Source: Antedon bifida (Eukaryota; Echinodermata; Crinoidea; Comatulida; Antedonidae). From it: DNA of 64,000 nucleotides. Both the position numbers and the translations under genes were made by a program. The stretch spans positions 8,804,001-8,868,000 of the forward strand of contig OY727097.1 in the NCBI GenBank assembly GCA_963402885.1, given 5' to 3'. Shown piece by piece: positions 1 to 64,000 of this stretch; within the stretch, counting starts at the first letter, position 1; each line of letters opens with the position of its first letter. The notes beneath the pieces were generated by a model that saw nothing but the letters and a program-made list of their open reading frames with translations, had not been told where the DNA came from and searched no databases.

Positions 1-202
1 ACTAACTGCATCCATGTATATTGCCTTGTTATAGTAGGCCTAATTGTTCCAATTGTTAAACATGACATGACGGCGGAACAGCACTAGTTCTCAACTAGGC
101 CTACTGTATATATATTTTCACAAACGCCCTTTTCCGGTTTAGCGAAATATAACCATCGGAAAAATATATTGTATCAATATTTTGATGTAACCAAATGTAT
201 AC
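1..202. other. Flank beyond the 3' end of the first LINE; no gene seen
   Basis: AT-rich sequence with no convincing reading frame or RNA gene. It borders the A-rich tail of the minus-strand LINE that follows. Confidence 0.5.
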
Positions 203-220
203 TTTTTTTTTTTTCTTTCT

Positions 221-236
221 TTCCCTTTTCAGGGAA
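221..236 (-). other. LINE 3'-terminal stem-loop with GAAA tetraloop
   Basis: On the minus strand the sequence is TTCCCT-GAAA-AGGGAA, a perfect 6-bp stem closed by a GAAA tetraloop. It is followed directly by the A-rich tail. In L2/CR1-type LINEs a 3' stem-loop is the usual recognition site for the element's own RT, so this probably marks the functional 3' end. Confidence 0.6.
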
Positions 237-291
237 TTTATTATTTCAATGTATATTGGCCTTTGGCCCTAATACAAACAAATAAAAATAA

Positions 292-3200
292 CTATAACTT
301 AAGATAATGGTTTCTTCTTTCAAAAGCAAAGTAGACGTATTTTCCTAAATTATAAGTAAAATTTGTGTTGGAAAGTAATAAACATAGCTTATTAATAGAA
401 GGAAAAACACGAATAAATCTTGGAATAAAACTTTTTCTTAAATCATTGTAAAATGTGCATTGCAAAATAAAATGATATTCATCCTCAATAATGTTCTTTT
501 TACATAATTTACACGTTCTCTTATACCTTTCTACACCCTCCCATCTGCCCTTTTCAATTTCTAGCTCTAATATTCCTAAACGTAACTTAGTTAATAATCT
601 TCTTTGTTTAAAATTAATGATGTTGGTCAAGTGATAACTTAAACATATTTCTTTTTTATAAAGAGAAAAGAGCTTTAACTTATTATGTAAACTAAATTTT
701 TGAATGCATTTTTGTTTTTCAATATCACATAAGCGCAACTTAAATTCTCTCAAAAATAAACCTTTACTATTAACATATTGTTGTAACCATATATAACCAA
801 AACCAGTAGAAAAAAGTAAGTGTTTGACCTGTTGTGCCCAACAATTCTCATTACGGTTAACTTTTCTAAGTTGAAACTCATAACACTTAAAAATGAATCT
901 GTCATGATCTAAAGTAATAATATGTAACCAAAATCTTATAACTGTAACTAAACAATCCAAAGAAAGCGGTAATCTACCTAACTCAGAAGTAACAGCGGCA
1001 TTTGGTGCATTTTTCCCAACTTGCAATAAATATCTACAAAATTTAGTATGCGTTTTTTCAATAATGTTTATGCTATCTGACATTCCCCAGATTTCGCTTC
1101 CATACGTTAAAATAGGAAGTAATTTCACATCAAAAATATGGTTCCATGTTTTAATTGGAAGAAAAGATAAGTTACGATAAATAAATGATTTTAAGCAGAA
1201 TAAACTTTGATTTGCTTTTTGTTGATTATGTTGCATTGAGTTGTTCCATGTACCATTTGAACTAAAAATAACACCAAGATAATTATACGAATTAACAATT
1301 TTTAATTGAATATTTTTATACTTCCATTTTTCGATGTTCCTTAAATTGCGGCCATTTTTAAAAACCATAATTTTGGATTTTGTAGTATTTACAGTAAGTT
1401 TCCAAGTATCACAATAAAGTTCAAGTTTATTTATTAATTTTTGGAGACCTTTCACCGTATCACTAACAAGCACTAAGTCATCTGCATAAAGAAGATGATT
1501 CATATGACAATCTCCAATTTGAATGAAATCGTTTACCTGATTAAGTATACCACTCAAATCATTAATGTAAATATTAAAGAGTAAAGATGACAACGGAGAA
1601 CCTTGTTGTACTCCAATCGAACAATTAAAAGATGGACTAAGTTTGTTGCCAATTTTAACATGAGCAGATAAGTTTTGGTATAAGGAATTTATTATGTTTA
1701 ACATTCTGCCTGAAACACCGATATATTTCAGCTTATGTAGTAAAAGTGTATGATTTATAGAGTCAAAGGCACGTTTAAGATCAACAAAACAAACAAAAAT
1801 CCTACCCCTCTTTTTATCTAAGTATTTAGAGATGACGGTATCTAAAATGAATATATTATCTGTCGTTCTATATCCCTTACGAAAGCCTGCTTGTTCCTCA
1901 TGAATTAACTTTTTACTATTTGTAAATTGTGTTAACCTAGAATTAAGAATATGTAAAAATATTTTTCCTAGGATTGGAATTAAAGAAATACCTCTATAAT
2001 TTTCAGGTTTGTTTTTATCTCCATTTTTAAAAATTGGAACAATTAAGCTTGTTGCCCATTGTTTGGGAAATTTTCCAACTAAAAATATAGCGTTAAAAAG
2101 AATTTTTAAAATATCAAAAATAATGTTGGGGGCGTTTAGCAAGAATTCAAAATTCATTCCATCAATGCCGGGAGCTTTTCCACTATTTTGAGAATTAAAT
2201 GCTCTATTTATTTCATCCAACGTTATGTCGTGGTTTAAATTATCATTGTCCTCATTCTGTTGGCATTCTGCGATTTTTGGCAACTCAACGCTAACAATAG
2301 ACTCATCGTTTTTAAATAGGTTCTTAAAATGAATATAACATTGATTAATAGAAATTTCACAAGATAATTTCTGTTTTGTCTTCAACTTCATCCAAAACGT
2401 TTTGCTATCCTTTGTATTGAGTGCATCAATAATTTGTTTGCGTATTTTTTTATGAAAGTTAATTTTTTTGCATTTTAATAGCGATTTATATTGCTTTTTT
2501 GCCTGAATATAATTATTTAAAAAAGGTTGAATGCGCATAATTCTAAATCTCTTTAATGATTGTTTAACCTGCATTTTAAGGTCCTTACAATCTTTATCAA
2601 ACCATTCGTTTCGTTTTGTAGAAGTTGAAGATTTACTTGTTTGTGTATACTTAATTCCTTTACATACGTATTCAAAAATTTTACATAAATGTGAAACTGC
2701 CTCATCAATTTCATTTTGAGAAATAGCATTCATAAAATCATTATCAATAGTTTCAATGACATCATGTTCCCATCTGACTTTGGATGCATTAATGTAACTG
2801 TTGGACCATTTGAACGTACTCTGAGTAAACGTGTCATCTTCATTGACAATCAATTTAGGCCTAGTGTGTTCTTTGTCTTTGAATTGAATACTAAAGGCAA
2901 TTGGCATATGATCCGATTCAACACGGTCATCAATTCTTAAATAAGATATTAATTTAAAGTTGTTTGAGTTAGTAAGAAGGTAATCACATACACTTTTACC
3001 TTGTGAACTGATAAATGTAAAACCACTGGATGATTCTTTATCAATTCTACCATTTGTGATTCGCATACCAGTTTCTTTGCAAAATTCTAATATATCTTTA
3101 CCGTAGCTATTTAGTATACAATCAGAATTCGTTCTACTTTCAATCCGGGTGTTGTCTTCCACATATAGATTATTGTTCCATGTGTCGTTTTCATCAGCGG

Positions 3201-3687
3201 ATATATAATCGTCCTCCGAACCAGTTCTACCATTAAAGTCGCCAACTACATATACTATGTCAGATATTTGGGAGCTGTAATGCAAATATTCGTTAGATAA
3301 AATGTCAAAAAAGTCAGTTGTCGCGTAACTAGATGTACTTGGTGGTCTATACAAAAAAGCGATTACAACCGTGTCGGTTGGGGTTAGAGTAATCTTTAAC
3401 CAAATAATGTTATTCGATGCACTTGACAGTTCTTCAACGACGAGATTTAATTTATAATATACCATTAGGCCTCCACTATTTCTTCCATGACGACTTTTTT
3501 TATCTGATAATTTTGATATGCAAGTGAAACCTTTAATATTGTAATCGTTCCGATATTTATCCCATGTTTCACTAAAACAAATTATGTCAAATTTGTTAAC
3601 ATACTCAATAAAGTCAGAATCAGCAAATTTGTTTCTAATACCGTTAATATTCCAAGAAATACAATCAATGTGTTTGGTGACTTTCAA
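292..3687 (-). CDS. LINE ORF2: APE endonuclease / reverse transcriptase
   Basis: A 1131-residue open frame. Residues about 8-270 form an exonuclease-endonuclease-phosphatase domain that nicks target DNA: ISWNINGIR near residue 10, SETW near 39, GDFNGR at 149-154 and SDHMP at 258-262. WFDKDC lies at 362-367, in the linker usual for CR1/L2/Jockey ORF2 proteins. The RT spans about 490-780, with GKAPGIDG, FVDLKRAFDS (634-643), GVQQGSP (692-698) and catalytic YADD (734-737). A C-terminal CxxC...H...C motif (CKLCKKN followed by EDEYHFILQC) probably binds nucleic acid. I see no internal stop or frameshift, and the length is typical of a complete ORF2. It is probably translated from the bicistronic LINE RNA downstream of ORF1. 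Confidence 0.9.
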   Translation of the reverse strand: MKVTKHIDCISWNINGIRNKFADSDFIEYVNKFDIICFSETWDKYRNDYNIKGFTCISKLSDKKSRHGRNSGGLMVYYKLNLVVEELSSASNNIIWLKITLTPTDTVVIAFLYRPPSTSSYATTDFFDILSNEYLHYSSQISDIVYVVGDFNGRTGSEDDYISADENDTWNNNLYVEDNTRIESRTNSDCILNSYGKDILEFCKETGMRITNGRIDKESSSGFTFISSQGKSVCDYLLTNSNNFKLISYLRIDDRVESDHMPIAFSIQFKDKEHTRPKLIVNEDDTFTQSTFKWSNSYINASKVRWEHDVIETIDNDFMNAISQNEIDEAVSHLCKIFEYVCKGIKYTQTSKSSTSTKRNEWFDKDCKDLKMQVKQSLKRFRIMRIQPFLNNYIQAKKQYKSLLKCKKINFHKKIRKQIIDALNTKDSKTFWMKLKTKQKLSCEISINQCYIHFKNLFKNDESIVSVELPKIAECQQNEDNDNLNHDITLDEINRAFNSQNSGKAPGIDGMNFEFLLNAPNIIFDILKILFNAIFLVGKFPKQWATSLIVPIFKNGDKNKPENYRGISLIPILGKIFLHILNSRLTQFTNSKKLIHEEQAGFRKGYRTTDNIFILDTVISKYLDKKRGRIFVCFVDLKRAFDSINHTLLLHKLKYIGVSGRMLNIINSLYQNLSAHVKIGNKLSPSFNCSIGVQQGSPLSSLLFNIYINDLSGILNQVNDFIQIGDCHMNHLLYADDLVLVSDTVKGLQKLINKLELYCDTWKLTVNTTKSKIMVFKNGRNLRNIEKWKYKNIQLKIVNSYNYLGVIFSSNGTWNNSMQHNQQKANQSLFCLKSFIYRNLSFLPIKTWNHIFDVKLLPILTYGSEIWGMSDSINIIEKTHTKFCRYLLQVGKNAPNAAVTSELGRLPLSLDCLVTVIRFWLHIITLDHDRFIFKCYEFQLRKVNRNENCWAQQVKHLLFSTGFGYIWLQQYVNSKGLFLREFKLRLCDIEKQKCIQKFSLHNKLKLFSLYKKEICLSYHLTNIINFKQRRLLTKLRLGILELEIEKGRWEGVERYKRTCKLCKKNIIEDEYHFILQCTFYNDLRKSFIPRFIRVFPSINKLCLLLSNTNFTYNLGKYVYFAFERRNHYLKL

Positions 3688-3729
3688 AGATGGTTCAGAT
3701 TGTTCTTCATTAGGACCATGGCCAAAATC

Positions 3730-4572
3730 CTATTTTGTGAGGTTTATGATTTTGTTGTCTTCTACGTTGAATGTATATACTTCGTCGCCTATAAACAGCT
3801 TATCATATCTGAGCCGAAAACGATCGTTGTTTTTGATTGCTTGTTGTATTTTTGGTTGCAGGCCTTTTCTAATTTTACGGACTCTGAGAGTATAATCTTC
3901 ACCCATGTTAATTTTTGATTTATTTCCAGCCATTTTCTTTTTGAGTGCTCTATTTTTGGACATTATTTCATCTTTTTGTTTGTAGCTAGTAAGTTTTGCT
4001 ATGATGGGTCGTGGGTTACTTTTGCTGTGCAATCTATGCGCTCTCTCGAAAGCGACCTCTTCGATTTCTAAATTTGTTGTTATATAATCCTTTACCTTTC
4101 GTTCGCAGTCAAGCCACGTTTCATTTCTATCATCTTCAGGGATATCATAAATAATGATGTTATTACGACGACTTTCAGCTTCTAGTTTATCTAGTTGTGT
4201 AGTTATAACTTTGTTTGTGTTTTTTAGTCTTATATTTTCTTCTTCCAAATCAGTTATTTTTTTAGTTAGTCTGTCAAATCCTTTCGACATATCTCCTTTA
4301 ATTGAAGCGAAATCAGAAGCTATCCTATCCATTTTATCGTTTAAAACTGTATTCATATCGTTAAGTTGTTTCAAAACATCTTTCAATGAAGGTTCCATTC
4401 CCATCGATTCTTTAATTGTTGTTTGTCTGGTTTCTATAGGGCCCGGATTTGTTTCTATATCGCCGGCTATAATAAGTAGCTTGAATATAATTGGTACGAG
4501 AACGATGATATTTATAATTGTACTGACAATCATTTTATAGTAGTCTTGGGTATTCCAATTGTTAATAGCCAT
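3730..4572 (-). CDS. LINE ORF1: 2A-led coiled-coil, RNA-binding protein
   Basis: A 280-residue frame. Residues 14-36 are strongly hydrophobic and run straight into GDIETNPGP (37-45), a match to the 2A ribosome-skipping consensus. The predicted break is between Gly44 and Pro45, freeing a downstream protein that begins with proline. Residues about 70-135 look like a coiled coil. From about 136 the order RRNNIIIYDIPE, then a basic stretch, then a C-terminal lobe resembles the RRM plus CTD of L1 ORF1p (the transposase_22 type), which binds LINE RNA in trimers. The start is the first ATG and gives the complete hydrophobic leader. A hydrophobic segment before 2A has been shown in sea-urchin proteins to act as a signal sequence; that role here is inferred. 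Confidence 0.85.
   Translation of the reverse strand: MAINNWNTQDYYKMIVSTIINIIVLVPIIFKLLIIAGDIETNPGPIETRQTTIKESMGMEPSLKDVLKQLNDMNTVLNDKMDRIASDFASIKGDMSKGFDRLTKKITDLEEENIRLKNTNKVITTQLDKLEAESRRNNIIIYDIPEDDRNETWLDCERKVKDYITTNLEIEEVAFERAHRLHSKSNPRPIIAKLTSYKQKDEIMSKNRALKKKMAGNKSKINMGEDYTLRVRKIRKGLQPKIQQAIKNNDRFRLRYDKLFIGDEVYTFNVEDNKIINLTK
4438..4464 (-). other. 2A ribosome-skipping peptide (GDIETNPGP)
   Basis: These nine codons encode G-D-I-E-T-N-P-G-P and match the D-[VI]-E-x-N-P-G-P core exactly. They lie at residues 37-45 of ORF1, directly after a hydrophobic leader. Ribosomes reading this motif commonly fail to form the Gly-Pro bond and yield two products from one frame. Confidence 0.85.
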
Positions 4573-4640
4573 CTGCTATAGACCATTCACAATTTTACGA
4601 AACATTCCTCAGCAAAATGGCGGTATTGTCCAATAATAAC

Positions 4641-5066
4641 TACACACAAATTCAACTGTGTAAATTAATGATGATTATTAATGGGTAATCCGTTCTAGAT
4701 TATACTAAATAGACAGTGGTATGTTTAAGTTGTGCCGTTATGAACTTACCCTCAGCGGGAAATATGAGTTGTTCAGCTGGCGTGTTTTAATCGCTGGTTT
4801 AGCTTTTGGCTAGCGATAGCTTACTTTCCTCTGCAAAGTGTTGGTATATAGTCCATGTAAACGCACAAATAAATTCAAATGTGTAAAGTAATGCTGATTA
4901 TTGATAGGTAATCCGTATGAAATAGATCAAAAAAAAACCAAAATGTCAGAGTCTAGGCTTAAGGTGTGCCGCTGTGATTTGATCTGCAGCGGGAAATATG
5001 AAGTATGTTCAGCTTGGTGTGTTACAGTTGGTTGAAACGCCGGTTTGGCTAGTATGGCTAGCGAGA
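4641..5066 (-). repeat. Two tandem 5' UTR monomers of the LINE
   Basis: The segment starting near 4642 (ACACACAAATTCAACTGTGT...) is repeated from 4861 (ACGCACAAATAAATTC...) with a period of about 219 bp. Both monomers share the GGTAATCCGT, GCGGGAAATATGA and GGCTAGCGA words in the same order and are clearly diverged. Tandem 5' UTR monomers usually carry the internal promoter of LINEs; promoter activity here is inferred. Confidence 0.7.
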
Positions 5067-5084
5067 GCTCTTTCAAGCACGTCT

Positions 5085-5872
5085 ACTCTCGTTGAACACC
5101 TGTATGCAAGACATTGATCAAGTGAAGTATATATGCGAAGTCTGTATAAAGTATGAACACCTAGAAATTACAAAGGCATTATTGATCACACCCTGCTGGT
5201 CCATGGCCAATAAATATCGAAGTTTAAATTTATATTTTTCAAGATTCGAGTTGCCGGCCGAATTTGTTGACAATGTCCAGTCACATCTTTATAATTTACT
5301 CCTGTTTCATTAGATAGAGAGCGATCATTACTGCAGTGTAGACAACGTGTAAATTGTGTGTTGTTTACTAACAACGAGTGAGATATGATCATTTATAATT
5401 ACAATAAGAGCTTTGTAATTAAACGCCTGTTCATTAATCAAGGTAACCAAACAATAATCAATATGATTTTCTCAACAATTTAGTTTTTTTCTGAAAATAA
5501 ACTAGAATTTTAGACAGATTGGATATTTGATTAACAATAACTCCGTTACATTAAATTTGTATTTCTAACTCAAGTTATAATTGCATACAAAACCTTTAAA
5601 AAGGTCTTTTCGGATAAGATTCAAGATTATGTATTCGTCCATTGACAATTGGCAATTATACATATAAAATACATTAAAACATCAACAGACAAAAACTACG
5701 TGATTAAAAGAGATAAAAAGTGTGCTTAAAAAATGTTGAATACCTTCTAAAAATGTTAAACCTTTAAAATGATTAAACAATACGTGTTGTACTGTTAAAG
5801 TAAAGATAGATAAACCGCCATAGAATCTATTTATCATATCAAATGTATGAATATAACAAATACGAATCCAAC
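5085..5872. other. Intergenic or intronic AT-rich DNA; no gene seen
   Basis: Only short chance frames and no recognisable repeat or RNA gene. The 3' part is presumably intron sequence of the minus-strand host gene whose exon follows. Confidence 0.4.
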
Positions 5873-6174
5873 TCACCGTCTCGAATTCTTCGATTTACTG
5901 TCTGCAATGTAACTCAGGCCAACCACACTGCTTCTTTCGCCGTAAGCCTTCAACGCTAACAACAACGAGTTTCTGTATTTCACCTCCGCGGTTATATTGG
6001 CAACTTGTGCCATGGTCATCTTTTGGCCAACAGACTTCTTGGGCTCATACACCGGTGGTGGAACTACGCCCGGTGGTAGATAGTCGTCTGGGATGTATGC
6101 TTCATTGCATGTACCTGTCGGATGCTTTAGATTGACGTTCTGGTCTTTAAAGCGTTCCACGGTGGTATACATCT
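5873..6174 (-). CDS. Unrecognised host-gene internal exon
   Basis: A minus-strand open segment of about 98 codons is framed by good splice sites: acceptor ...CAAGCTGTAG before AGATGTATACC (exon start 6174 or 6172) and donor GAGACG|GTGAGT (exon end 5877). The peptide is soluble-looking, with PDDYLPPGVVPPPVYEP followed by KMTMAQVANITAEVKYRNSL and a basic SKSKNSRR end. The proline-rich part and the helix-like part suggest a genuine protein exon rather than transposon sequence. I do not recognise the family. Flanking exons were not identified within the window, so the rest of the gene may lie beyond or behind the inserted LINE. Confidence 0.5.
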
Positions 6175-6179
6175 CTACA

Positions 6180-6547
6180 GCTTGTGGAAATTATAAACGG
6201 GATTAATATAGGCCTAAATAGTAGATTTGTTAAGCTCACATATCAACCAAAATGTTCAAGGCGAACCAAAGGAAACTAATCCGAAACTAAAGAAAAACTA
6301 CCAAAACCCACATAAAACTTGCATTCCGTTTTCCAGTAATTTAATTGACAAAACAATGACTTGCGTATTTTGGAATTCGGATAATCAGATTCAGATTATA
6401 ATTATGATGATATTGGTTTCCACCGATATGTCAAGAAAACTCATCATATTCGTATTGATTTGAAATCGATAAAGCCATAATAACCGAACTATCAAAATAA
6501 GGCAACAAAACGCTGTCAAGATTAATCAGTTCCCCTACACAACACTA
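6180..6547. other. Probable intron or intergenic DNA; no gene seen
   Basis: No splice-bounded frame with protein-like composition and no recognisable element. Confidence 0.4.
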
Positions 6548-7040
6548 ATGGGTTCTATCGATTGTTCAAAACACAAAACCTTATGTTAAGTTAGTACACA
6601 CATTATTATAAGTATAGATTTATTATTATAAACACATGTACATTGTTTGTATATTCATAATGTTTCTATCATTGCATGCTTCTTTAAAGATGCTCTTTTA
6701 TTCATAGTTATATAATGGGTTATATCGCTTGTTCAAAACACAAAACCCCAGCTTTGTCCTATGTTAAGTTAGTACACACATAATTCAATTCAATTCAATT
6801 CAATTTCTTTTTTATTTCGGAAATATCATCCATATTAATAAACTTATAAACAGAAAAAGAAAAATCGTAAACTCTAAGATTAAGTATATAGAATGCTTCT
6901 CCATCTACAATACATTTTGGAGTTATAATAAGTATAGATTTATTATTTATTAAGTATTAAAAAAACTCATGTACGTTGTTCGTATATTCCTCATGTTTTT
7001 ATCATTGCATGATTTTTTACAGATGCTCTTTTATTCAATA
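6548..7040. repeat. Diverged direct duplication, second copy interrupted
   Basis: The segment 6548-6718 (GGTTCTATCGATTGTTCAAAACACAAAACC...) is repeated from 6719. The second copy is split at about 6782-6925 by a LINE 3' end. After the interruption the copy resumes with ATAAGTATAGATTTATTA and continues to the shared GATGCTCTTTTATTCA. Confidence 0.6.
6780..6925 (-). mobile_element. Severely 5'-truncated LINE 3' end with (GAATT)n tail
   Basis: On the minus strand this is a short 3' UTR ending in CCGAAATAAAAAAGAAATTGAATTGAATTG. Short tandem 3' repeats of this type are usual for CR1/L2/Daphne-like LINEs. It interrupts a tandem duplication, which gives its boundaries. Confidence 0.5.
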
Positions 7041-7614
7041 TTTTTCAACTACTTGATATTATCATTTTTTCATTCTAATAAATATACGAATCAAAATGCA
7101 AATTAAAATCACAAATTAATCTATGGAGCTACAAGGAGAAAATAATGTACATTAATACACTTAATATTTTCGGGAAATCAATAAATACATTATTTGACGT
7201 TTTTAAGCAATAATTAAAGTTAAGTTAGATTTAAACAGGTTCATTATACAGAAACACAATGCAGTATTTCATACATTTCTTATACGAATAATAGATTTTT
7301 TCCTAAATAAATCATTATCACTTAAGTAACCATAGGTTGAATTTAATATTTCCTGGAAATCAATAAATAAATTATTTGACGTTTTTAAACAATAATTAAA
7401 GTTAAGTTAGATTTGAACAGGTTCATTATACAGAAACTTACACAATGCAGTATTTCATACATTTCTTATGCGTACGTATAATCGATTTTTTCCTAAATAA
7501 ATCATTATCACTTTAAGTAACTAGGTTGAATTTAATGTTTCCTGGAAATCAATAAATACATTATTTGACGTTTTTAAGCAATAGTTAAAGTTTAGTTAAT
7601 TGAACAGGTTCATT

Positions 7615-7940
7615 AGGCGTGTGGCCCTTATAGAGTAAGGGCGTGTGGCGCTGTGTGTTGGACGTTCAACTACTGATCGTTAGACCGAGGTTCGAATCCA
7701 ACTCTCGCCGCATTGCTTGTATCCTTAGGCAAGATACTTTACTTACGTTTGCCTCTCTCCACCCAGGTGTATAAATGGGTACCCGGTTAGATCAAGACAC
7801 AACTTTGCGCTGATTACTAGCTGCATATATGGGAGTATGTTTCCATAGGTGTTTGATCAGGAAATGACTGGGGTAATAATGTTCAGCGCATTGAGAGCTT
7901 GCTTATATGCGCTATATAAGAATGAACTATTATTATTATT
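7615..7940 (+). mobile_element. tRNA-derived SINE with L2-like 3' tail
   Basis: A 5' tRNA-like head holds an A-box-like TGGCGCTGTG region and a perfect B box, GGTTCGAATCC, for RNA polymerase III. The body includes TGTATAAATGGGTACCCGG. The 3' part has AGCGCATTGAGAGC and GCGCTATATAAGAA, resembling the 3' end shared by L2-clade LINEs and their SINEs, then an (ATT)n tail. The insertion lies between GTTCATTA and ATACAGAAAC of the surrounding tandem repeat, which defines both ends. It is probably mobilised by an L2-type LINE. Confidence 0.75.
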
Positions 7941-8003
7941 ATACAGAAACACAATTTCTTATACGTATAATCGATTTTTTCCTAAATAAATCATGAGCAC
8001 TTA

Positions 8004-8182
8004 AGCGTGGTTCCCACTAGCGACGCAACGCAAGGACGTAACGCAACGCAAGTGAATTGACCAATCACAAGCGATTGCTTATTCGCTTGTGATTGCTAAC
8101 TGTCTATAACTTCGCTTGTCATTGGTTAAAACGCTTGCGTTGCGTTTACGTCCTTGCGTTACGTTCTAGTGGGAACCACGCT
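8004..8182. mobile_element. Foldback MITE, family A (Harbinger-like)
   Basis: The termini AGCGTGGTTCCCACTAG and CTAGTGGGAACCACGCT are inverted copies. The arms extend inward through repeated AACGCAAG and GACGTAACGC words, so almost the whole element can fold. TTA lies directly at both ends (8001-8003 and 8183-8185), as expected for a 3-bp TWA target duplication of the PIF/Harbinger superfamily. There is no coding capacity. Confidence 0.7.
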
Positions 8183-8234
8183 TTAGGTAACAGATTGAAC
8201 TAGGTTGCAACAAAATGATTAAACTACACGTTTA

Positions 8235-8395
8235 AGCTTTGTCTACACTATCAAACTAGTTTGACAAAAAAAGGTGTGATATGGCCAAATATGGTAGTGA
8301 TATACCCAAATATGGTAGTGATATAACATCATATTGTCCATATATGGGTACATCACATTTTTTTGTCAAACTAGTTTGATAGTGTAGACGGAGCT
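8235..8395. mobile_element. Foldback MITE, family B (Harbinger-like)
   Basis: The left end AGCTTTGTCTACACTATCAA is mirrored by TTGATAGTGTAGACGGAGCT at the right. The interior repeats CCAAATATGGTAGTGATAT. TTA flanks both sides (8232-8234 and 8396-8398). It shares the AGC terminus and TTA target with family A although the rest of the sequence differs. Confidence 0.7.
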
Positions 8396-8399
8396 TTAA

Positions 8400-8995
8400 A
8401 CTACTTTCTAAAATACAGTCTATAGTATTTTATACTCATAATATTGAAATAAAAAGTGCAGTTTTAGTAGGATTCGTATTTTATAAAGATTAATTGAATT
8501 TATGTTAACACGTCCAACAATGACAAGTTATTCCATTCTGGAAAAGATAATAAACATAATCAATGTATTACTGATACATTTCTGTACGGCATTACATTTG
8601 AAGAAAACACCTACCTCTAGGCCTAGATATTGGATGGATAACGTCTGCAATGATGTCGCTCTTCGCTTGGCGTCTTGCTACCAACGACTGAAGAGCCAAA
8701 CGTTTGATGACAAATATTTCAGGTTTGATTAGTTAAATGTATCTAGGGAAAGACTTGATTAATAGGCCTACACATTTATCAATATGCTTTGTTTAGTGTC
8801 TGACCTCCGTTATAATTTGAAAGCAATTACTTTATAATGGCACTCTATCTTATTATAAGACGCCCCTAGTTATATTAATATTAGTGGCTTTTAATTTAAT
8901 AAAAGAGTAGGTTTCTAATGTTCAAGGTAAGCTATATTACTGTTATTTTTTAATCCGTTTTACTAACTATAAATTCATAACGACTTTGCCATTGG
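8400..8995. other. AT-rich DNA without a recognisable gene
   Basis: A few short frames only, none bounded by splice sites or showing family motifs. Confidence 0.4.
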
Positions 8996-9001
8996 TTTAC
9001 T

Positions 9002-9142
9002 AAAGCTTGATTTCCACTGGACGCGCAACGCAAGCGAGTTGAACAATAAGCGACATTTCGAAGAATCCATCGCTTGTAATTGGTCAAATTATTTACGTTG
9101 CGCTTACGTTCTTGCGTTGTGTCCTGGGTGGGAATCAAACCT
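9002..9142. mobile_element. Degraded family A MITE
   Basis: AGCTTGATTTCCACTGG at the left and GGTGGGAATCAAACC at the right are decayed inverted ends, with AACGCAAGCGA-type arms between them. This is an older copy than the one near 8.0 kb. Confidence 0.5.
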
Positions 9143-9682
9143 ATAATGTAGTGAAAAAAATGTATTTTTTGAAAATGTATTTAAATTACGTAATGTCTGC
9201 CTTGTATCTCATCATTGAAAGGAAAATTAAGTGTTCAACGACAAAAAAAATAAGTTGAGCATTATCATAACGCGGGTTGCTCTATGAATAAAATCAATAT
9301 AATGTAATATAATGTAATATTAAAGACGGAAGTTATAACAAATAAACAATAGCGCAAATTCAATATAAGTGAGAAATGTCAATTTCAAATGTGTTATCTT
9401 TTATCTTAAAATCCTGTTAAATTTAGGAGGTGCTTAAGCTCTGCCTGAAGTTTGGATAGTATAGACAAATCTTTAGATAAGAAAGCGCGCTTAATTACCA
9501 TAGCAATAACGCGTACTACAACGCGGAAATAATGCATTGTGACGTTTATTCGATATCTATGGTAGCGTAGAACAAACAGACGCCATTTCTGTTTGATATT
9601 TCTCACAGAAAGCTCCTTTCAAAAAACGCTCTTAAATTATTTGAAAAATTATCGATACATTTTTAATACCATACTAAGAACT

Positions 9683-11969
9683 ATGATCGGAAGTAACAAG
9701 ATAAAGTTGAAGAACGTCTTAAAAGGCACAACTACTTCAAAAGGTAGTGAACAATATCTTAAATTACAAATTTTATTTTACAATTTTTGTAAGCCACCAC
9801 TGGCCAAATCGATTCACACGAACCATCATTCTAGGTCTATTGCGCTTCTTCGGGTAAGCATCCACACTTACCACCCGCCTCAAACCTGAACATAAGTCCC
9901 GTAGATATACCATTTAAAAAAATTACATTGGCTTAACCTCATACGTAACATGTGTATGATTATTATTATTTTCAAAATTGAGATTTATTTTAGTAGGCCT
10001 ACTGCCAACAACAATGGCCTAGCCTAGGACTAGGCCTAGGTAGGTCAGGCCTAGCCTAGCCATGGCCTATCTATACTTAGGCTATATTGTTTTTTATCCA
10101 TTCGTAAGTTTGGAAGACACATCGGCCCACGAAAGTATATACATTTTTAAAATTGCGATTTATTTTGGCATTGTCATTGATTATACATTCGTAAATTTAG
10201 ACGAACAATTTCCGGCCACACAGGAGAGTTAGTCTTTCCTTAAATAATCTAGGCCTAGCCTAGTTAGCCTAGACTAATAGACTAGGCATAGACTAAAATA
10301 TTGATAAAAGTGTTCTGTCTTTCTAATTTAATACATTAAGTAGCCTAGGCCTAATCATTGAATGTTTGACCTGTGACAGATTCTGGAGAAGAATTCCGTG
10401 ATGTTCGTTCGACGACTGATGGAAAGTCACATGCTAATAATGTCATCAACGGAAGGAAGCGAAAATGGCGAAATTCAGAGCCATTAACATCAGACATAAG
10501 TTCCCGTAAAGGTCCAATCAAGATCAAACGACCATGGCGGGAAATCAACGTTACAGATGAACTGAGAAGTTCCACAACTAACCAGAACGTGAGTAATTTA
10601 GGCCTATAGCAAAAAAATTCTAAGAATAATATAAGGTAGACTGTAGGCTAATGTTCGATGTCTTTCTTTCCGTTTGCTTATAACTTGTAATAACTTCTTT
10701 AATTTATGTGGTAATGTTGTATGCCTAATCTATAATATTTTAAAATATTTTTTAAATAGAAAAAAGCATAAAACATAAATTTGGTACCCTGTCAATCATT
10801 TTATTAAGGTTGGCTATTTGAATTTTTTTTAATTTCTAGACAAATGAATCGATAACTCATGTTGTTGAAGAAACATTAAAGATGTACCGCGCAGCTTCTT
10901 ACAACATTGAATTTCCACAACTCTCTGGCGGTAAGTTGCAACATAGAGTCTAGCAAACTGAATTTTGTCTACCAAAATACAAAGTTATTAGACCTACCAT
11001 TATTCTTAATACAATACAATCAGCCCTATATTAGCCATAACTTCGATGGCGCCTTATATTGGCATTGTTTTTTTTCAAATCGTGGCAATTTATGATATTT
11101 ATTTTGCAGCACCCATCCAATCTCGAATACAATTTCGTCTCCATGTAACTTTGGCCTGTTTTTTTTAAAAATTGTGTTTATTTTAGGTATCCATGAGAAG
11201 AAGCCGAGTGTTGTCTACAGCGACGGAAGTGATACCAATTTATGTGCATCCTCTCGTTCACCAGCTAAGAGTCGTTATGATGGTAACAATTTAAATGTAA
11301 AAAATAATATAATAATTACAAATATAGTTCATCTTACTTTTTATTATAGATCTTTATCGCCACTTTCTCGAGCTTCGCGTTGCAAGAAACGTTATGATAG
11401 AACCATCCACTCCATCCAGAAGTCGAGGAAATGTTTAAAGACTAACTCACCGTACTGGAGCTGGCTAAAACATCATGTGGCTGGTACTAAACCAAACAAA
11501 AAGTTGATACGACGTACGTTGTTGAGTAGTATTAAAGACAGTGCTAAGTTTAATGTTGGGATGGCTGGTAAGTATGCATCTCCTCACTGCAAGTCGGAGA
11601 CCAAGGAGGTAGGTTTTGAAATTGATAGCATTGATAAGCTCGGTAATGATAACAGTGTTAGGCCAACGATTTCTAGTAGTCATATCAGGAAAGCCAAGCG
11701 GATATGTTTTAACATTCACCACGCACCAGAGCTACCGTCAGTAGATGACATGCTTGATGCTGATCGGATTTGCAAGAGAAAAGTGCCACTGCGGAAAATA
11801 TGTAAGAGGTCCAATGAAAGCTGCAGTACCGTCATAATGCAAACACCCTTGCATAGCTCTACTAGAAGATCGAAACGAATGTGTTTTAGCATTCATGACA
11901 AACCAGAGCTACCATCAATTGATGAAATGCTTGATTCTAATCGGATTTGCAAGAGAAAGGTTCCATTGC
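9683..11969 (+). CDS. Array unit 1: RVxF-repeat protein gene (unknown function)
   Basis: Exons: 1, 9683-9853 (MIGSNKIKLKNVLKG...); 2, 10380-10588; 3, 10840-10930; 4, 11187-11969. Exon 2 ends in phase 0 (AACCAGAAC|GTGAGT), exon 3 starts after TTTCTAG and ends in phase 1 (CTGGCG|GTAAGT), and exon 4 starts after TTTTAG, so exons 2-4 read continuously. The protein is basic: RKRKWRNSEPL and GPIKIKRPWRE in exon 2, then YWSWLKHHVAG and KLIRRTLLSSIKDSAKFNVG in exon 4. Two repeats follow, KRICFNIHHAPELPSV and KRMCFSIHDKPELPSI. Exon 1 ends in phase 0 while exon 2 needs phase 1, so the start codon is unresolved. This is the most diverged unit of the array. I do not recognise the family. Confidence 0.65.
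10014..10072. repeat. GGCCTAG-word cluster in intron 1 of unit 1
   Basis: Dense overlapping GGCCTAG, CCTAGG and TAGCC words. The same position in the other units carries comparable clusters (near 24955-25010, 29690-29750, 35740-35790, 40255-40350 and 46260-46305) that differ in copy number, so it behaves like a variable simple repeat. Confidence 0.6.
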
Positions 11970-12249
11970 GTAAGTATAATTTGATACAGTACTGACATGT
12001 TTAGGAGGGAAATATTTAAAACTAAAATTATAATAAATGTTAATACTAGGCCCATATTATAAATAAATTGTTTATTATGATTAAATGTTCATATTTTTAT
12101 AGCTTGTATTGTAAATAATGCTCAATGTATTTTAATTTTAATGTAATTATTTTCTAGCACGTATGTTTTTAATCTGTATTTTATTGGAATTTAAGAAGCC
12201 CTCTGAATATCAACTGGTAAATTTTGTTCAGTTGTAAGGGTTACATTTT

Positions 12250-12442
12250 AAAATAAGGTTGCAGAAGAAAAGTGTCACTGCGTAACACAGATGGTAGAAG
12301 CTACAGCAGTTCCATCATAACACCCTTACATAGCTCTAGATGACCTAAACCAGTGTGTTGTAAAATTCACGATGCACCAGAGCTACCATCAGTTGATGAA
12401 ATGCTTGATGCTAATCGGAGTTGCCAAAGAATGGTTCCACTG
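12250..12442 (+). pseudogene. Decayed extra repeat exon of unit 1
   Basis: Homologous to the coding repeat (TTGCAGAAGAAAAGTG ... CACCAGAGCTACCATCAGTTGATG ... GTTCCACTGCGTAAGT). The reading frame has a TGA where other copies have CGA before the KR core, and the core phenylalanine codon is TGT. It is separated from exon 4 by about 280 bp that begins with a donor (GC|GTAAGT). Its 3' flank, not that of exon 4, matches the 3' flank of units 2-6, so it looks like the remnant of an ancestral separate repeat exon. Confidence 0.6.
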
Positions 12443-12930
12443 CGTAAGTTTTGATACAGTAGGTCTACATGATGTTGAGGTGCAATATCGGTGGATAATT
12501 GAACTAGGGAGGAATTTTAAACTTGACAAAGGATATTTCATCGATATGGTTAGGTCTAAACCCATTAGCAGTCATGAATGCATGAACTATTTGTAAGTAG
12601 GGACAATATCATGTGATGCTGCGAGTATGTTTTCAAATTCATTGTCAGCCATGGCTACATAAACGCAATGCTACCAAACACCAGGACGGGAGGAGGCCAA
12701 CAACGCCGGGATAGTAGGTATAATAAACATACGAGTATAGGTCTGGTGATAAAGTATCTTTCTTACATAACGAATAGCAAAAGTTAGATTTTTTTATATA
12801 TAGGCCTATTTCAAGATTGATTAATCGCATATATTGTTTACTGATTTGTATTTACTGTAAAAATAAAGTAACATTTTTGAAATTTAATTTTTAAATGATC
12901 ATATTTCAAATCGCAAAAAAATAGGCCTAA

Positions 12931-13091
12931 CAGTTCTTTCCAAATGTTATTTCTGTAATGTGGCCAATTTGGAAAGAAAACAAAATTTCCAGTCTGAAGT
13001 CGGAGATGCTACCTCATCGTGGTAGACTGGTGTCAACATCATTGGTATCAAATTAAAAATGGTACCAAGGATGGCTAACAGCATCACGCTT
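12931..13091 (+). other. Conserved block, unit 1: predicted 3' UTR exon
   Basis: First of nine almost invariant copies. Elements in order: a hairpin TTCTTTCCAAAT/AATTTGGAAAGAA (intact in most copies; one arm altered here), acceptor TTTCCAG, then TCTGAAG. Joined to exon 4 this reads CTC TGA, an immediate stop. A let-7 8-mer site CTACCTCA follows at 13009-13016. Further potential stems are CCAGT...CTACC/GGTAGACTGG and CATCATTGGTATC/GGTACCAAGGATG. A weak AATAAG lies about 55 bases downstream. Alternative: an independent structured RNA gene. Confidence 0.55.
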
Positions 13092-14594
13092 CCCAAAGCA
13101 CACGCTCGCGTTTAATTTACTCTTAGTAGCTTGAACGTTGCAACTTAATAAGTAGAGTTTATGTTTGAACTTCCTCGCACACAGAAAGCTACTAAAAAAC
13201 CTGTTAAATTCTACTGGAAAGAACGATAATTCGTATATCATAAAATAGAAACTGGGTTCGAAGTAACAAAACAGTTCAGAGGTTAATACAAGTACGTACG
13301 TAAGCACAACGCAGGCGATTGCACAAACTTCGAAGAATCCATCGCTCTAACTATATTTAGCACAAAAAAATAATTCTTCTACATAAGATTTAGTCTCCGG
13401 AAAAATTGTGTGTTTTAATGCTGTGTGTGATTTAGGCTAATTTCACTACAAATTCAAATTCAAATTCTTTAATACATCAAAACAAATTTGATAAAATTAC
13501 TTTGCCTTAAAGACCTATCGTAGTAATATTTTTTGTAAAATAAGAGATTACATTTACTTATATTATTATTAAATCTAGAGAATTCAAGACAAAATTATTA
13601 CTACAAGCATGTGTATGCGAGTTTAGCGTAATGGTTGTGTAACCACCCTTTCAACTCACAATAGCTTCAGCTGACTAACAATAGAACAGCAACGTGAAAA
13701 ACAAACGAGTGAATTTGAAAAGAAATAGGTTTTTTAAACTACTCGCATCAAAAAACGTGTACATTAAATCTAATTGTGTTTTAAAATTACAAACCACAAA
13801 TTATATTTCTTGCCTCTTCAACAAAAATGCAGTTTTTTGGACAAGTAGCTCTCGAGAAAATACAATTTTAGTTCACTTGTTACTTTAAGAATGCTCACCG
13901 GCTTTTGAAATTCTTTCTTATCTTTTAACACTAGCAGGTCTGAAAATAATTCTAAATAAGTGGTCCAGAGTTAGGACCGTGGTCCGGATTGCCTCCAAAA
14001 TTGGGCAGTATCGTCCTTGCACCAGGCGACATGTATGGTAGTAATTTGGAGTCATTCGAATCAAAATTGTGAGCGCTAGAGTGATGACAAACAAACACAC
14101 ACACAAACCGCACCGACCAACATACCGTACTTGGCCAATTTTCAATTTGGCCAAGTAACAAATATACAAACTAGCCATCGCGCCTTGGCCAAATCCAAGT
14201 TGACCTCCTGACCTTGACCCGATTTTCACCAAAAGTGTGTGTCTTAATGCTGTGTGATTTAGGCTAATTTTACTACAATCATGTGTATGCGAGTTTGGTG
14301 TAAAGGTTATGTGACCAGCCTTTCAACTAACAATAGCTTCAGTCGACAAACAATAGAACAGCAACGCGAAAAACACACACGGGTGAAATTGAAAAGAAAT
14401 AGGCTTATTGTTCCGCGCGGTTGCCTGGTGAACGGTTCAGCTAAACTATGACCATAATTATGCAAATTTGGTTTCCGGGTGAAATTTTCTTCAGTTTAAC
14501 AGTTATCGTTTGTATAGTATAGATTCTAACTGAACTTTCATACAGATTTTTTTGTAAATTTATCCTGTAATATACAATTAACCACATTTTCATA
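13092..14594. other. Repeat-rich gap with a 129-bp direct duplication; no gene seen
   Basis: Segments 13601-13729 and 14273-14402 are direct copies (CTACAA..CATGTGTATGCGAG ... GAAAAGAAATAGG), each preceded by a GTGATTTAGGCTAATTT segment (near 13430 and 14260). The first copy is separated from that segment by about 150 bp that begins with (AAATTC)n and looks like a LINE 3' tail. Between the copies, 13960-14230 holds unclassified repeat sequence. Two copies of one element, or the ends of one larger element, are both possible. Confidence 0.5.
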
Positions 14595-15110
14595 ATGGCT
14601 CGTGCAAAAAGTGCTGCACAAAGACGAAAAGAGCAGAAACTGAAACAACGAGAGATCCGTGCCTGTCAATCTCAAGAGAAGTTAGAAGAAACTCGCAAAA
14701 AATCTAGGGAAAGAATGGCTCTAAAACGAAAGGCTGAAACACAGGACGAAAGAAATTTGAGGATCAAAAAGGCGAAATTAATTATGGAAACAAATTGGGC
14801 AAAGGAGACTGAGGAAAAAACTAAGAAAAGGCTTGATGGAGACAAACGTGCAGTGGCCGAAAGACGTAAACATGAGACTGGGAACCAGACTAAGGAAAGA
14901 CTTGAGAGAGAAAAACGTGGTATACTTGGTGATTTCAATGAAAATTTACTCAATGAGAAACAGTCCTCATTAACAGAGTTCATGGAGCGGAATGGCTTTA
15001 AGCAGTATGTGTGCAGTGCGACAACTGATGGCGGATCTTTGTTGGATCATATTTACTTTAACAGACATGATAGTAATTTGAATGGTACTGTTCAGATTCA
15101 TGTGCTGATG
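14595..15110 (+). mobile_element. Helitron-like ORF remnant (basic N-terminus plus endonuclease motif), 5' part
   Basis: Starts MARAKSAAQRRKEQKLKQRE. It has several diverged basic ET.DERNLRIKKAK / ETEEKTKKRLDGDKRA / ETGNQTKERLEREKR repeats, as seen at the N-terminus of invertebrate Helitron proteins, then GDFNE, TDGGSLLDHIYF. The segment 19267-19320 after the inserted LTR element continues with DVYYSDHDTVFLSTNCL and a stop, completing an APE-endonuclease-like SDHD end. The two halves are one base out of frame, so the ORF was already broken. No Rep or helicase domain is present; it is a deletion derivative. The Helitron/Helentron assignment is from memory of similar proteins. Confidence 0.5.
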
Positions 15111-15243
15111 TATTACAAGTGTGACTCGTCAACACGGTTCTTTTAATTCAACTGTTTTATTACTTCACCGAGCGTAACGTAGTTTGCATAATTAGCAAAT
15201 AACAAACAAAGATAATTAGCATATTAACATAACATATGTGACA
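15111..15243 (-). repeat. LTR of the Gypsy element (left in window)
   Basis: 133 bp, reading TGTCACATATG at its minus-strand start. It matches the right copy base for base by eye. Confidence 0.8.
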
Positions 15244-15364
15244 TCTTCCCTTTTCTAACAAAATAAATTTCTAAAGTTTTTTTAAAAAATTAATATCAAA
15301 AGTGACTTAGACACGATATATCACATTTCTCATAAATAAATAATCTTTACTTTTCCTTAAACAT

Positions 15365-15492
15365 AAATTGTTTCTTAGATCACATTCATATGTTTCAAAT
15401 TGTTTCTTAGATCACATTCATATGTTTCAAATTGTTTCTTAGATCACATTCATATGTTTTAAATTGTTTTTTAGATCACATTCATATGTTTC
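15365..15492. repeat. Four tandem 32-bp repeats inside the Gypsy element
   Basis: AAATTGTTTCTTAGATCACA plus 12 further bases is repeated four times with one or two substitutions, next to the left LTR in the untranslated 3' region of the element. Confidence 0.75.
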
Positions 15493-18400
15493 ATACATTA
15501 TAGGATGGTTTGAAAATAAACATGATATCTGCAAAATAAACATAAAATGAAGTTAATTATTGATACATTTATTTATAATCCAATCGATCAGGTGGACGAC
15601 TAACACGATCACTTCTACGTAAGGGTGGTGCTTCTGGTACCTTCTGCAAAGTTGGTACGCCCTTCTGCAAAGTATCCGGTTGTTGAGTGTTTAATAAATG
15701 TTGTCGATTCCGTCTGTACGACGTTCCATCTTCGGTCATCACTACATATGAACGGGGTAGCTCATGTTGCTTATCCACAACAGCAGGTTCCCATTGCCGT
15801 CCTTTCAATATTCTCACGTTGTCCCCTTTTCTTAATTTCGTCAATACACGTGTACCACGATCATAATATTTTGTCATAGATTGTTGACGTGACTGAAGGC
15901 AATCTCTAGCTCCGACAATAACTTGTGGTTGCAGCAATGTATGTGTAACTGGAAGTGTTGACCTTAACTTTCTGCTCATCAACAACTGAGCAGGAGAACA
16001 ATTCAACCCTGCAATTGGTGAATCACGATAGTCTAGTAGAGCAAGATGAAAATCACTTCCCTCATCAACGGACTTCCTCATGAGTTGCTTAATGGTTTGG
16101 ACGAAACGTTCAACTTGCCCATTACTTCTGGCATATGTCGGACTGGACGTCACTAAATCGAACCCCCACTGGTTAGCAAACTGTTTGAACTCGTAGCTAG
16201 CGAACGGCATGTTATCAGTCATTAATGTTTCAGGGATGCCATGTCTTGAGAATATAGATTTTAATTTTTTGATGATCGCTCCAGCCGTTTTGCTGGTAAG
16301 TGTAACTACTTCAGGGTATTTGGAAAAATAGTCGACTACAATAAGATGATCTCTGCCAGCGAATGTAAATATATCCGCGCCCAGCTTAGCCCATGGTCTC
16401 ATAGGAACTTTATGTGGAATCATCGGCTCCCGTTGATTTCTACGCATAAACTTTACACAAACAGGGCATCTTGACACTGCTGATTCTATATCGTTGGTCA
16501 TACCTGGCCAATACATAATAGACCTGGCCCTCGCCTTACACTTCTCCATCCCAAGGTGACTTTCATGAATTTTATTCAGCATATCTGCTCTCAATTGGCT
16601 AGGAACAATCAACTTCTCACCTAAAAACACAAGACCATCAATTTCATGTATCTCATCACGAAGATGCCAATACTGCCTAACTTGCTCCGGTGCACTCCAT
16701 CTATGTTTAGGCCACCCGTTTTTGCATGTTAGGATTAGAGTTTGGAGTACCACATCTGCCTGTGTAGCTCGTATCGCTTCTTCAATTCTTGCTTTACTCA
16801 TGGGCAATATTTCGTCTAGACTATGCACCCTATATTTCAACTGTTCAAGGGGTTGGGCATCACGATCAACCTTATCAGGATATGCTCTGCTGAGAGCATC
16901 AGCTATGTACATGTACTTTCCAGGAACATACTTAACATCAAGTTCATACTTTATCAATTTGAGCAGCATTTGTTGTATTCTAGGACTAGCTTTATGAAGT
17001 GGTTTACGTGTGATCGTTTCGAGTGGTTTATGGTCAGTGTGAACTTCAACAGCTCGGCCATATACATATTGGTGGTATTTGTGTATAGAAAAGCAGATCG
17101 CCAACATCTCCTTCTCGATTTGTGAGTAATTAACTTCAGCTGATGTTAACGACCTAGAGGCAAACGCAACCGGATGACCCTCTTGAAGCAAACAGCTTCC
17201 GAGCCCTGTGGATGATGCATCACATTGAATAATGGTTGGTTTCTGTGGATCAAAGAAACTTAAGACTGGTTTGCTACTAATCAACGCCTTTAACTGCCTC
17301 AGGGATTCTGCTTGTTCTGGACCCCAAAACCATGCAACATCTTTCTTGAGCAATTCCCGGAGAGGCGCACTCACATTGGACATATTAGGTATGAATTGTG
17401 AGAGATAATTAAGCATTCCCATTATACGTTGTAAGTCAGATTTACATTGTGGGTCGGGCATTTCTTTGATAACTCTAACCTTTTCTTCGTCTGGTTTCTG
17501 TCCATCGGCACTCACCACGTTTCCCATGAACACCAATTCAGACTGTTTATACTTGAGCTTGCTTCCATTGAATTTGGCATTGTTCGCTCTGGCCGTATCC
17601 ATCACCCTCTGTATTGTTGCATTATGCTCTGCTTCACTACCTGTAGCTATAATCATATCATCAGATATTATGTGTACATTAGGTATATGACCAAATATTT
17701 GCTGGTTTCGTTTCTGTAACACCTCACTAGCACTGCAGATACCAAATGGCATTCTTAGAAAACTGTATCGTCCAAAGGGAGTATTGAATGTACATATATC
17801 TGCGCTAGCGTCAGTAAGAGGAACTTGCCAGTACGCATCTTTCTGGTCAAAGACAGTGAAAAGTGTTTTACCTGACAGGTGACTCACTACGTCCTTACCG
17901 GTCGGTATCATATGATGTTCACGTCTAATGGCCTTGTTCAAATCACGTGGATCCAAACACAACCTCAAGGATCCGTCTCGTTTCTCCACTATCACTAGGC
18001 TGTTGACCCAATCTGTTGGTTTGTCTGTCCGCTTAATCACACCCCTCTTCTCCATATCGTCAAGTTTCTCTTTCAGCTTGGTATGCAGACTAAGTGGCAC
18101 CCTGCGGGGTGGATGGACTACTGGAGAAACACTACTTTTCAACTTGATGTCATAAGGATCTTGATATTTACCTAAACCTGTAAATACATCACGATTCTCT
18201 CGAATCAAAGAATCTTTAGTTAGTGCATGTACATATTTATTATTTATCACATTATCACTACACATCATATTGTTACCACGTTTGATCAGACCAAGCTCCC
18301 TACATGCTTTCAATCCAAGTATGGGTGCACCATCAACATTAGTAATAAAGAAGTCATAATCATTTTGGATGTTATCAACTTTTACATTTAGAGTAACTTT

Positions 18401-19133
18401 ACCAATATGTTTTACAATTTCATCACTATAACTATATAGGTTAGTTTTAGAATGATATACTTTAATGTTCTTACGTCCTGGTAATTTTCTAAATGTTTCC
18501 AGTGGTATGCAGTTAACACCAGCTCCTGTGTCAAGTTTCATCTTTAACACATTACCTCCCACAAACACATCATAGAACCAAGCGTTCTTGTCATTGTTAT
18601 CTCTTAGAGTGTCTATATAAAAGTACTCATTTTTATCTTCAACAGTTAAAGTGTCAATGTATAAGTCATTAGGATCACTTACACCTTCGGCAACAATATA
18701 CTGCTCATCCATTGTATGTACAGCTCTGCCACGTCCACGACCGCGTCCTCGGGAAAAACGTTTGGTGCACACAGATTGAAAATGATTCAAACCCTTACAC
18801 CCGTAGCATGTTTTACCATAAGCTGGACACTGACGAGGTAGATGTGAAGAACCGCACCTGCTACATTTAATTTTGGCTGCATCTGTAAACTGATGATTCT
18901 GTTGACCACTAACCCTTGGCTTATGTTTATGGAATTTGGTTTTTCTCAATGCATGAACCTTCGGCTTATGTTTAAGGAAAAGTAAAGATTATTTATTTAT
19001 GAGAAATGTGATATATCGTGTCTAAGTCACTTTTGATATTAATTCCATATTACAAGTGTGACTCGTCAACACGGTTCTTTTAATTCAACCGTGGGAATGG
19101 GAACGGGAATGGGAATGGCCACTTCTGACACCA

Positions 19134-19266
19134 TATTACAAGTGTGACTCGTCAACACGGTTCTTTTAATTCAACTGTTTTATTACTTCACCGAGCGTAA
19201 CGTAGTTTGCATAATTAGCAAATAACAAACAAAGATAATTAGCATATTAACATAACATATGTGACA
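19134..19266 (-). repeat. LTR of the Gypsy element (right in window)
   Basis: 133-bp partner of the LTR at 15111-15243. A partial additional copy of its first bases lies just inside, near 19048-19090. Confidence 0.8.
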
Positions 19267-19371
19267 GATGTGTATTACTCAGACCATGACACAGTATTCT
19301 TATCGACAAACTGTTTATGAATAGACATTTGATCTGATATGTAATATAATAATACAGAATAATATCCGCCA

Positions 19372-19601
19372 ACACCACGACACACCAGAGCTACCATCAG
19401 TTGAAGAAATGCTCGATGCCGATCGGAGTTGCCGAAGAAAGGTGCCACTGCATAACACAGGTGAGAGCTTTAGTACCATCATAACGCCAATGCCCATACG
19501 ATGTAAACGAGTATGTCTTAACATTCACGATGCACCAGAGCTACCATCAGTTGAAGAAATGCTCGATGCTGATCGGAGTTGCAAGAGAAAGGTTCCATTG
19601 C
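19372..19601 (+). pseudogene. Array unit 1b: 5'-truncated repeat exon
   Basis: Only the end of exon 4 remains: two PELPSVEEMLDADRSC repeats joined by the NTGESFSTIITPMPIRCKRVCLNIHDA spacer, ending TTCCATTGC|GTAAGT. All upstream exons are missing. Its left edge abuts the Helitron-like remnant, so that element or an associated deletion probably removed the rest. The 3' flank and conserved block are retained. Confidence 0.65.
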
Positions 19602-20033
19602 GTAAGTAGTTTAATACAGTAGGTTTACTTACATGTCGAGGTGTAATATCAGTTGCTACTTAAACTAAACGTAACTAAACTTAACTATAACACCCTGTGA
19701 TCGTAAGTATACATTACGCGAGTATTAGATCTGCTGGTAAAGCACTGCCTTTCGTATAGGTATACATTATCATCAGCCATGACTACATAATAGCAAGGTA
19801 ATCAAACCCTATAAGCAACTTTTGTTTATACAGTACAGAAGGAGACTAAAGTACAGTATACATGATATTAAAAGTTAGTTTTTTTTATTATATAGTCCTA
19901 TTTCAAGATTATTGATTAATCGCATATATTATAATTGTTTACTGATTTTGAATTTTACTTAATGTAAACATTAATTATAAACTTTTTTTAACTATTTAAA
20001 AATGATCACATTTCATCGCAAAAATAGGCCTAA

Positions 20034-20200
20034 CAGTTCTTTCCAAATATTATTTCAATAATTTGGCCAATTTGGAAATTAAAGAAAACAAAATTTCCAG
20101 TCTGAAGTCGGAGATGCTACCTCATCGTGGTAGACTGGTGTCAACATCATTGGTATCAAATTAAAAATGGTACCAAGGATGGCTAACAGCATCACGCTTA
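20034..20200 (+). other. Conserved block, unit 1b
   Basis: From TCTGAAG to ATCACGCTTA it carries the same sequence as the other copies, including CTACCTCA, although the gene in front is truncated. Several extra bases lie in the first hairpin arm. Confidence 0.55.
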
Positions 20201-20410
20201 ACCCCAAAGCACAGGCTAGCTTAAACGTTGTTAAAATGTTTGAACTTTCTCACACACAGAAAGCTAATAAAAACTTGTTTTGTCTGAAAGGGCGATAATT
20301 CTTATATCATAAAATATAACGTTTAGAATGATTCGAAGTAACAAAACGTTCCAGAACTTACTACTAGACACAACTTTGAAGTGCAGTGAACAATAGTATT
20401 TTAAATTACA

Positions 20411-20638
20411 CACAACGTAAGTGAGTTTGACCAATCACAGGCGATGGATTCTTCGAACTGTCGACTTGTCATTGGTCAACACGCTTGCGTTGCGTTTACG
20501 TACTTGCGTCGCATCCTAGTGGGAACCAAGCTTAAGCGCAACGCAAGCGATTGGACCAATGACAAGCGACATTTCGAAGAATCCATCGCTTGTGATTTGT
20601 CATTATTACTTGCGTTGCAACCTAGTGAGAACCAAGCT
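20411..20638. mobile_element. Composite of two family A MITE copies
   Basis: GGGAACCAAGCT closes a first palindrome near 20532. A second partial palindrome follows at once (TTAAGCGCAACGCAAGCGATTGG ... GAGAACCAAGCTTTA). Confidence 0.55.
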
Positions 20639-21032
20639 TTAAAGATGTATTGTCCCTTGAAACACAAAAAAATGAAGGTCGAAATATTCTAAATTTAAAT
20701 TGGCCATATCAAAGTAATATTAAAGTTATTCACCTTAAGTCGAAAATTCGAGCCAAAAACAACAATTTTACGTAATTAAAAGCTAAATAATTTGATTACA
20801 TTTCGTCTGGATAATCGTCCCAAGCAAAAGTAAACAAAGATTTCAAACCATAAGTATACATTATGCATGATGCTAATTAGGATTGTTTACAACTCGTCAC
20901 GGATGAGAAAGTGTTTTCACACAGATCGCGAGGAAGTTTTATAATTATGCATACAGAGTAGCCAAATCAGCGCGTTGCATTATGAGATATGTTTTGATAG
21001 AAAACTTTGACTGGAAGTCAAAGTTATTTTTT

Positions 21033-22143
21033 TAACTCATGTTGTTGAAGAAACATTGAAAATGTACCGCGCAGCTTCTTACAATATTGACTTTACACAA
21101 CTATCTGGCGGTAAGTTGCAACATAGAGTATAGCCAACTGATTTCTGTCTATCAATATACAAAGTAGGTCTACCATTATTCTTATTGCCTAAATACAATC
21201 AACCATATATTAGCCATAACTTTGATGGCGCCTTATATTGGCATTGTTTCTTTTCAAATCATGGCAATTTAGGATATTTATTTTGCAGCACTTATCCAAT
21301 CTCGAATACAATTTCGTCTCCTATGTAATTTTGGTCTGTTTGTATTTAAATTGTGTTTATTTTAGGTATCCCCGAGAAGAAACCGAATGTTGTCTACAGC
21401 AACGAAAGTGATACCAATTCATGTCCCTCCTTTCGTTCACCAGCTAAGAGTCTTTATGATAGTAACAATTTGAATGTAAAAAAGGATAATATAATAATTA
21501 CAAATATAGTTCATCTTACTTTTTATTACAGATCTTTATCGCCACTCTCCCGAGCTTCGCGTTGCAAGAAACGATATGATAGAACCATCCACTCCATTCA
21601 GAAGTCGAGGAAATGTTTTAAGACAAGCTCACCGTACTGGAGCTGGCTAAAACATCATGTGGCTGGTATCAAACCAAACAAAAAGTTGATACGACGCACG
21701 TTGTTGAGTAGCATTAAAGACAGTGCTAAGTTTAATGTTGGGATGGCTGGTAAGTATGCATCTCCTCACTGCAAGTTCGAACCCCAAGAGGTAGGTATTG
21801 GAATTAATAGCATTAATACGCTCGGTAATGATAACAGTGTTAGGCCAACGGTTTCTAGTAGTCATATCAGGAAAGCCAAGCGGATATGTTTTAGCATTCA
21901 CGATCGACACACCAGAGCTACCGTCAGTAGATGACATGCTTGATGCTGATCGGAGTTGCCGAAGAAAAGTGCGACTGCATAACACAGGTGAGAGCTTTTG
22001 TACCATCATAACGCCAATGCTCATACATAGCTGTACAAGGCGATCTAAACGAGTGTGTTTTAATATTCACGACACACCAGAGCTACCATCAGTTGAAGAA
22101 ATGCTCGATGCTGATCGGAGTTGCAGGAGAAAGGTTCCACTGC
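21033..22143 (+). pseudogene. Array unit 2: truncated and frameshifted gene copy
   Basis: Homology begins inside exon 3 (AACTCATGTTGTTGAAG) and continues to its donor at 21110|21111. Exon 4 runs 21366-22143. Exons 1 and 2 are absent. In exon 4 a 4-base insertion (TCGA at about 21903-21906) in the first repeat (SIHD...) shifts the frame, while the downstream repeat remains recognisable in another frame. Loss of the 5' exons plus the frameshift make it a pseudogene. Confidence 0.75.
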
Positions 22144-22604
22144 GTAAGTAGTTTGATACAGTAGGTTTACTTACATGTCGAGGTGCAATATCAGTTGCTA
22201 CTTAAACTAAACGTAACTAAACTTAACTATAACACCCCTGTGATCGTAAGTATACATTACGCGAGTATTAGATCTGCTGGTAAAGCACTGCCTTTCTAGG
22301 TATAGGTATAAATTATCATCAGCCATGACTACAAACCCTGTAAGCAACTTTTGTTTATACAGTACATAAGGAGACCCACTACACTGTGATAGTTATAATA
22401 GGCATGCGAGTATAGATCTGCTGATACAGTACAGTATACGTATATAGTAAAAGTTAGTTTTTATTTATAGTCCTATCTGAAGACTATTGAAATAATCGCA
22501 TATTTTAGAATTGTTTACTGATTTCTAATTTTACTTACTGTAAAAATAAAGTAACTTTTATTTGATTTCAATGATCATATTCAAAATCGCAAAAATAGGC
22601 TTAA

Positions 22605-22766
22605 CAGTTCTTTCCAAATATTAGTTCACTAATTTGGCCAATTTGGAAAGAAAACAAAATTTCCAGTCTGAAGTCGGAGATGCTACCTCATCGTGGTAGA
22701 CTGGTGTCAACATCATTGGTATCAAATTAATAATGGTACCAAGGATGGCTAACAGCATCACGCTTA
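22605..22766 (+). other. Conserved block, unit 2
   Basis: All block elements are intact, with both arms of the first hairpin perfect. An AATAAA signal follows at 22809-22814, about 40 bases after the block, supporting its use as a transcript 3' end. Confidence 0.6.
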
Positions 22767-23010
22767 ACCCCAAAGCACAGGCTAGCTTGAACGTTGCAAT
22801 TTATTTTTAATAAACAGGAATTTATGTTTGAACTTCGTCGCACACAGAAAGCTACTAAAAACTATTAAATTTTGTGGGAAAGAGCGATAATTCTTATAAT
22901 AAAATTATTTTAGAATGATTCGAATTAACAAAACGTTCCAGAACTTACTACAAGACACAACTTATTTCAAATGCAGTGAACAATAGTATTTTTTATTACA
23001 CAGTACGTAA

Positions 23011-23239
23011 GGCCTGGTTCCCACTAGAGACGCAAGAAAAGCACGTAGCGTTGGACCAACTGTCGCTTGTCATTGGTCAAAACGCTTGCGTTGCGTTTAC
23101 GTCCTTGCCTTGCTTCCGAGTGGGGACCAAGCTTAAGCGCAACGCAAGCCATTGGACCAATGGCAAGCGACATTTCGAAGAATCCATCGCTTGTGATTTG
23201 TCATTATTACTTGCGTTGCAGCCTAGTGAGAACCAAGCT
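23011..23239. mobile_element. Family A MITE (composite copy)
   Basis: Begins CTGGTTCCCACTAGAGACGCAAG and ends GTGAGAACCAAGCTTTA, with an internal junction GACCAAGCTTAAGCGCAACG that indicates two joined copies. Confidence 0.6.
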
Positions 23240-23241
23240 TT

Positions 23242-23279
23242 AACCAGGGAAGAGTTAATAATTTAACTCTTCCCTGGTT
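23242..23279. repeat. Perfect 38-bp palindrome
   Basis: Arms AACCAGGGAAGAGTTAA and TTAACTCTTCCCTGGTT are exact reverse complements around a 4-base loop. It sits directly after the family A MITE. Slightly altered copies occur at 28000-28037 and 38561-38598. Confidence 0.8.
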
Positions 23280-23472
23280 TATTTTAACATAGTTTAGCGC
23301 AAAAAATTAAAAAGAATTTACCTTTGCCTTAAGTTCTGTCGTAGTAATATTTTGTAATATAAGAGATTACATCTACTTATATTGTTATTAAATCTATAGC
23401 ATTCATGGCAACAAATATTAATAAAGCCGTTGTTAATTAGGCCTATTATTATTTTTTTATTTATTTAGCTTA

Positions 23473-23629
23473 AGCTCTGTCTACACTATCAAACTAGTTT
23501 GACCCAAGAAGTGTGATGTGCCAAAATATGGTAGTGATATGTTTAAATATGATAGTGGTATGACATCATCATATCCAATGGGCACATTACATTTTTTTCA
23601 CATAACATTTGATAGTGTTAGACAGAGCT
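23473..23629. mobile_element. Family B MITE
   Basis: AGCTCTGTCTACACTATCAA at the left and a decayed GATAGTGTTAGACAGAGCT at the right, with TTA before the left end. Confidence 0.65.
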
Positions 23630-23639
23630 TCACGAATGT

Positions 23640-24630
23640 TTGCCTTGAATCTCATCATTGAAAGTACACTTAAATGTTCAACAACAAACAAAATAAGTTG
23701 AGCATTATGCGTGTTGCTCTCCTGTGAATAAAATCAATATAATTTCATATTAACGACGGAAGCTATAACAAAAAACAATAGCACAATTTCAATATAAGTA
23801 AGAAATGTAATTTTCAATGTTATGTTGTGTTATATATTTGACAATAAAGTTTTCTTTTATCTTGAAATTGTGTCAAATTAAGGAAGTGCTTAAGCTCTGT
23901 CTATAAAGTTTGAAAGTGTAGTAGTAGACAGAACTTACTACGGTACTACAAGACACAACTACTTTCAAGTGCAGTGAACAATATACCTTTGACTTAAAGA
24001 TCTACCGTAGTAATAGTTTGTATTAATTTTCAAAGAATATATTTTATTTATCTTGTTCTTAAATCGATAGAATTCAACACAAATCAATAGGCCTAATTAA
24101 TAAAACCGTTTTTATTTATTTAGCTTTCGTCATTTCTGCCTTGAATATGATTATTGAAAAGAAAATTGTTCAACGACAAAAAAGTTAAGCATTTGTTTAA
24201 CACGGGTTGCTCTATGAATCGAATACAATCAATTTAATGTAATATAATGTCATATTAATGACGCAGGTTAAAACAAATAAACAATAGCGCAATATAAGTG
24301 AGAAATGTCAATTTCAAATGTGTTATAATTTGACAATAAAGTTATCTTTTATCTTGAAATCCTGTTAAATTTAGGAGGTGCTTAATCTCTGCCTGAAGTT
24401 TGGATAGTATAGACAAATCTTTAGATAAGAAAGCGCGCTTAATTACCATAGCAATAACGCGTACTACAACGCGTAAATAATGCATTGTGACGTTTATTCG
24501 ATATCTATGGTAGCGTAGAACAAACAGACGCCATTTCTGTTTGATATTTCTCACAGAAAGCTCCTTTCAAAAAACGCTCTTAAATTATTTGAAAAAATAT
24601 CGATACATTTTTAATATCATACTAAGAACT
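23640..24630. other. Upstream region of unit 3; no separate gene seen
   Basis: Shared with the region before units 4, 6 and in part 1 and 5. The last 300 bases before exon 1 are the best conserved (GCGCGC, TAACGCGTACTACAACGCG, CATTGTGACGTTTATTCGATA) and may hold the promoter. TTTCTCACAG immediately before the exon 1 region also resembles a splice acceptor. Confidence 0.35.
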
Positions 24631-27124
24631 ATGATCGGAAGTAACAAGATAAAGTTGAAGAACGTCTTAAAAGGCACAACTACTTCAAAAGGTAGTGAAC
24701 AATATCTTAAATTACAAATTTTATTTTACAATTTTTGTAAGCCACCACTGGCCAAATCGATTCACAAGCACCACCATTCTAGGCCTACTGCGCTTCTTCG
24801 GGTAAGCACCCACACTTACCACCCGCCTCAAACCCAAACATAAGTCCCGTAAATATACCATTAAAAAAAATACATAGGCTTAACCTAATACGTAACATGT
24901 GTATGATTATTATTATTTTCAAAATTGAGAGTTATTTTATTAGGCCTACTGCCACCAATGGCCTAGGACTAGGTAGGCCTAGGTCAGGACTAGCGTAACC
25001 TAGCCATGGCCTATCTATACTTATATTGTTTTTTATCCATTCGTAAGTTTGGAAGACACATCGGCCCACCAAAGTATATCAATTTTTAAAATTGCGATTT
25101 ATTTTGGCATTGTCATTGATTATACATTCGTAAATTTAGACGAACAATTTCCGGCCACCCAGCAGAGTTAGTTTGTCTTAAATAATCTAGGCCTAGCCTA
25201 ATTAGCCTAGGCATAGTCTAAAATATTTAGGCTTAGCGTAGGGCTTATTCATTTTGTCAATAATGTTATCAATTCAAATGTTTTTAGAACACATATACGG
25301 ATATCCATCATAGTGATGAAAAGTGTTCTGTCTTTCCTAATCTAATATACATTAAATAGTCTAGGCCTAAACATTTAATGTTTGACATGTGACAGATTCT
25401 GGAGAATTCCGTGATGTTCGTTTAACGACTGATGGAAAGTCACATCCCAATAATGCCCTCAACAGAAAGAAGCGAAAATGGCGAAATTTAGAACCATTAA
25501 CATCAGACATAAGTTCCCGTAAAGGTCCAATCAAGATCAAACGACCATGGCGGGAAATCAACATTGAAAATGAACTGAGAAATTCCACAACTAACCAGAA
25601 CGTGAGTAATTTTTATCAAAAAATTCTAAGAATAATATAAGGTAGACTGTAATGTTCGATATCTTTCTTTCGGTTTGCTTATAGTTTGTAATAACTTCTT
25701 TAATTTATGTGGTAATGTTGTATGCCTAATCTATAATATTTTAAAGATTATTTTTAGATGGAAAAAAACATAAAACGTCAATTTAGTACGGTCAATTATT
25801 TATTAAGGTTTTTTCTATTTGAACCTATTTTAATTCTAGACAAATGAGTCGATAACTCATGCTGTTGAAGAAACATTGAAAATGTACCGCGCAGCTTCTT
25901 ACAATATTGACTTTACACAACTATCTGGCGGTAAGTTGCAACATAGAGTATAGCCAACTGATTTCTGTCTATCAATATACAAAGTAGGCCTACCATTATT
26001 CTTATTGCCTAAATACAATCAGCCATATATTAGCCATAACTTTGATGGCGCCTTATATTGGCATTGTTTCTTTTCAAATCATGGCAATTTAGGATATTTA
26101 TTTTGCAGCACTTATCCTATCTCGAATACAATTTCGTCTCCTATGTAATTTTGGTCTGTTTGTATTTAAACTGTGTTTATTTTAGATATCCCCGAGAAGA
26201 AGCCGAATGTTGTCTACAGCAACGGAAGTGATACCAATTCATGTCCCTCCTTTCGTTCACCAGCTAAGAGTCTTTATGATGGTAACAATGTGAATGTAAA
26301 AAAAGATAATATATTAATTACAAATATAGTTCATCTTACTTTTTATTACAGATCTTTATCACCACTCTCCCGAGCTTCGCGTTGCAAGAAACGATATGAT
26401 AGAACCATCCACTCCATCCAGAAGTCGAAGAAATGTTTTAAGACTAACTCACCGTACTGGAGCTGGCTAAGACATCATGTGGCTGGTATCAAACCAAACA
26501 AAAAGTTGATACGACGTACGTTGTTGAGTACTATTAAAGACAGTGCTAAGTTTAATGTTGGGATGGCTGGTAAGTATGCATCTCCTCACTGCAAGTTCGA
26601 ACCCCAAGAGGTAGGTATTGGAATTTATAGCATTAATACGCTCGGTAATGATAACAGTGTTAGGCCAACGGTTTCTAGTAGTCATATCAGGAAAGCCAAG
26701 CGGATATGTTTTAGCATTCACGACACACCAGAGCTACCATCAGTAGATGACATACTTGATGCTGATCGGAGTTGCCGAAGAAAGGTGCCACTGCGTAACA
26801 CAGGTAAGAGCTGCAATAGAAGCTGCAATTCCACACTGATGTCAACACTCCTACATAGCTCTAAACGAGTGTGTTTCAGCATTCATGGCACACCAGAGCT
26901 ACCGTCAGTAGATGACATGCTTGATGCTGATCGGAGTTGCCGAAGAAAAGTGCCACTGCGTAACACAGGTGAGAGCTTTTGTACCATCATAACGTCAATG
27001 CTCATACATAGCTGTACAAGGCGATCTAAACGAGTGTGTTTTAACATTCACGATGCACCAGAGCTACCTTCAGTTGCAGAAATGCTTGATGCTGCTCGGA
27101 GTTGCAGGAGAAAGGTTCCATTGC
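24631..27124 (+). CDS. Array unit 3: RVxF-repeat protein gene
   Basis: Exons: 1, 24631-24801; 2, 25396-25601; 3, 25840-25930; 4, 26186-27124. Exons 2-4 join in frame (phase 0, then phase 1) and encode about 412 residues. Exon 4 has the basic N-terminal module (RSLSPLSRASRCKKRYDRTIHSIQKS) and three repeats: KRICFSIHDTPELPSV, KRVCFSIHGTPELPSV and KRVCFNIHDAPELPSV. All three keep the RVxF-type R-[VI]-C-F core. Spacers between repeats differ (GKSCNRSCNSTLMSTLLHSS versus GESFCTIITSMLIHSCTRRS). Nearly identical to unit 4 over about 4.7 kb including introns, so one is a recent copy of the other. Function unknown. Confidence 0.7.
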
Positions 27125-27519
27125 GTAAGTAGTTAGAGTAGGTTTACTTACCTGTCGAGGTGTAATATCGGTTGCTACCTAAACTAAACTTAACTATAAC
27201 ACCCTGTGATCGTAAGTATACATTACGCGAGTATTAGATCTGCTGGTATAAATTATCATCAGCCATGACTACATAATAGCAAGGTAATCAAACCCTGTAA
27301 GCAACTTTTGTTTATACAGTACAGAAGGAGACTAAAGTACAGTATACATGATATTAAAAGTTAGTTTTATTTATTATATAGTCCTATTTCAAGATTATTG
27401 ATTAATCGCATATTTTATAATTGTTTACTGATTTTGAATTTTACTTAATGTAAACATTAATAATAAACTTTTTTTAACTATTTAAAAATGATCACATTTC
27501 ATCGCAAAAATAGGCCTAA

Positions 27520-27681
27520 CAGTTCTTTACAAATATTATTTCAATAATTTGGCCAATTTGGAAAGAAAACAAAATTTACAGTCTGAAGTCGGAGATGCTA
27601 CCTCATCGTGGTAGACTGGTGTCAACATCATTGGTATCAAATTAATAATGGTACCAAGGATGGCTAACAGCATCACGCTTA
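27520..27681 (+). other. Conserved block, unit 3
   Basis: Here the acceptor reads AATTTACAG instead of AATTTCCAG, a change that keeps the splice signal. AATAAA follows at 27722-27727. Confidence 0.6.
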
Positions 27682-27904
27682 ACCCCAAAGCACAGGCTAG
27701 CTTAAACGTTGCAACTTACTTAATAAACAGAAGTTATGTTTGAACTTTCTCACTCACAGAAAGCTAATAAAAACTTGTTTTGTCTGAAAGGGCGATATTT
27801 CTTATATCATAAAATATAACGTTTAGAATGATTCGAAGTAACAAAAGGTTCCAGAAATTACTACTAGACACAACTACTTTCAAGTGCAATTTTAAATTAC
27901 ACAC

Positions 27905-28037
27905 AACGATTGGACCAATGACAAGCGACATTTCGAAGAATCCATCGCTTGTGATTTGTCATTATTACTTGCGTTGCAACCTAGTGAGAACCAAGCTTTA
28001 ACCAGGGAAGAGTTAATAATTTAACTCTTCCCTGCTT
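27905..28037. repeat. Partial family A MITE followed by the 38-bp palindrome
   Basis: Only the right half of the MITE remains (CGATTGGACCAATGACAAGCG ... GAGAACCAAGCTTTA). The palindrome arm has CTGC in place of CTGG at its end. Confidence 0.6.
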
Positions 28038-28211
28038 TAACATTAGCAAAAAATTAAAAAGAATTTACCTTTGCCTTAAGATCTATCGTAGTAATATTTT
28101 GTAAGATTACATTTACTTATATTGTTATTAAAACTATAGCATTCATGGCAACAAATATTAATAAAGCCGTTGTTAATTAGGCCTATTATTATTTTTTTTT
28201 TATTTAGCTTA

Positions 28212-28368
28212 AGCTCTGTCTACACTATCAAACTAGTTTGACCCAAGAAGTGTGATGTGCCCAAATATGGTAGTGATATGCTTAAATATGATAGTGGTAT
28301 GACATCATCATATCCAATGGGCACATTACATTTTTTTCACATAAAGTTTAATAGTGTTAGACAGAGCT
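28212..28368. mobile_element. Family B MITE
   Basis: The copy is shared, with the same private substitutions, with the one at 38773-38929, tracking the 10.5-kb duplication of this part of the array. Confidence 0.6.
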
Positions 28369-29367
28369 TCACGAATGTTTGCCTTGAATCTCATCACTGA
28401 AAGTACACTTAAATGTTCAACAACAAACAAAATAAGTTGAGCATTATGCGTGTTGCTCTCCTGTGAATAATATCAATAATAATGTCATATTAACGACGGA
28501 AGCTATAACAAAAAACAATAGCACAATTTCAATATGAGTAAGAAATGTAATTTTCAATGTTATGTTGTGTTATATATTTGACAATAAAGTTTTCTTTTAT
28601 CTTGAAATTCTGTCAAATTAAGGAGGTACTTAAGCTGTCTATAAAGTTTGAAAGTTTAGTAGTAGACAGAACTTAGTACGGTACTACAAGACACAACTAC
28701 TTTCAAGTGCAGTGAATAATATACCTTTGTCTTAAAGATCTACCGTAGTAATAGTTTGTATTATTTTAAGAGAATATAGTTTATTTATCTTGTTCTTAAA
28801 TCGAAAGAATTCAAGACAAATCAATAGGCCTGATTAATAAAACCGTTTTTATTTATTTAGCTTTCGTCATTTCTGCCTTGAATATGATTATTGAAAAGAA
28901 AATTGTTCAACGACAAAAAAGTTAAGCATTTGTTTAACACGGGTTGCTCTATGAATCGAATACAATCAATTTAATGTAATATAATGTCATATTAATGACG
29001 CAGGTTAAAACAAATAAACAATAGCGCAATATAAGTGAGAAATGTCAATTTCAAATGTGTTATAATTTGACAATAAAGTTATCTTTTATCTTGAAATCCT
29101 GTTAAATTTAGGAGGTGCTTAATCTCTGCCTGAAGTTTGGATAGTATAGACAAATCTTTAGATAAGAAAGCGCGCTTAATTACCATAGCAATAACGCGTA
29201 CTACAACGCGTAAATAATGCATTGTGACGTTTATTCGATATCTATGGTAGCGTAGAACAAACAGACGCCATTTCTGTTTGATATTTCTCACAGAAAGCTC
29301 CTTTCAAAAAACGCTCTTAAATTATTTGAAAAAATATCGATACATTCTTAATATCATACTAAGAACT

Positions 29368-31823
29368 ATGATCGGAAGTAACAAGATAAAGTTGAAGAAC
29401 GTCTTAAAAGGCACAACTACTTCAAAAGGTAGTGAACAATATCTTAAATTACAAATTTTATTTTACAATTTTTGTAAGCCACCACTGGCCAAATCGATTC
29501 ACAAGCACCACCATTCTAGGCCTACTGCGCTTCTTCGGGTAAGCACCCACACTTACCACCCGCCTCAAACCCAAACATAAGTCCCGTAAATATACCATTA
29601 AAAAAAATACATAGGCTTAACCTCATACGTAACATGTGTATGATTATTATTATTTTCAAAATTGAGAGTTATTTTATTAGGCCTACTGCCACCAATGGCC
29701 TAGGACTAGGTAGGCCTAGGTCAGGACTAGCGTAACCTAGCCATGGCCTATCTATACTTATATTGTTTTTTTATCCATTCGTAAGTTTGGAAGACACATC
29801 GGCCCACCAAAGTATATCAATTTTTAAAATTGCGATTTATTTTGGCATTGTCATTGATTATACATTCGTAAATTTAGACGAACAATTTCCGGCCACCCAG
29901 CAGAGTTAGTTTGTCTTAAATAATCTAGGCCTAGCCTAATTAGCCTAGGCATAGTCTAAAATATTTAGGCTTAGCGTAGGGCTTATTCATTTTGTCAATA
30001 ATGTTATCAATTCAAAAGTTTTTAGAACACATATACGGATATCCATCATAGTGATGAAAAGTGTTCTGTCTTTCCTAATCTAATATACATTAAATAGCCT
30101 AGGCCTAAACATTTAATGTTTGACATGTGACAGATTCTGGAGAATTCCGTGATGTTCGTTTAACGACTGATGGAAAGTCACATGCCAATAATGCCCTCAA
30201 CAGAAAGAAGCGAAAATGGCGAAATTTAGAACCATTAACATCAGACATAAGTTCCCGTAAAGGTCCAATCAAGATCAAACGACCATGGCGGGAAATCAAC
30301 ATTGAAAATGAACTGAGAAATTCCACAACTAACCAGAACGTGAGTAATTTTTATCAAAAAATTCTAAGAATAATATAAGGTAGACTGTAATGTTCGATAT
30401 CTTTCTTTCGGTTTGCTTATAGTTTGTAATAACTTCTTTAATTTATTTATTGTATGCCTAATCTATAATATTTTAAAGATTATTTTTAGATGGAAAAAAA
30501 CATAAAACGTCAATTTAGTACGGTCAATCATTTATTAAGGTTTTTTCTATTTGAACCTATTTTAATTCTAGACAAATGAGTCGATAACTCATGTTGTTGA
30601 AGAAACATTGAAAATGTACCGCGCAGCTTCTTACAATATTGACTTTACACAACTATCTGGCGGTAAGTTGCAACATAGAGTATAGCCAACTGATTTCTGT
30701 CTATCAATATACAAAGTAGGCCTACCATTATTCTTATTGCCTAAATACAATCAGCCATATATTAGCCATAACTTTGATGGCGCCTTATATTGGCATTGTT
30801 TCTTTTCAAATCATGGCAATTTAGGATATTTATTTTGCAGCACTTATCCTATCTCGAATACAATTTCGTCTCCTATGTAATTTTGGTCTGTTTGTATTTA
30901 AATTGTGTTTATTTTAGATATCCCCGAGAAGAAGCCGAATGTTGTCTACAGCAACGGAAGTGATACCAATTCATGTCCCTCCTTTCATTCACCAGCTAAG
31001 AGTCTTTATGATGGTAACAATTTAAATGTAAAAAAAGATAATATATTAATTACAAATATAGTTCATCTTACTTTTTATTACAGATCTTTATCACCACTCT
31101 CCCGAGCTTCGCGTTGCAAGAAACGATATGATAGAACCATCCACTCCATTCAGAAGTCGAGGAAATGTTTTAAAACTAACTCACCGTACTGGAGCTGGCT
31201 AAGACACCATGTGGCTGGTATCAAACCAAACAAAAAGTTGATACGACGTACGTTGTTGAGTAGTATTAAAGACAGTGCTAAGTTTAATGTTGGGATGGTT
31301 GGTAAGTATACATTTCCTCACTGCAAGTTGGAAACCAAAGAGGTAGGTTTTGAAATTGATAGCATTGATAAGCTCTGTAATAACAGTGTTAGGCCAACGA
31401 TTTATAGTAGTCATATCAGGAAAGCTAAGCGGATGTGTTTTAACATTCACGACGCACCAGAGCTACCGTCAGTAGATGACATGCTTGATGCTGATCGGAG
31501 TTGTATGAGAAAAGTGCCACTGCGTAACACAGGTGAGAGCTTTAGTACCATCATAACGCCAATGCCCATACGATGTAAACGAGTGTGTCTTAACATTCAC
31601 GACACACCAGAGCTACCATCAGTTGAAGTAATGCTCGATGCTGATCGGAGTTGCAGGAGAAAAGTGCCACTACGTAACACAGGTGAGAGCTTTAGTACCA
31701 TCATAACGCCAATGCCCATACGATGTAAACGAGTGTGTCTTAACATTCACGACATACCAGAGCTACCATCAGTTGAAGTAATGCTCGATGCTGATCGGAG
31801 TTGCAGGAGAAAAGTTCCATTGC
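29368..31823 (+). CDS. Array unit 4: RVxF-repeat protein gene
   Basis: Exons: 1, 29368-29538; 2, 30134-30339; 3, 30572-30662; 4, 30918-31823. Its 5' half is almost identical to unit 3, offset 4737 bp. The end of exon 4 instead resembles unit 6: VGKYTFPHCKLETKEVGFEIDSIDK, then KRMCFNIHDAPELPSV and two nearly identical repeats KRVCLNIHDTPELPSV and KRVCLNIHDIPELPSV. Those last two have Leu in place of the Phe of the RVxF core. The switch in similarity along one exon suggests gene conversion or unequal crossover within the repeat region. About 400 residues from exons 2-4. Confidence 0.7.
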
Positions 31824-32286
31824 GTAAGTAGTTTGATACAGTAGGTTTACTTACATGTCCAGGTGTAATATCGGTTGCTACTTAAACTAAACGTAACTAA
31901 ACTTAACTATATCTATATCTTAAATATATCTACTATATATCACCCTGTGATCGTATGTATACATTAGGTGAGTATTAGATCTGCTTGTAAAGCACTGTCT
32001 CTCTAGGTATAGGTATAAATTATCATCAGCCATGACTACATAATAGCAAGGCAATCAAACCCTGTAAGCAACTTTTGTTTTTACAGTACAGAAGGAGACT
32101 AAAGTACTGTATACGTATATTAAAAGTTAGTTTTTTTATATTATATAGTCCTATTTCAAGATTATTGATTAATCGCATATATTATAATTGTTTATTGATT
32201 TTGAATTTTACTTAATGTAAACATTAATTATAACATTTTTTATCTATTTAAAAATGATCACATTTCATCCCAAAAAATAGGCCTAA

Positions 32287-32448
32287 CAGTTCTTTCCAAA
32301 TATTATTTCAATAATGTGGCCAATTTGGAAAGAAAACAAAATTTCCAGTCTGAAGTCGGAGATGCTACCTCATCGTGGTAGACTGGTGTCAACATCATTG
32401 GTATTAAATTAATAATGGTACCAAGGATGGCTAACAGCATCACGCTTA
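32287..32448 (+). other. Conserved block, unit 4
   Basis: One substitution (TATTAAATTAA for TATCAAATTAA) in the loop side of the third hairpin; the let-7 site is intact. An AATAAA follows about 60 bases downstream. Confidence 0.6.
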
Positions 32449-32702
32449 ACCCCAAAGCACAGGCTCGCGTTTACCCTCTATAGTAGCTTGAACTTTGCAA
32501 ATTATTTAATAAACACAATTTATGTTTTAACTTTCTCGCACACAGAAAGCTACTAAAAACTTCTTTTGTTGGAAATAGTGATAATTATTAGATCATAAAA
32601 TATGATTTTTAGAATGATTCGAATTAACAAAAGACACAACTCCTTTAAAGTGCAGTGAACAATAGTATTTTAAATTACACAGGACGCAACTTGGACGTAA
32701 TG

Positions 32703-32937
32703 ATTGGTTCCCACTAGTGACGCAACAAAAGCACGTAGTGCAACGTAAGTGAGTTGGATCAATCACAAGCGAACTGTCGCTTGTCATTGCGCATTTACGT
32801 ACTTGCGTCGCATCCTAGTGAGAACCGAGCTTAAGCGTAACGCAAGCGATTGGACCAATGACAAGCGACATTTCGAAGAATCCATCGCTTGTGATTTGTC
32901 ATTATTACTTGCACTGCGTCCTAGTGAGAAGCTTTAA
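32703..32937. mobile_element. Family A MITE (composite copy)
   Basis: Left end GGTTCCCACTAGTGACGCAAC; internal junction GAACCGAGCTTAAGCG; right end GTCCTAGTGAGAAGCTTTA. The matching copy at 43258-43487 shares these details. Confidence 0.6.
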
Positions 32938-33090
32938 CATAGTTTAGCGCAAAAAAGAATTTACCTTAAAGATCATCGTAGTAATATTTTGTAATATAAG
33001 AGATTACATTTACTTATATTTTTATTAAATCTATAGCATTTATGGCAAAAAATATTAATAAAGCCGTTGTTAATTAGGCCTATTATTATT

Positions 33091-33248
33091 TTGTCTACAC
33101 TATCAAACTAGTTTGACCAAAGACGTGTGCATGTGCCCAAATATGTTAGTGATATGCTTAACTATGATAGTGATATGACATCATCATATCCATATATGGC
33201 CACATCACATTTTGTTGTCACATAAAGTTTGATAGTGTAAACAGAGCT
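33091..33248. mobile_element. Family B MITE, left end clipped
   Basis: Begins TGTCTACACTATCAAACTAG without the terminal AGCT. Ends GATAGTGTAAACAGAGCT followed by TTA. Confidence 0.6.
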
Positions 33249-33491
33249 TTACGTAATGTCTGCCTTGAATCCCATCATTGAGAGTACACTGAGTGTTCAA
33301 CGACAAACAAAATAAATTGAGCATTATCATAACGCGTGTTGCTATCCTGTGAATAAAATAAATATGTCATATTAACGATGGCAAAAAACAATAGCACAAT
33401 TTCAATATAAGTGAGAAATGTAATTTTCAATGTTATGTTGTGTTATATATTTGACAATAAAGATTTCTTTTATCTTAAAATTGTGTCAAAT

Positions 33492-35004
33492 TACTGATAC
33501 TGATACTATTTTATTGTCCATAGTAATATCATGGAGGAATAAGTTAGTTCTCCATGGTAATATAAATGGAAATACATTTGAAACTGGCATGAAATATAAA
33601 AAAAAGATATACTATACAAATTCAGAAGATTACAACAAAATACACAAATATACATTAAAAGCTAGGTTATGTATAATACATACAGATTAAAAGCTTTTAT
33701 CATAACATTATTAAAACTATTAAAAATACAATATTAAAAAGGAAGAATTGCACAATGATACGTTAACACTACAGTTTCCTATCTTTTTTGCCGTGAGTTT
33801 ATCAAGTATGACGTTGGCTATAAAGGCATAACGGGATCGGTTTGTTCTTGTCTTAGGGACACAGAGCCTACCACTTCGGGATCCAATAAACTGATCATTT
33901 GCGAAATGACTGACATCACCCATTATACACAAAGCAGCCTGTATTGATATATCATTATATAATTCATCCAGGTAGATTGGCATATCGCCTATAAGTTTAC
34001 CAGCTCTTTTCACAATTTCATTTAGCCTTTTTTTTTATCTTTCTTAAATAAATTACCATAGTTACAAATCAGACAGTAAGATAATACACTTTGGATCATC
34101 GTCGTATAAAACAACTTCATAATAGTGATATCAATATTGAGCAATATACATTCTTTGACATGATTTACCAACTAATTTATCTATGTTTGTTTTCCAGTTA
34201 AGTTTATGATCAATGATACATTCTAAATATGTGTATTCTTCTACCATATTAATTTCTTCTCCATTTTTAACTACTGGAATCAAAGCTTCACATTCTTTCC
34301 TATAATCAATTACAACTTCTTTAGTTTTAGTTGCATTTAATTTCAGGTTGTTATCCTCACTCCACTTAAGAAAATCGGTTATCATTTCCCTATAACAATT
34401 TTCATCTGCATTGGTAATATAACCAGTCAAGACGGATCGTCAGCATATTTAACTACCGAACACATCTTGGACTTGGATCTAAAACATGCAGTGAATACAG
34501 TACTGGCGAGATCACACACCCCTGTGGTATACCCACATTTAGGCCTACAACTCATAATATCGTTTAATTTTACAAATTGTGGTCTGGATTTAAGAAAGCT
34601 ATATAGCCATTTTAAAATATTTTTTCAACTTTCTAATAAGCAGTTCAGGCACTACAGTGTTAAATGCACTGGAAAAGTCAACATATGATGATCTGACATA
34701 TGACCTATTTTTGTCTTAGTGACTAACTTATATTCTGTTTATGTGAACTAACACATCATCTTCCACACTGCGGTTTTCTTGATAAGCAAATTGGAAGGGG
34801 TCGTAAAAATGTTTAGTCATATCAAATAAATGTTTAATTAAAATTTTCTCAAAACATTTTATAACGTTTGATGTGATAGCAATTGGTCTGAAATCCTTCA
34901 GTTCCATTGGTTTTTTATTTTGGGTAGTGGGGATATCATCATTTATACTTTGATTAAATAGTTGAGTGAAAACAGATGCAAGTTCAGTACTGCAGTATTT
35001 CAAC
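33492..35004 (-). mobile_element. Decayed L2/Rex1-like LINE fragment
   Basis: Minus-strand pieces of RT are readable: ELKDFRPIAITSNVIKCFEKI (about 34900), YDPFQFAYQENRSVED (about 34770), then LKLNATKTKEVVIDYRKE and YTYLECIIDHKLNWKTN (34180-34380), and a C-terminal SRSGRLCVPKTRTNRSRYAF (about 33850). The YADD segment and the region up to TGYITNADEN are missing or deleted. The 3' end carries short tandem TATCAG-type repeats (33494-33510), usual for L2/Rex1 elements. Several frame breaks; truncated at the 5' end. Confidence 0.7.
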
Positions 35005-35412
35005 ATGAATCGAATAAAATCAAAATAATGTAATATAATGTCATATTAACAAATAAACAATAGCGCAAATTCAATATAAGTGAGAAATGTCAATTTCAAA
35101 TGTGTTATAATTTGACAATAAAGTTATCTTTAATCTTGAAATCCTGTTAAATTTAGGAGGTGCTTAAGCTCTGCCTGAAGTTTTGATAGTAACGACAAAT
35201 CTTTAGATAAGATAGCGCGCATAACCACCATAGCAATAACGCGTACTACAACGCGTAAATAATGCATTGTGACGTTTATTCGATATCTATGGTAGCGTAG
35301 AACAAACAGATGTCATTTCTGTTTCGATATTTCTCACAGAAAGCTCCTTTCAAAAAACGCTCTTAAATTATTTGAAAAATATCGATACATTTTTAATATC
35401 ATACTAAGAACT

Positions 35413-37653
35413 ATGATCGGAAGTTACCAGATAAAGTTGAAGAACGTATTAAAAGGCACAACTACTTCAAAAGGTAGTGAACAATATCTTAAATTACAAA
35501 TTTTATTTTACAATTTTTGTAAGCCACCACTGGCCAAATCGATTCACACGCACCACCATTCTAGGCCTATTGCGCTTCTTCGGGTAAGCACCCACACTTA
35601 CCACCCGCCTCAACCCTGAACATAAGTCCCGTAAATATACCATTTAATCAAAATACATTGGCTTAACCTCATACGTAACATGTGTATGATTATTATTATT
35701 TTCAAAATTGAGATTTATTTTAGTAGGCCTACTGCCAATAATGGCCTAGGACTACGTAGGTCAGGACAAGCCTAGTCTAGCCATGGCCTATCTATACTTA
35801 GGCTATATTGTTTTTTATCCATTCGAAAGTTTGGAAGACACATCGGCTCACGAAAGTATATACATTTTTAAAATTGCGATTTATTTTAACATTGTCATTG
35901 ATTATACATTCTTAAATTTAGACGAACAATTTCCGGCCACCCAGCAGAGTATAGTCTTTTCTTAAATAATCTAGGCCTAGCCTAATCAGCCTAGGCATAG
36001 ACTAAAATAGCCTAGGGCTTAATTATTTTGTCATTAATGTTGTTATCAATTCGAAAGTTTTAAGAACACATATCCGGATATCCATCATAGTGATGAAAAG
36101 TGTTCTGTCTTTCCTAATTGAATACATTAAGTAACCTAGGCTAAACCATTTAACGTATGACATGTGACAGATTCTGGAGAATTCCGTGATGTTCGTTCAA
36201 CGACTGATGGAAAGTCTCATGCCAATAATGCCCTCAACAGTAGGAAGCGAAAATGGCGAAAGTCAGAGCCATTAACATCAGGCATAAGTTCCCGTAAAGG
36301 TCCAATCAAGATCAAACGACCATGGCGGGAAATCAACATTACAGATGAACTGAACGTGAGTAATATTTAGCACTGTACAAGGTTTACAATCGAAACAATT
36401 CTAAAATAAGGTAGACTGTTAATGTTAGATTATTTTATGTGTTAAACTGAGTTTTAACCTTTTTTTTAAAGATAATTATTTAAATAGAAAATAAACATAA
36501 ATGTAAATTTAGTACGATCAATCATTTTATTAATGTTGTTCCTATTTGAACCTTTTTTATTTCTAGACAAATGAAACGATAACTCATGTTGTTGAAGAAA
36601 CATTAAAAATGTACCGCGCAGCTTCTTACAATATTGAATATCCACAACTCTCTGACAGTAAGTTACAGTAGACTACCAAGTAGGCCTACTAATTTCTTTT
36701 CAGTCATTGCTTAGGCCATAAATACAACCATACCTTTATTTCGGTGTCACCATACAAAAGCATTGTTTCTTTATGAATCATGTAAATTTAGGATATTTGT
36801 TCTGCAGCTCCAATATCGAATAACATTTTGTCCCTCAATGTGTAACTTTGGCTTGTTAAAAAGTCATAACTGTGTGTTAATATGTATATTTTAGGTATCC
36901 ATGATGAGAAGCCGAATGTTGTCTACAGCGACGGAAGTGATACCAATTTGTGTGTATCCTCTCGTTCACCAGCTAAGAGTCTTTATGATGGTAACAATTT
37001 GAATGTAAAAAAAGATAATATAATTATTACAAATATAGTTCATCTTACTTTTTATTACAGATCTTTATCGCCACTCTCCCGAGCTTTGCGCTGCAACAAA
37101 CGATATGATAGAACCATCCACTCCATCCAGAAGTCGAGGAAATGTTTTAAGACTAACTCACCGTACTGGAGCTGGCTACAACATCATGTGGCTGGTATCA
37201 AACCAAACAAAAAGTTGATACGACGTACGTTGTTGAGTAGTATTAAAGACAGTGCTAAGTTTAATGTTGGGATGGCTGGTAAGTATGCATCTCCTCACTG
37301 CAAGTTCGAACCCCAAGAGGTAGGTATTGGAATTGATAGCATTAATACGCTCGGTAATGATAATAGTGTTAGGCCAACGATTTCTAGTAGTCATATCAGG
37401 AAAGCCAAGCGGATATGTTTTAGCATTCACGACACACCAAAGCTACCGTCAGTAGATGACATAATTGATGCTGATCGGAGTTGCAGGAGAAAAGTGCCAC
37501 AACGTAACACAGGTGAGAGCTTTAGTACCATCATAACGCCAATGCCGATACGATGTAAACGAGTGTGTCTTAACATTCACGACACACCAGAGCTGCCATC
37601 AGTTGAAGTAATGCTCGATGCTGATCGGAGTTGCAAGAGAAAGGTTCCATTGC
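35413..37653 (+). CDS. Array unit 5: RVxF-repeat protein gene, short form
   Basis: Exons: 1, 35413-35583; 2, 36171-36355; 3, 36567-36657; 4, 36895-37653. Exon 2 is 21 bases shorter than in other units: its end reads ITDELN|GTGAGT without RSSTTNQ. This is an in-frame loss. Exon 3 ends CTGACA|GTAAGT, giving LSDS at the exon 3-4 junction instead of LSGG. Exon 4 has two repeats, KRICFSIHDTPKLPSV and KRVCLNIHDTPELPSV. About 344 residues from exons 2-4, the shortest complete unit. Introns 2 and 3 are of a different sequence type from units 3 and 4 and match unit 7. Confidence 0.7.
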
Positions 37654-38080
37654 GTAAGTAGTTTGATAAAGTAGGTTTACTTACATGTCCAGGTGTAATA
37701 TCAGTTGCTACTTAAACTAAACGTAACTAAACTTAACTATAACACCCTGTGATCGTAAGTATACATTACGCGAGTATTAAATCTGCTGGTAAAGCACTGC
37801 CTTTCTAGGTATAGGTCTAATTAATGATCAGCCATGACTACATAATAGCAAGGCAATCAAATCCTGTAAGCAACTTTTGTTGATACAGTACAGAAGGAGA
37901 CTAAAGTACAGTATACGTATATTAAAAGTTAGTGTTTTTTTTATTATAAATAGTCCTATTCAAGATTATTGATTAATCGCATATATTATAATTGTTTACT
38001 GATTTTGAATTTTACTTAATGTAAACATTAATTATAAACTATTTAAAAATGATCACATTTCATCGAAAAAATAGGCCTAA

Positions 38081-38241
38081 CAGTTCTTTCCAAATATTAT
38101 TTCAATAATTTGGCCAATTTGGAAAGAAAACAAAATTTCCAGTCTGAAGTCGGAGATGCTACCTCATCGTGGTAGACTGGTGTCAACATCATTGGTATCA
38201 AATTAACAATGGTACCAAGGATGGCTAACAGCATCACGCTT
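38081..38241 (+). other. Conserved block, unit 5
   Basis: Matches the consensus including hairpins and the let-7 site, except ATTAACAATGG in the last loop. AATAAA at 38283-38288. Confidence 0.6.
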
Positions 38242-38461
38242 AACCCTAAAGCACAGGCTAGCTTAAACGTTGCAACTTATTTAATAAACAGAAGTTATGT
38301 TTTAACTTTCTCACACACAGAAAGCTACTAAAAACTTGTTTTGTCTGAAAGGGCGATAATTCTTATATCATAAAATATAACGTTTGGAATGATTCGAAGT
38401 AACAAAACGTTCCAGAAATTACTACTAGACACAACTACTTTCAAGTGCAATTTTAAATTAC

Positions 38462-38598
38462 ACACAACGATTGGACCAATGACAAGCGACATTTCGAAGA
38501 ATCCATCGCTTGTGATTTGTCATTATTACTTGCGTTGCAACCTAGTGAGAACCAAGCTTTAACCAGGGAAGAGTTAATAATTTAACTCTTCCCTGCTT
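38462..38598. repeat. Partial family A MITE followed by the palindrome
   Basis: Same structure and same truncation point as at 27905-28037, showing common descent by segmental duplication. Confidence 0.6.
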
Positions 38599-38772
38599 TA
38601 ACATTAGCAAAAAATTAAAAAGAATTTACCTTTGCCTTAAGATCTATCGTAGTAATATTTTGTAAGATTACATTTACTTATATTGTTATTAAAACTATAG
38701 CATTCATGGCAACAAATATTAATAAAGCCGTTGTTAATTAGGCCTATTATTATTTTTTTTTTATTTAGCTTA

Positions 38773-38929
38773 AGCTCTGTCTACACTATCAAACTAGTTT
38801 GACCCAAGAAGTGTGATGTGCCCAAATATGGTAGTGATATGCTTAAATATGATAGTGGTATGACATCATCATATCCAATGGGCACATTACATTTTTTTCA
38901 CATAAAGTTTAATAGTGTTAGACAGAGCT
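38773..38929. mobile_element. Family B MITE
   Basis: Copy of the element at 28212-28368. Confidence 0.6.
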
Positions 38930-39932
38930 TCACGAATGTTTGCCTTGAATCTCATCACTGAAAGTACACTTAAATGTTCAACAACAAACAAAATAAGTTG
39001 AGCATTATGCGTGTTGCTCTCCTGTGAATAATATCAATAATAATGTCATATTAACGACGGAAGCTATAACAAAAAACAATAGCACAATTTCAATATGAGT
39101 AAGAAATGTAATTTTCAATGTTATGTTGTGTTATATATTTGACAATAAAGTTTTCTTTTATCTTGAAATTCTGTCAAATTAAGGAGGTACTTAAGCTGTC
39201 TATAAAGTTTGAAAGTTTAGTAGTAGACAGAACTTAGTACGGTACTACAAGACACAACTACTTTCAAGTGCAGTGAATAATATACCTTTGTCTTAAAGAT
39301 CTACCGTAGTAATAGTTTGTATTATTTTAAGAGAATATAGTTTATTTATCTTGTTCTTAAATCGAAAGAATTCAACACAAATCAATAGGCCTGATTAATA
39401 AAACCGTTTTTATTTATTTAGCTTACGTAATTTCTGCCTTGAATATCATTATTGAAAAGAAAATTGTTCAACGACAAAAAAGTTAAGCATTTGTATAACA
39501 CGGGTTGCTCTATGAATCGAATAAAATCAATTTAATGTAATATAATGTCATATTAATGACGCAGGTTTTAACAAATAAACAATAGCGCAAATTCAATATA
39601 AGTGAGAAATGTCAATTCAAATGTGTTATAATTTGACAATAAAGTTATCTTTTATTTTGAAATCCTGTTAAATTTCGGAGGTGCTTAAGCTCTGCCTGAA
39701 GTTCTGATAGTATCAAAGATTTTATAATTATAGCCTCTGGCTTTACCTCGTTGGGAAAGCGCGCATAATCACCATAGCAATAACGCGTACTACAACGCGT
39801 AAATAATGCATTGTGACGTTTATTCGATATACGCCATTTCTGTTTGATATTTCTCACAGAAAGCTCCTTTCAAAAAACGCTCTTAAATTATTTGAAAAAT
39901 ATCGATACATTTTTAATATCATACTAAGAACT

Positions 39933-42416
39933 ATGATCGGAAGTAACAAGATAAAGTTGAAGAACGTCTTAAAAGGCACAACTACTTCAAAAGGTAGTGA
40001 ACAATATCTTAAATTTCACATTTTATTTACAATTTTTGTAAGCCACCACTGGCCAAATCGATTCACACGCACACCACCACCATTCTAGACCTATTGCGCT
40101 TATTTGGGTAAGCACCCACACCGCCTCAAACCCAAACATAAGTCCCGTAAATATACCATTTAAAAAAAAATACATTGGCTTAACCTCATACATGTATGAT
40201 TATTATTATTTTCAAAATTGAGATTTATTTTAGCAGGCCTACTGCCAAAAAATAAATGGCCTAGCTAGTAGGGCTAGGACTAGGCCTAGGCTAGGCCTAG
40301 CCTCCCTAGGCTAGACTAGGTAGGTCAGGACTAGCCTAACCTAGTCCTAGCCATGGCCTATCTATACTCATATTGGTTTTTATCCATTCGTAAGTTTGGA
40401 AGACACATCGGCCCACAGTATATACATTTTTAAAATTACGATTTATTTTGACATTGTCATTGATTATGCATTCGTAAATTAACACGAACAAGTTTCCGGC
40501 CACCCAGCAGAGTCTTTTCTTAAATAATCTAGGCCTAGCCTAATTAGCCTAGGCATATGCTAATAATAAATAAAATATTTAGGCATAGCCTAGGGCTTAA
40601 TAATTTTGTCATTAATGTTATCAATTTGAAAGTTTTAAGAACACAAATCCGGATATCCATCATAGTGATGAAAAGTGTTCTGTCTTTCCTAATTTAATAC
40701 ATTAAGTAACCTAGGCTAAAACATTTAACGTATGACAGATTCTGGAGAATTCCGTGATGTTCGTTCAACGACTGATGGAAAGTCTCATGCCAATAATGCC
40801 CTCGACAGTAGGAAGCGAAAATGGCGAAAGTCAGAGCCATTAACATCAGACATAAGTTTCCGTAAAGGTCCAATCAAGATCAAACGACCATGGCGGAAAA
40901 TCAACACTAAAAATGAACTGAGAAGTTCCACAACTAACCAGAACGTGAGTAATATTTAGCATTGCAAGGTTCACAATCGAAACAATTCTAAAATAATGTA
41001 GACTGTTAATGATTATTTTCTTGCATTTTCGTATAGTTTGTAATATTTATAATTTATGATGTGTTCATGTTTTATGCCTAATCTATAATATTTTAAAGAT
41101 TATTTTTAAATCATAATTAAGGTTGTTCCTATTTGAACCTTTTTTAATTAGACAAATGAATCGATAACTCATGTTGTTGAAGAAACATTAAAGATGTACC
41201 GCGCAGCTTCTTACAATATTGACTTTACACAACTCTCTGGCGGTAAGTTGCAACATAGAGTCTAGCAAACTGAATTCTGTCTATCAATATACAAAGTAGG
41301 CCTACCATTATTCTTATTGCCCAAATACAATCAGCCCTATATTAGCCATAACTTCGATGGCGCCTTTAATATATTGGCATTGTTTTCTTTTCAAATCATG
41401 GCAATTTAGGATACAGTATTTGAGTTGCAGCACCCATCCAATCTCGAATACAATTTCGTCTCCCATGTAACTTTGGCCTGTTTGTATTTAAATTGTGTTT
41501 ATTTTAGGTATCCATGAGAAGAAGCCGAATGTTGTCCACAGCAACGGAAGTGATACCAATCTGTGTGCATCCTCTCGTTCACCAGCTAAGAGTCTTTATG
41601 ATGGTAACAATTTGAATGTAAAAAAAGATAATATAATAATTACAAATATAGTTCATCTTACTTTTTATTACAGATCTTTATCGCCACTCTCCCGAGCTTC
41701 GCGTTGCAAGAAACGATATGATAGAACCATCCACTCCATTCAGAAGTCGAAGAAATGTTTAAAGACTAACTCACCGTACTGGAGCTGGCTAAGACACCAT
41801 GTGGCTGGTATCAAACCAAGCAGAAAGTTGATACGACGTACGTTGTTTAGTAGTATTAAAGACAGTGCTAAATTTAATGTTGGGGTGGCGGGTAAGTATG
41901 CATCTCCTCACTGTAAGTCGGAGACCAAGGAGGTAGGTTTTGAAATTGATAGCATTGATAAGCTCGGTAATGATAACAGTGTTAGGCTAACGATTTATAG
42001 TAGTCATATCAGGAAAGCCAAGCGGATGTGTTTTAACATTCACGACGCACCAGAGCTACCGTCAGTAGATGACATGCTTGATGCTGATCGGAGTTGTATG
42101 AGAAAAGTGCCACTGCGTAACACAGGTGAGAGCTTTAGTACCATCATAACGCCAATGCCCATACGATGTAAACGAGTGTGTCTTAACATTTACGACACAC
42201 CAGAGCTACCATCAGTTGAAGAAATGCTCGATGCCGATCGGAGTTGCCGAAGAAAGGTGCCACTGCATAACACAGGTGAGAGCTTTAGTACCATCATAAC
42301 GCCAATGCCCATACGATGTAAACGAGTGTGTCTTAACATTCACGACACACCAGAGCTGCCATCAGTTGAAGAAATGCTCGATGCTGATCGGAGTTGCAAG
42401 AGAAAGGTTCCATTGC
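39933..42416 (+). CDS. Array unit 6: RVxF-repeat protein gene
   Basis: Exons: 1, 39933-40107; 2, 40739-40944; 3, 41152-41242; 4, 41508-42416. Exon 1 has a lost base plus other indels relative to units 1 and 3-5, which argues that its distal part is not under coding constraint. Exon 2 is preceded here by an in-frame ATG (MTDSGEF), but that ATG lies in the presumed splice acceptor. Exon 4 carries three repeats: KRMCFNIHDAPELPSV, then KRVCLNIYDTPELPSV and KRVCLNIHDTPELPSV, the last two with Leu at the RVxF phenylalanine position. About 402 residues from exons 2-4. Basic module intact (SRKLIRRTLFSSIKDSAKFNVG). Confidence 0.7.
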
Positions 42417-42840
42417 GTAAGTAGTTTGATAAAGTAGGTTTACTTACATGTCCAGGTGTAATATCAGTTGCTACTTAAACTAAACGTAACTCACCCTGTG
42501 ATGTATACATTACGCGAGTATTAGATCTGCTGGTAAAGCACTCTCTCTCTAGGTATAGGTATAAATTATCATCAGCCATGACTACATAATAGCGAGGTAA
42601 TCAAACCCTGTAAGCAACTTTTGTTTTTACAGTACAGAAGGAGACTAAAGTACTGTATACGTATATTAAAAGTTAGTTTTTTTATATTATATAGTCCTAT
42701 TTCAAGATTATTGATTAATCGCATATATTATAATTGTTGTTGTTATAACTGATTTTGAATTTTACTTAATGTAAACATTAATTATAAACTTTTTTTAACT
42801 ATTTAAAAATGATCACATTTCATCGCAAAAATAGGCCTAA

Positions 42841-43001
42841 CAGTTCTTTCCAAATATTATTTCAATAATTTGGCCAATTTGGAAAGAAAACAAAATTTCC
42901 AGTCTGAAGTCGGAGATGCTACCTCATCGTGGTAGACTGGTGTCAACATCATTGGTATCAAATTAATAATGGTACCAAGGATGGCTAACAGCATCACGCT
43001 T
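42841..43001 (+). other. Conserved block, unit 6
   Basis: Consensus sequence over the exon-like part. AATAAA follows in AATTATTTAATAAACACAATT, about 60 bases downstream. Confidence 0.6.
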
Positions 43002-43257
43002 AACCCAAAGCACAGGCTCGCGTTTACCCTCTATAGTAGCTTGAACTTTGCAAATTATTTAATAAACACAATTTATGTTTTAACTTTCTCGCACACAGAA
43101 AGCTACTAAAAACTTCTTTTGTTGGAAATAGTGATAATTATTAGATCATAAAATATGATTTTTAGAATGATTCGAATTAACAAAAGACACAACTCCTTTA
43201 AAGTGCAGTGAACAATAGTATTTTAAATTACACAGGACGCAACTTGGACGTAATGAT

Positions 43258-43487
43258 TGGTTCCCACTAGAGACGCAACAAAAGCACGTAGTGCAACGTA
43301 AGTGAGTTGGACCAATCACAAGCGAACTGTCGCTTGTCATTGCGCATTACGTACTTGCGTCGCATCCTAGTGAGAACCGAGCTTAAGCGTAACGCAAGCG
43401 ATTGGACCAATGACAAGCGACATTTCGAAGAATCCATTGCTTGTGATTTATCATTATTACTTGCACTGCGTCCTAGTGAGAAGCTTT
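43258..43487. mobile_element. Family A MITE (composite copy)
   Basis: Duplicate of the element at 32703-32937 with a handful of substitutions (GAGACGCAAC for GTGACGCAAC). Confidence 0.6.
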
Positions 43488-43640
43488 AACATAGTTTAGC
43501 GCAAAAAAGAATTTACCTTAAAGATCATCGTAGTAATATTTTGTAATATAAGAGATTACATTTACTTATATTTTTATTAAATCTATAGCATTTATGGCAA
43601 AAAATATTAATAAAGCCGTTGTTAATTAGGCCTATTATTA

Positions 43641-43800
43641 TTTTGTCTACACTATCAAACTAGTTTGACCAAAGACGTGTGCATGTGCCCAAATATGTTA
43701 GTGATATGCTTAACTATGATAGTGATATGACATCATCATATCCATATATGGGCACATCACATTTTGTTGTCACATAAAGTTTGATAGTGTAAACAGAGCT
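43641..43800. mobile_element. Family B MITE, left end clipped
   Basis: Duplicate of the element at 33091-33248, followed by TTA. Confidence 0.6.
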
Positions 43801-44042
43801 TTACGTAATGTCTGCCTTGAATCCCATCATTGAGAGTACACTGAGTGTTCAACGACAAACAAAATAAATTGAGCATTATCATAACGCGTGTTGCTATCCT
43901 GTGAATAAAATAAATATGTCATATTAACGATGGCAAAAAACAATAGCACAATTTCAATATAAGTGAGAAATGTAATTTTCAATGTTATGTTGTGTTATAT
44001 ATTTGACAATAAAGATTTCTTTTATCTTGAAATTCTGTCAAA

Positions 44043-45540
44043 TTACTGATACTGATACTATTTTATTGTCCATAGTAATATAAATGGAAATACATTTGAA
44101 ACTGGCATGAAATATGAAAAAAAGATATACTATATAAATTCAGAAGATTACAACAAAATACACAAATATACATTAAAAGCTAGGTTATGTATAATACATA
44201 CAGATTAAAAGCTTTTATCATAACATTATTAAAACTATTAAAAATACAATATTAAAAAGGAAGAATTGCACAATGATACGTTAACACTAGTTTCCTATCT
44301 TTTTTCACTGAGTTTATCAAGTATGACGTTGGCTATAAAGGCATAACGGGATTGGTTTGTTCTTGTCTTAGGGACACAGAGCCTACCACTTCGGGATCCA
44401 ATAAACTGATCATTTGTGAAATGACTGACTTCACCCATTATACACAAAGCAGCCTGTATTGATCTATCGTTATATAATTCATCCAGGTAAATTGGCATAT
44501 CGCCTATAAGTTTACCAGCTCTTTACACAATTTGATTTAGCCTTTTTTTTTTATCTTTCTTAAATAAATTACCATAGTTACAAATCAGACAGTAAGATAA
44601 TACACGTTGGATCATCGTCGTATAAAACAACTTCATAATAGTGATATCGATATTGAGCGTTTTCATTTTTCGCAATATATACGTTCTTTGACATGATTTA
44701 CCAACTAATTTATCTGTGTTTGTTTTCCAGTTAAGTTTATGATCAATGATACATTCTAAATATGTGTATTCTTCTACCATATTAATTTCTTCTCCATTTT
44801 TAACTACTGAAATCAAAGGTTTACATTCTTTCCTATAATCAATTACAACTTTTTTAGTTTTAGTTGCATTTAATTTCAGGTTGTTATCCTCACTCCACTT
44901 AAGAAAATCGGTTATCATTTCCCTATAACAATTTTCATCTGCATTGGTAATATAACCAGTCAAGGCGGATCGTCAGCATATTTAACTACCGAACACTTCT
45001 TGGACTTGGATCTAAAACATGCAGTGAATACAGTACTGGCGAGATTACACACCCCTGTGGTATACCCACATTTAGGCCTACAACTCATAATATCGTTTAA
45101 TTTTACAAATTGTGGTCTGGACTTAAGAAAGCTATATAGCTATTTAAAAATATTTTTTCAACTTTCTAATAAGCAGTTCAGGCACTACAGTGTTAAATGC
45201 ACTGGAAAAGTCAACATATGATGATCTGACATATGACCTATTTTTGTCTAAGTGAATAACGTATATTCTGTTTATGTGAACTAACACAGCATCTTCCACA
45301 CTGCGGTTTTCTTGATAAGCAAATTGGAAGGGGTCGTAAAAATGTTTAGTCATATCAAATAAATGTTTAATTAAAATTTTCTCAAAACATTTTATAACGT
45401 TTGATGTGATAGCAATTGGTCTGAAATCCTTCAGTTACATTGTTTTTTTTATTTTGGGTAGTGGGGATATCATCATTTATACTTTGATTAAATAGTTGAG
45501 TGAAAACAGGTGCAAGTTCAGTACTGCAGTATTTCAACAT
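44043..45540 (-). mobile_element. Second copy of the decayed L2/Rex1-like LINE fragment
   Basis: Same insertion as at 33492-35004, carried by the 10.5-kb duplication. It preserves additional readable frame: QRTYILRKMKTLNIDITIMKLFYTTMIQRVLSYC after KLNWKTNTDKLVGK, and VDFSSAFNTV in the RT core. About 40 bases near its 3' end (ATGGAGGAATAAGTTAGTTC region) present in the first copy are missing here. Confidence 0.7.
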
Positions 45541-45940
45541 GAATCGAATAAAATCAAAATAATGTAATATAATGTCATATTAACAAATAAACAATAGCGC
45601 AAATTCAATATAAGTGAGAAATGTCAATTTCAAATGTGTTATAATTTGACATTTTATCTTTAATCTTGAAATCCTCTTAAATTTAGGAGGTGTTTAAGCT
45701 CTGCCTGAGGTTTTGATAGTAACGACAAATCTTTAGATAAGATAGCGCGCATAACCACCATAGCAATAACGCGTACTACAACGCGTAAATAATGCATTGT
45801 GACGTTTATTCGATATCTATGGTAGCGTAGAACAAACAGACGCCATTTCTGTTTCAATATTTCTCACAGAAAGCTCCTTTCAAAAAACGCTCTTAAATTA
45901 TTTGAAAAATATCGATACATTTTTAATATCATAAAGAACT

Positions 45941-48550
45941 ATGATCGGAAGTTACCAGATAAAGTTGAAGAACGTATTAAAAGGCACAACTACTTCAAAA
46001 GGTAGTGAACAATATCTTAAATTACAAATTTTATGTTTTACGTTTTTGCAAGCCACCACTGGCCAAATCGATTCACACGCACCACCACTCTAATGCGCTT
46101 CTTTGGGTAACCACCCACACTTACCACCCGCCTCAACCCTGAACATAAGTCCCGTAAATATACCATTTAATCAAAATACATTGGCTTAACCTCATACGTA
46201 ACATGTGTATGATTATTATTATTTCAAAATTGAGATTTATTTTAGTAGGCCTACTGCCAATAATGGCCTAGGACTACGTAGGTCAGGACAAGCCTAGTCT
46301 AGCCATGGCCTATCTATACTTAGGCTATATTGTTTTTTATCCATTCGAAAGTTTGGAAGACACATCGGCTCACGAAAGTATATACATTTTTAAAATTGCG
46401 ATTTATTTTAACATTGTCATTGATTATATATTCTTAAATTTAGACGAACAATTTCCGGCCACCCAGCAGAGTATAGTCTTTTCTTAAATAATCTAGGCCT
46501 AGCCTAATCAGCCTAGTCATAGACTAAATAGCCTAGGGCTTAATTATTTTGTCATTAATGTTGTTATCAATTCGAGAGTTTTAAGAACACAAATCCGGAT
46601 ATCCATCATAGTGATGAAGTGTTCTGTCTTTCCTAATTGAATACATTAAGTAACTTAGGCTAAAACATTTAACGTATGACATGTGACAGATTCTGGAGAA
46701 TTCCGTGATGTTCGTTCAACGACTGATGGAAAGTCTCATGCCAATAATGCCCTCAACAGTAGGAAGCGAAAATGGCGAAAGTCAGAGCCATTAACATCAG
46801 ACATACGTTCCCGCAAAGGTCCAATCAAGATCAAACGACCATGGCGGGAAATCAACATTACAGATGAACTGAGAAGTTCAACAACTAAACTGAACGTGAG
46901 TAATATTTAGCACTGTACAAGGTTTAATACAATCGAAACAATTCTAAAATAAGGTAGACTGTTAATGTTAGATTATTTTATGTGTTAAACTGAGTTTTAA
47001 CCTTTTTTTTAAAGATAATTATTTAAATAGAAAATAAACATAAATGTAAATTTAGTACGGTCAATCATTTTATTAATGTTGTTCCTATTTGAACCTTTTT
47101 TATTTCTAGACAAATGAATCGATAACTCATGTTGTTGAAGAAACATTAAAAATGTACCGCGCAGCTTCTTACAATATTGAATATGCACAACTCTCTGACA
47201 GTAAGTTACAGTAGACTACCAAGTAGGCCTACTAATTTCTTTTCAGTCATTGCTTAGGCCATAAATACAACCAGACCTTTATTTCGGTGGCACCATACAA
47301 AAGCATTGTTTCTTTATGAATCATGTAAATTTAGGATATTTGTTCTGCAGCTCCAATATCGAATAACATGTTGTCCCTCAATGTGTAACTTTGGCTTGTT
47401 AAAAAGTCATAACTGTGTGTTAATATGTTTATTTTAGGTATCCATGACGAGAAGCCGAATGTTGTCTACAGCGACGGAAGTGATAGCAATTCATGTGCAT
47501 CCTCTCGTTCGCCAGCTAAGAGTCTTTATGGTGGTAACAATTTGAATTTAAAAAAAGATATAATAATTACAAATATAGTTCATCTTACTTTTTTTTACAG
47601 ATCTTTATCGCCACTCTCCCGAGCTTCGCGTTGCAAGAAACGCTACGATAGGACCATCCACTCCATCCAGAAGTCGAGGAAATGTTTTAAGACTAACTCA
47701 CCGTACTGGAGCTGGTTGAGACATCATGTGGCTGGTATCAAACCAAACAAAAAGTTGATGCGACGGACGTTGTTGAATAGTATTAAAGACAGTGCTAAGT
47801 TTAATGTTGGGATGGCTGGTAAGTATGCATCTCCTCACTGCAAGTTAAAACCCCAAGAGGTAGGTATTGAAATTGATAGCATTGATAAGCTAGGTAATGA
47901 TAAGAGTGTTAGGCCAACGATTTATAGTAGTCATATCAGGAAAGCCAAGCGGATATGTTTTAACATTCACGACGCACCAGAGCTACCATCAGTAGATGAC
48001 ATACTTGATGCTGATCGCAGTTGCAAGAGAAAAGTGTCACTGCGGAGAAGTAAGAGGTCCAATGAAAGCTGCTGTAGTATCATCATGATGCATTGCTCTA
48101 CTATGCCACACAAACGAGTCTGTTTTAACATTCACGACGCACCAGAGCTACCATCAGTAGATGACATACTTGATGCTGATCGCAGTTGCAAGAGAAAAGT
48201 GTCACTGCGGAGAAGTAAGAGGTCCAATGAAAGCTGCTGTAGTATTATCATGATGCATTGCTCTACTATGCCACACAAACGAGTCTGTTTTAACATTCAC
48301 GACGCACCAGAGCTACCATCAGTAGATGACATACTTGATGCTGATCGGAGTTGCAAGAGAAAAGTGTCACTGCGGAGAAGTAAGAGGTCCAATGAAAGCT
48401 GCTGTAGTACCATCATGATGCCACCGCTCATGCATTGCTCTACTACACCACATAAACGAGTGTGTCTTAACATTCACGATGCACCAGAGCTACCATCAGT
48501 TGAAGAAATGATCGATGCTGATCGGAGTTGCAGGAGAAAGGTTCCATTGC
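45941..48550 (+). CDS. Array unit 7: RVxF-repeat protein gene, longest form
   Basis: Exons: 1, 45941-46106 (donor weakened to GTAACC and an internal indel); 2, 46690-46895; 3, 47110-47200; 4, 47438-48550. Exon 4 encodes four repeats. The first three are nearly identical 55-residue units (period 165 bp, starting 47971, 48136 and 48301): RICFNIHDAPELPSV, then twice RVCFNIHDAPELPSV, each followed by SLRRSKRSNESCCS and HCSTMPHK-type spacers. The fourth is RVCLNIHDAPELPSV. The spacer class (SKRSNESC) is otherwise seen only in unit 1. About 470 residues from exons 2-4. The 3' flank also matches the sequence after exon 4 of unit 1, so units 1 and 7 keep an ancestral arrangement. Confidence 0.7.
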
Positions 48551-49698
48551 GTAAGTAGGAGGAAAACATTTAAAACTAATACATTTTAATACTAGGCCCC
48601 TATTATAAATAAATTGTTTATTATAATTTAATTGTATGTACCGTATTTTTATAGCCTGTAGGCCCTATTCTAAATAATGCTCAATGTATCTTAATTTTAA
48701 TTCAATTTTTGCTAGCACGTATATATTTAATTTTATATTGGAATCTAAGAGGATCCCTGATTATGAACTGGATTTATTTTGCCCAGCTGGAATAAGGGTT
48801 ACCCTCTTTAAATACAGTTGAACAGTAAAATAAATAAAATAAAGATGGTAAAAATATAGTTCAACTGATAAAGTGTAAAAAGTAAAAGTTTCACAAATAT
48901 TTTTAACTGCAAATAATAACTTGGAAAGAGACAGTGTCTACCAATATTAACTAGTGACGAGTTTTGTCTATTGAATTATATAATTATTGTATATTACTTT
49001 ATAATAGAATAAAATCTAAAATGGAACAACATTTATAGGAATAGTTATACATTTTAAGAAAACAAAATCTCATTTCCATATAATGATAAAAGAAATGTTC
49101 TCAAGATTAGTTGAATAGAAAAAAGTTTAAATTGATAATTGATCTTTCTTTTTCTTATGATTTTATTTATGTTTTTTTAGGGATCTTACGAGACAAGTAT
49201 TTTTACTTTTAATTTGATTCCTTTTGATGATAAACAAATTAGTCTGTATAATTTACGTTTAAATCGTTTAAATGTACGAATTTACCTTTTTTGTTATTCT
49301 ATTGCTATTTTTAATAAACGTTGTATGAAATGAAATATATTTCCATTAAATACATTTTACTAAATGTAGGCCTAATAATAAAACAAATACCGTATGTGTG
49401 ACACGGCGAGACCAAAACAAACCAAAGGTTATTCACCCCTTATTCTCCCTACTGATGGACAGTTAAAATCTGTACCACATTCCCGGTTAATTTTCAAAGA
49501 AGTCAACCAGGATATGGTACGGCCGTATACCATTAATTCGTCGTACTTCCTGTCAACTTATGTTGGTCATCGACATGGCATTACATAGGCCTAAATTCAA
49601 AATTATTGTCAAATTGGTATCACGCTAATTAATAATACAAATAGGCCTAATAATTGTTTTACTTTTTATATTAAAAAGTATTTTAATACAACCAATAA
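48551..49698. other. 3' flank of unit 7; no separate gene seen
   Basis: 48551-48790 is homologous to 11970-12240 of unit 1 (AATACTAGGCCC ATATTATAAATAAATTG, GCTAGCACGTAT). The rest is AT-rich. A short frame at 49394-49588 has no splice boundaries or motif support. If unit 7 uses the blocks below as its last exon, this is its last intron. Confidence 0.4.
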
Positions 49699-49861
49699 CA
49701 GTTCTTTCCAAATTATTATTTTACTAATTTGGCCAATTTGGAAAGAAAACAAAATTTCCAGTCTGAAGTCGGAGATGCTACCTCATCGTGGTAGACTGGT
49801 ATCAACATCATTGGTATCAAATTAATAATGGTACCAAGGATGGCTAACAGCATCACGCTTA
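49699..49861 (+). other. Conserved block, unit 7, copy a
   Basis: One substitution in the exon-like part (GGTATCAAC for GGTGTCAAC). Followed at once by a second copy. Confidence 0.6.
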
Positions 49862-49913
49862 GCCCCAAAGCACAGGCTAGCTTGATCACATTTCATCGAA
49901 AAAATAGGCCTAA

Positions 49914-50075
49914 CAGTTCTTTCCAAATATTATTTCACTAATTTGGCCAATTTGGAAAGAAAACAAAATTTCCAGTCTGAAGTCGGAGATGCTACCTCAT
50001 CGTGGTAGACTGGTGTCAACATCATTGGTATCAAATTAATAATGGTACCAAGGATGGCTAACAGCATCACGCTTA
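49914..50075 (+). other. Conserved block, unit 7, copy b
   Basis: Tandem second copy, starting with the TTGATCACATTTCATCG.AAAAATAGGCC lead-in seen in other units. The exon-like part is consensus. No AATAAA close downstream. With this copy the array has one more block than gene units. Confidence 0.6.
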
Positions 50076-50264
50076 ACACTGTATGTGTCAAAAAGTAATT
50101 TTTTTTTTAAAATACACTTATTGTACTTTACTATAATACAGAAAGATGAAAGGGAAGGAAAGAAATATAGAACGAAAAACAATACGTTGGCCAAATGTTA
50201 TAAGAGGGTATGTGCCAATATAACCAATTATGTTTAGGTTTTAAAAGATATCCAAGTATGTATC

Positions 50265-50396
50265 ATATCTCTTTTAACCATATAATTGTACATACATGTT
50301 AAAAATACATTTTAAAATATGTAATCTTTGTATCCTTGTCATGAATGCAATAATGAATAAAAGTGGGCTAAACCTACGAAAGAGAAAAAAAAACAA
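50265..50396 (+). mobile_element. Severely truncated Tx1-like LINE 3' end
   Basis: AATGAATAAAAGTGGGCTAAACCTACGAAAGAG plus an A-rich tail matches the 3' end of the Tx1-clade element at 56.9-62.1 kb. The start is uncertain. Confidence 0.5.
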
Positions 50397-50549
50397 TTAA
50401 CATACTTTTTATTTGTTTACTTTAAATTGTTATCGACATACCTAGTAGTTTCTCGTAATGTTCCATTTAATGTTTGCGATGGGGTTAAACGACGTATATA
50501 AGTTCACATTTTTACCCAGTAACATCCCTATTTTTAGTAGTTCACTATG

Positions 50550-50584
50550 TCGGTCGGTCGGTCTGTCGGTCTGTCTGTCGGTCC
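50550..50584. repeat. (GTCG/GTCT)n microsatellite
   Basis: Run of CGGT/CTGT words: TCGGTCGGTCGGTCTGTCGG and similar. Confidence 0.8.
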
Positions 50585-50989
50585 GATATCACTATGCGTT
50601 TTATCGCTTTTCTGTACTTTTTGAACTGTTTTGATGTATAGACAAGTTTTAAAGTACATTACTTTTTGAAAGTTCATTTTTTTCTGAGAGCACGCGACTT
50701 ATGGCTGTTGGCCTTGTTTTTAAACGGTGTCAACAATTGTCCACCAAATACCACTAACATATTGGAATTTTTTTTTTCATTTTCACCAGATACGGTGACA
50801 CCTATTTGAACTACCTGACTAATAACAAAAAATCTAGTGTTTTTAGTAAAATGTTGCCAAATTCTGTATTTAAAGAGAAACATATTTTTTTCGTTGTGAT
50901 TGATTTTATTTATAGGGCCATTTACACTTGGACGATAACGATTGACGATAAATAGATATACATACATTTTTCTTACAGAAAACAAAATA

Positions 50990-51550
50990 ATTTGGAAACG
51001 TTTTCGTTTTAGAACTACCGTAACCCACACTCTAATAGTAACCCACTTTTTATAAGTCAATCTATAATAATAACCCACTACTCTAATAATAACCCATGGG
51101 GGTTACTATATTAGAGTCACAAAAACTATTGACAAAATGACACTAAAATCAACATTCTTATTGCTTTTAACACGATTTATTCCTTAAAATAGGCATTTTT
51201 AACAATGTGATTGTGTCGATGATCCTTATTTGTATGTACTCCAGCTTAGTATGCCTCGATTATTGTTCCAGGTTTAGTTCAAAATAACGATATTTTAATA
51301 CAACCTTTGACAGTTCATCAAGGATTGAGTGTTTTTGAGTTTATAAAATAAAGTTAGAGTTCAACCAAATGTGTTTATTCGTGGGCCTACTATTTTATTA
51401 TTTGCTATGAGTTGCTGACCGGAAAAGTTAGGGTTGTGTTACTATTTTCAGGTGCATAATTTAAGATTACACTACTCTAATAGTAAACCCACTTCTAATG
51501 GTAACCCATCCTAAAAAACAATCAAAGAATAATAACCCAGGGTTATAATT
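50990..51550. repeat. TAACCCACTCTAATA-word repeat region with inverted copies
   Basis: AACCCACACTCTAATAGTAACCC and variants recur between 51017 and 51100. An inverted GGGTTACTATATTAGAGT follows at 51098-51116, and further copies occur near 51465-51545. It may be a decayed foldback element. The minus-strand frame crossing it is repeat-driven and not a gene. Confidence 0.5.
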
Positions 51551-51619
51551 AGATTTTCGGTATAGGCCTAGGATAATCTTATGCTGTCATTGATAAAAAT
51601 AATATTTTTTTTAAATCCG

Positions 51620-51708
51620 ATCAAATGACGTCATGATCAATAAAAACAATTATTATATTGTATTATGTCACGATATCATTGCTCTTACTGATCATGACGT
51701 CATTTGAT
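51620..51708. promoter_or_regulatory. Paired palindromic CRE sites upstream of the choline transporter
   Basis: ATCAAATGACGTCATGATCA (51620-51639) and its exact reverse complement (51689-51708) each hold a full cAMP-response element, TGACGTCA (51626-51633 and 51695-51702). The spacing is about 69 bases centre to centre. A further CRE-like TGACGTCG lies near 51964. They sit about 360-450 bp upstream of a TATA box. CREB/ATF binding is inferred. Confidence 0.5.
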
Positions 51709-52065
51709 TGGAAGTGTGAAAATGTAATTTTCATCAAATGCAGATGGTTATCCTCAGCCTATAGTTCTAGGATGAAACCTTTTAGATTGCCTTTGTTTTA
51801 TATATGGAAAATGAAAATTTATCTATCGTTGATCGTTATGAATGTACAGTAGCTGAACTTTCCTGATTTGGTCATGTCACGTAGAAAAAGTGGATATTAA
51901 AGTAATTTATTATCCCCAAGCGGTAGGCCACTTACCTTTCATGAACACGTGTGTAAGGGATTGTGACGTCGTTGGGATCAACAACTTCTTCTTAAGACGA
52001 TTTGATTGTGTCATTTATTAAGTTTTGTTATGAGGTCACAACCCACCCCATATCCTGTACGATAA

Positions 52066-52075
52066 TATAAAAAGG
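52066..52075 (+). promoter_or_regulatory. Candidate TATA box for the choline transporter gene
   Basis: TATAAAAAGG, about 345 bp before the start codon and in the right orientation. A transcription start near 52100 would give a 5' UTR of about 320 bases. Confidence 0.4.
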
Positions 52076-52419
52076 TGCAGTTTCCTTATTTTAAGCAATG
52101 ATCAGTTCAATTTATAAACAACTACACACTGTGTAGGTTCCAGTACTTTGTAATATAATGTATCCTGTGTATTTCTTCATTTAATTTTAACTCTATACCA
52201 GTACTGTAACAATCAATTAAATTGTACAGTTTTATTTACATGGTTTGTTGGTTTTGGACAACAACTAAACATTAAAAGTTATTCATGCGTGACATATTTG
52301 CATAATAATCCACGCCTCTGGCTACTGTTGCTGTAAAGTTTTCCATTAAGACTTAGTACATCTGTAAGGCTATACAGTAATAGTTGACAAGTTACGTGGA
52401 TCTCTGCAAAAGGTAAAAA

Positions 52420-55400
52420 ATGGCTGTTAACTGGGGAGGTCTTATTGGTGTCATAGTGTTCTATCTCATCATCTTAGCAATCGGTTTATATGCATCAAAG
52501 AAAGTTAAAGGTAGTTCTTCAATGGAAGATGTCATGCTTGCTGGAAGAGATATTGGACTGGGTGTCGGTATCTTTACCATGACAGGTAAGACCAGTTCAG
52601 GCCATTTTTATATTGCATCAAACGTCAACTATACTTAATAAGAGGAGCTTATAGGCTAATTGTTTCGATTTCTTTAAATTTCAATCATTTTAACATCAGA
52701 CAAACATAGGCTATAGATTGTTTTTGTTTGCATGCTTGAGTAATTACCCATTAATTACGTTTATGTGGGAATTAATTAATGTTCCTCAGAATGTTTGTGC
52801 ACGTTATACTCAGTAATTACGTTTATGTGGGAATTAATTAATGTTCCTCAGCAAGATCGTTGTTTTCCCGGGATAGTGACTTTCCGGTTTACGGTGCCGC
52901 GGCACAATTTGTACTCATGATACCGTTAAGTTTACCTTAACAACGGTAAATAAGTTTTGTTTGTCACGAAAGTTATACTTTATTGCCTGAATAATTTTAT
53001 ACCGTGGTCTATAAATCATTTATTACACTGAGCAGATTTGACTTTCTCACACACACATACGTAGTTCTTAATATCTCCACTCGATTTTTTGAAAGTAACA
53101 TTGTAAGCGTAGGATAATCGCATGAACGTTCTTAATAAAAAAAAAACATTTTTCAAAAATTCATTTTTTTTCGATCGGCCGAGTCGTACGAGTCGTACAC
53201 AACTAAACTAAGGTGCAGTTTAACTCGGTCTAAATCACTTAATTTTCAAGAATTACTTGAAATTAAATTGCTAATAAATAAAACAGTGACGAATTATCAA
53301 CCAAATAGTGAACTAATCTGTGTCCAGAAGCGCATCACTACATCGAATCTTAGCTGTTGAAAAACCGTCTTGAAGCGACAAGACCTAGCCCTGATTGTCC
53401 TTGCCAACACTGAACAAGGTAACAGGTAAAGTAATGGCCAGTAACATTACACAAAATCAATCAAGTAGGCCTACGAATACAATGGATGAAGTAACAAAAG
53501 GTGTTGTTGGAACAAACAAAGAGAATTACGTAACAGAGAATGAAAGAAAAGCAAACCTACCAAGCGTGAAGCCGATCTTTTTCAAAAACGACGACGTATG
53601 CAAGGATAAAGAAAGCTTTATAACAATGGTTTGATTGTGATATTGAACAGTCAATGGAAAAACGAAAAAAAGCGTGTCGAGCACACCGACTATATTGTAA
53701 GAACAAAACTAATTCTGACTTTAATGAAACTATAAGGGATAATCTCTGGAAAGATTATCAAACTAAACGAAACGAATGTAAAACATTAATTAGACAAAAA
53801 ATGATGCAAATCCGGATGGATAGATGTTCAAAAATAATGGAAAAAGGCGGACCTCAGTCTAGAGACTTCTGGTCAGTTTTAAAAGGAAATAAACGAACAA
53901 ACAATGTTACATCTATAATAATTCCGGGAACGGACAATGTAACATCAGACGCACCCATAATTAAGTCTTCGTTAACCAATTACTTTAATACCTTAGGTAA
54001 GAAAAACTTAGATGTAGAGAATGGTCTATTTAATGACAATTTAGCTAACAGCTACAACATAAATGTTCAAACCGCTACTCTGGATAAACTCGAATTCTCA
54101 TGTGAAGATGTGAAATACGCAGTCTCCCTATGTAAAAACAACAAAAGCCCGGGCAATGATAATATTTCTAACGAATTGATAAAAAACGGCGGTAACACAA
54201 TTGTTGCAACACTGTATAAACTGTTTAAAAGGCTCTCCCATCTCGAATGTATACCAGATGAATGGAACAACGGCACAATAGTTCCTATATTTAAAAAAGG
54301 CGACCGGCGAAATTTAGATAACTATAGAGGAATTACCTTAAACTCATGCATTGCTAAGATCTATAGTCGAATAATTTCTCGAAGAATATCAGAATTCCTT
54401 GAAGAGTATGATTTATTAACCGAAGCACAAGGGGGCTTCCGTAAAGATAGACGATGTGAAGACCATATCTCCACCCTTAAAAGCTTGATAGCTACTCGAC
54501 AAGCCGAGGGTAAAAAGACATTTTTGGCTTTTCTCGATTTCCGAAAAGCATTCGATACAGTCTGGAGAGAAGGACTAATAAAAGCATTACGCCGAATCGG
54601 TATAAAAGGTAACCTAATTAATATCGTACAAAATTTATATGAGAATGTTAAATGTAAGGTCCAATTTGCTAATTTAGAGACGGAGTTATTTGATATCGAT
54701 GAAGGTGTTAAACAGGGATGCTCGTTATCGCCAACACTCTTCTCAATATACATCAATGAATTACGTATAATGCTTAACAACTCAGATCTAGGTGTTAACA
54801 TCTTTAACACTAAAATTAATTGTTTATTATGGGCCGACGACGTCGTGCTAATAGGAGAAAACGAGAAGGAACTTAAAATGCTCCTACAAACTACTACAGA
54901 ATTCGCTAAAGAATGGAAAATGTCATTTAATTATGATAAATCAAATGTCCTTATCACAGGACAAAGGACCAACTTATATAGAAAATGGAGGTTAGGAAAC
55001 AATTGTATAACAGAAACTGATAAATACAAATACTTGGGAGTATATATTTCTCGTACGTTGTCGGACAATCTTCACATAGACGAAGTTATCAAGAAGGGTA
55101 ATCGCATCATTGCGTATATTAAATCCATTATAAATGAACAAGATGATTTTAACAGAATTTATTACGGGGACCTATTATGGAAATCTATCGGAATCCCTAC
55201 CATTAATTACGCATGCTCAGTTTGGTACTGTAACGGAAAAACAACAATGGCAAAAGTTGAAAACCTGCAGTTTTTAATGGCGAGAACCATTCTTAAGGCT
55301 CCGCGTAACGTTGCAAAAGAGGCTCTATATGGTGACTTGGGCTGGCAATCACTAGAATCGCTTCAAAACTACTCTCGGATTAAATATTTTAACCGCCTAA

Positions 55401-58400
55401 AAAACATGGAGAAGGACAGATGGTCCAATGTGATTTTTAACGCCATAAACATTCTTGAAGATAAATTAAAATGGGGATGGTTAAATCAAGTTAAAGAAGC
55501 CTTACATAAATGTAACATGGGTGATATGTTCACCAACGAATCACCTGGTAATTGGTTAACTCAATTTAAATGCAAGAACAAAGATATCGATAATAACGAA
55601 TGGCAGAAGAGAGCACAATCAAAATCATCTCTGACACAATATATATTGTACAAGAATAAACCGATACTAGAACCATACCTTCTTTACAAAAATGACTTTA
55701 AAAGAAGTTGTTTGAAATTTAAGGCGAGATCGAACTCTCTAAACCTTGAAGGTAGGAAACAGTCATGGTCACCCATGAGTACGGGTATGTGTGCACTCTG
55801 CAATAATGACACTGAAACTATCGCACACTTTATGTTAGAATGTAATACATTTAGTAAATTAAGAGAAGAAATCTTCTACCCAATGAAATTACAATTAATG
55901 AATAACGGGTTTGAACATTATTGGAAATCTTTCTACGAAGGAACCTCTGAAATGAAATTACATTTGTTATTAGACAATTTATATAATGAAAACGTTGTTC
56001 TTGGGGAAATTTTTGACTTGGCTTGTAAAAAATACCTACAAAGTGCCTGGGATACCAGGTTAGATATATATAAGAAATTACCAACATTACCCCAATAATT
56101 AGCCTATTTGGCTTTTACATTGATAAACTAGTTTATTTGCTTTTATTTTATCTTGCTAACTTCAAATTTTGTGTTTATCTCGATTTTTGTAAAAATAATC
56201 ATGATTATGTATTATTTATACTTTTGACCTTTTGTATCTTTATACTGTTATTCAATTGTTTTTTAGTTTTATTTTCTATGTATAAGTTTTTTTTTTTGTT
56301 TTTTTTTCTGTCAGACATTTTAACTTATTTAGTTTATACATTGATAGACCAGTTAGATATACCAATAACTAATCATTAAACAAATAAAATCTTGTACTTG
56401 CTGTTTGCTATATCTATAATTTCAAGTACATATAAACATATATTTGTGCTTATTTCGATTTATGTAGTAATTTTATCATGATTATGTATTATTTATACTG
56501 TTCACCTATTGTACCTTTATTCTTTATTTTTTGTTTTTTAGTTTTTTTTTATTTACTATGTATAAGTTTGTTTTTTTTCTGTCTGACATTTTGTAAGTAG
56601 GCCCTAATGTGTATTTACTACTGACCTATTGCATCGATTTATTGATTTGCTCGTAATACAATTTTTTTTAAGTATCTACTCAAGTGTGCAATTACTACTG
56701 TACATTTGTTTTTGTTTTGTTTTTTGTTTTTTTTTTCCAATGTAAGTTAATTATGTAAGTTTTATCATCATTTACCTTTTATATGTTGTTGTTTATATTT
56801 GTATGGACGCACCACCGAAAGGTGTGTGCCACTGATTCGAAAGTGAGTACCAATAAATACTGAAGTAACAGAAGAAAAGATCTATTTTGCACTGTGCAAA
56901 CAAATGAACAGTGACAACTTAATTGGAATACAAAGAATAAGAAACCTTTGGAGAATTTACCTAAATAGTCATGAAGACAGAGTTCAACTAATCTCTGCAG
57001 GGATTAGCATTAACAACAAACATGTAACAATCTATGATATAAATCCGTACCTCCCAGTGAATAACGGAGTTAGGGTACTAATCAAAGATATTCCGATCTC
57101 TGTGCACAACGACGAATTCAAGATATGTTTAAACAAACTTGGTTGTAAATTGGTTGGAGAAATTCAGTATGTCAAATTTCGAATCAATGGAAAGTTATCC
57201 AGATTTGTGAACGGTGACAGAGCAGTCATAGTTGCACCCTTCAGAGGCAGCCTACCACGTTTCACAAAAATCAATGGATTTAATGCTAGACTGTTTCATA
57301 AGGACCAAATTGATGCACATAACAAATGTTTCAATTGCAATGAAGAAGGTCATAAAGCCAACCAATGTCCCAAAAATGTCCACATTACATGCCGAAAATG
57401 CGGGAAACATGGACACGTCGAAAAACTCTGTGCGGTTGAAACTACAGGGAATAAACCCACCATCGATCTTACAATTGAAATACGACCAGACGAAAACAAC
57501 GATAACGTTCAACCGACAAAAGCAAATAATACCACGCCAATGTCGGATTCATCAGTATCGACACCTAAGCATGATGACCCTCTTTTCTTGCCATCCGCAG
57601 GTGAACGTTTCATTCAGGAAATGTTTGATAAAATAGTAAAAGAAAAAGATGATTCGAACAACAACACAAAAAGGAGTGATGATATCACCAACGAATCAAT
57701 CGTAGAAGAAAGTGAAGAAGACAAAGAATCAACCGAGAGAGATGAAATGCCCGGTCTCAGACTTACTAGTAGCAACAACAACGTTCAAAGCAAAATTACC
57801 ACGTTCATCGTGCCACAAAGTCACCCCGAGCAAAAGGACAGTATACAAGAACAAGAGCAAGAAAAAGAAAAAAAGGATTCAACGGTTCCCGCCCAACAAA
57901 GTGAAAAGAAACCAAACTCATCTTCAAGTGCGGCAAAAAAACCAAAAAAAGAAAAGAAAACGACGAGGGAGCAGCAAGTCATCATAAATCAATTGTGTGA
58001 GTTACTATAACTCATTTATAATTGTCAGATTAAGCATTCGTAAAACTGTTTTGTAATTATATAAAATTTAAAATCCAAAAAAATTTTTAAAATGAATAGA
58101 AAACCAAAAAATAATGCCCTACATTTAATCTCATTAAATGCAAGAGGTATACAAGGAAATTATAAAAAAAGAAAAGTGTTTAACTATTGCGAAGAGCAAA
58201 ATGCAGACATAATATTCTTACAGGAAACGCATTTCGATAAAAAGAAAAAATCTATAGATTTGTTGTGGAAAGGCGAAAGCTACCATAGTTTCGGCACAAC
58301 AAACAGTAGAGGCGTTTCAATACTGTTTAAAACAAGGTTTGATTTAAAAAACATAACATGTAAATATATTGACGAGGAAGGTAGAATTCTCATACTATGT

Positions 58401-61400
58401 ATTATTCATAATAAGACCAACTTTAACCTCGTAAATGTTTATGCTCCAAACAATTACAAGGAAAGAGCAATATTTTTTAAGAAACTTGAAAATAAGATAA
58501 ACACATTATGTGATGTAACTAATGAATACATAATAATAGGAGGTGACATGAATTGCATATTAGATAAAAAGGTAGATCAGAAAAACAGCGTGAATAGCTA
58601 CGACAAATCACCAATAGCATTAAAAAAATGCATGAATAAGTTACATTTAATTGATATATGGAGACAAAGTCATAAAGATAAATCCCAATTTACATGGAGA
58701 AGAAAGGATACGTACAGAAGGTTAGACTTTTGGTGCATATCAAACGCCCTTTATAAAAATGGTGACATCATTTCTACAGATATTCGACCTTGTATCTTCT
58801 CTGATCATCAAGCGATATCTTTGAAAATAATAAGTGATGAAAAAAAGAGAGGTCCAGGATTCTGGAAACTAAACAATAAGGTCTTGAATGATGAAATATA
58901 TGCGTTAAATGTTATACACATAATTGAAAAGACAAAAAAAAACGAATATAACTTGAAACCTGACAGTTTATGGGAATACTTAAAAGTTAAAATAAAAGAG
59001 TTCTCGTGTAAATATTGTTCAAGAAAGAAAATTTAAAAAAATTATACTAAAGAAAAGTTGATAAAAGAAGTTAGCGAACTTACAAAAAAACTTGATTCAA
59101 CCTACAGCCAAGAAACTGACTGTCAATTAAAAAATAAAATAGAACAACTTGATGAAATATACACATCTGAGGCCCAAGGAGCCCAAATCCGTTCGAGAAT
59201 AGAATGGTTTGAAAAGGGAGAAAAAAAAGTTTTTTCTCGGCCTTGAAAAAAATAATGGAAAAAGAAAACAAATTACTACCCTATTAAAAACTAATGGAAA
59301 GTATACTACCAACACTAATGAAATTTTAAGAGAACAGGTCAACTTTTACAAAAACTTATATTCCAAAAAAAATATTTCTGTTAATAATATAAATAGCTAT
59401 CTTGATAAATCAAAATCCAAAACACTTTCATTAAATGACAGTATGCAATGTGAAGGTTTACTAACTATAGATGAATTAACAAGTGCTCTTCATAAAATGC
59501 ACTTGAATAAAAGTCCGGGGTGTGATGGACTAAGTGTAGAATTTTACAAGTTTTTTTGGAATCATATAAAAGAAATGTTATGTGCATCCTTAAATTATAG
59601 CTACAATAAAAGTAAACTACCTAAAACACAAAAAAAGGGAATAATAAAATTATTATTTAAAAATGGAAAAAGAGAATTACTAACAAACTGGAGACCAATT
59701 ACATTGTTAAATGTTGATTATAAAATTATGGCCCATGCCCTATCGAGTAGAATACAAAAAATAATTGCCCCAATTATTGATTCCGACCAAAAAGGTTATA
59801 TCAACGGACGATTTGGAGGAGAAAACATACGCTTAGTAGAAGACGTTCTTTTCCAGACCAATACATGTAACTTACCCGGAGCAATAGTTTTTCTAGACTT
59901 TGCAAAGGCCTTCGATTCATTAGATAGAAACTTTATTTTTAAATGCCTCCAAAAGTTTGGCTTTGGAATGTCATTTACAAAATGGATTACATTGTTATAT
60001 ACAGAAACAGAATGTATTATAGAAAATAATGGTTGGCTATCTGAAAGTTTTCAGATGGAAAGTGGAGTAAGACAAGGATGTCCACTGTCTGCTCTTTTAT
60101 TCACACTTGCTGTTGAAATAATGGCTAATAACATAAGAGATAATCCTCTATGTAAAGGCATTATGTTACCATGTAATATAGATAATGTAAATGAAAGTAC
60201 TGTTAAAATTTGTCAATTAGCAGATGACACCGTCTTATTTACACAAGACGAGACTAGTTTAAAACACTTTTTGAAAGAAATAGAGGTTTTTTGTAATATA
60301 TCTGGATTAAAATTAAATAAAGAAAAAACTAAAGGAATGTGGATTGGTTCCAGCAAAAATAATGAAACAGCACCTTTTAATCTAACATGGACGAAGAATC
60401 CAGTTAAATTCTTAGGGATATATGTCGGCTACAATAAAAGAGTGTGCGAAGAAAAGAACTGGAATGAAAAAATCACTAAACTTGATCAGATATTGCAATT
60501 ATGGCAAAAAAGAAACCTCTCTTTTTTTGGAAAAATAATTATTATAAAAACATTTGCAATTTCCAAACTTGTATATAATGCTAGTGTCATAAATGTGCCT
60601 AAATATGTATTCCCAAAAGTAGAAAAGGTATTATATAGATTTTTGTGGGGTAAAAAAAGAGAAAAAATAAAAAGAAAAACCCTTATAAATTCAATACTAG
60701 AAGGTGGTCTAAATATGGTACATCTTAGCACAATGGTTAGTTCGTTAAAACTTAGTTGGGTTAAGAGATTGTTAAGCCCTGACCCAGGTAAATGGAAATA
60801 TTTACCAAAACATTATATGTATCCATTTAATTATACTGTCAATATTAGTGAGCCCAATTTTGAAAGTCATGTAGAACTGAAATGTATGCCTGAATTTTAT
60901 AAAGAAATGTTAAAAGTGTTAGTGTATTTTAACAATATAAGTAATACATACCCGCAAAATGTAAACGAAGTTGAAAAACAACATTTGTGGGAAAACACTT
61001 TTATAAAATGCAGTGGAAAAACATTATATTTTAAAAGTTGGATACAAGCAGGGTATAAAACAATAAAAGATATAATAGTTAATCACAGATTAATGACTCC
61101 GACAGAATTGATACCTACCCTTTCAGAGCAACAAAATGGAATAATTGAATATTTTAAGATTGTAAATGCAATTCCCTCCAATTGTAAGAAAATATTTATA
61201 AACAATGAAAAAGAGAGAGACAAACAAGAAATACAAATAATATATTGTAAACAGTATAAAAATTCTTTTTATTATAAACACATTATAAACAATATATCTA
61301 TTACTCCATTTTGTCAATCGAAATGGGAAACGGAATTTAGAAATGTGAACTTTAAGTGGAATAAAATATGGTTAAAAAAAGTCTATAGCATGAAACATGT

Positions 61401-63675
61401 AACAAAAGTAGCACAATTTAATTTTAAACTGCTACATCGGATTCTGGCATGTAAACAACGAATGAAGATATGGAAAATATCTCCTGAAGAAATGTGCGAA
61501 CACTGCCAAAACGAAATTGAGACAGACAAGCACATGCTTCTGAAATGTAAAAGTATCCAAAAAGTATGGACAAAATTTAACAACATGATTATAAAATGCT
61601 ATACACTTGAAGAAACCGTACATGATTGGCTAGACATTGTTATTGGAACAAAAAGTGAAAATGTCAATGAATTATTATCATTGTTTACTTTTTGTATTTA
61701 TAAAACAAATTTTATTAAATCATTAGAAAAGCATTCAAAAATGAGATCAAAAGTCGTCTGGAACTTGTTCCGATTTGAGCTAAAAAATCTTATAGAGAAT
61801 CAATATGCTTGTAACATAAACAAGGCAAAAAAGAAATGGGGTAACGTAAAAAGAAAATTATTAACTTGTATTTCTTAAAATTACATGTATTAATTTTTAA
61901 TTGTTTCATTATTATTTTAATTTTTTATTTATATATATATATACATTTAAAACTTTATTTTAATGACATTTTATACAATTTCTATATATAACTACAATGT
62001 GTAATATGAAGAATGAAATAAAAGTGGGTTGCCCCCACGAAAGAGAAAAACAAAAAAACAAAAAAAAACATAATTAAAAGAAGTGGTACGTTAAGGGCTT
62101 GAACGAGGGTGGGGTTATAGGTCTAACTGTTTGTTGTCTGTATATTATAAATTGGTTTGTGATTTATCATGTTTAATATCTTAATGTTCTGACAAACCTT
62201 TCATATTGAGTACCACTACCAGTGATGTAAAATGTATACGTCAATAAAGATAACGGTACAACACATGTGAACGAACCATAATGTTTTAAAACCATGGTTT
62301 TAATGTCTAACCGATATTGAGTAAAAACAAAATGCCGGATTTTGGTTAGTTATCACAATTAAATGTGCGGGCGGCAAGGTGACCAACTGTCTTTGTCTAG
62401 GCCTTCTCCTCGAGTGTTCCTAGATGCGGGGTCAAACATTCGTTCCTGATCACGCATTATTAAATAACAAAATTGTTTCATTTAAATAATCGGAAGTTGT
62501 AAACTGAAACTAATAGGTTTACCGTCATTAAATACCCGTTAGAAAGTCAGTGATATCTGTTGCTTAGATACGGTATCAACCGGCTCATCAGCCATATCAA
62601 TACCTGTTATCCTTACTGAAAATAGTTAGGCCTACCAAAACAAAAGGCGGTGCACAAAACGTGCGTAAAAACGGCCCAACAAACCATGTTCCAAGTATAA
62701 TTTAAGCTTGGTTCCCACTATGACGTAGCACAAGAACGTACACGCAACGCAAGCGAATTGACCAATCAAAAGCGATGGATTATTCAAACAGTCGCTTGTG
62801 ATTGGTCAATTCACTTGCGTTGCGGCTTACGCCCTTGCGTGATGTCCAAGTTGGAACCAAGCTTTATTAATAATAGTGAATGTGTAGACATACTCTAAAT
62901 TTATCTTTTTTTTACAGCTACTTGGGTCGGTGGTGGTTTTATCAATGGCACTGCTGAAGCGGTTCATAGTTTGGGGCTGGTGTGGGCACAAGCCCCATGG
63001 GGTTACTCTTGTAGTCTTATCATAGGTAAGTATTATCTAAAGCTCTGTTCACACCATCAAACTAGTTTGACAAAAAAAAGTGCGACGTGCCCAAATATGG
63101 TAGTGATATTACGTCATTGTATCCAAATATGGGTCACATTTTGTTTTCGCATAAAGTTTGATAGTGCTAGAAAGATCATTTTTTCTTAATTTTCCTTCAC
63201 ACAATCTGTATCCCTGTGTAGGCCACATTATTATTATTATTTTGGATTGTCATGCGTATACTTGATCTGGAATCTAGTAGGCCTAGGACACAAATGAAAG
63301 GAATCATTAACATTATAAAAAAACTATAAAATCAGAGACTTGAAGAAAGTCCATTGCTAATTCATATTATAGAACACATTTACTCTGACTGGTTTAAAAT
63401 TTAATTTAATTTTCGGAGTCTAGTTATATAATTATAATATTGTAGGCTACGTGCAGCTTATAGCCCCAAACAAAAGATTAAAATATGATTAATAATAATT
63501 ATGAATATTTTCATTTTAGGTGGACTATTCTTTGCTAAGAAAATGAGAGAGCAGGGCTATGTGACTATGCTGGACCCATTCCAAAGGAAGTTTGGCAAAA
63601 GGATGGGAGGGCTACTGTTTCTGCCAGCTTTATCTGGAGAGCTATTCTGGTCAAGTGCCATCCTTGCAGCTTTGG
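52420..63675 (+). CDS. SLC5A7: High-affinity choline transporter (SLC5A7/CHT1-like), exons 1-3, partial
   Basis: Exons 52420-52585, 62918-63025 and 63520-63675 all join in phase 1 with GT-AG introns. They read [24 protein letters not shown]...[13 protein letters not shown], then [36 protein letters not shown], then [53 protein letters not shown]. This follows vertebrate CHT1 almost domain for domain: first membrane helix at residues about 7-27, the [15 protein letters not shown] signature, and [13 protein letters not shown]1 is the Na+/Cl- dependent transporter that recovers choline into cholinergic nerve endings for acetylcholine synthesis. The start ATG has a good context (AAAAATGG). Only about 145 of some 580 residues are in the window. 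Intron 1 is 10.3 kb and filled with LINEs. Confidence 0.93.
52752..52851. repeat. Direct 38-bp repeat in intron 1
   Basis: TAATTACGTTTATGTGGGAA and the following 18 bases occur identically at 52752-52789 and 52814-52851, a recent local duplication. Confidence 0.8.
53395..56870 (+). mobile_element. APE-lacking non-LTR retrotransposon copy (CR1/L2/Jockey-like RT)
   Basis: Consists of a short upstream frame (53395-53634), an RT ORF (53654-56098), a T-rich 3' UTR and a terminal hairpin GCACCACC-GAAA-GGTGTGTGC (56809-56829, one bulged base) near a short A-rich end. The WFDCDIE linker that normally follows the endonuclease is readable just before the RT frame (about 53625), but there is no endonuclease domain upstream. 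The 5' limit is uncertain; sequence from about 53200 may belong to its 5' UTR. Confidence 0.75.
53654..56098 (+). CDS. LINE reverse transcriptase ORF
   Basis: 814 residues, open throughout. RT motifs: SPGNDNIS (165-172), [17 protein letters not shown] (211-227), [11 protein letters not shown] (293-303), [14 protein letters not shown] (351-364) and catalytic [10 protein letters not shown] (391-400). The x of the xADD motif is Trp rather than the usual Tyr or Phe. A C-terminal [18 protein letters not shown] (about 716-733) is the Cys/His motif common in this LINE group. The start methionine is only the first ATG after a stop; the linker WFDCDIEQS lies immediately upstream in the same frame. Confidence 0.85.
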   Translation: MEKRKKACRAHRLYCKNKTNSDFNETIRDNLWKDYQTKRNECKTLIRQKMMQIRMDRCSKIMEKGGPQSRDFWSVLKGNKRTNNVTSIIIPGTDNVTSDAPIIKSSLTNYFNTLGKKNLDVENGLFNDNLANSYNINVQTATLDKLEFSCEDVKYAVSLCKNNKSPGNDNISNELIKNGGNTIVATLYKLFKRLSHLECIPDEWNNGTIVPIFKKGDRRNLDNYRGITLNSCIAKIYSRIISRRISEFLEEYDLLTEAQGGFRKDRRCEDHISTLKSLIATRQAEGKKTFLAFLDFRKAFDTVWREGLIKALRRIGIKGNLINIVQNLYENVKCKVQFANLETELFDIDEGVKQGCSLSPTLFSIYINELRIMLNNSDLGVNIFNTKINCLLWADDVVLIGENEKELKMLLQTTTEFAKEWKMSFNYDKSNVLITGQRTNLYRKWRLGNNCITETDKYKYLGVYISRTLSDNLHIDEVIKKGNRIIAYIKSIINEQDDFNRIYYGDLLWKSIGIPTINYACSVWYCNGKTTMAKVENLQFLMARTILKAPRNVAKEALYGDLGWQSLESLQNYSRIKYFNRLKNMEKDRWSNVIFNAINILEDKLKWGWLNQVKEALHKCNMGDMFTNESPGNWLTQFKCKNKDIDNNEWQKRAQSKSSLTQYILYKNKPILEPYLLYKNDFKRSCLKFKARSNSLNLEGRKQSWSPMSTGMCALCNNDTETIAHFMLECNTFSKLREEIFYPMKLQLMNNGFEHYWKSFYEGTSEMKLHLLLDNLYNENVVLGEIFDLACKKYLQSAWDTRLDIYKKLPTLPQ
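56904..58010 (+). CDS. Tx1-like LINE ORF1, zinc-knuckle nucleic-acid binding protein
   Basis: 368 residues. The N-terminal 115 residues have an RRM-like pattern ([34 protein letters not shown]). Two CCHC knuckles follow: [14 protein letters not shown] (142-155) and [14 protein letters not shown] (163-176). The rest is acidic and Ser/Thr-rich ([14 protein letters not shown]), ending in a lysine-rich tail [15 protein letters not shown]. It presumably coats the LINE RNA and acts as a chaperone. Intact. Confidence 0.85.
   Translation: MNSDNLIGIQRIRNLWRIYLNSHEDRVQLISAGISINNKHVTIYDINPYLPVNNGVRVLIKDIPISVHNDEFKICLNKLGCKLVGEIQYVKFRINGKLSRFVNGDRAVIVAPFRGSLPRFTKINGFNARLFHKDQIDAHNKCFNCNEEGHKANQCPKNVHITCRKCGKHGHVEKLCAVETTGNKPTIDLTIEIRPDENNDNVQPTKANNTTPMSDSSVSTPKHDDPLFLPSAGERFIQEMFDKIVKEKDDSNNNTKRSDDITNESIVEESEEDKESTERDEMPGLRLTSSNNNVQSKITTFIVPQSHPEQKDSIQEQEQEKEKKDSTVPAQQSEKKPNSSSSAAKKPKKEKKTTREQQVIINQLCELL
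58092..59036 (+). CDS. Tx1-like LINE ORF2, endonuclease part
   Basis: 314 residues to the premature stop. Apurinic-type endonuclease: [17 protein letters not shown] (12-28), IFLQETH (41-47), NVYAPN (115-120), GGDMNCI (150-156), RRLDFW (209-214) and SDHQAI (237-242), so the catalytic set is present. [14 protein letters not shown] (254-267) begins the linker to RT. The frame would continue [19 protein letters not shown] after the stop, so this stop is a mutation rather than the real end. Confidence 0.8.
   Translation: MNRKPKNNALHLISLNARGIQGNYKKRKVFNYCEEQNADIIFLQETHFDKKKKSIDLLWKGESYHSFGTTNSRGVSILFKTRFDLKNITCKYIDEEGRILILCIIHNKTNFNLVNVYAPNNYKERAIFFKKLENKINTLCDVTNEYIIIGGDMNCILDKKVDQKNSVNSYDKSPIALKKCMNKLHLIDIWRQSHKDKSQFTWRRKDTYRRLDFWCISNALYKNGDIISTDIRPCIFSDHQAISLKIISDEKKRGPGFWKLNNKVLNDEIYALNVIHIIEKTKKNEYNLKPDSLWEYLKVKIKEFSCKYCSRKKI
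59209..61878 (+). CDS. Tx1-like LINE ORF2, reverse transcriptase part
   Basis: 889 residues from the first ATG after the frameshift. RT motifs: [17 protein letters not shown] (101-117), [14 protein letters not shown] (160-173), [15 protein letters not shown] (194-208), [12 protein letters not shown] (228-239), [13 protein letters not shown] (286-298) and catalytic QLADDTVLF (336-344), with Leu before ADD. The C-terminus has [18 protein letters not shown] (about 758-775), a CCHC-type motif. The preceding 59058-59246 frame ([14 protein letters not shown]) belongs to the same protein but is one base out of frame. Confidence 0.85.
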   Translation: MKREKKKFFLGLEKNNGKRKQITTLLKTNGKYTTNTNEILREQVNFYKNLYSKKNISVNNINSYLDKSKSKTLSLNDSMQCEGLLTIDELTSALHKMHLNKSPGCDGLSVEFYKFFWNHIKEMLCASLNYSYNKSKLPKTQKKGIIKLLFKNGKRELLTNWRPITLLNVDYKIMAHALSSRIQKIIAPIIDSDQKGYINGRFGGENIRLVEDVLFQTNTCNLPGAIVFLDFAKAFDSLDRNFIFKCLQKFGFGMSFTKWITLLYTETECIIENNGWLSESFQMESGVRQGCPLSALLFTLAVEIMANNIRDNPLCKGIMLPCNIDNVNESTVKICQLADDTVLFTQDETSLKHFLKEIEVFCNISGLKLNKEKTKGMWIGSSKNNETAPFNLTWTKNPVKFLGIYVGYNKRVCEEKNWNEKITKLDQILQLWQKRNLSFFGKIIIIKTFAISKLVYNASVINVPKYVFPKVEKVLYRFLWGKKREKIKRKTLINSILEGGLNMVHLSTMVSSLKLSWVKRLLSPDPGKWKYLPKHYMYPFNYTVNISEPNFESHVELKCMPEFYKEMLKVLVYFNNISNTYPQNVNEVEKQHLWENTFIKCSGKTLYFKSWIQAGYKTIKDIIVNHRLMTPTELIPTLSEQQNGIIEYFKIVNAIPSNCKKIFINNEKERDKQEIQIIYCKQYKNSFYYKHIINNISITPFCQSKWETEFRNVNFKWNKIWLKKVYSMKHVTKVAQFNFKLLHRILACKQRMKIWKISPEEMCEHCQNEIETDKHMLLKCKSIQKVWTKFNNMIIKCYTLEETVHDWLDIVIGTKSENVNELLSLFTFCIYKTNFIKSLEKHSKMRSKVVWNLFRFELKNLIENQYACNINKAKKKWGNVKRKLLTCIS
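62090..62701. other. Intron 1 remainder; no element recognised
   Basis: Unique-looking AT-rich intron sequence without splice-bounded frames. Confidence 0.4.
62705..62863. mobile_element. Family A MITE, well preserved, 54 bp before SLC5A7 exon 2
   Basis: AGCTTGGTTCCCACTA ... TTGGAACCAAGCT ends with exact TTA on both sides (62702-62704 and 62864-62866). The short distance to the exon 2 acceptor means it sits where the branch point and upstream intron signals would be expected. Confidence 0.75.
63039..63176. mobile_element. Family B MITE, 14 bp after SLC5A7 exon 2
   Basis: Begins AGCTCTGTTCACACCATCAA preceded by TAA. Its right end is decayed (GATAGTGCTAGAAAGATCA). Confidence 0.6.
63180..63519 (+). 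other. Remainder of SLC5A7 intron 2; nothing else seen
   Basis: AT-rich intron ending TTCATTTTAG before exon 3. Confidence 0.6.
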
Positions 63676-64000
63676 GTAAATATATTACAATTCAACAGGT
63701 GACAAAATTGGCAATTGGTACAATTCGGACATGGTGTTTATTTCAATAGTATAGCCTTATGTTATTCTAATTTCTTTATAGATATTAGATCAACAATGAG
63801 GTTAGAATTGAAACGGCAGTTGAAAAAACAATTAACTTACTAACCGCTATGCAAAGGCGTGTATTGACACTACTAAAATATGAACGAGTTTAGTCCCCAA
63901 CATGGACGGTAGTTTGTATTTGATATACAGTTACAACACTATACTTCAATTGCATTTTATTCCACGGCTTGTGACTACTGTAACCTATGGTTCGCTTTTC
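63676..64000 (+). other. Start of SLC5A7 intron 3
   Basis: Begins with donor GG|GTAAAT. No further exon is seen before the window ends. Confidence 0.6.

Follow-up and report, generated by a model that had tools for sequence, protein, structure and literature searches.

The window (the whole 64,000-nucleotide stretch of Antedon bifida DNA analyzed) contains an array of protein-coding gene units, each trailed by a near-invariant block of 163-168 bp. Nine copies of this block were present, all on the + strand (Table 1). A search for a 22-nt core of the block, allowing up to three mismatches, yielded nine matches, each with 0 mismatches, and none in 100 shuffles. Together with the alignment of the copies, this search bore out the sequence-only reading that one almost unchanging block follows each unit. 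The part from TCTGAAG to ATCACGCTT, described there as near-identical, showed only three variable columns across the nine copies. The blocks had also been said to survive in units with a broken coding part and to be duplicated once more; copies were indeed present at 20.0 and 22.6 kb, in the two units that are incomplete, and a pair was found at 49.7-50.1 kb. The two copies of this pair (8 and 9) stayed conserved although their outer flanks have no homology to those of the other copies, and block-like ends are kept there in DNA that shows no homology to other units. The region after copy 9 showed no homology to array units.

Table 1. Positions of the block copies, the predicted ribozyme and its parts, and decayed exon 1 copies in the window.
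Feature	Block	Predicted ribozyme or element	Strand	Basis and remarks
Copy 1	12929-13091	12989-13085	+	RF02682 match; strict descriptor; pair count
Copy 2	20032-20199	20097-20193	+	RF02682; strict descriptor; unit retains gene end only
Copy 3	22603-22765	22663-22759	+	RF02682; strict descriptor; unit without exon 1, frame broken
Copy 4	27518-27680	27578-27674	+	RF02682; P1 position 1 C to A, strict descriptor failed
Copy 5	32285-32447	32345-32441	+	RF02682; strict descriptor; one P4 pair C-G to U-G, pairing kept
Copy 6	38079-38241	38139-38235	+	RF02682; strict descriptor
Copy 7	42839-43001	42899-42995	+	RF02682; strict descriptor
Copy 8	49697-49860	49758-49854	+	RF02682; first of tandem pair; P1.1 G to A, strict and relaxed descriptors failed
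Copy 9	49912-50074	49972-50068	+	RF02682; strict descriptor; second of tandem pair
Hairpin 1, copy 1		12934-12978	+	12-bp stem; 3' end 10 nt upstream of predicted cut
P1, copy 1		12989-12995 with 13024-13030		
P2, copy 1		13005-13010 with 13080-13085		
P3, copy 1		13011-13013 with 13021-13023		
P1.1, copy 1		13015-13016 with 13031-13032		
P4, copy 1		13037-13050 with 13060-13073		
J4/2, copy 1		13074-13079		Catalytic C at 13075
Predicted cut, copy 1		between 12988 and 12989		Ribozyme spans P1 start to P2 3' strand
Decayed exon 1 leader and exon 1 copy		32508-32679	+	Starts 61 nt after block 5
Decayed exon 1 copy		20237-20410		After block 2
Decayed exon 1 copy		13158-13269		After block 1

Decayed copies of exon 1 come after the block in all three of the units tested, scoring 82, 84, and 62 in local alignments; the best of 200 shuffles scored 36, 33, and 33, respectively. 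AATAAA occurs downstream of the block in 6 of 7 units; it may be no poly(A) signal there, since that of unit 5 sits in the decayed exon 1 leader. In unit 8, seven AATAAA lie between the stop codon and the block. The octamer TAGGCCTA is frequent. A Pfam search of five frames (two of exon 3, one of exon 1, and two others) identified no family at the cutoff. The window holds three LINE reverse-transcriptase frames, and no LINE frame of at least 100 aa starts before 53.6 kb.

The 3' 97 nt of the block can be read as an entire HDV-like self-cleaving ribozyme. The fold is a nested double pseudoknot that comprises P1 of 7 bp, P2 of 6, P3 of 3, P1.1 of 2, and P4 of 4+9; the catalytic position is taken by a cytosine. 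The sequence can form each helix of the class in the proper order, with the expected unpaired letters. P1 (CCAGUCU/AGACUGG), the 3' strand of which directly follows P3, forms seven Watson-Crick pairs in 8 of the 9 copies, the first pair being lost in copy 4. The first pseudoknot, P2 (GAUGCU/AGCAUC), is present in all nine, as are P3 (ACC/GGU) and the loop L3 (UCAUCGU). The reverse wobble pair, described as important in the ribozyme (PMC3774820), draws its U and G from L3. P1.1 (CA/UG) is intact in eight copies, and copy 8 keeps one of its two pairs. The class calls for a P1 of 6-7 bp, a P2 of at least 5 bp, a P3 of 3 bp, and a P1.1 of one or two pairs that link L3 to the letters following P1. 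J4/2 (GCUAAC), invariant in the nine copies, places the catalytic C between P4 and P2 and aligns with GGCUAA of the RF02682 consensus. Four other rigidly conserved active-site letters are mentioned for the class (PMC3774820). In the alignment to the RF02682 consensus, as read by eye, the L3 capitals were all matched except the second P1.1 letter, and J1.1/4 has U for G. Standard pairs occupied 384 of 387 pair cells, a share that fell to 32-50% after the partners were slid by 1-3 columns.

The sequence-only reading had drawn three hairpins in the block. Stems 1 and 3 are present as described. For the second stem, CCAGTCT/AGACTGG plus ACC/GGT is the better reading; the proposed CTACC/GGTAG pairing competes with it. 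The three-hairpin picture was also incomplete, missing P2 and P1.1, the pseudoknots that identify the class. Judged by structure, the block's conserved part is almost certainly an HDV-like ribozyme, and self-cleavage is predicted with high confidence in at least the seven intact copies.

Covariance-model searches point to the same class. In a low-threshold Rfam search of 291 bases, RF02682 gave a full-length match with an E value of 0.0049, and the eight other matches had E values of 0.78 or worse. Across the window, all nine copies matched RF02682 with E values of 1.1-8.1 and 22.3-26.1 bits against a gathering score of 44, which is a curation threshold for one bacterial family and no property of the HDV-like class. 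Unrelated families had lower E values than RF02682 in the window-wide list (best, 0.012). No family was found in the whole window at the gathering threshold, and RF02682 was the only HDV family in the two low-threshold lists. P2 and P1.1 lie outside the printed RF02682 structure pairs, yet both occur in the block; the simulated chance was 0.0033 for P2 and 0.0007 for both.

A strict descriptor, designed with the block already known, matched 7 of the 9 copies and nothing else in the window on either strand. Simulated sequence totaling 55.36 Mb yielded two matches; each relied on G-U pairs in P1, of which the P1 of the block has none. Copies 4 and 8, which failed, are each off by one core letter (in P1 and P1.1, respectively). 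The relaxed descriptor was unspecific, with 8 of the 9 copies, six other matches on the + strand, five on the - strand, and 13 per control strand (two strands). A tRNA search found none. Exact core patterns were absent from viral and genome contig collections, which cover viruses, bacteria, and archaea and are therefore uninformative on animal homologues, and one block compared with phage sequences gave no match. A spliced-leader or snRNA-like gene, an H/ACA or C/D snoRNA, a microRNA cluster, SECIS, and a hammerhead were considered and dropped on reading of the sequence, with the Rfam searches as their only test.

The block diverges more slowly than its surroundings. For the seven copies whose flanks are homologous, pairwise differences averaged 2.1% in the block, 18.7% on the left, and 13.6% on the right, and synonymous sites of the array units diverged by 10.8%. 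A rate equal to that of the neighboring introns, which had been named as evidence against the constraint, was not found. Within the block, the ribozyme differed by a mean of 1.3% across the nine copies versus 5.1% for the 5' part with hairpin 1, where copy 2 also carries a 5-nt insertion. The near-invariance described in the sequence-only reading needs correcting for this 5' part. In 97-nt windows from exon 2 to beyond the block, the 11 lowest of 171 all overlapped the block. However, windows in the exon 1 promoter/leader went down to 1.1% over six units, compared with 1.3-1.7% for the ribozyme over nearly the same units. Since this second stretch is equally slow, a slow rate is not unique to the block, and low divergence by itself is no sign of an RNA. 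Within the unit, the ribozyme core is among the two stretches of lowest divergence; because of the promoter/leader windows, we restrict the claim of the slowest rate to the part from exon 2 on. No covariation was seen within the array; no pair showed a double change, and shuffles equaled every measure in 500 of 500 cases. In a plain RNA fold, variable columns were no different between paired (7/92) and unpaired (4/71) positions (Fisher P 0.76).

The sequence-only reading gave two possible explanations, RNA constraint and repeated gene conversion. Exchange between units occurs, because the nearest relatives of some units differ to the left and right of the block: on the left, unit 4 differs from unit 7 by 3.8%, and its nearest relatives on the right are units 6 and 2 (4.4% and 5.0%). 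Frequent conversion or unequal exchange that homogenizes a functionless RNA would also account for the blocks retained in incomplete units 2 and 3 and for the equally low divergence of the promoter/leader stretch. We nevertheless regard this explanation as very unlikely. It does not predict a ribozyme at 1.3% beside an adjoining 5' part at 5.1%, or the conservation of copies 8 and 9 in their unrelated surroundings, and it leaves the complete HDV-like fold unexplained. Constraint on an RNA is supported, the RNA can now be named as an HDV-like ribozyme, and conversion between units may have helped. That the block is some other structured RNA or DNA element (a small RNA gene, a microRNA cluster, or a cruciform) with a chance resemblance to the fold is extremely unlikely. 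The block folds strongly on both strands (z-scores for copy 1 of -3.19 on + and -3.21 on -), and its Rfam scores are under the cutoff, as such an element would allow. However, chance fits were rare in the descriptor and P2/P1.1 simulations, no tRNA or Rfam family was found at the cutoff, and copy 1 has a left flank 25-39% different from those of the other units, which argues against a shared external promoter.

A further explanation concerns origin. Many HDV-like ribozymes are described as the 5' ends of non-LTR elements (PMC8256844, PMC3774820), and the ribozyme may once have been the 5' end of such a retrotransposon, or of a small derivative with an internal deletion, that inserted a single time into the ancestral unit and was multiplied along with it, possibly still cutting and with no job for the genes. 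The LINE frames in the window and the block-like ends at 49.7-50.1 kb, amid DNA with no homology to other units, are consistent with this. Nevertheless, the DNA downstream of the block, in the three units tested, is a decayed copy of exon 1 and no element body, and the strict descriptor finds no further ribozyme in the window. Moreover, a relic is expected to decay as its flanks do, and the block does not. We consider this origin unlikely.

We favor an HDV-like self-cleaving ribozyme that would cut in cis, in the sense orientation, 3' of each gene unit, and place the probability of this reading at approximately 0.8. The distance from the stop codon to the predicted cut is 446-514 nt in six units; in this position and orientation, the ribozyme should cleave transcripts that extend beyond the gene. 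RNA extending past the stop codon would fold at the block and cleave itself just 5' of P1. End chemistry of this kind (a 2',3'-cyclic phosphate and a 5'-OH) is established for the HDV-like class. The gene-bearing product would end with the cyclic phosphate 10 nt after hairpin 1, which may protect the new 3' end or assist folding, and the downstream product would start with a 5'-OH on the ribozyme. A cut in this 3' untranslated or read-through part would separate the coding region from downstream RNA. The most likely effect for the array genes, at somewhat less than even odds, would be to limit or time polyadenylated mRNA and to keep the transcripts of neighboring units separate. Replication-dependent histone mRNAs have hairpin-capped, non-polyadenylated 3' ends, which are made by another route. 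A bolder idea, in which the built-in ribozymes make such mRNA ends with one read-through cut per unit and selection on the gene family maintains them, appears quite unlikely. Under this idea, the presence of a decayed exon 1 copy directly downstream of the ribozyme would hint that cleavage formerly defined the 5' end of the following unit's RNA as well.

HDV-like ribozymes are already known as a class. The literature searched contained no report of one such ribozyme per unit of a protein-coding array. The locus provides a natural series of nine near-identical copies beside intact and incomplete gene copies, including two single-change variants, in which a function in mRNA 3' ends or read-through could be tested directly. 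RNA-family searches at curated thresholds overlook ribozymes of this sort.

Animal HDV-like ribozymes, described from sea urchin, lancelet, lamprey, and others (PMC8256844, PMC4870747), share the nested double pseudoknot of P1, P2, P3, P1.1, and P4 with a catalytic C, a comparison of fold and not of sequence. The present copies differ from those described in occurring once per protein-coding array unit and in having a conserved hairpin upstream of the predicted cut. The R2 retrotransposon ribozyme (PMC3774820) has the same fold and cuts the co-transcript of the tandem 28S rDNA array; however, it is part of a mobile element that has inserted into that array, and no element body was found here in the three units tested. 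SIDER2 of Leishmania (PMC4035085) presents an HDV-like fold in 3' UTRs, with some tandem pairs, and its copies are proposed to be exapted regulators. In contrast to the array block, they are dispersed retroposons of a protist, and their hallmarks in the 3' UTRs of down-regulated mRNAs are described as having no ribozyme function in vitro (PMC4035085). The mammalian Clec2 hammerhead (PMC6155905) is a self-cleaving ribozyme found in 3' UTRs of gene-family members, where control of polyadenylation was suggested, but differs from the HDV-like block in fold and active-site chemistry. The Cpeb3 ribozyme (PMC10919898) is also HDV-like, lies within a gene, and acts in cis on its own transcript. However, it is described as a single intronic copy that tunes splicing, whereas the array block sits 3' of the gene.

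The 3' 97 nt of the block that follows the units of the gene array (12989-13085 in copy 1) are very likely an HDV-like ribozyme, as predicted from a fold comprising P1, P2, P3, P1.1 and P4. The Rfam match to the HDV-like ribozyme family RF02682 alone is weak evidence of this identity. In a permissive search with 291 bases, RF02682 was matched at full length with an E value of 0.0049, and the other eight matches had E values of 0.78 or worse. In the search of the whole window, all nine copies matched RF02682 with E values of 1.1-8.1 and scores of 22.3-26.1 bits, short of the gathering score of 44, and some unrelated families reached lower E values (lowest 0.012). The structure line of the RF02682 model covers P1, P3 and P4. 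Two further defining helices were found by eye in the block, namely, P2 (GAUGCU/AGCAUC) and P1.1 (CA/UG). At the base composition of the window, the chance of a 6-bp P2 at that place is 0.0033, and that of P2 together with P1.1 is 0.0007. Furthermore, the block has a P1 of 6-7 bp, a P2 of at least 5 bp, the U and G of L3, and the catalytic C, which are the criteria described for HDV-like ribozymes (PMC3774820).

A strict descriptor covering the complete double pseudoknot was drawn up once the block had been seen. It matched seven of the nine copies and no other site on either strand; in 55.36 million bases of simulated sequence, it matched two sites. These two depend on G-U pairs in P1, a pair type absent from the P1 of the block. 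The two failing copies each differ by one core change: A for C at P1 position 1 in the copy at 27.5 kb, and A for G in P1.1 in that at 49.7 kb. The relaxed descriptor was unspecific.

The sequence-only reading of nine nearly invariant blocks after the array units was borne out: nine copies of 163-168 bp were found, all on the + strand. Its proposal that the block changes more slowly than introns also held, with a mean difference of 2.1% versus 16.1% in intron 2 (seven units) and 5.7% at the start and 11.3% at the end of intron 1 (six units). The adjoining pieces differed by 18.7% and 13.6% in the seven copies with homologous flanks; in another partition of seven units, the values were 13.0% for 100 nt to the left, 10.2% for 100 nt to the right, and 27.8% for 100-300 nt to the right. 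Divergence was 7.3% in exon 2 and 6.4-6.6% in exon 3 (seven units), and 5.1% in the promoter, 4.5% in exon 1, and 6.1% between the stop codon and block (six units). When six units were aligned from exon 2 to beyond the block and scanned with 171 sliding 97-nt windows, the 11 least divergent windows all overlapped the block and the next lay in exon 3. The tandem block pair at the array end (49697-50074) has outer flanks without homology to other units; between its two blocks, a right flank is fused to a left flank.

Standard pairs occupied 384 of 387 pair cells, and 32-50% once the partners were slid by 1-3 columns. Covariation was not found within the array; no pair was doubly changed, and 500 of 500 shuffles matched every measure. 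The evidence for constraint is where the changes fall in the block: the mean difference was 1.3% in the ribozyme versus 5.1% in the 5' part, and the four variable columns of the 97 nt are P1 position 1, P1.1, one P4 pair, and the P4 loop. The P4 variant stays paired as U-G. Because this pair would be lost in an RNA of the opposite strand, it is one weak sign of a sense-strand RNA.

As the sequence-only reading proposed, the block is kept in broken units. The ribozymes of incomplete units 2 and 3 match the strict descriptor. Among matches longer than 300 bp, only the gene end is left in the unit ending at 20.0 kb; in that ending at 22.6 kb, the anchor search did not find exon 1, and exon 3 is split over two frames. 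Possible reasons are recent breakage of the genes, retention of the ribozyme in its own right, or its renewal by exchange between units, which does occur.

The ribozyme has the orientation of the gene; therefore, RNA read past the stop codon would be expected to self-cut there. The predicted cut is directly 5' of P1 (between 12988 and 12989 in copy 1). It lies 446-514 nt past the stop codon in units 2-7, which end at 20.0-42.8 kb, and 1200 nt past it in unit 8. A function of the ribozyme in the array is plausible. We tentatively propose, at somewhat less than even odds, that it cuts read-through or 3' UTR RNA. AATAAA is absent between the stop codon and block in four units, and occurs once in two units and seven times in unit 8. 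Downstream of the block, AATAAA occurs within 42-67 nt in six of the seven units, corresponding to six of the nine copies, and five of these six sites are homologous; 11.8% of window positions have AATAAA within the next 70 nt. This AATAAA is doubtful as a poly(A) signal because, in all three units tested, the block is followed by a second, decayed version of exon 1 and its leader. The alignment scores of these copies were 82, 84, and 62 versus shuffle maxima of 36, 33, and 33; in unit 5, AATAAACA aligned to AACAAACA. Thus, the ribozyme has a gene end on its 5' side and a decayed gene start on its 3' side.

The part from the promoter and leader through exon 1 into the beginning of intron 1 was scanned separately for six units. 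Among its 112 windows of 97 nt, the median divergence was 5.6%, and the lowest value, 1.1% in the promoter/leader, was on a par with the 1.3-1.7% of the ribozyme in almost the same set of units. Therefore, very slow change marks two parts of the array, one being the promoter/leader and the other the ribozyme. All six units checked carry the X-box-like TACCATAGCAATAAC, followed 43 nt or nearly so downstream by TGTGACGTTT; we presume these elements to be RFX and CRE motifs.

The window is eukaryotic and probably animal, judging from its G+C content of 33.7%, its exons and introns, several retrotransposons, and the choline transporter-like coding exon at 52417-52638. The tandem array of the uncharacterised gene spans about 8-50 kb. 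Exon 1 anchors were present in six units, and exon 2 and exon 3 anchors in seven. In the exon 3 stretch common to seven units, pooled pN was 0.051 and pS 0.108 (ratio 0.47; 21 non-independent pairs), which indicates that the array protein has been under some constraint in the past. The tandem coding repeats of exon 3 recur every 150 or 165 bp, at 2.6-3.5 copies depending on the unit. The frame upstream of the LINE contains GDIETNPGP, which resembles a 2A peptide. TAGGCCTA occurs 57 times in the whole window and is the commonest 8-mer composed of at least three different letters.

Coordinates of features in the window
Feature	Position	Strand	Remark
Promoter/leader stretch of array gene	29188-29370, with homologous counterparts in five further units		Lowest 97-nt window 1.1% (six units)
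Decayed exon 1 leader and exon 1 copies	13158-13269, 20237-20410, 32508-32679		After ribozyme block
Exon 3 tandem coding repeats	26707-27128, 31434-31827, 42027-42420, 47956-48539		End of exon 3
Choline transporter-like coding exon	52417-52638	+	Resembles start of high-affinity choline transporter; best of 3 matches E 6.8e-10
LTR retrotransposon long open frame	15569-18988	-	RT, RNase H, integrase domains; in remains of second unit
LINE with endonuclease and RT, and frame upstream of it	3730-4575 and 292-3729	-

HDV-like ribozymes have been reported in the sea urchin, lancelet, lamprey, and others (PMC8256844), with 11-16 descriptor matches listed for the S. purpuratus genome (PMC4870747), and many form the 5' ends of non-LTR elements (PMC3774820). 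In the literature searched, with most subscription journals outside its reach, no report was found of a protein-coding array whose units each have one HDV-like ribozyme. The closest parallels for a ribozyme 3' of a gene are SIDER2 of Leishmania, whose hallmarks in the 3' UTRs of down-regulated mRNAs reportedly had no in vitro activity (PMC4035085), and the Clec2 hammerhead (PMC6155905).
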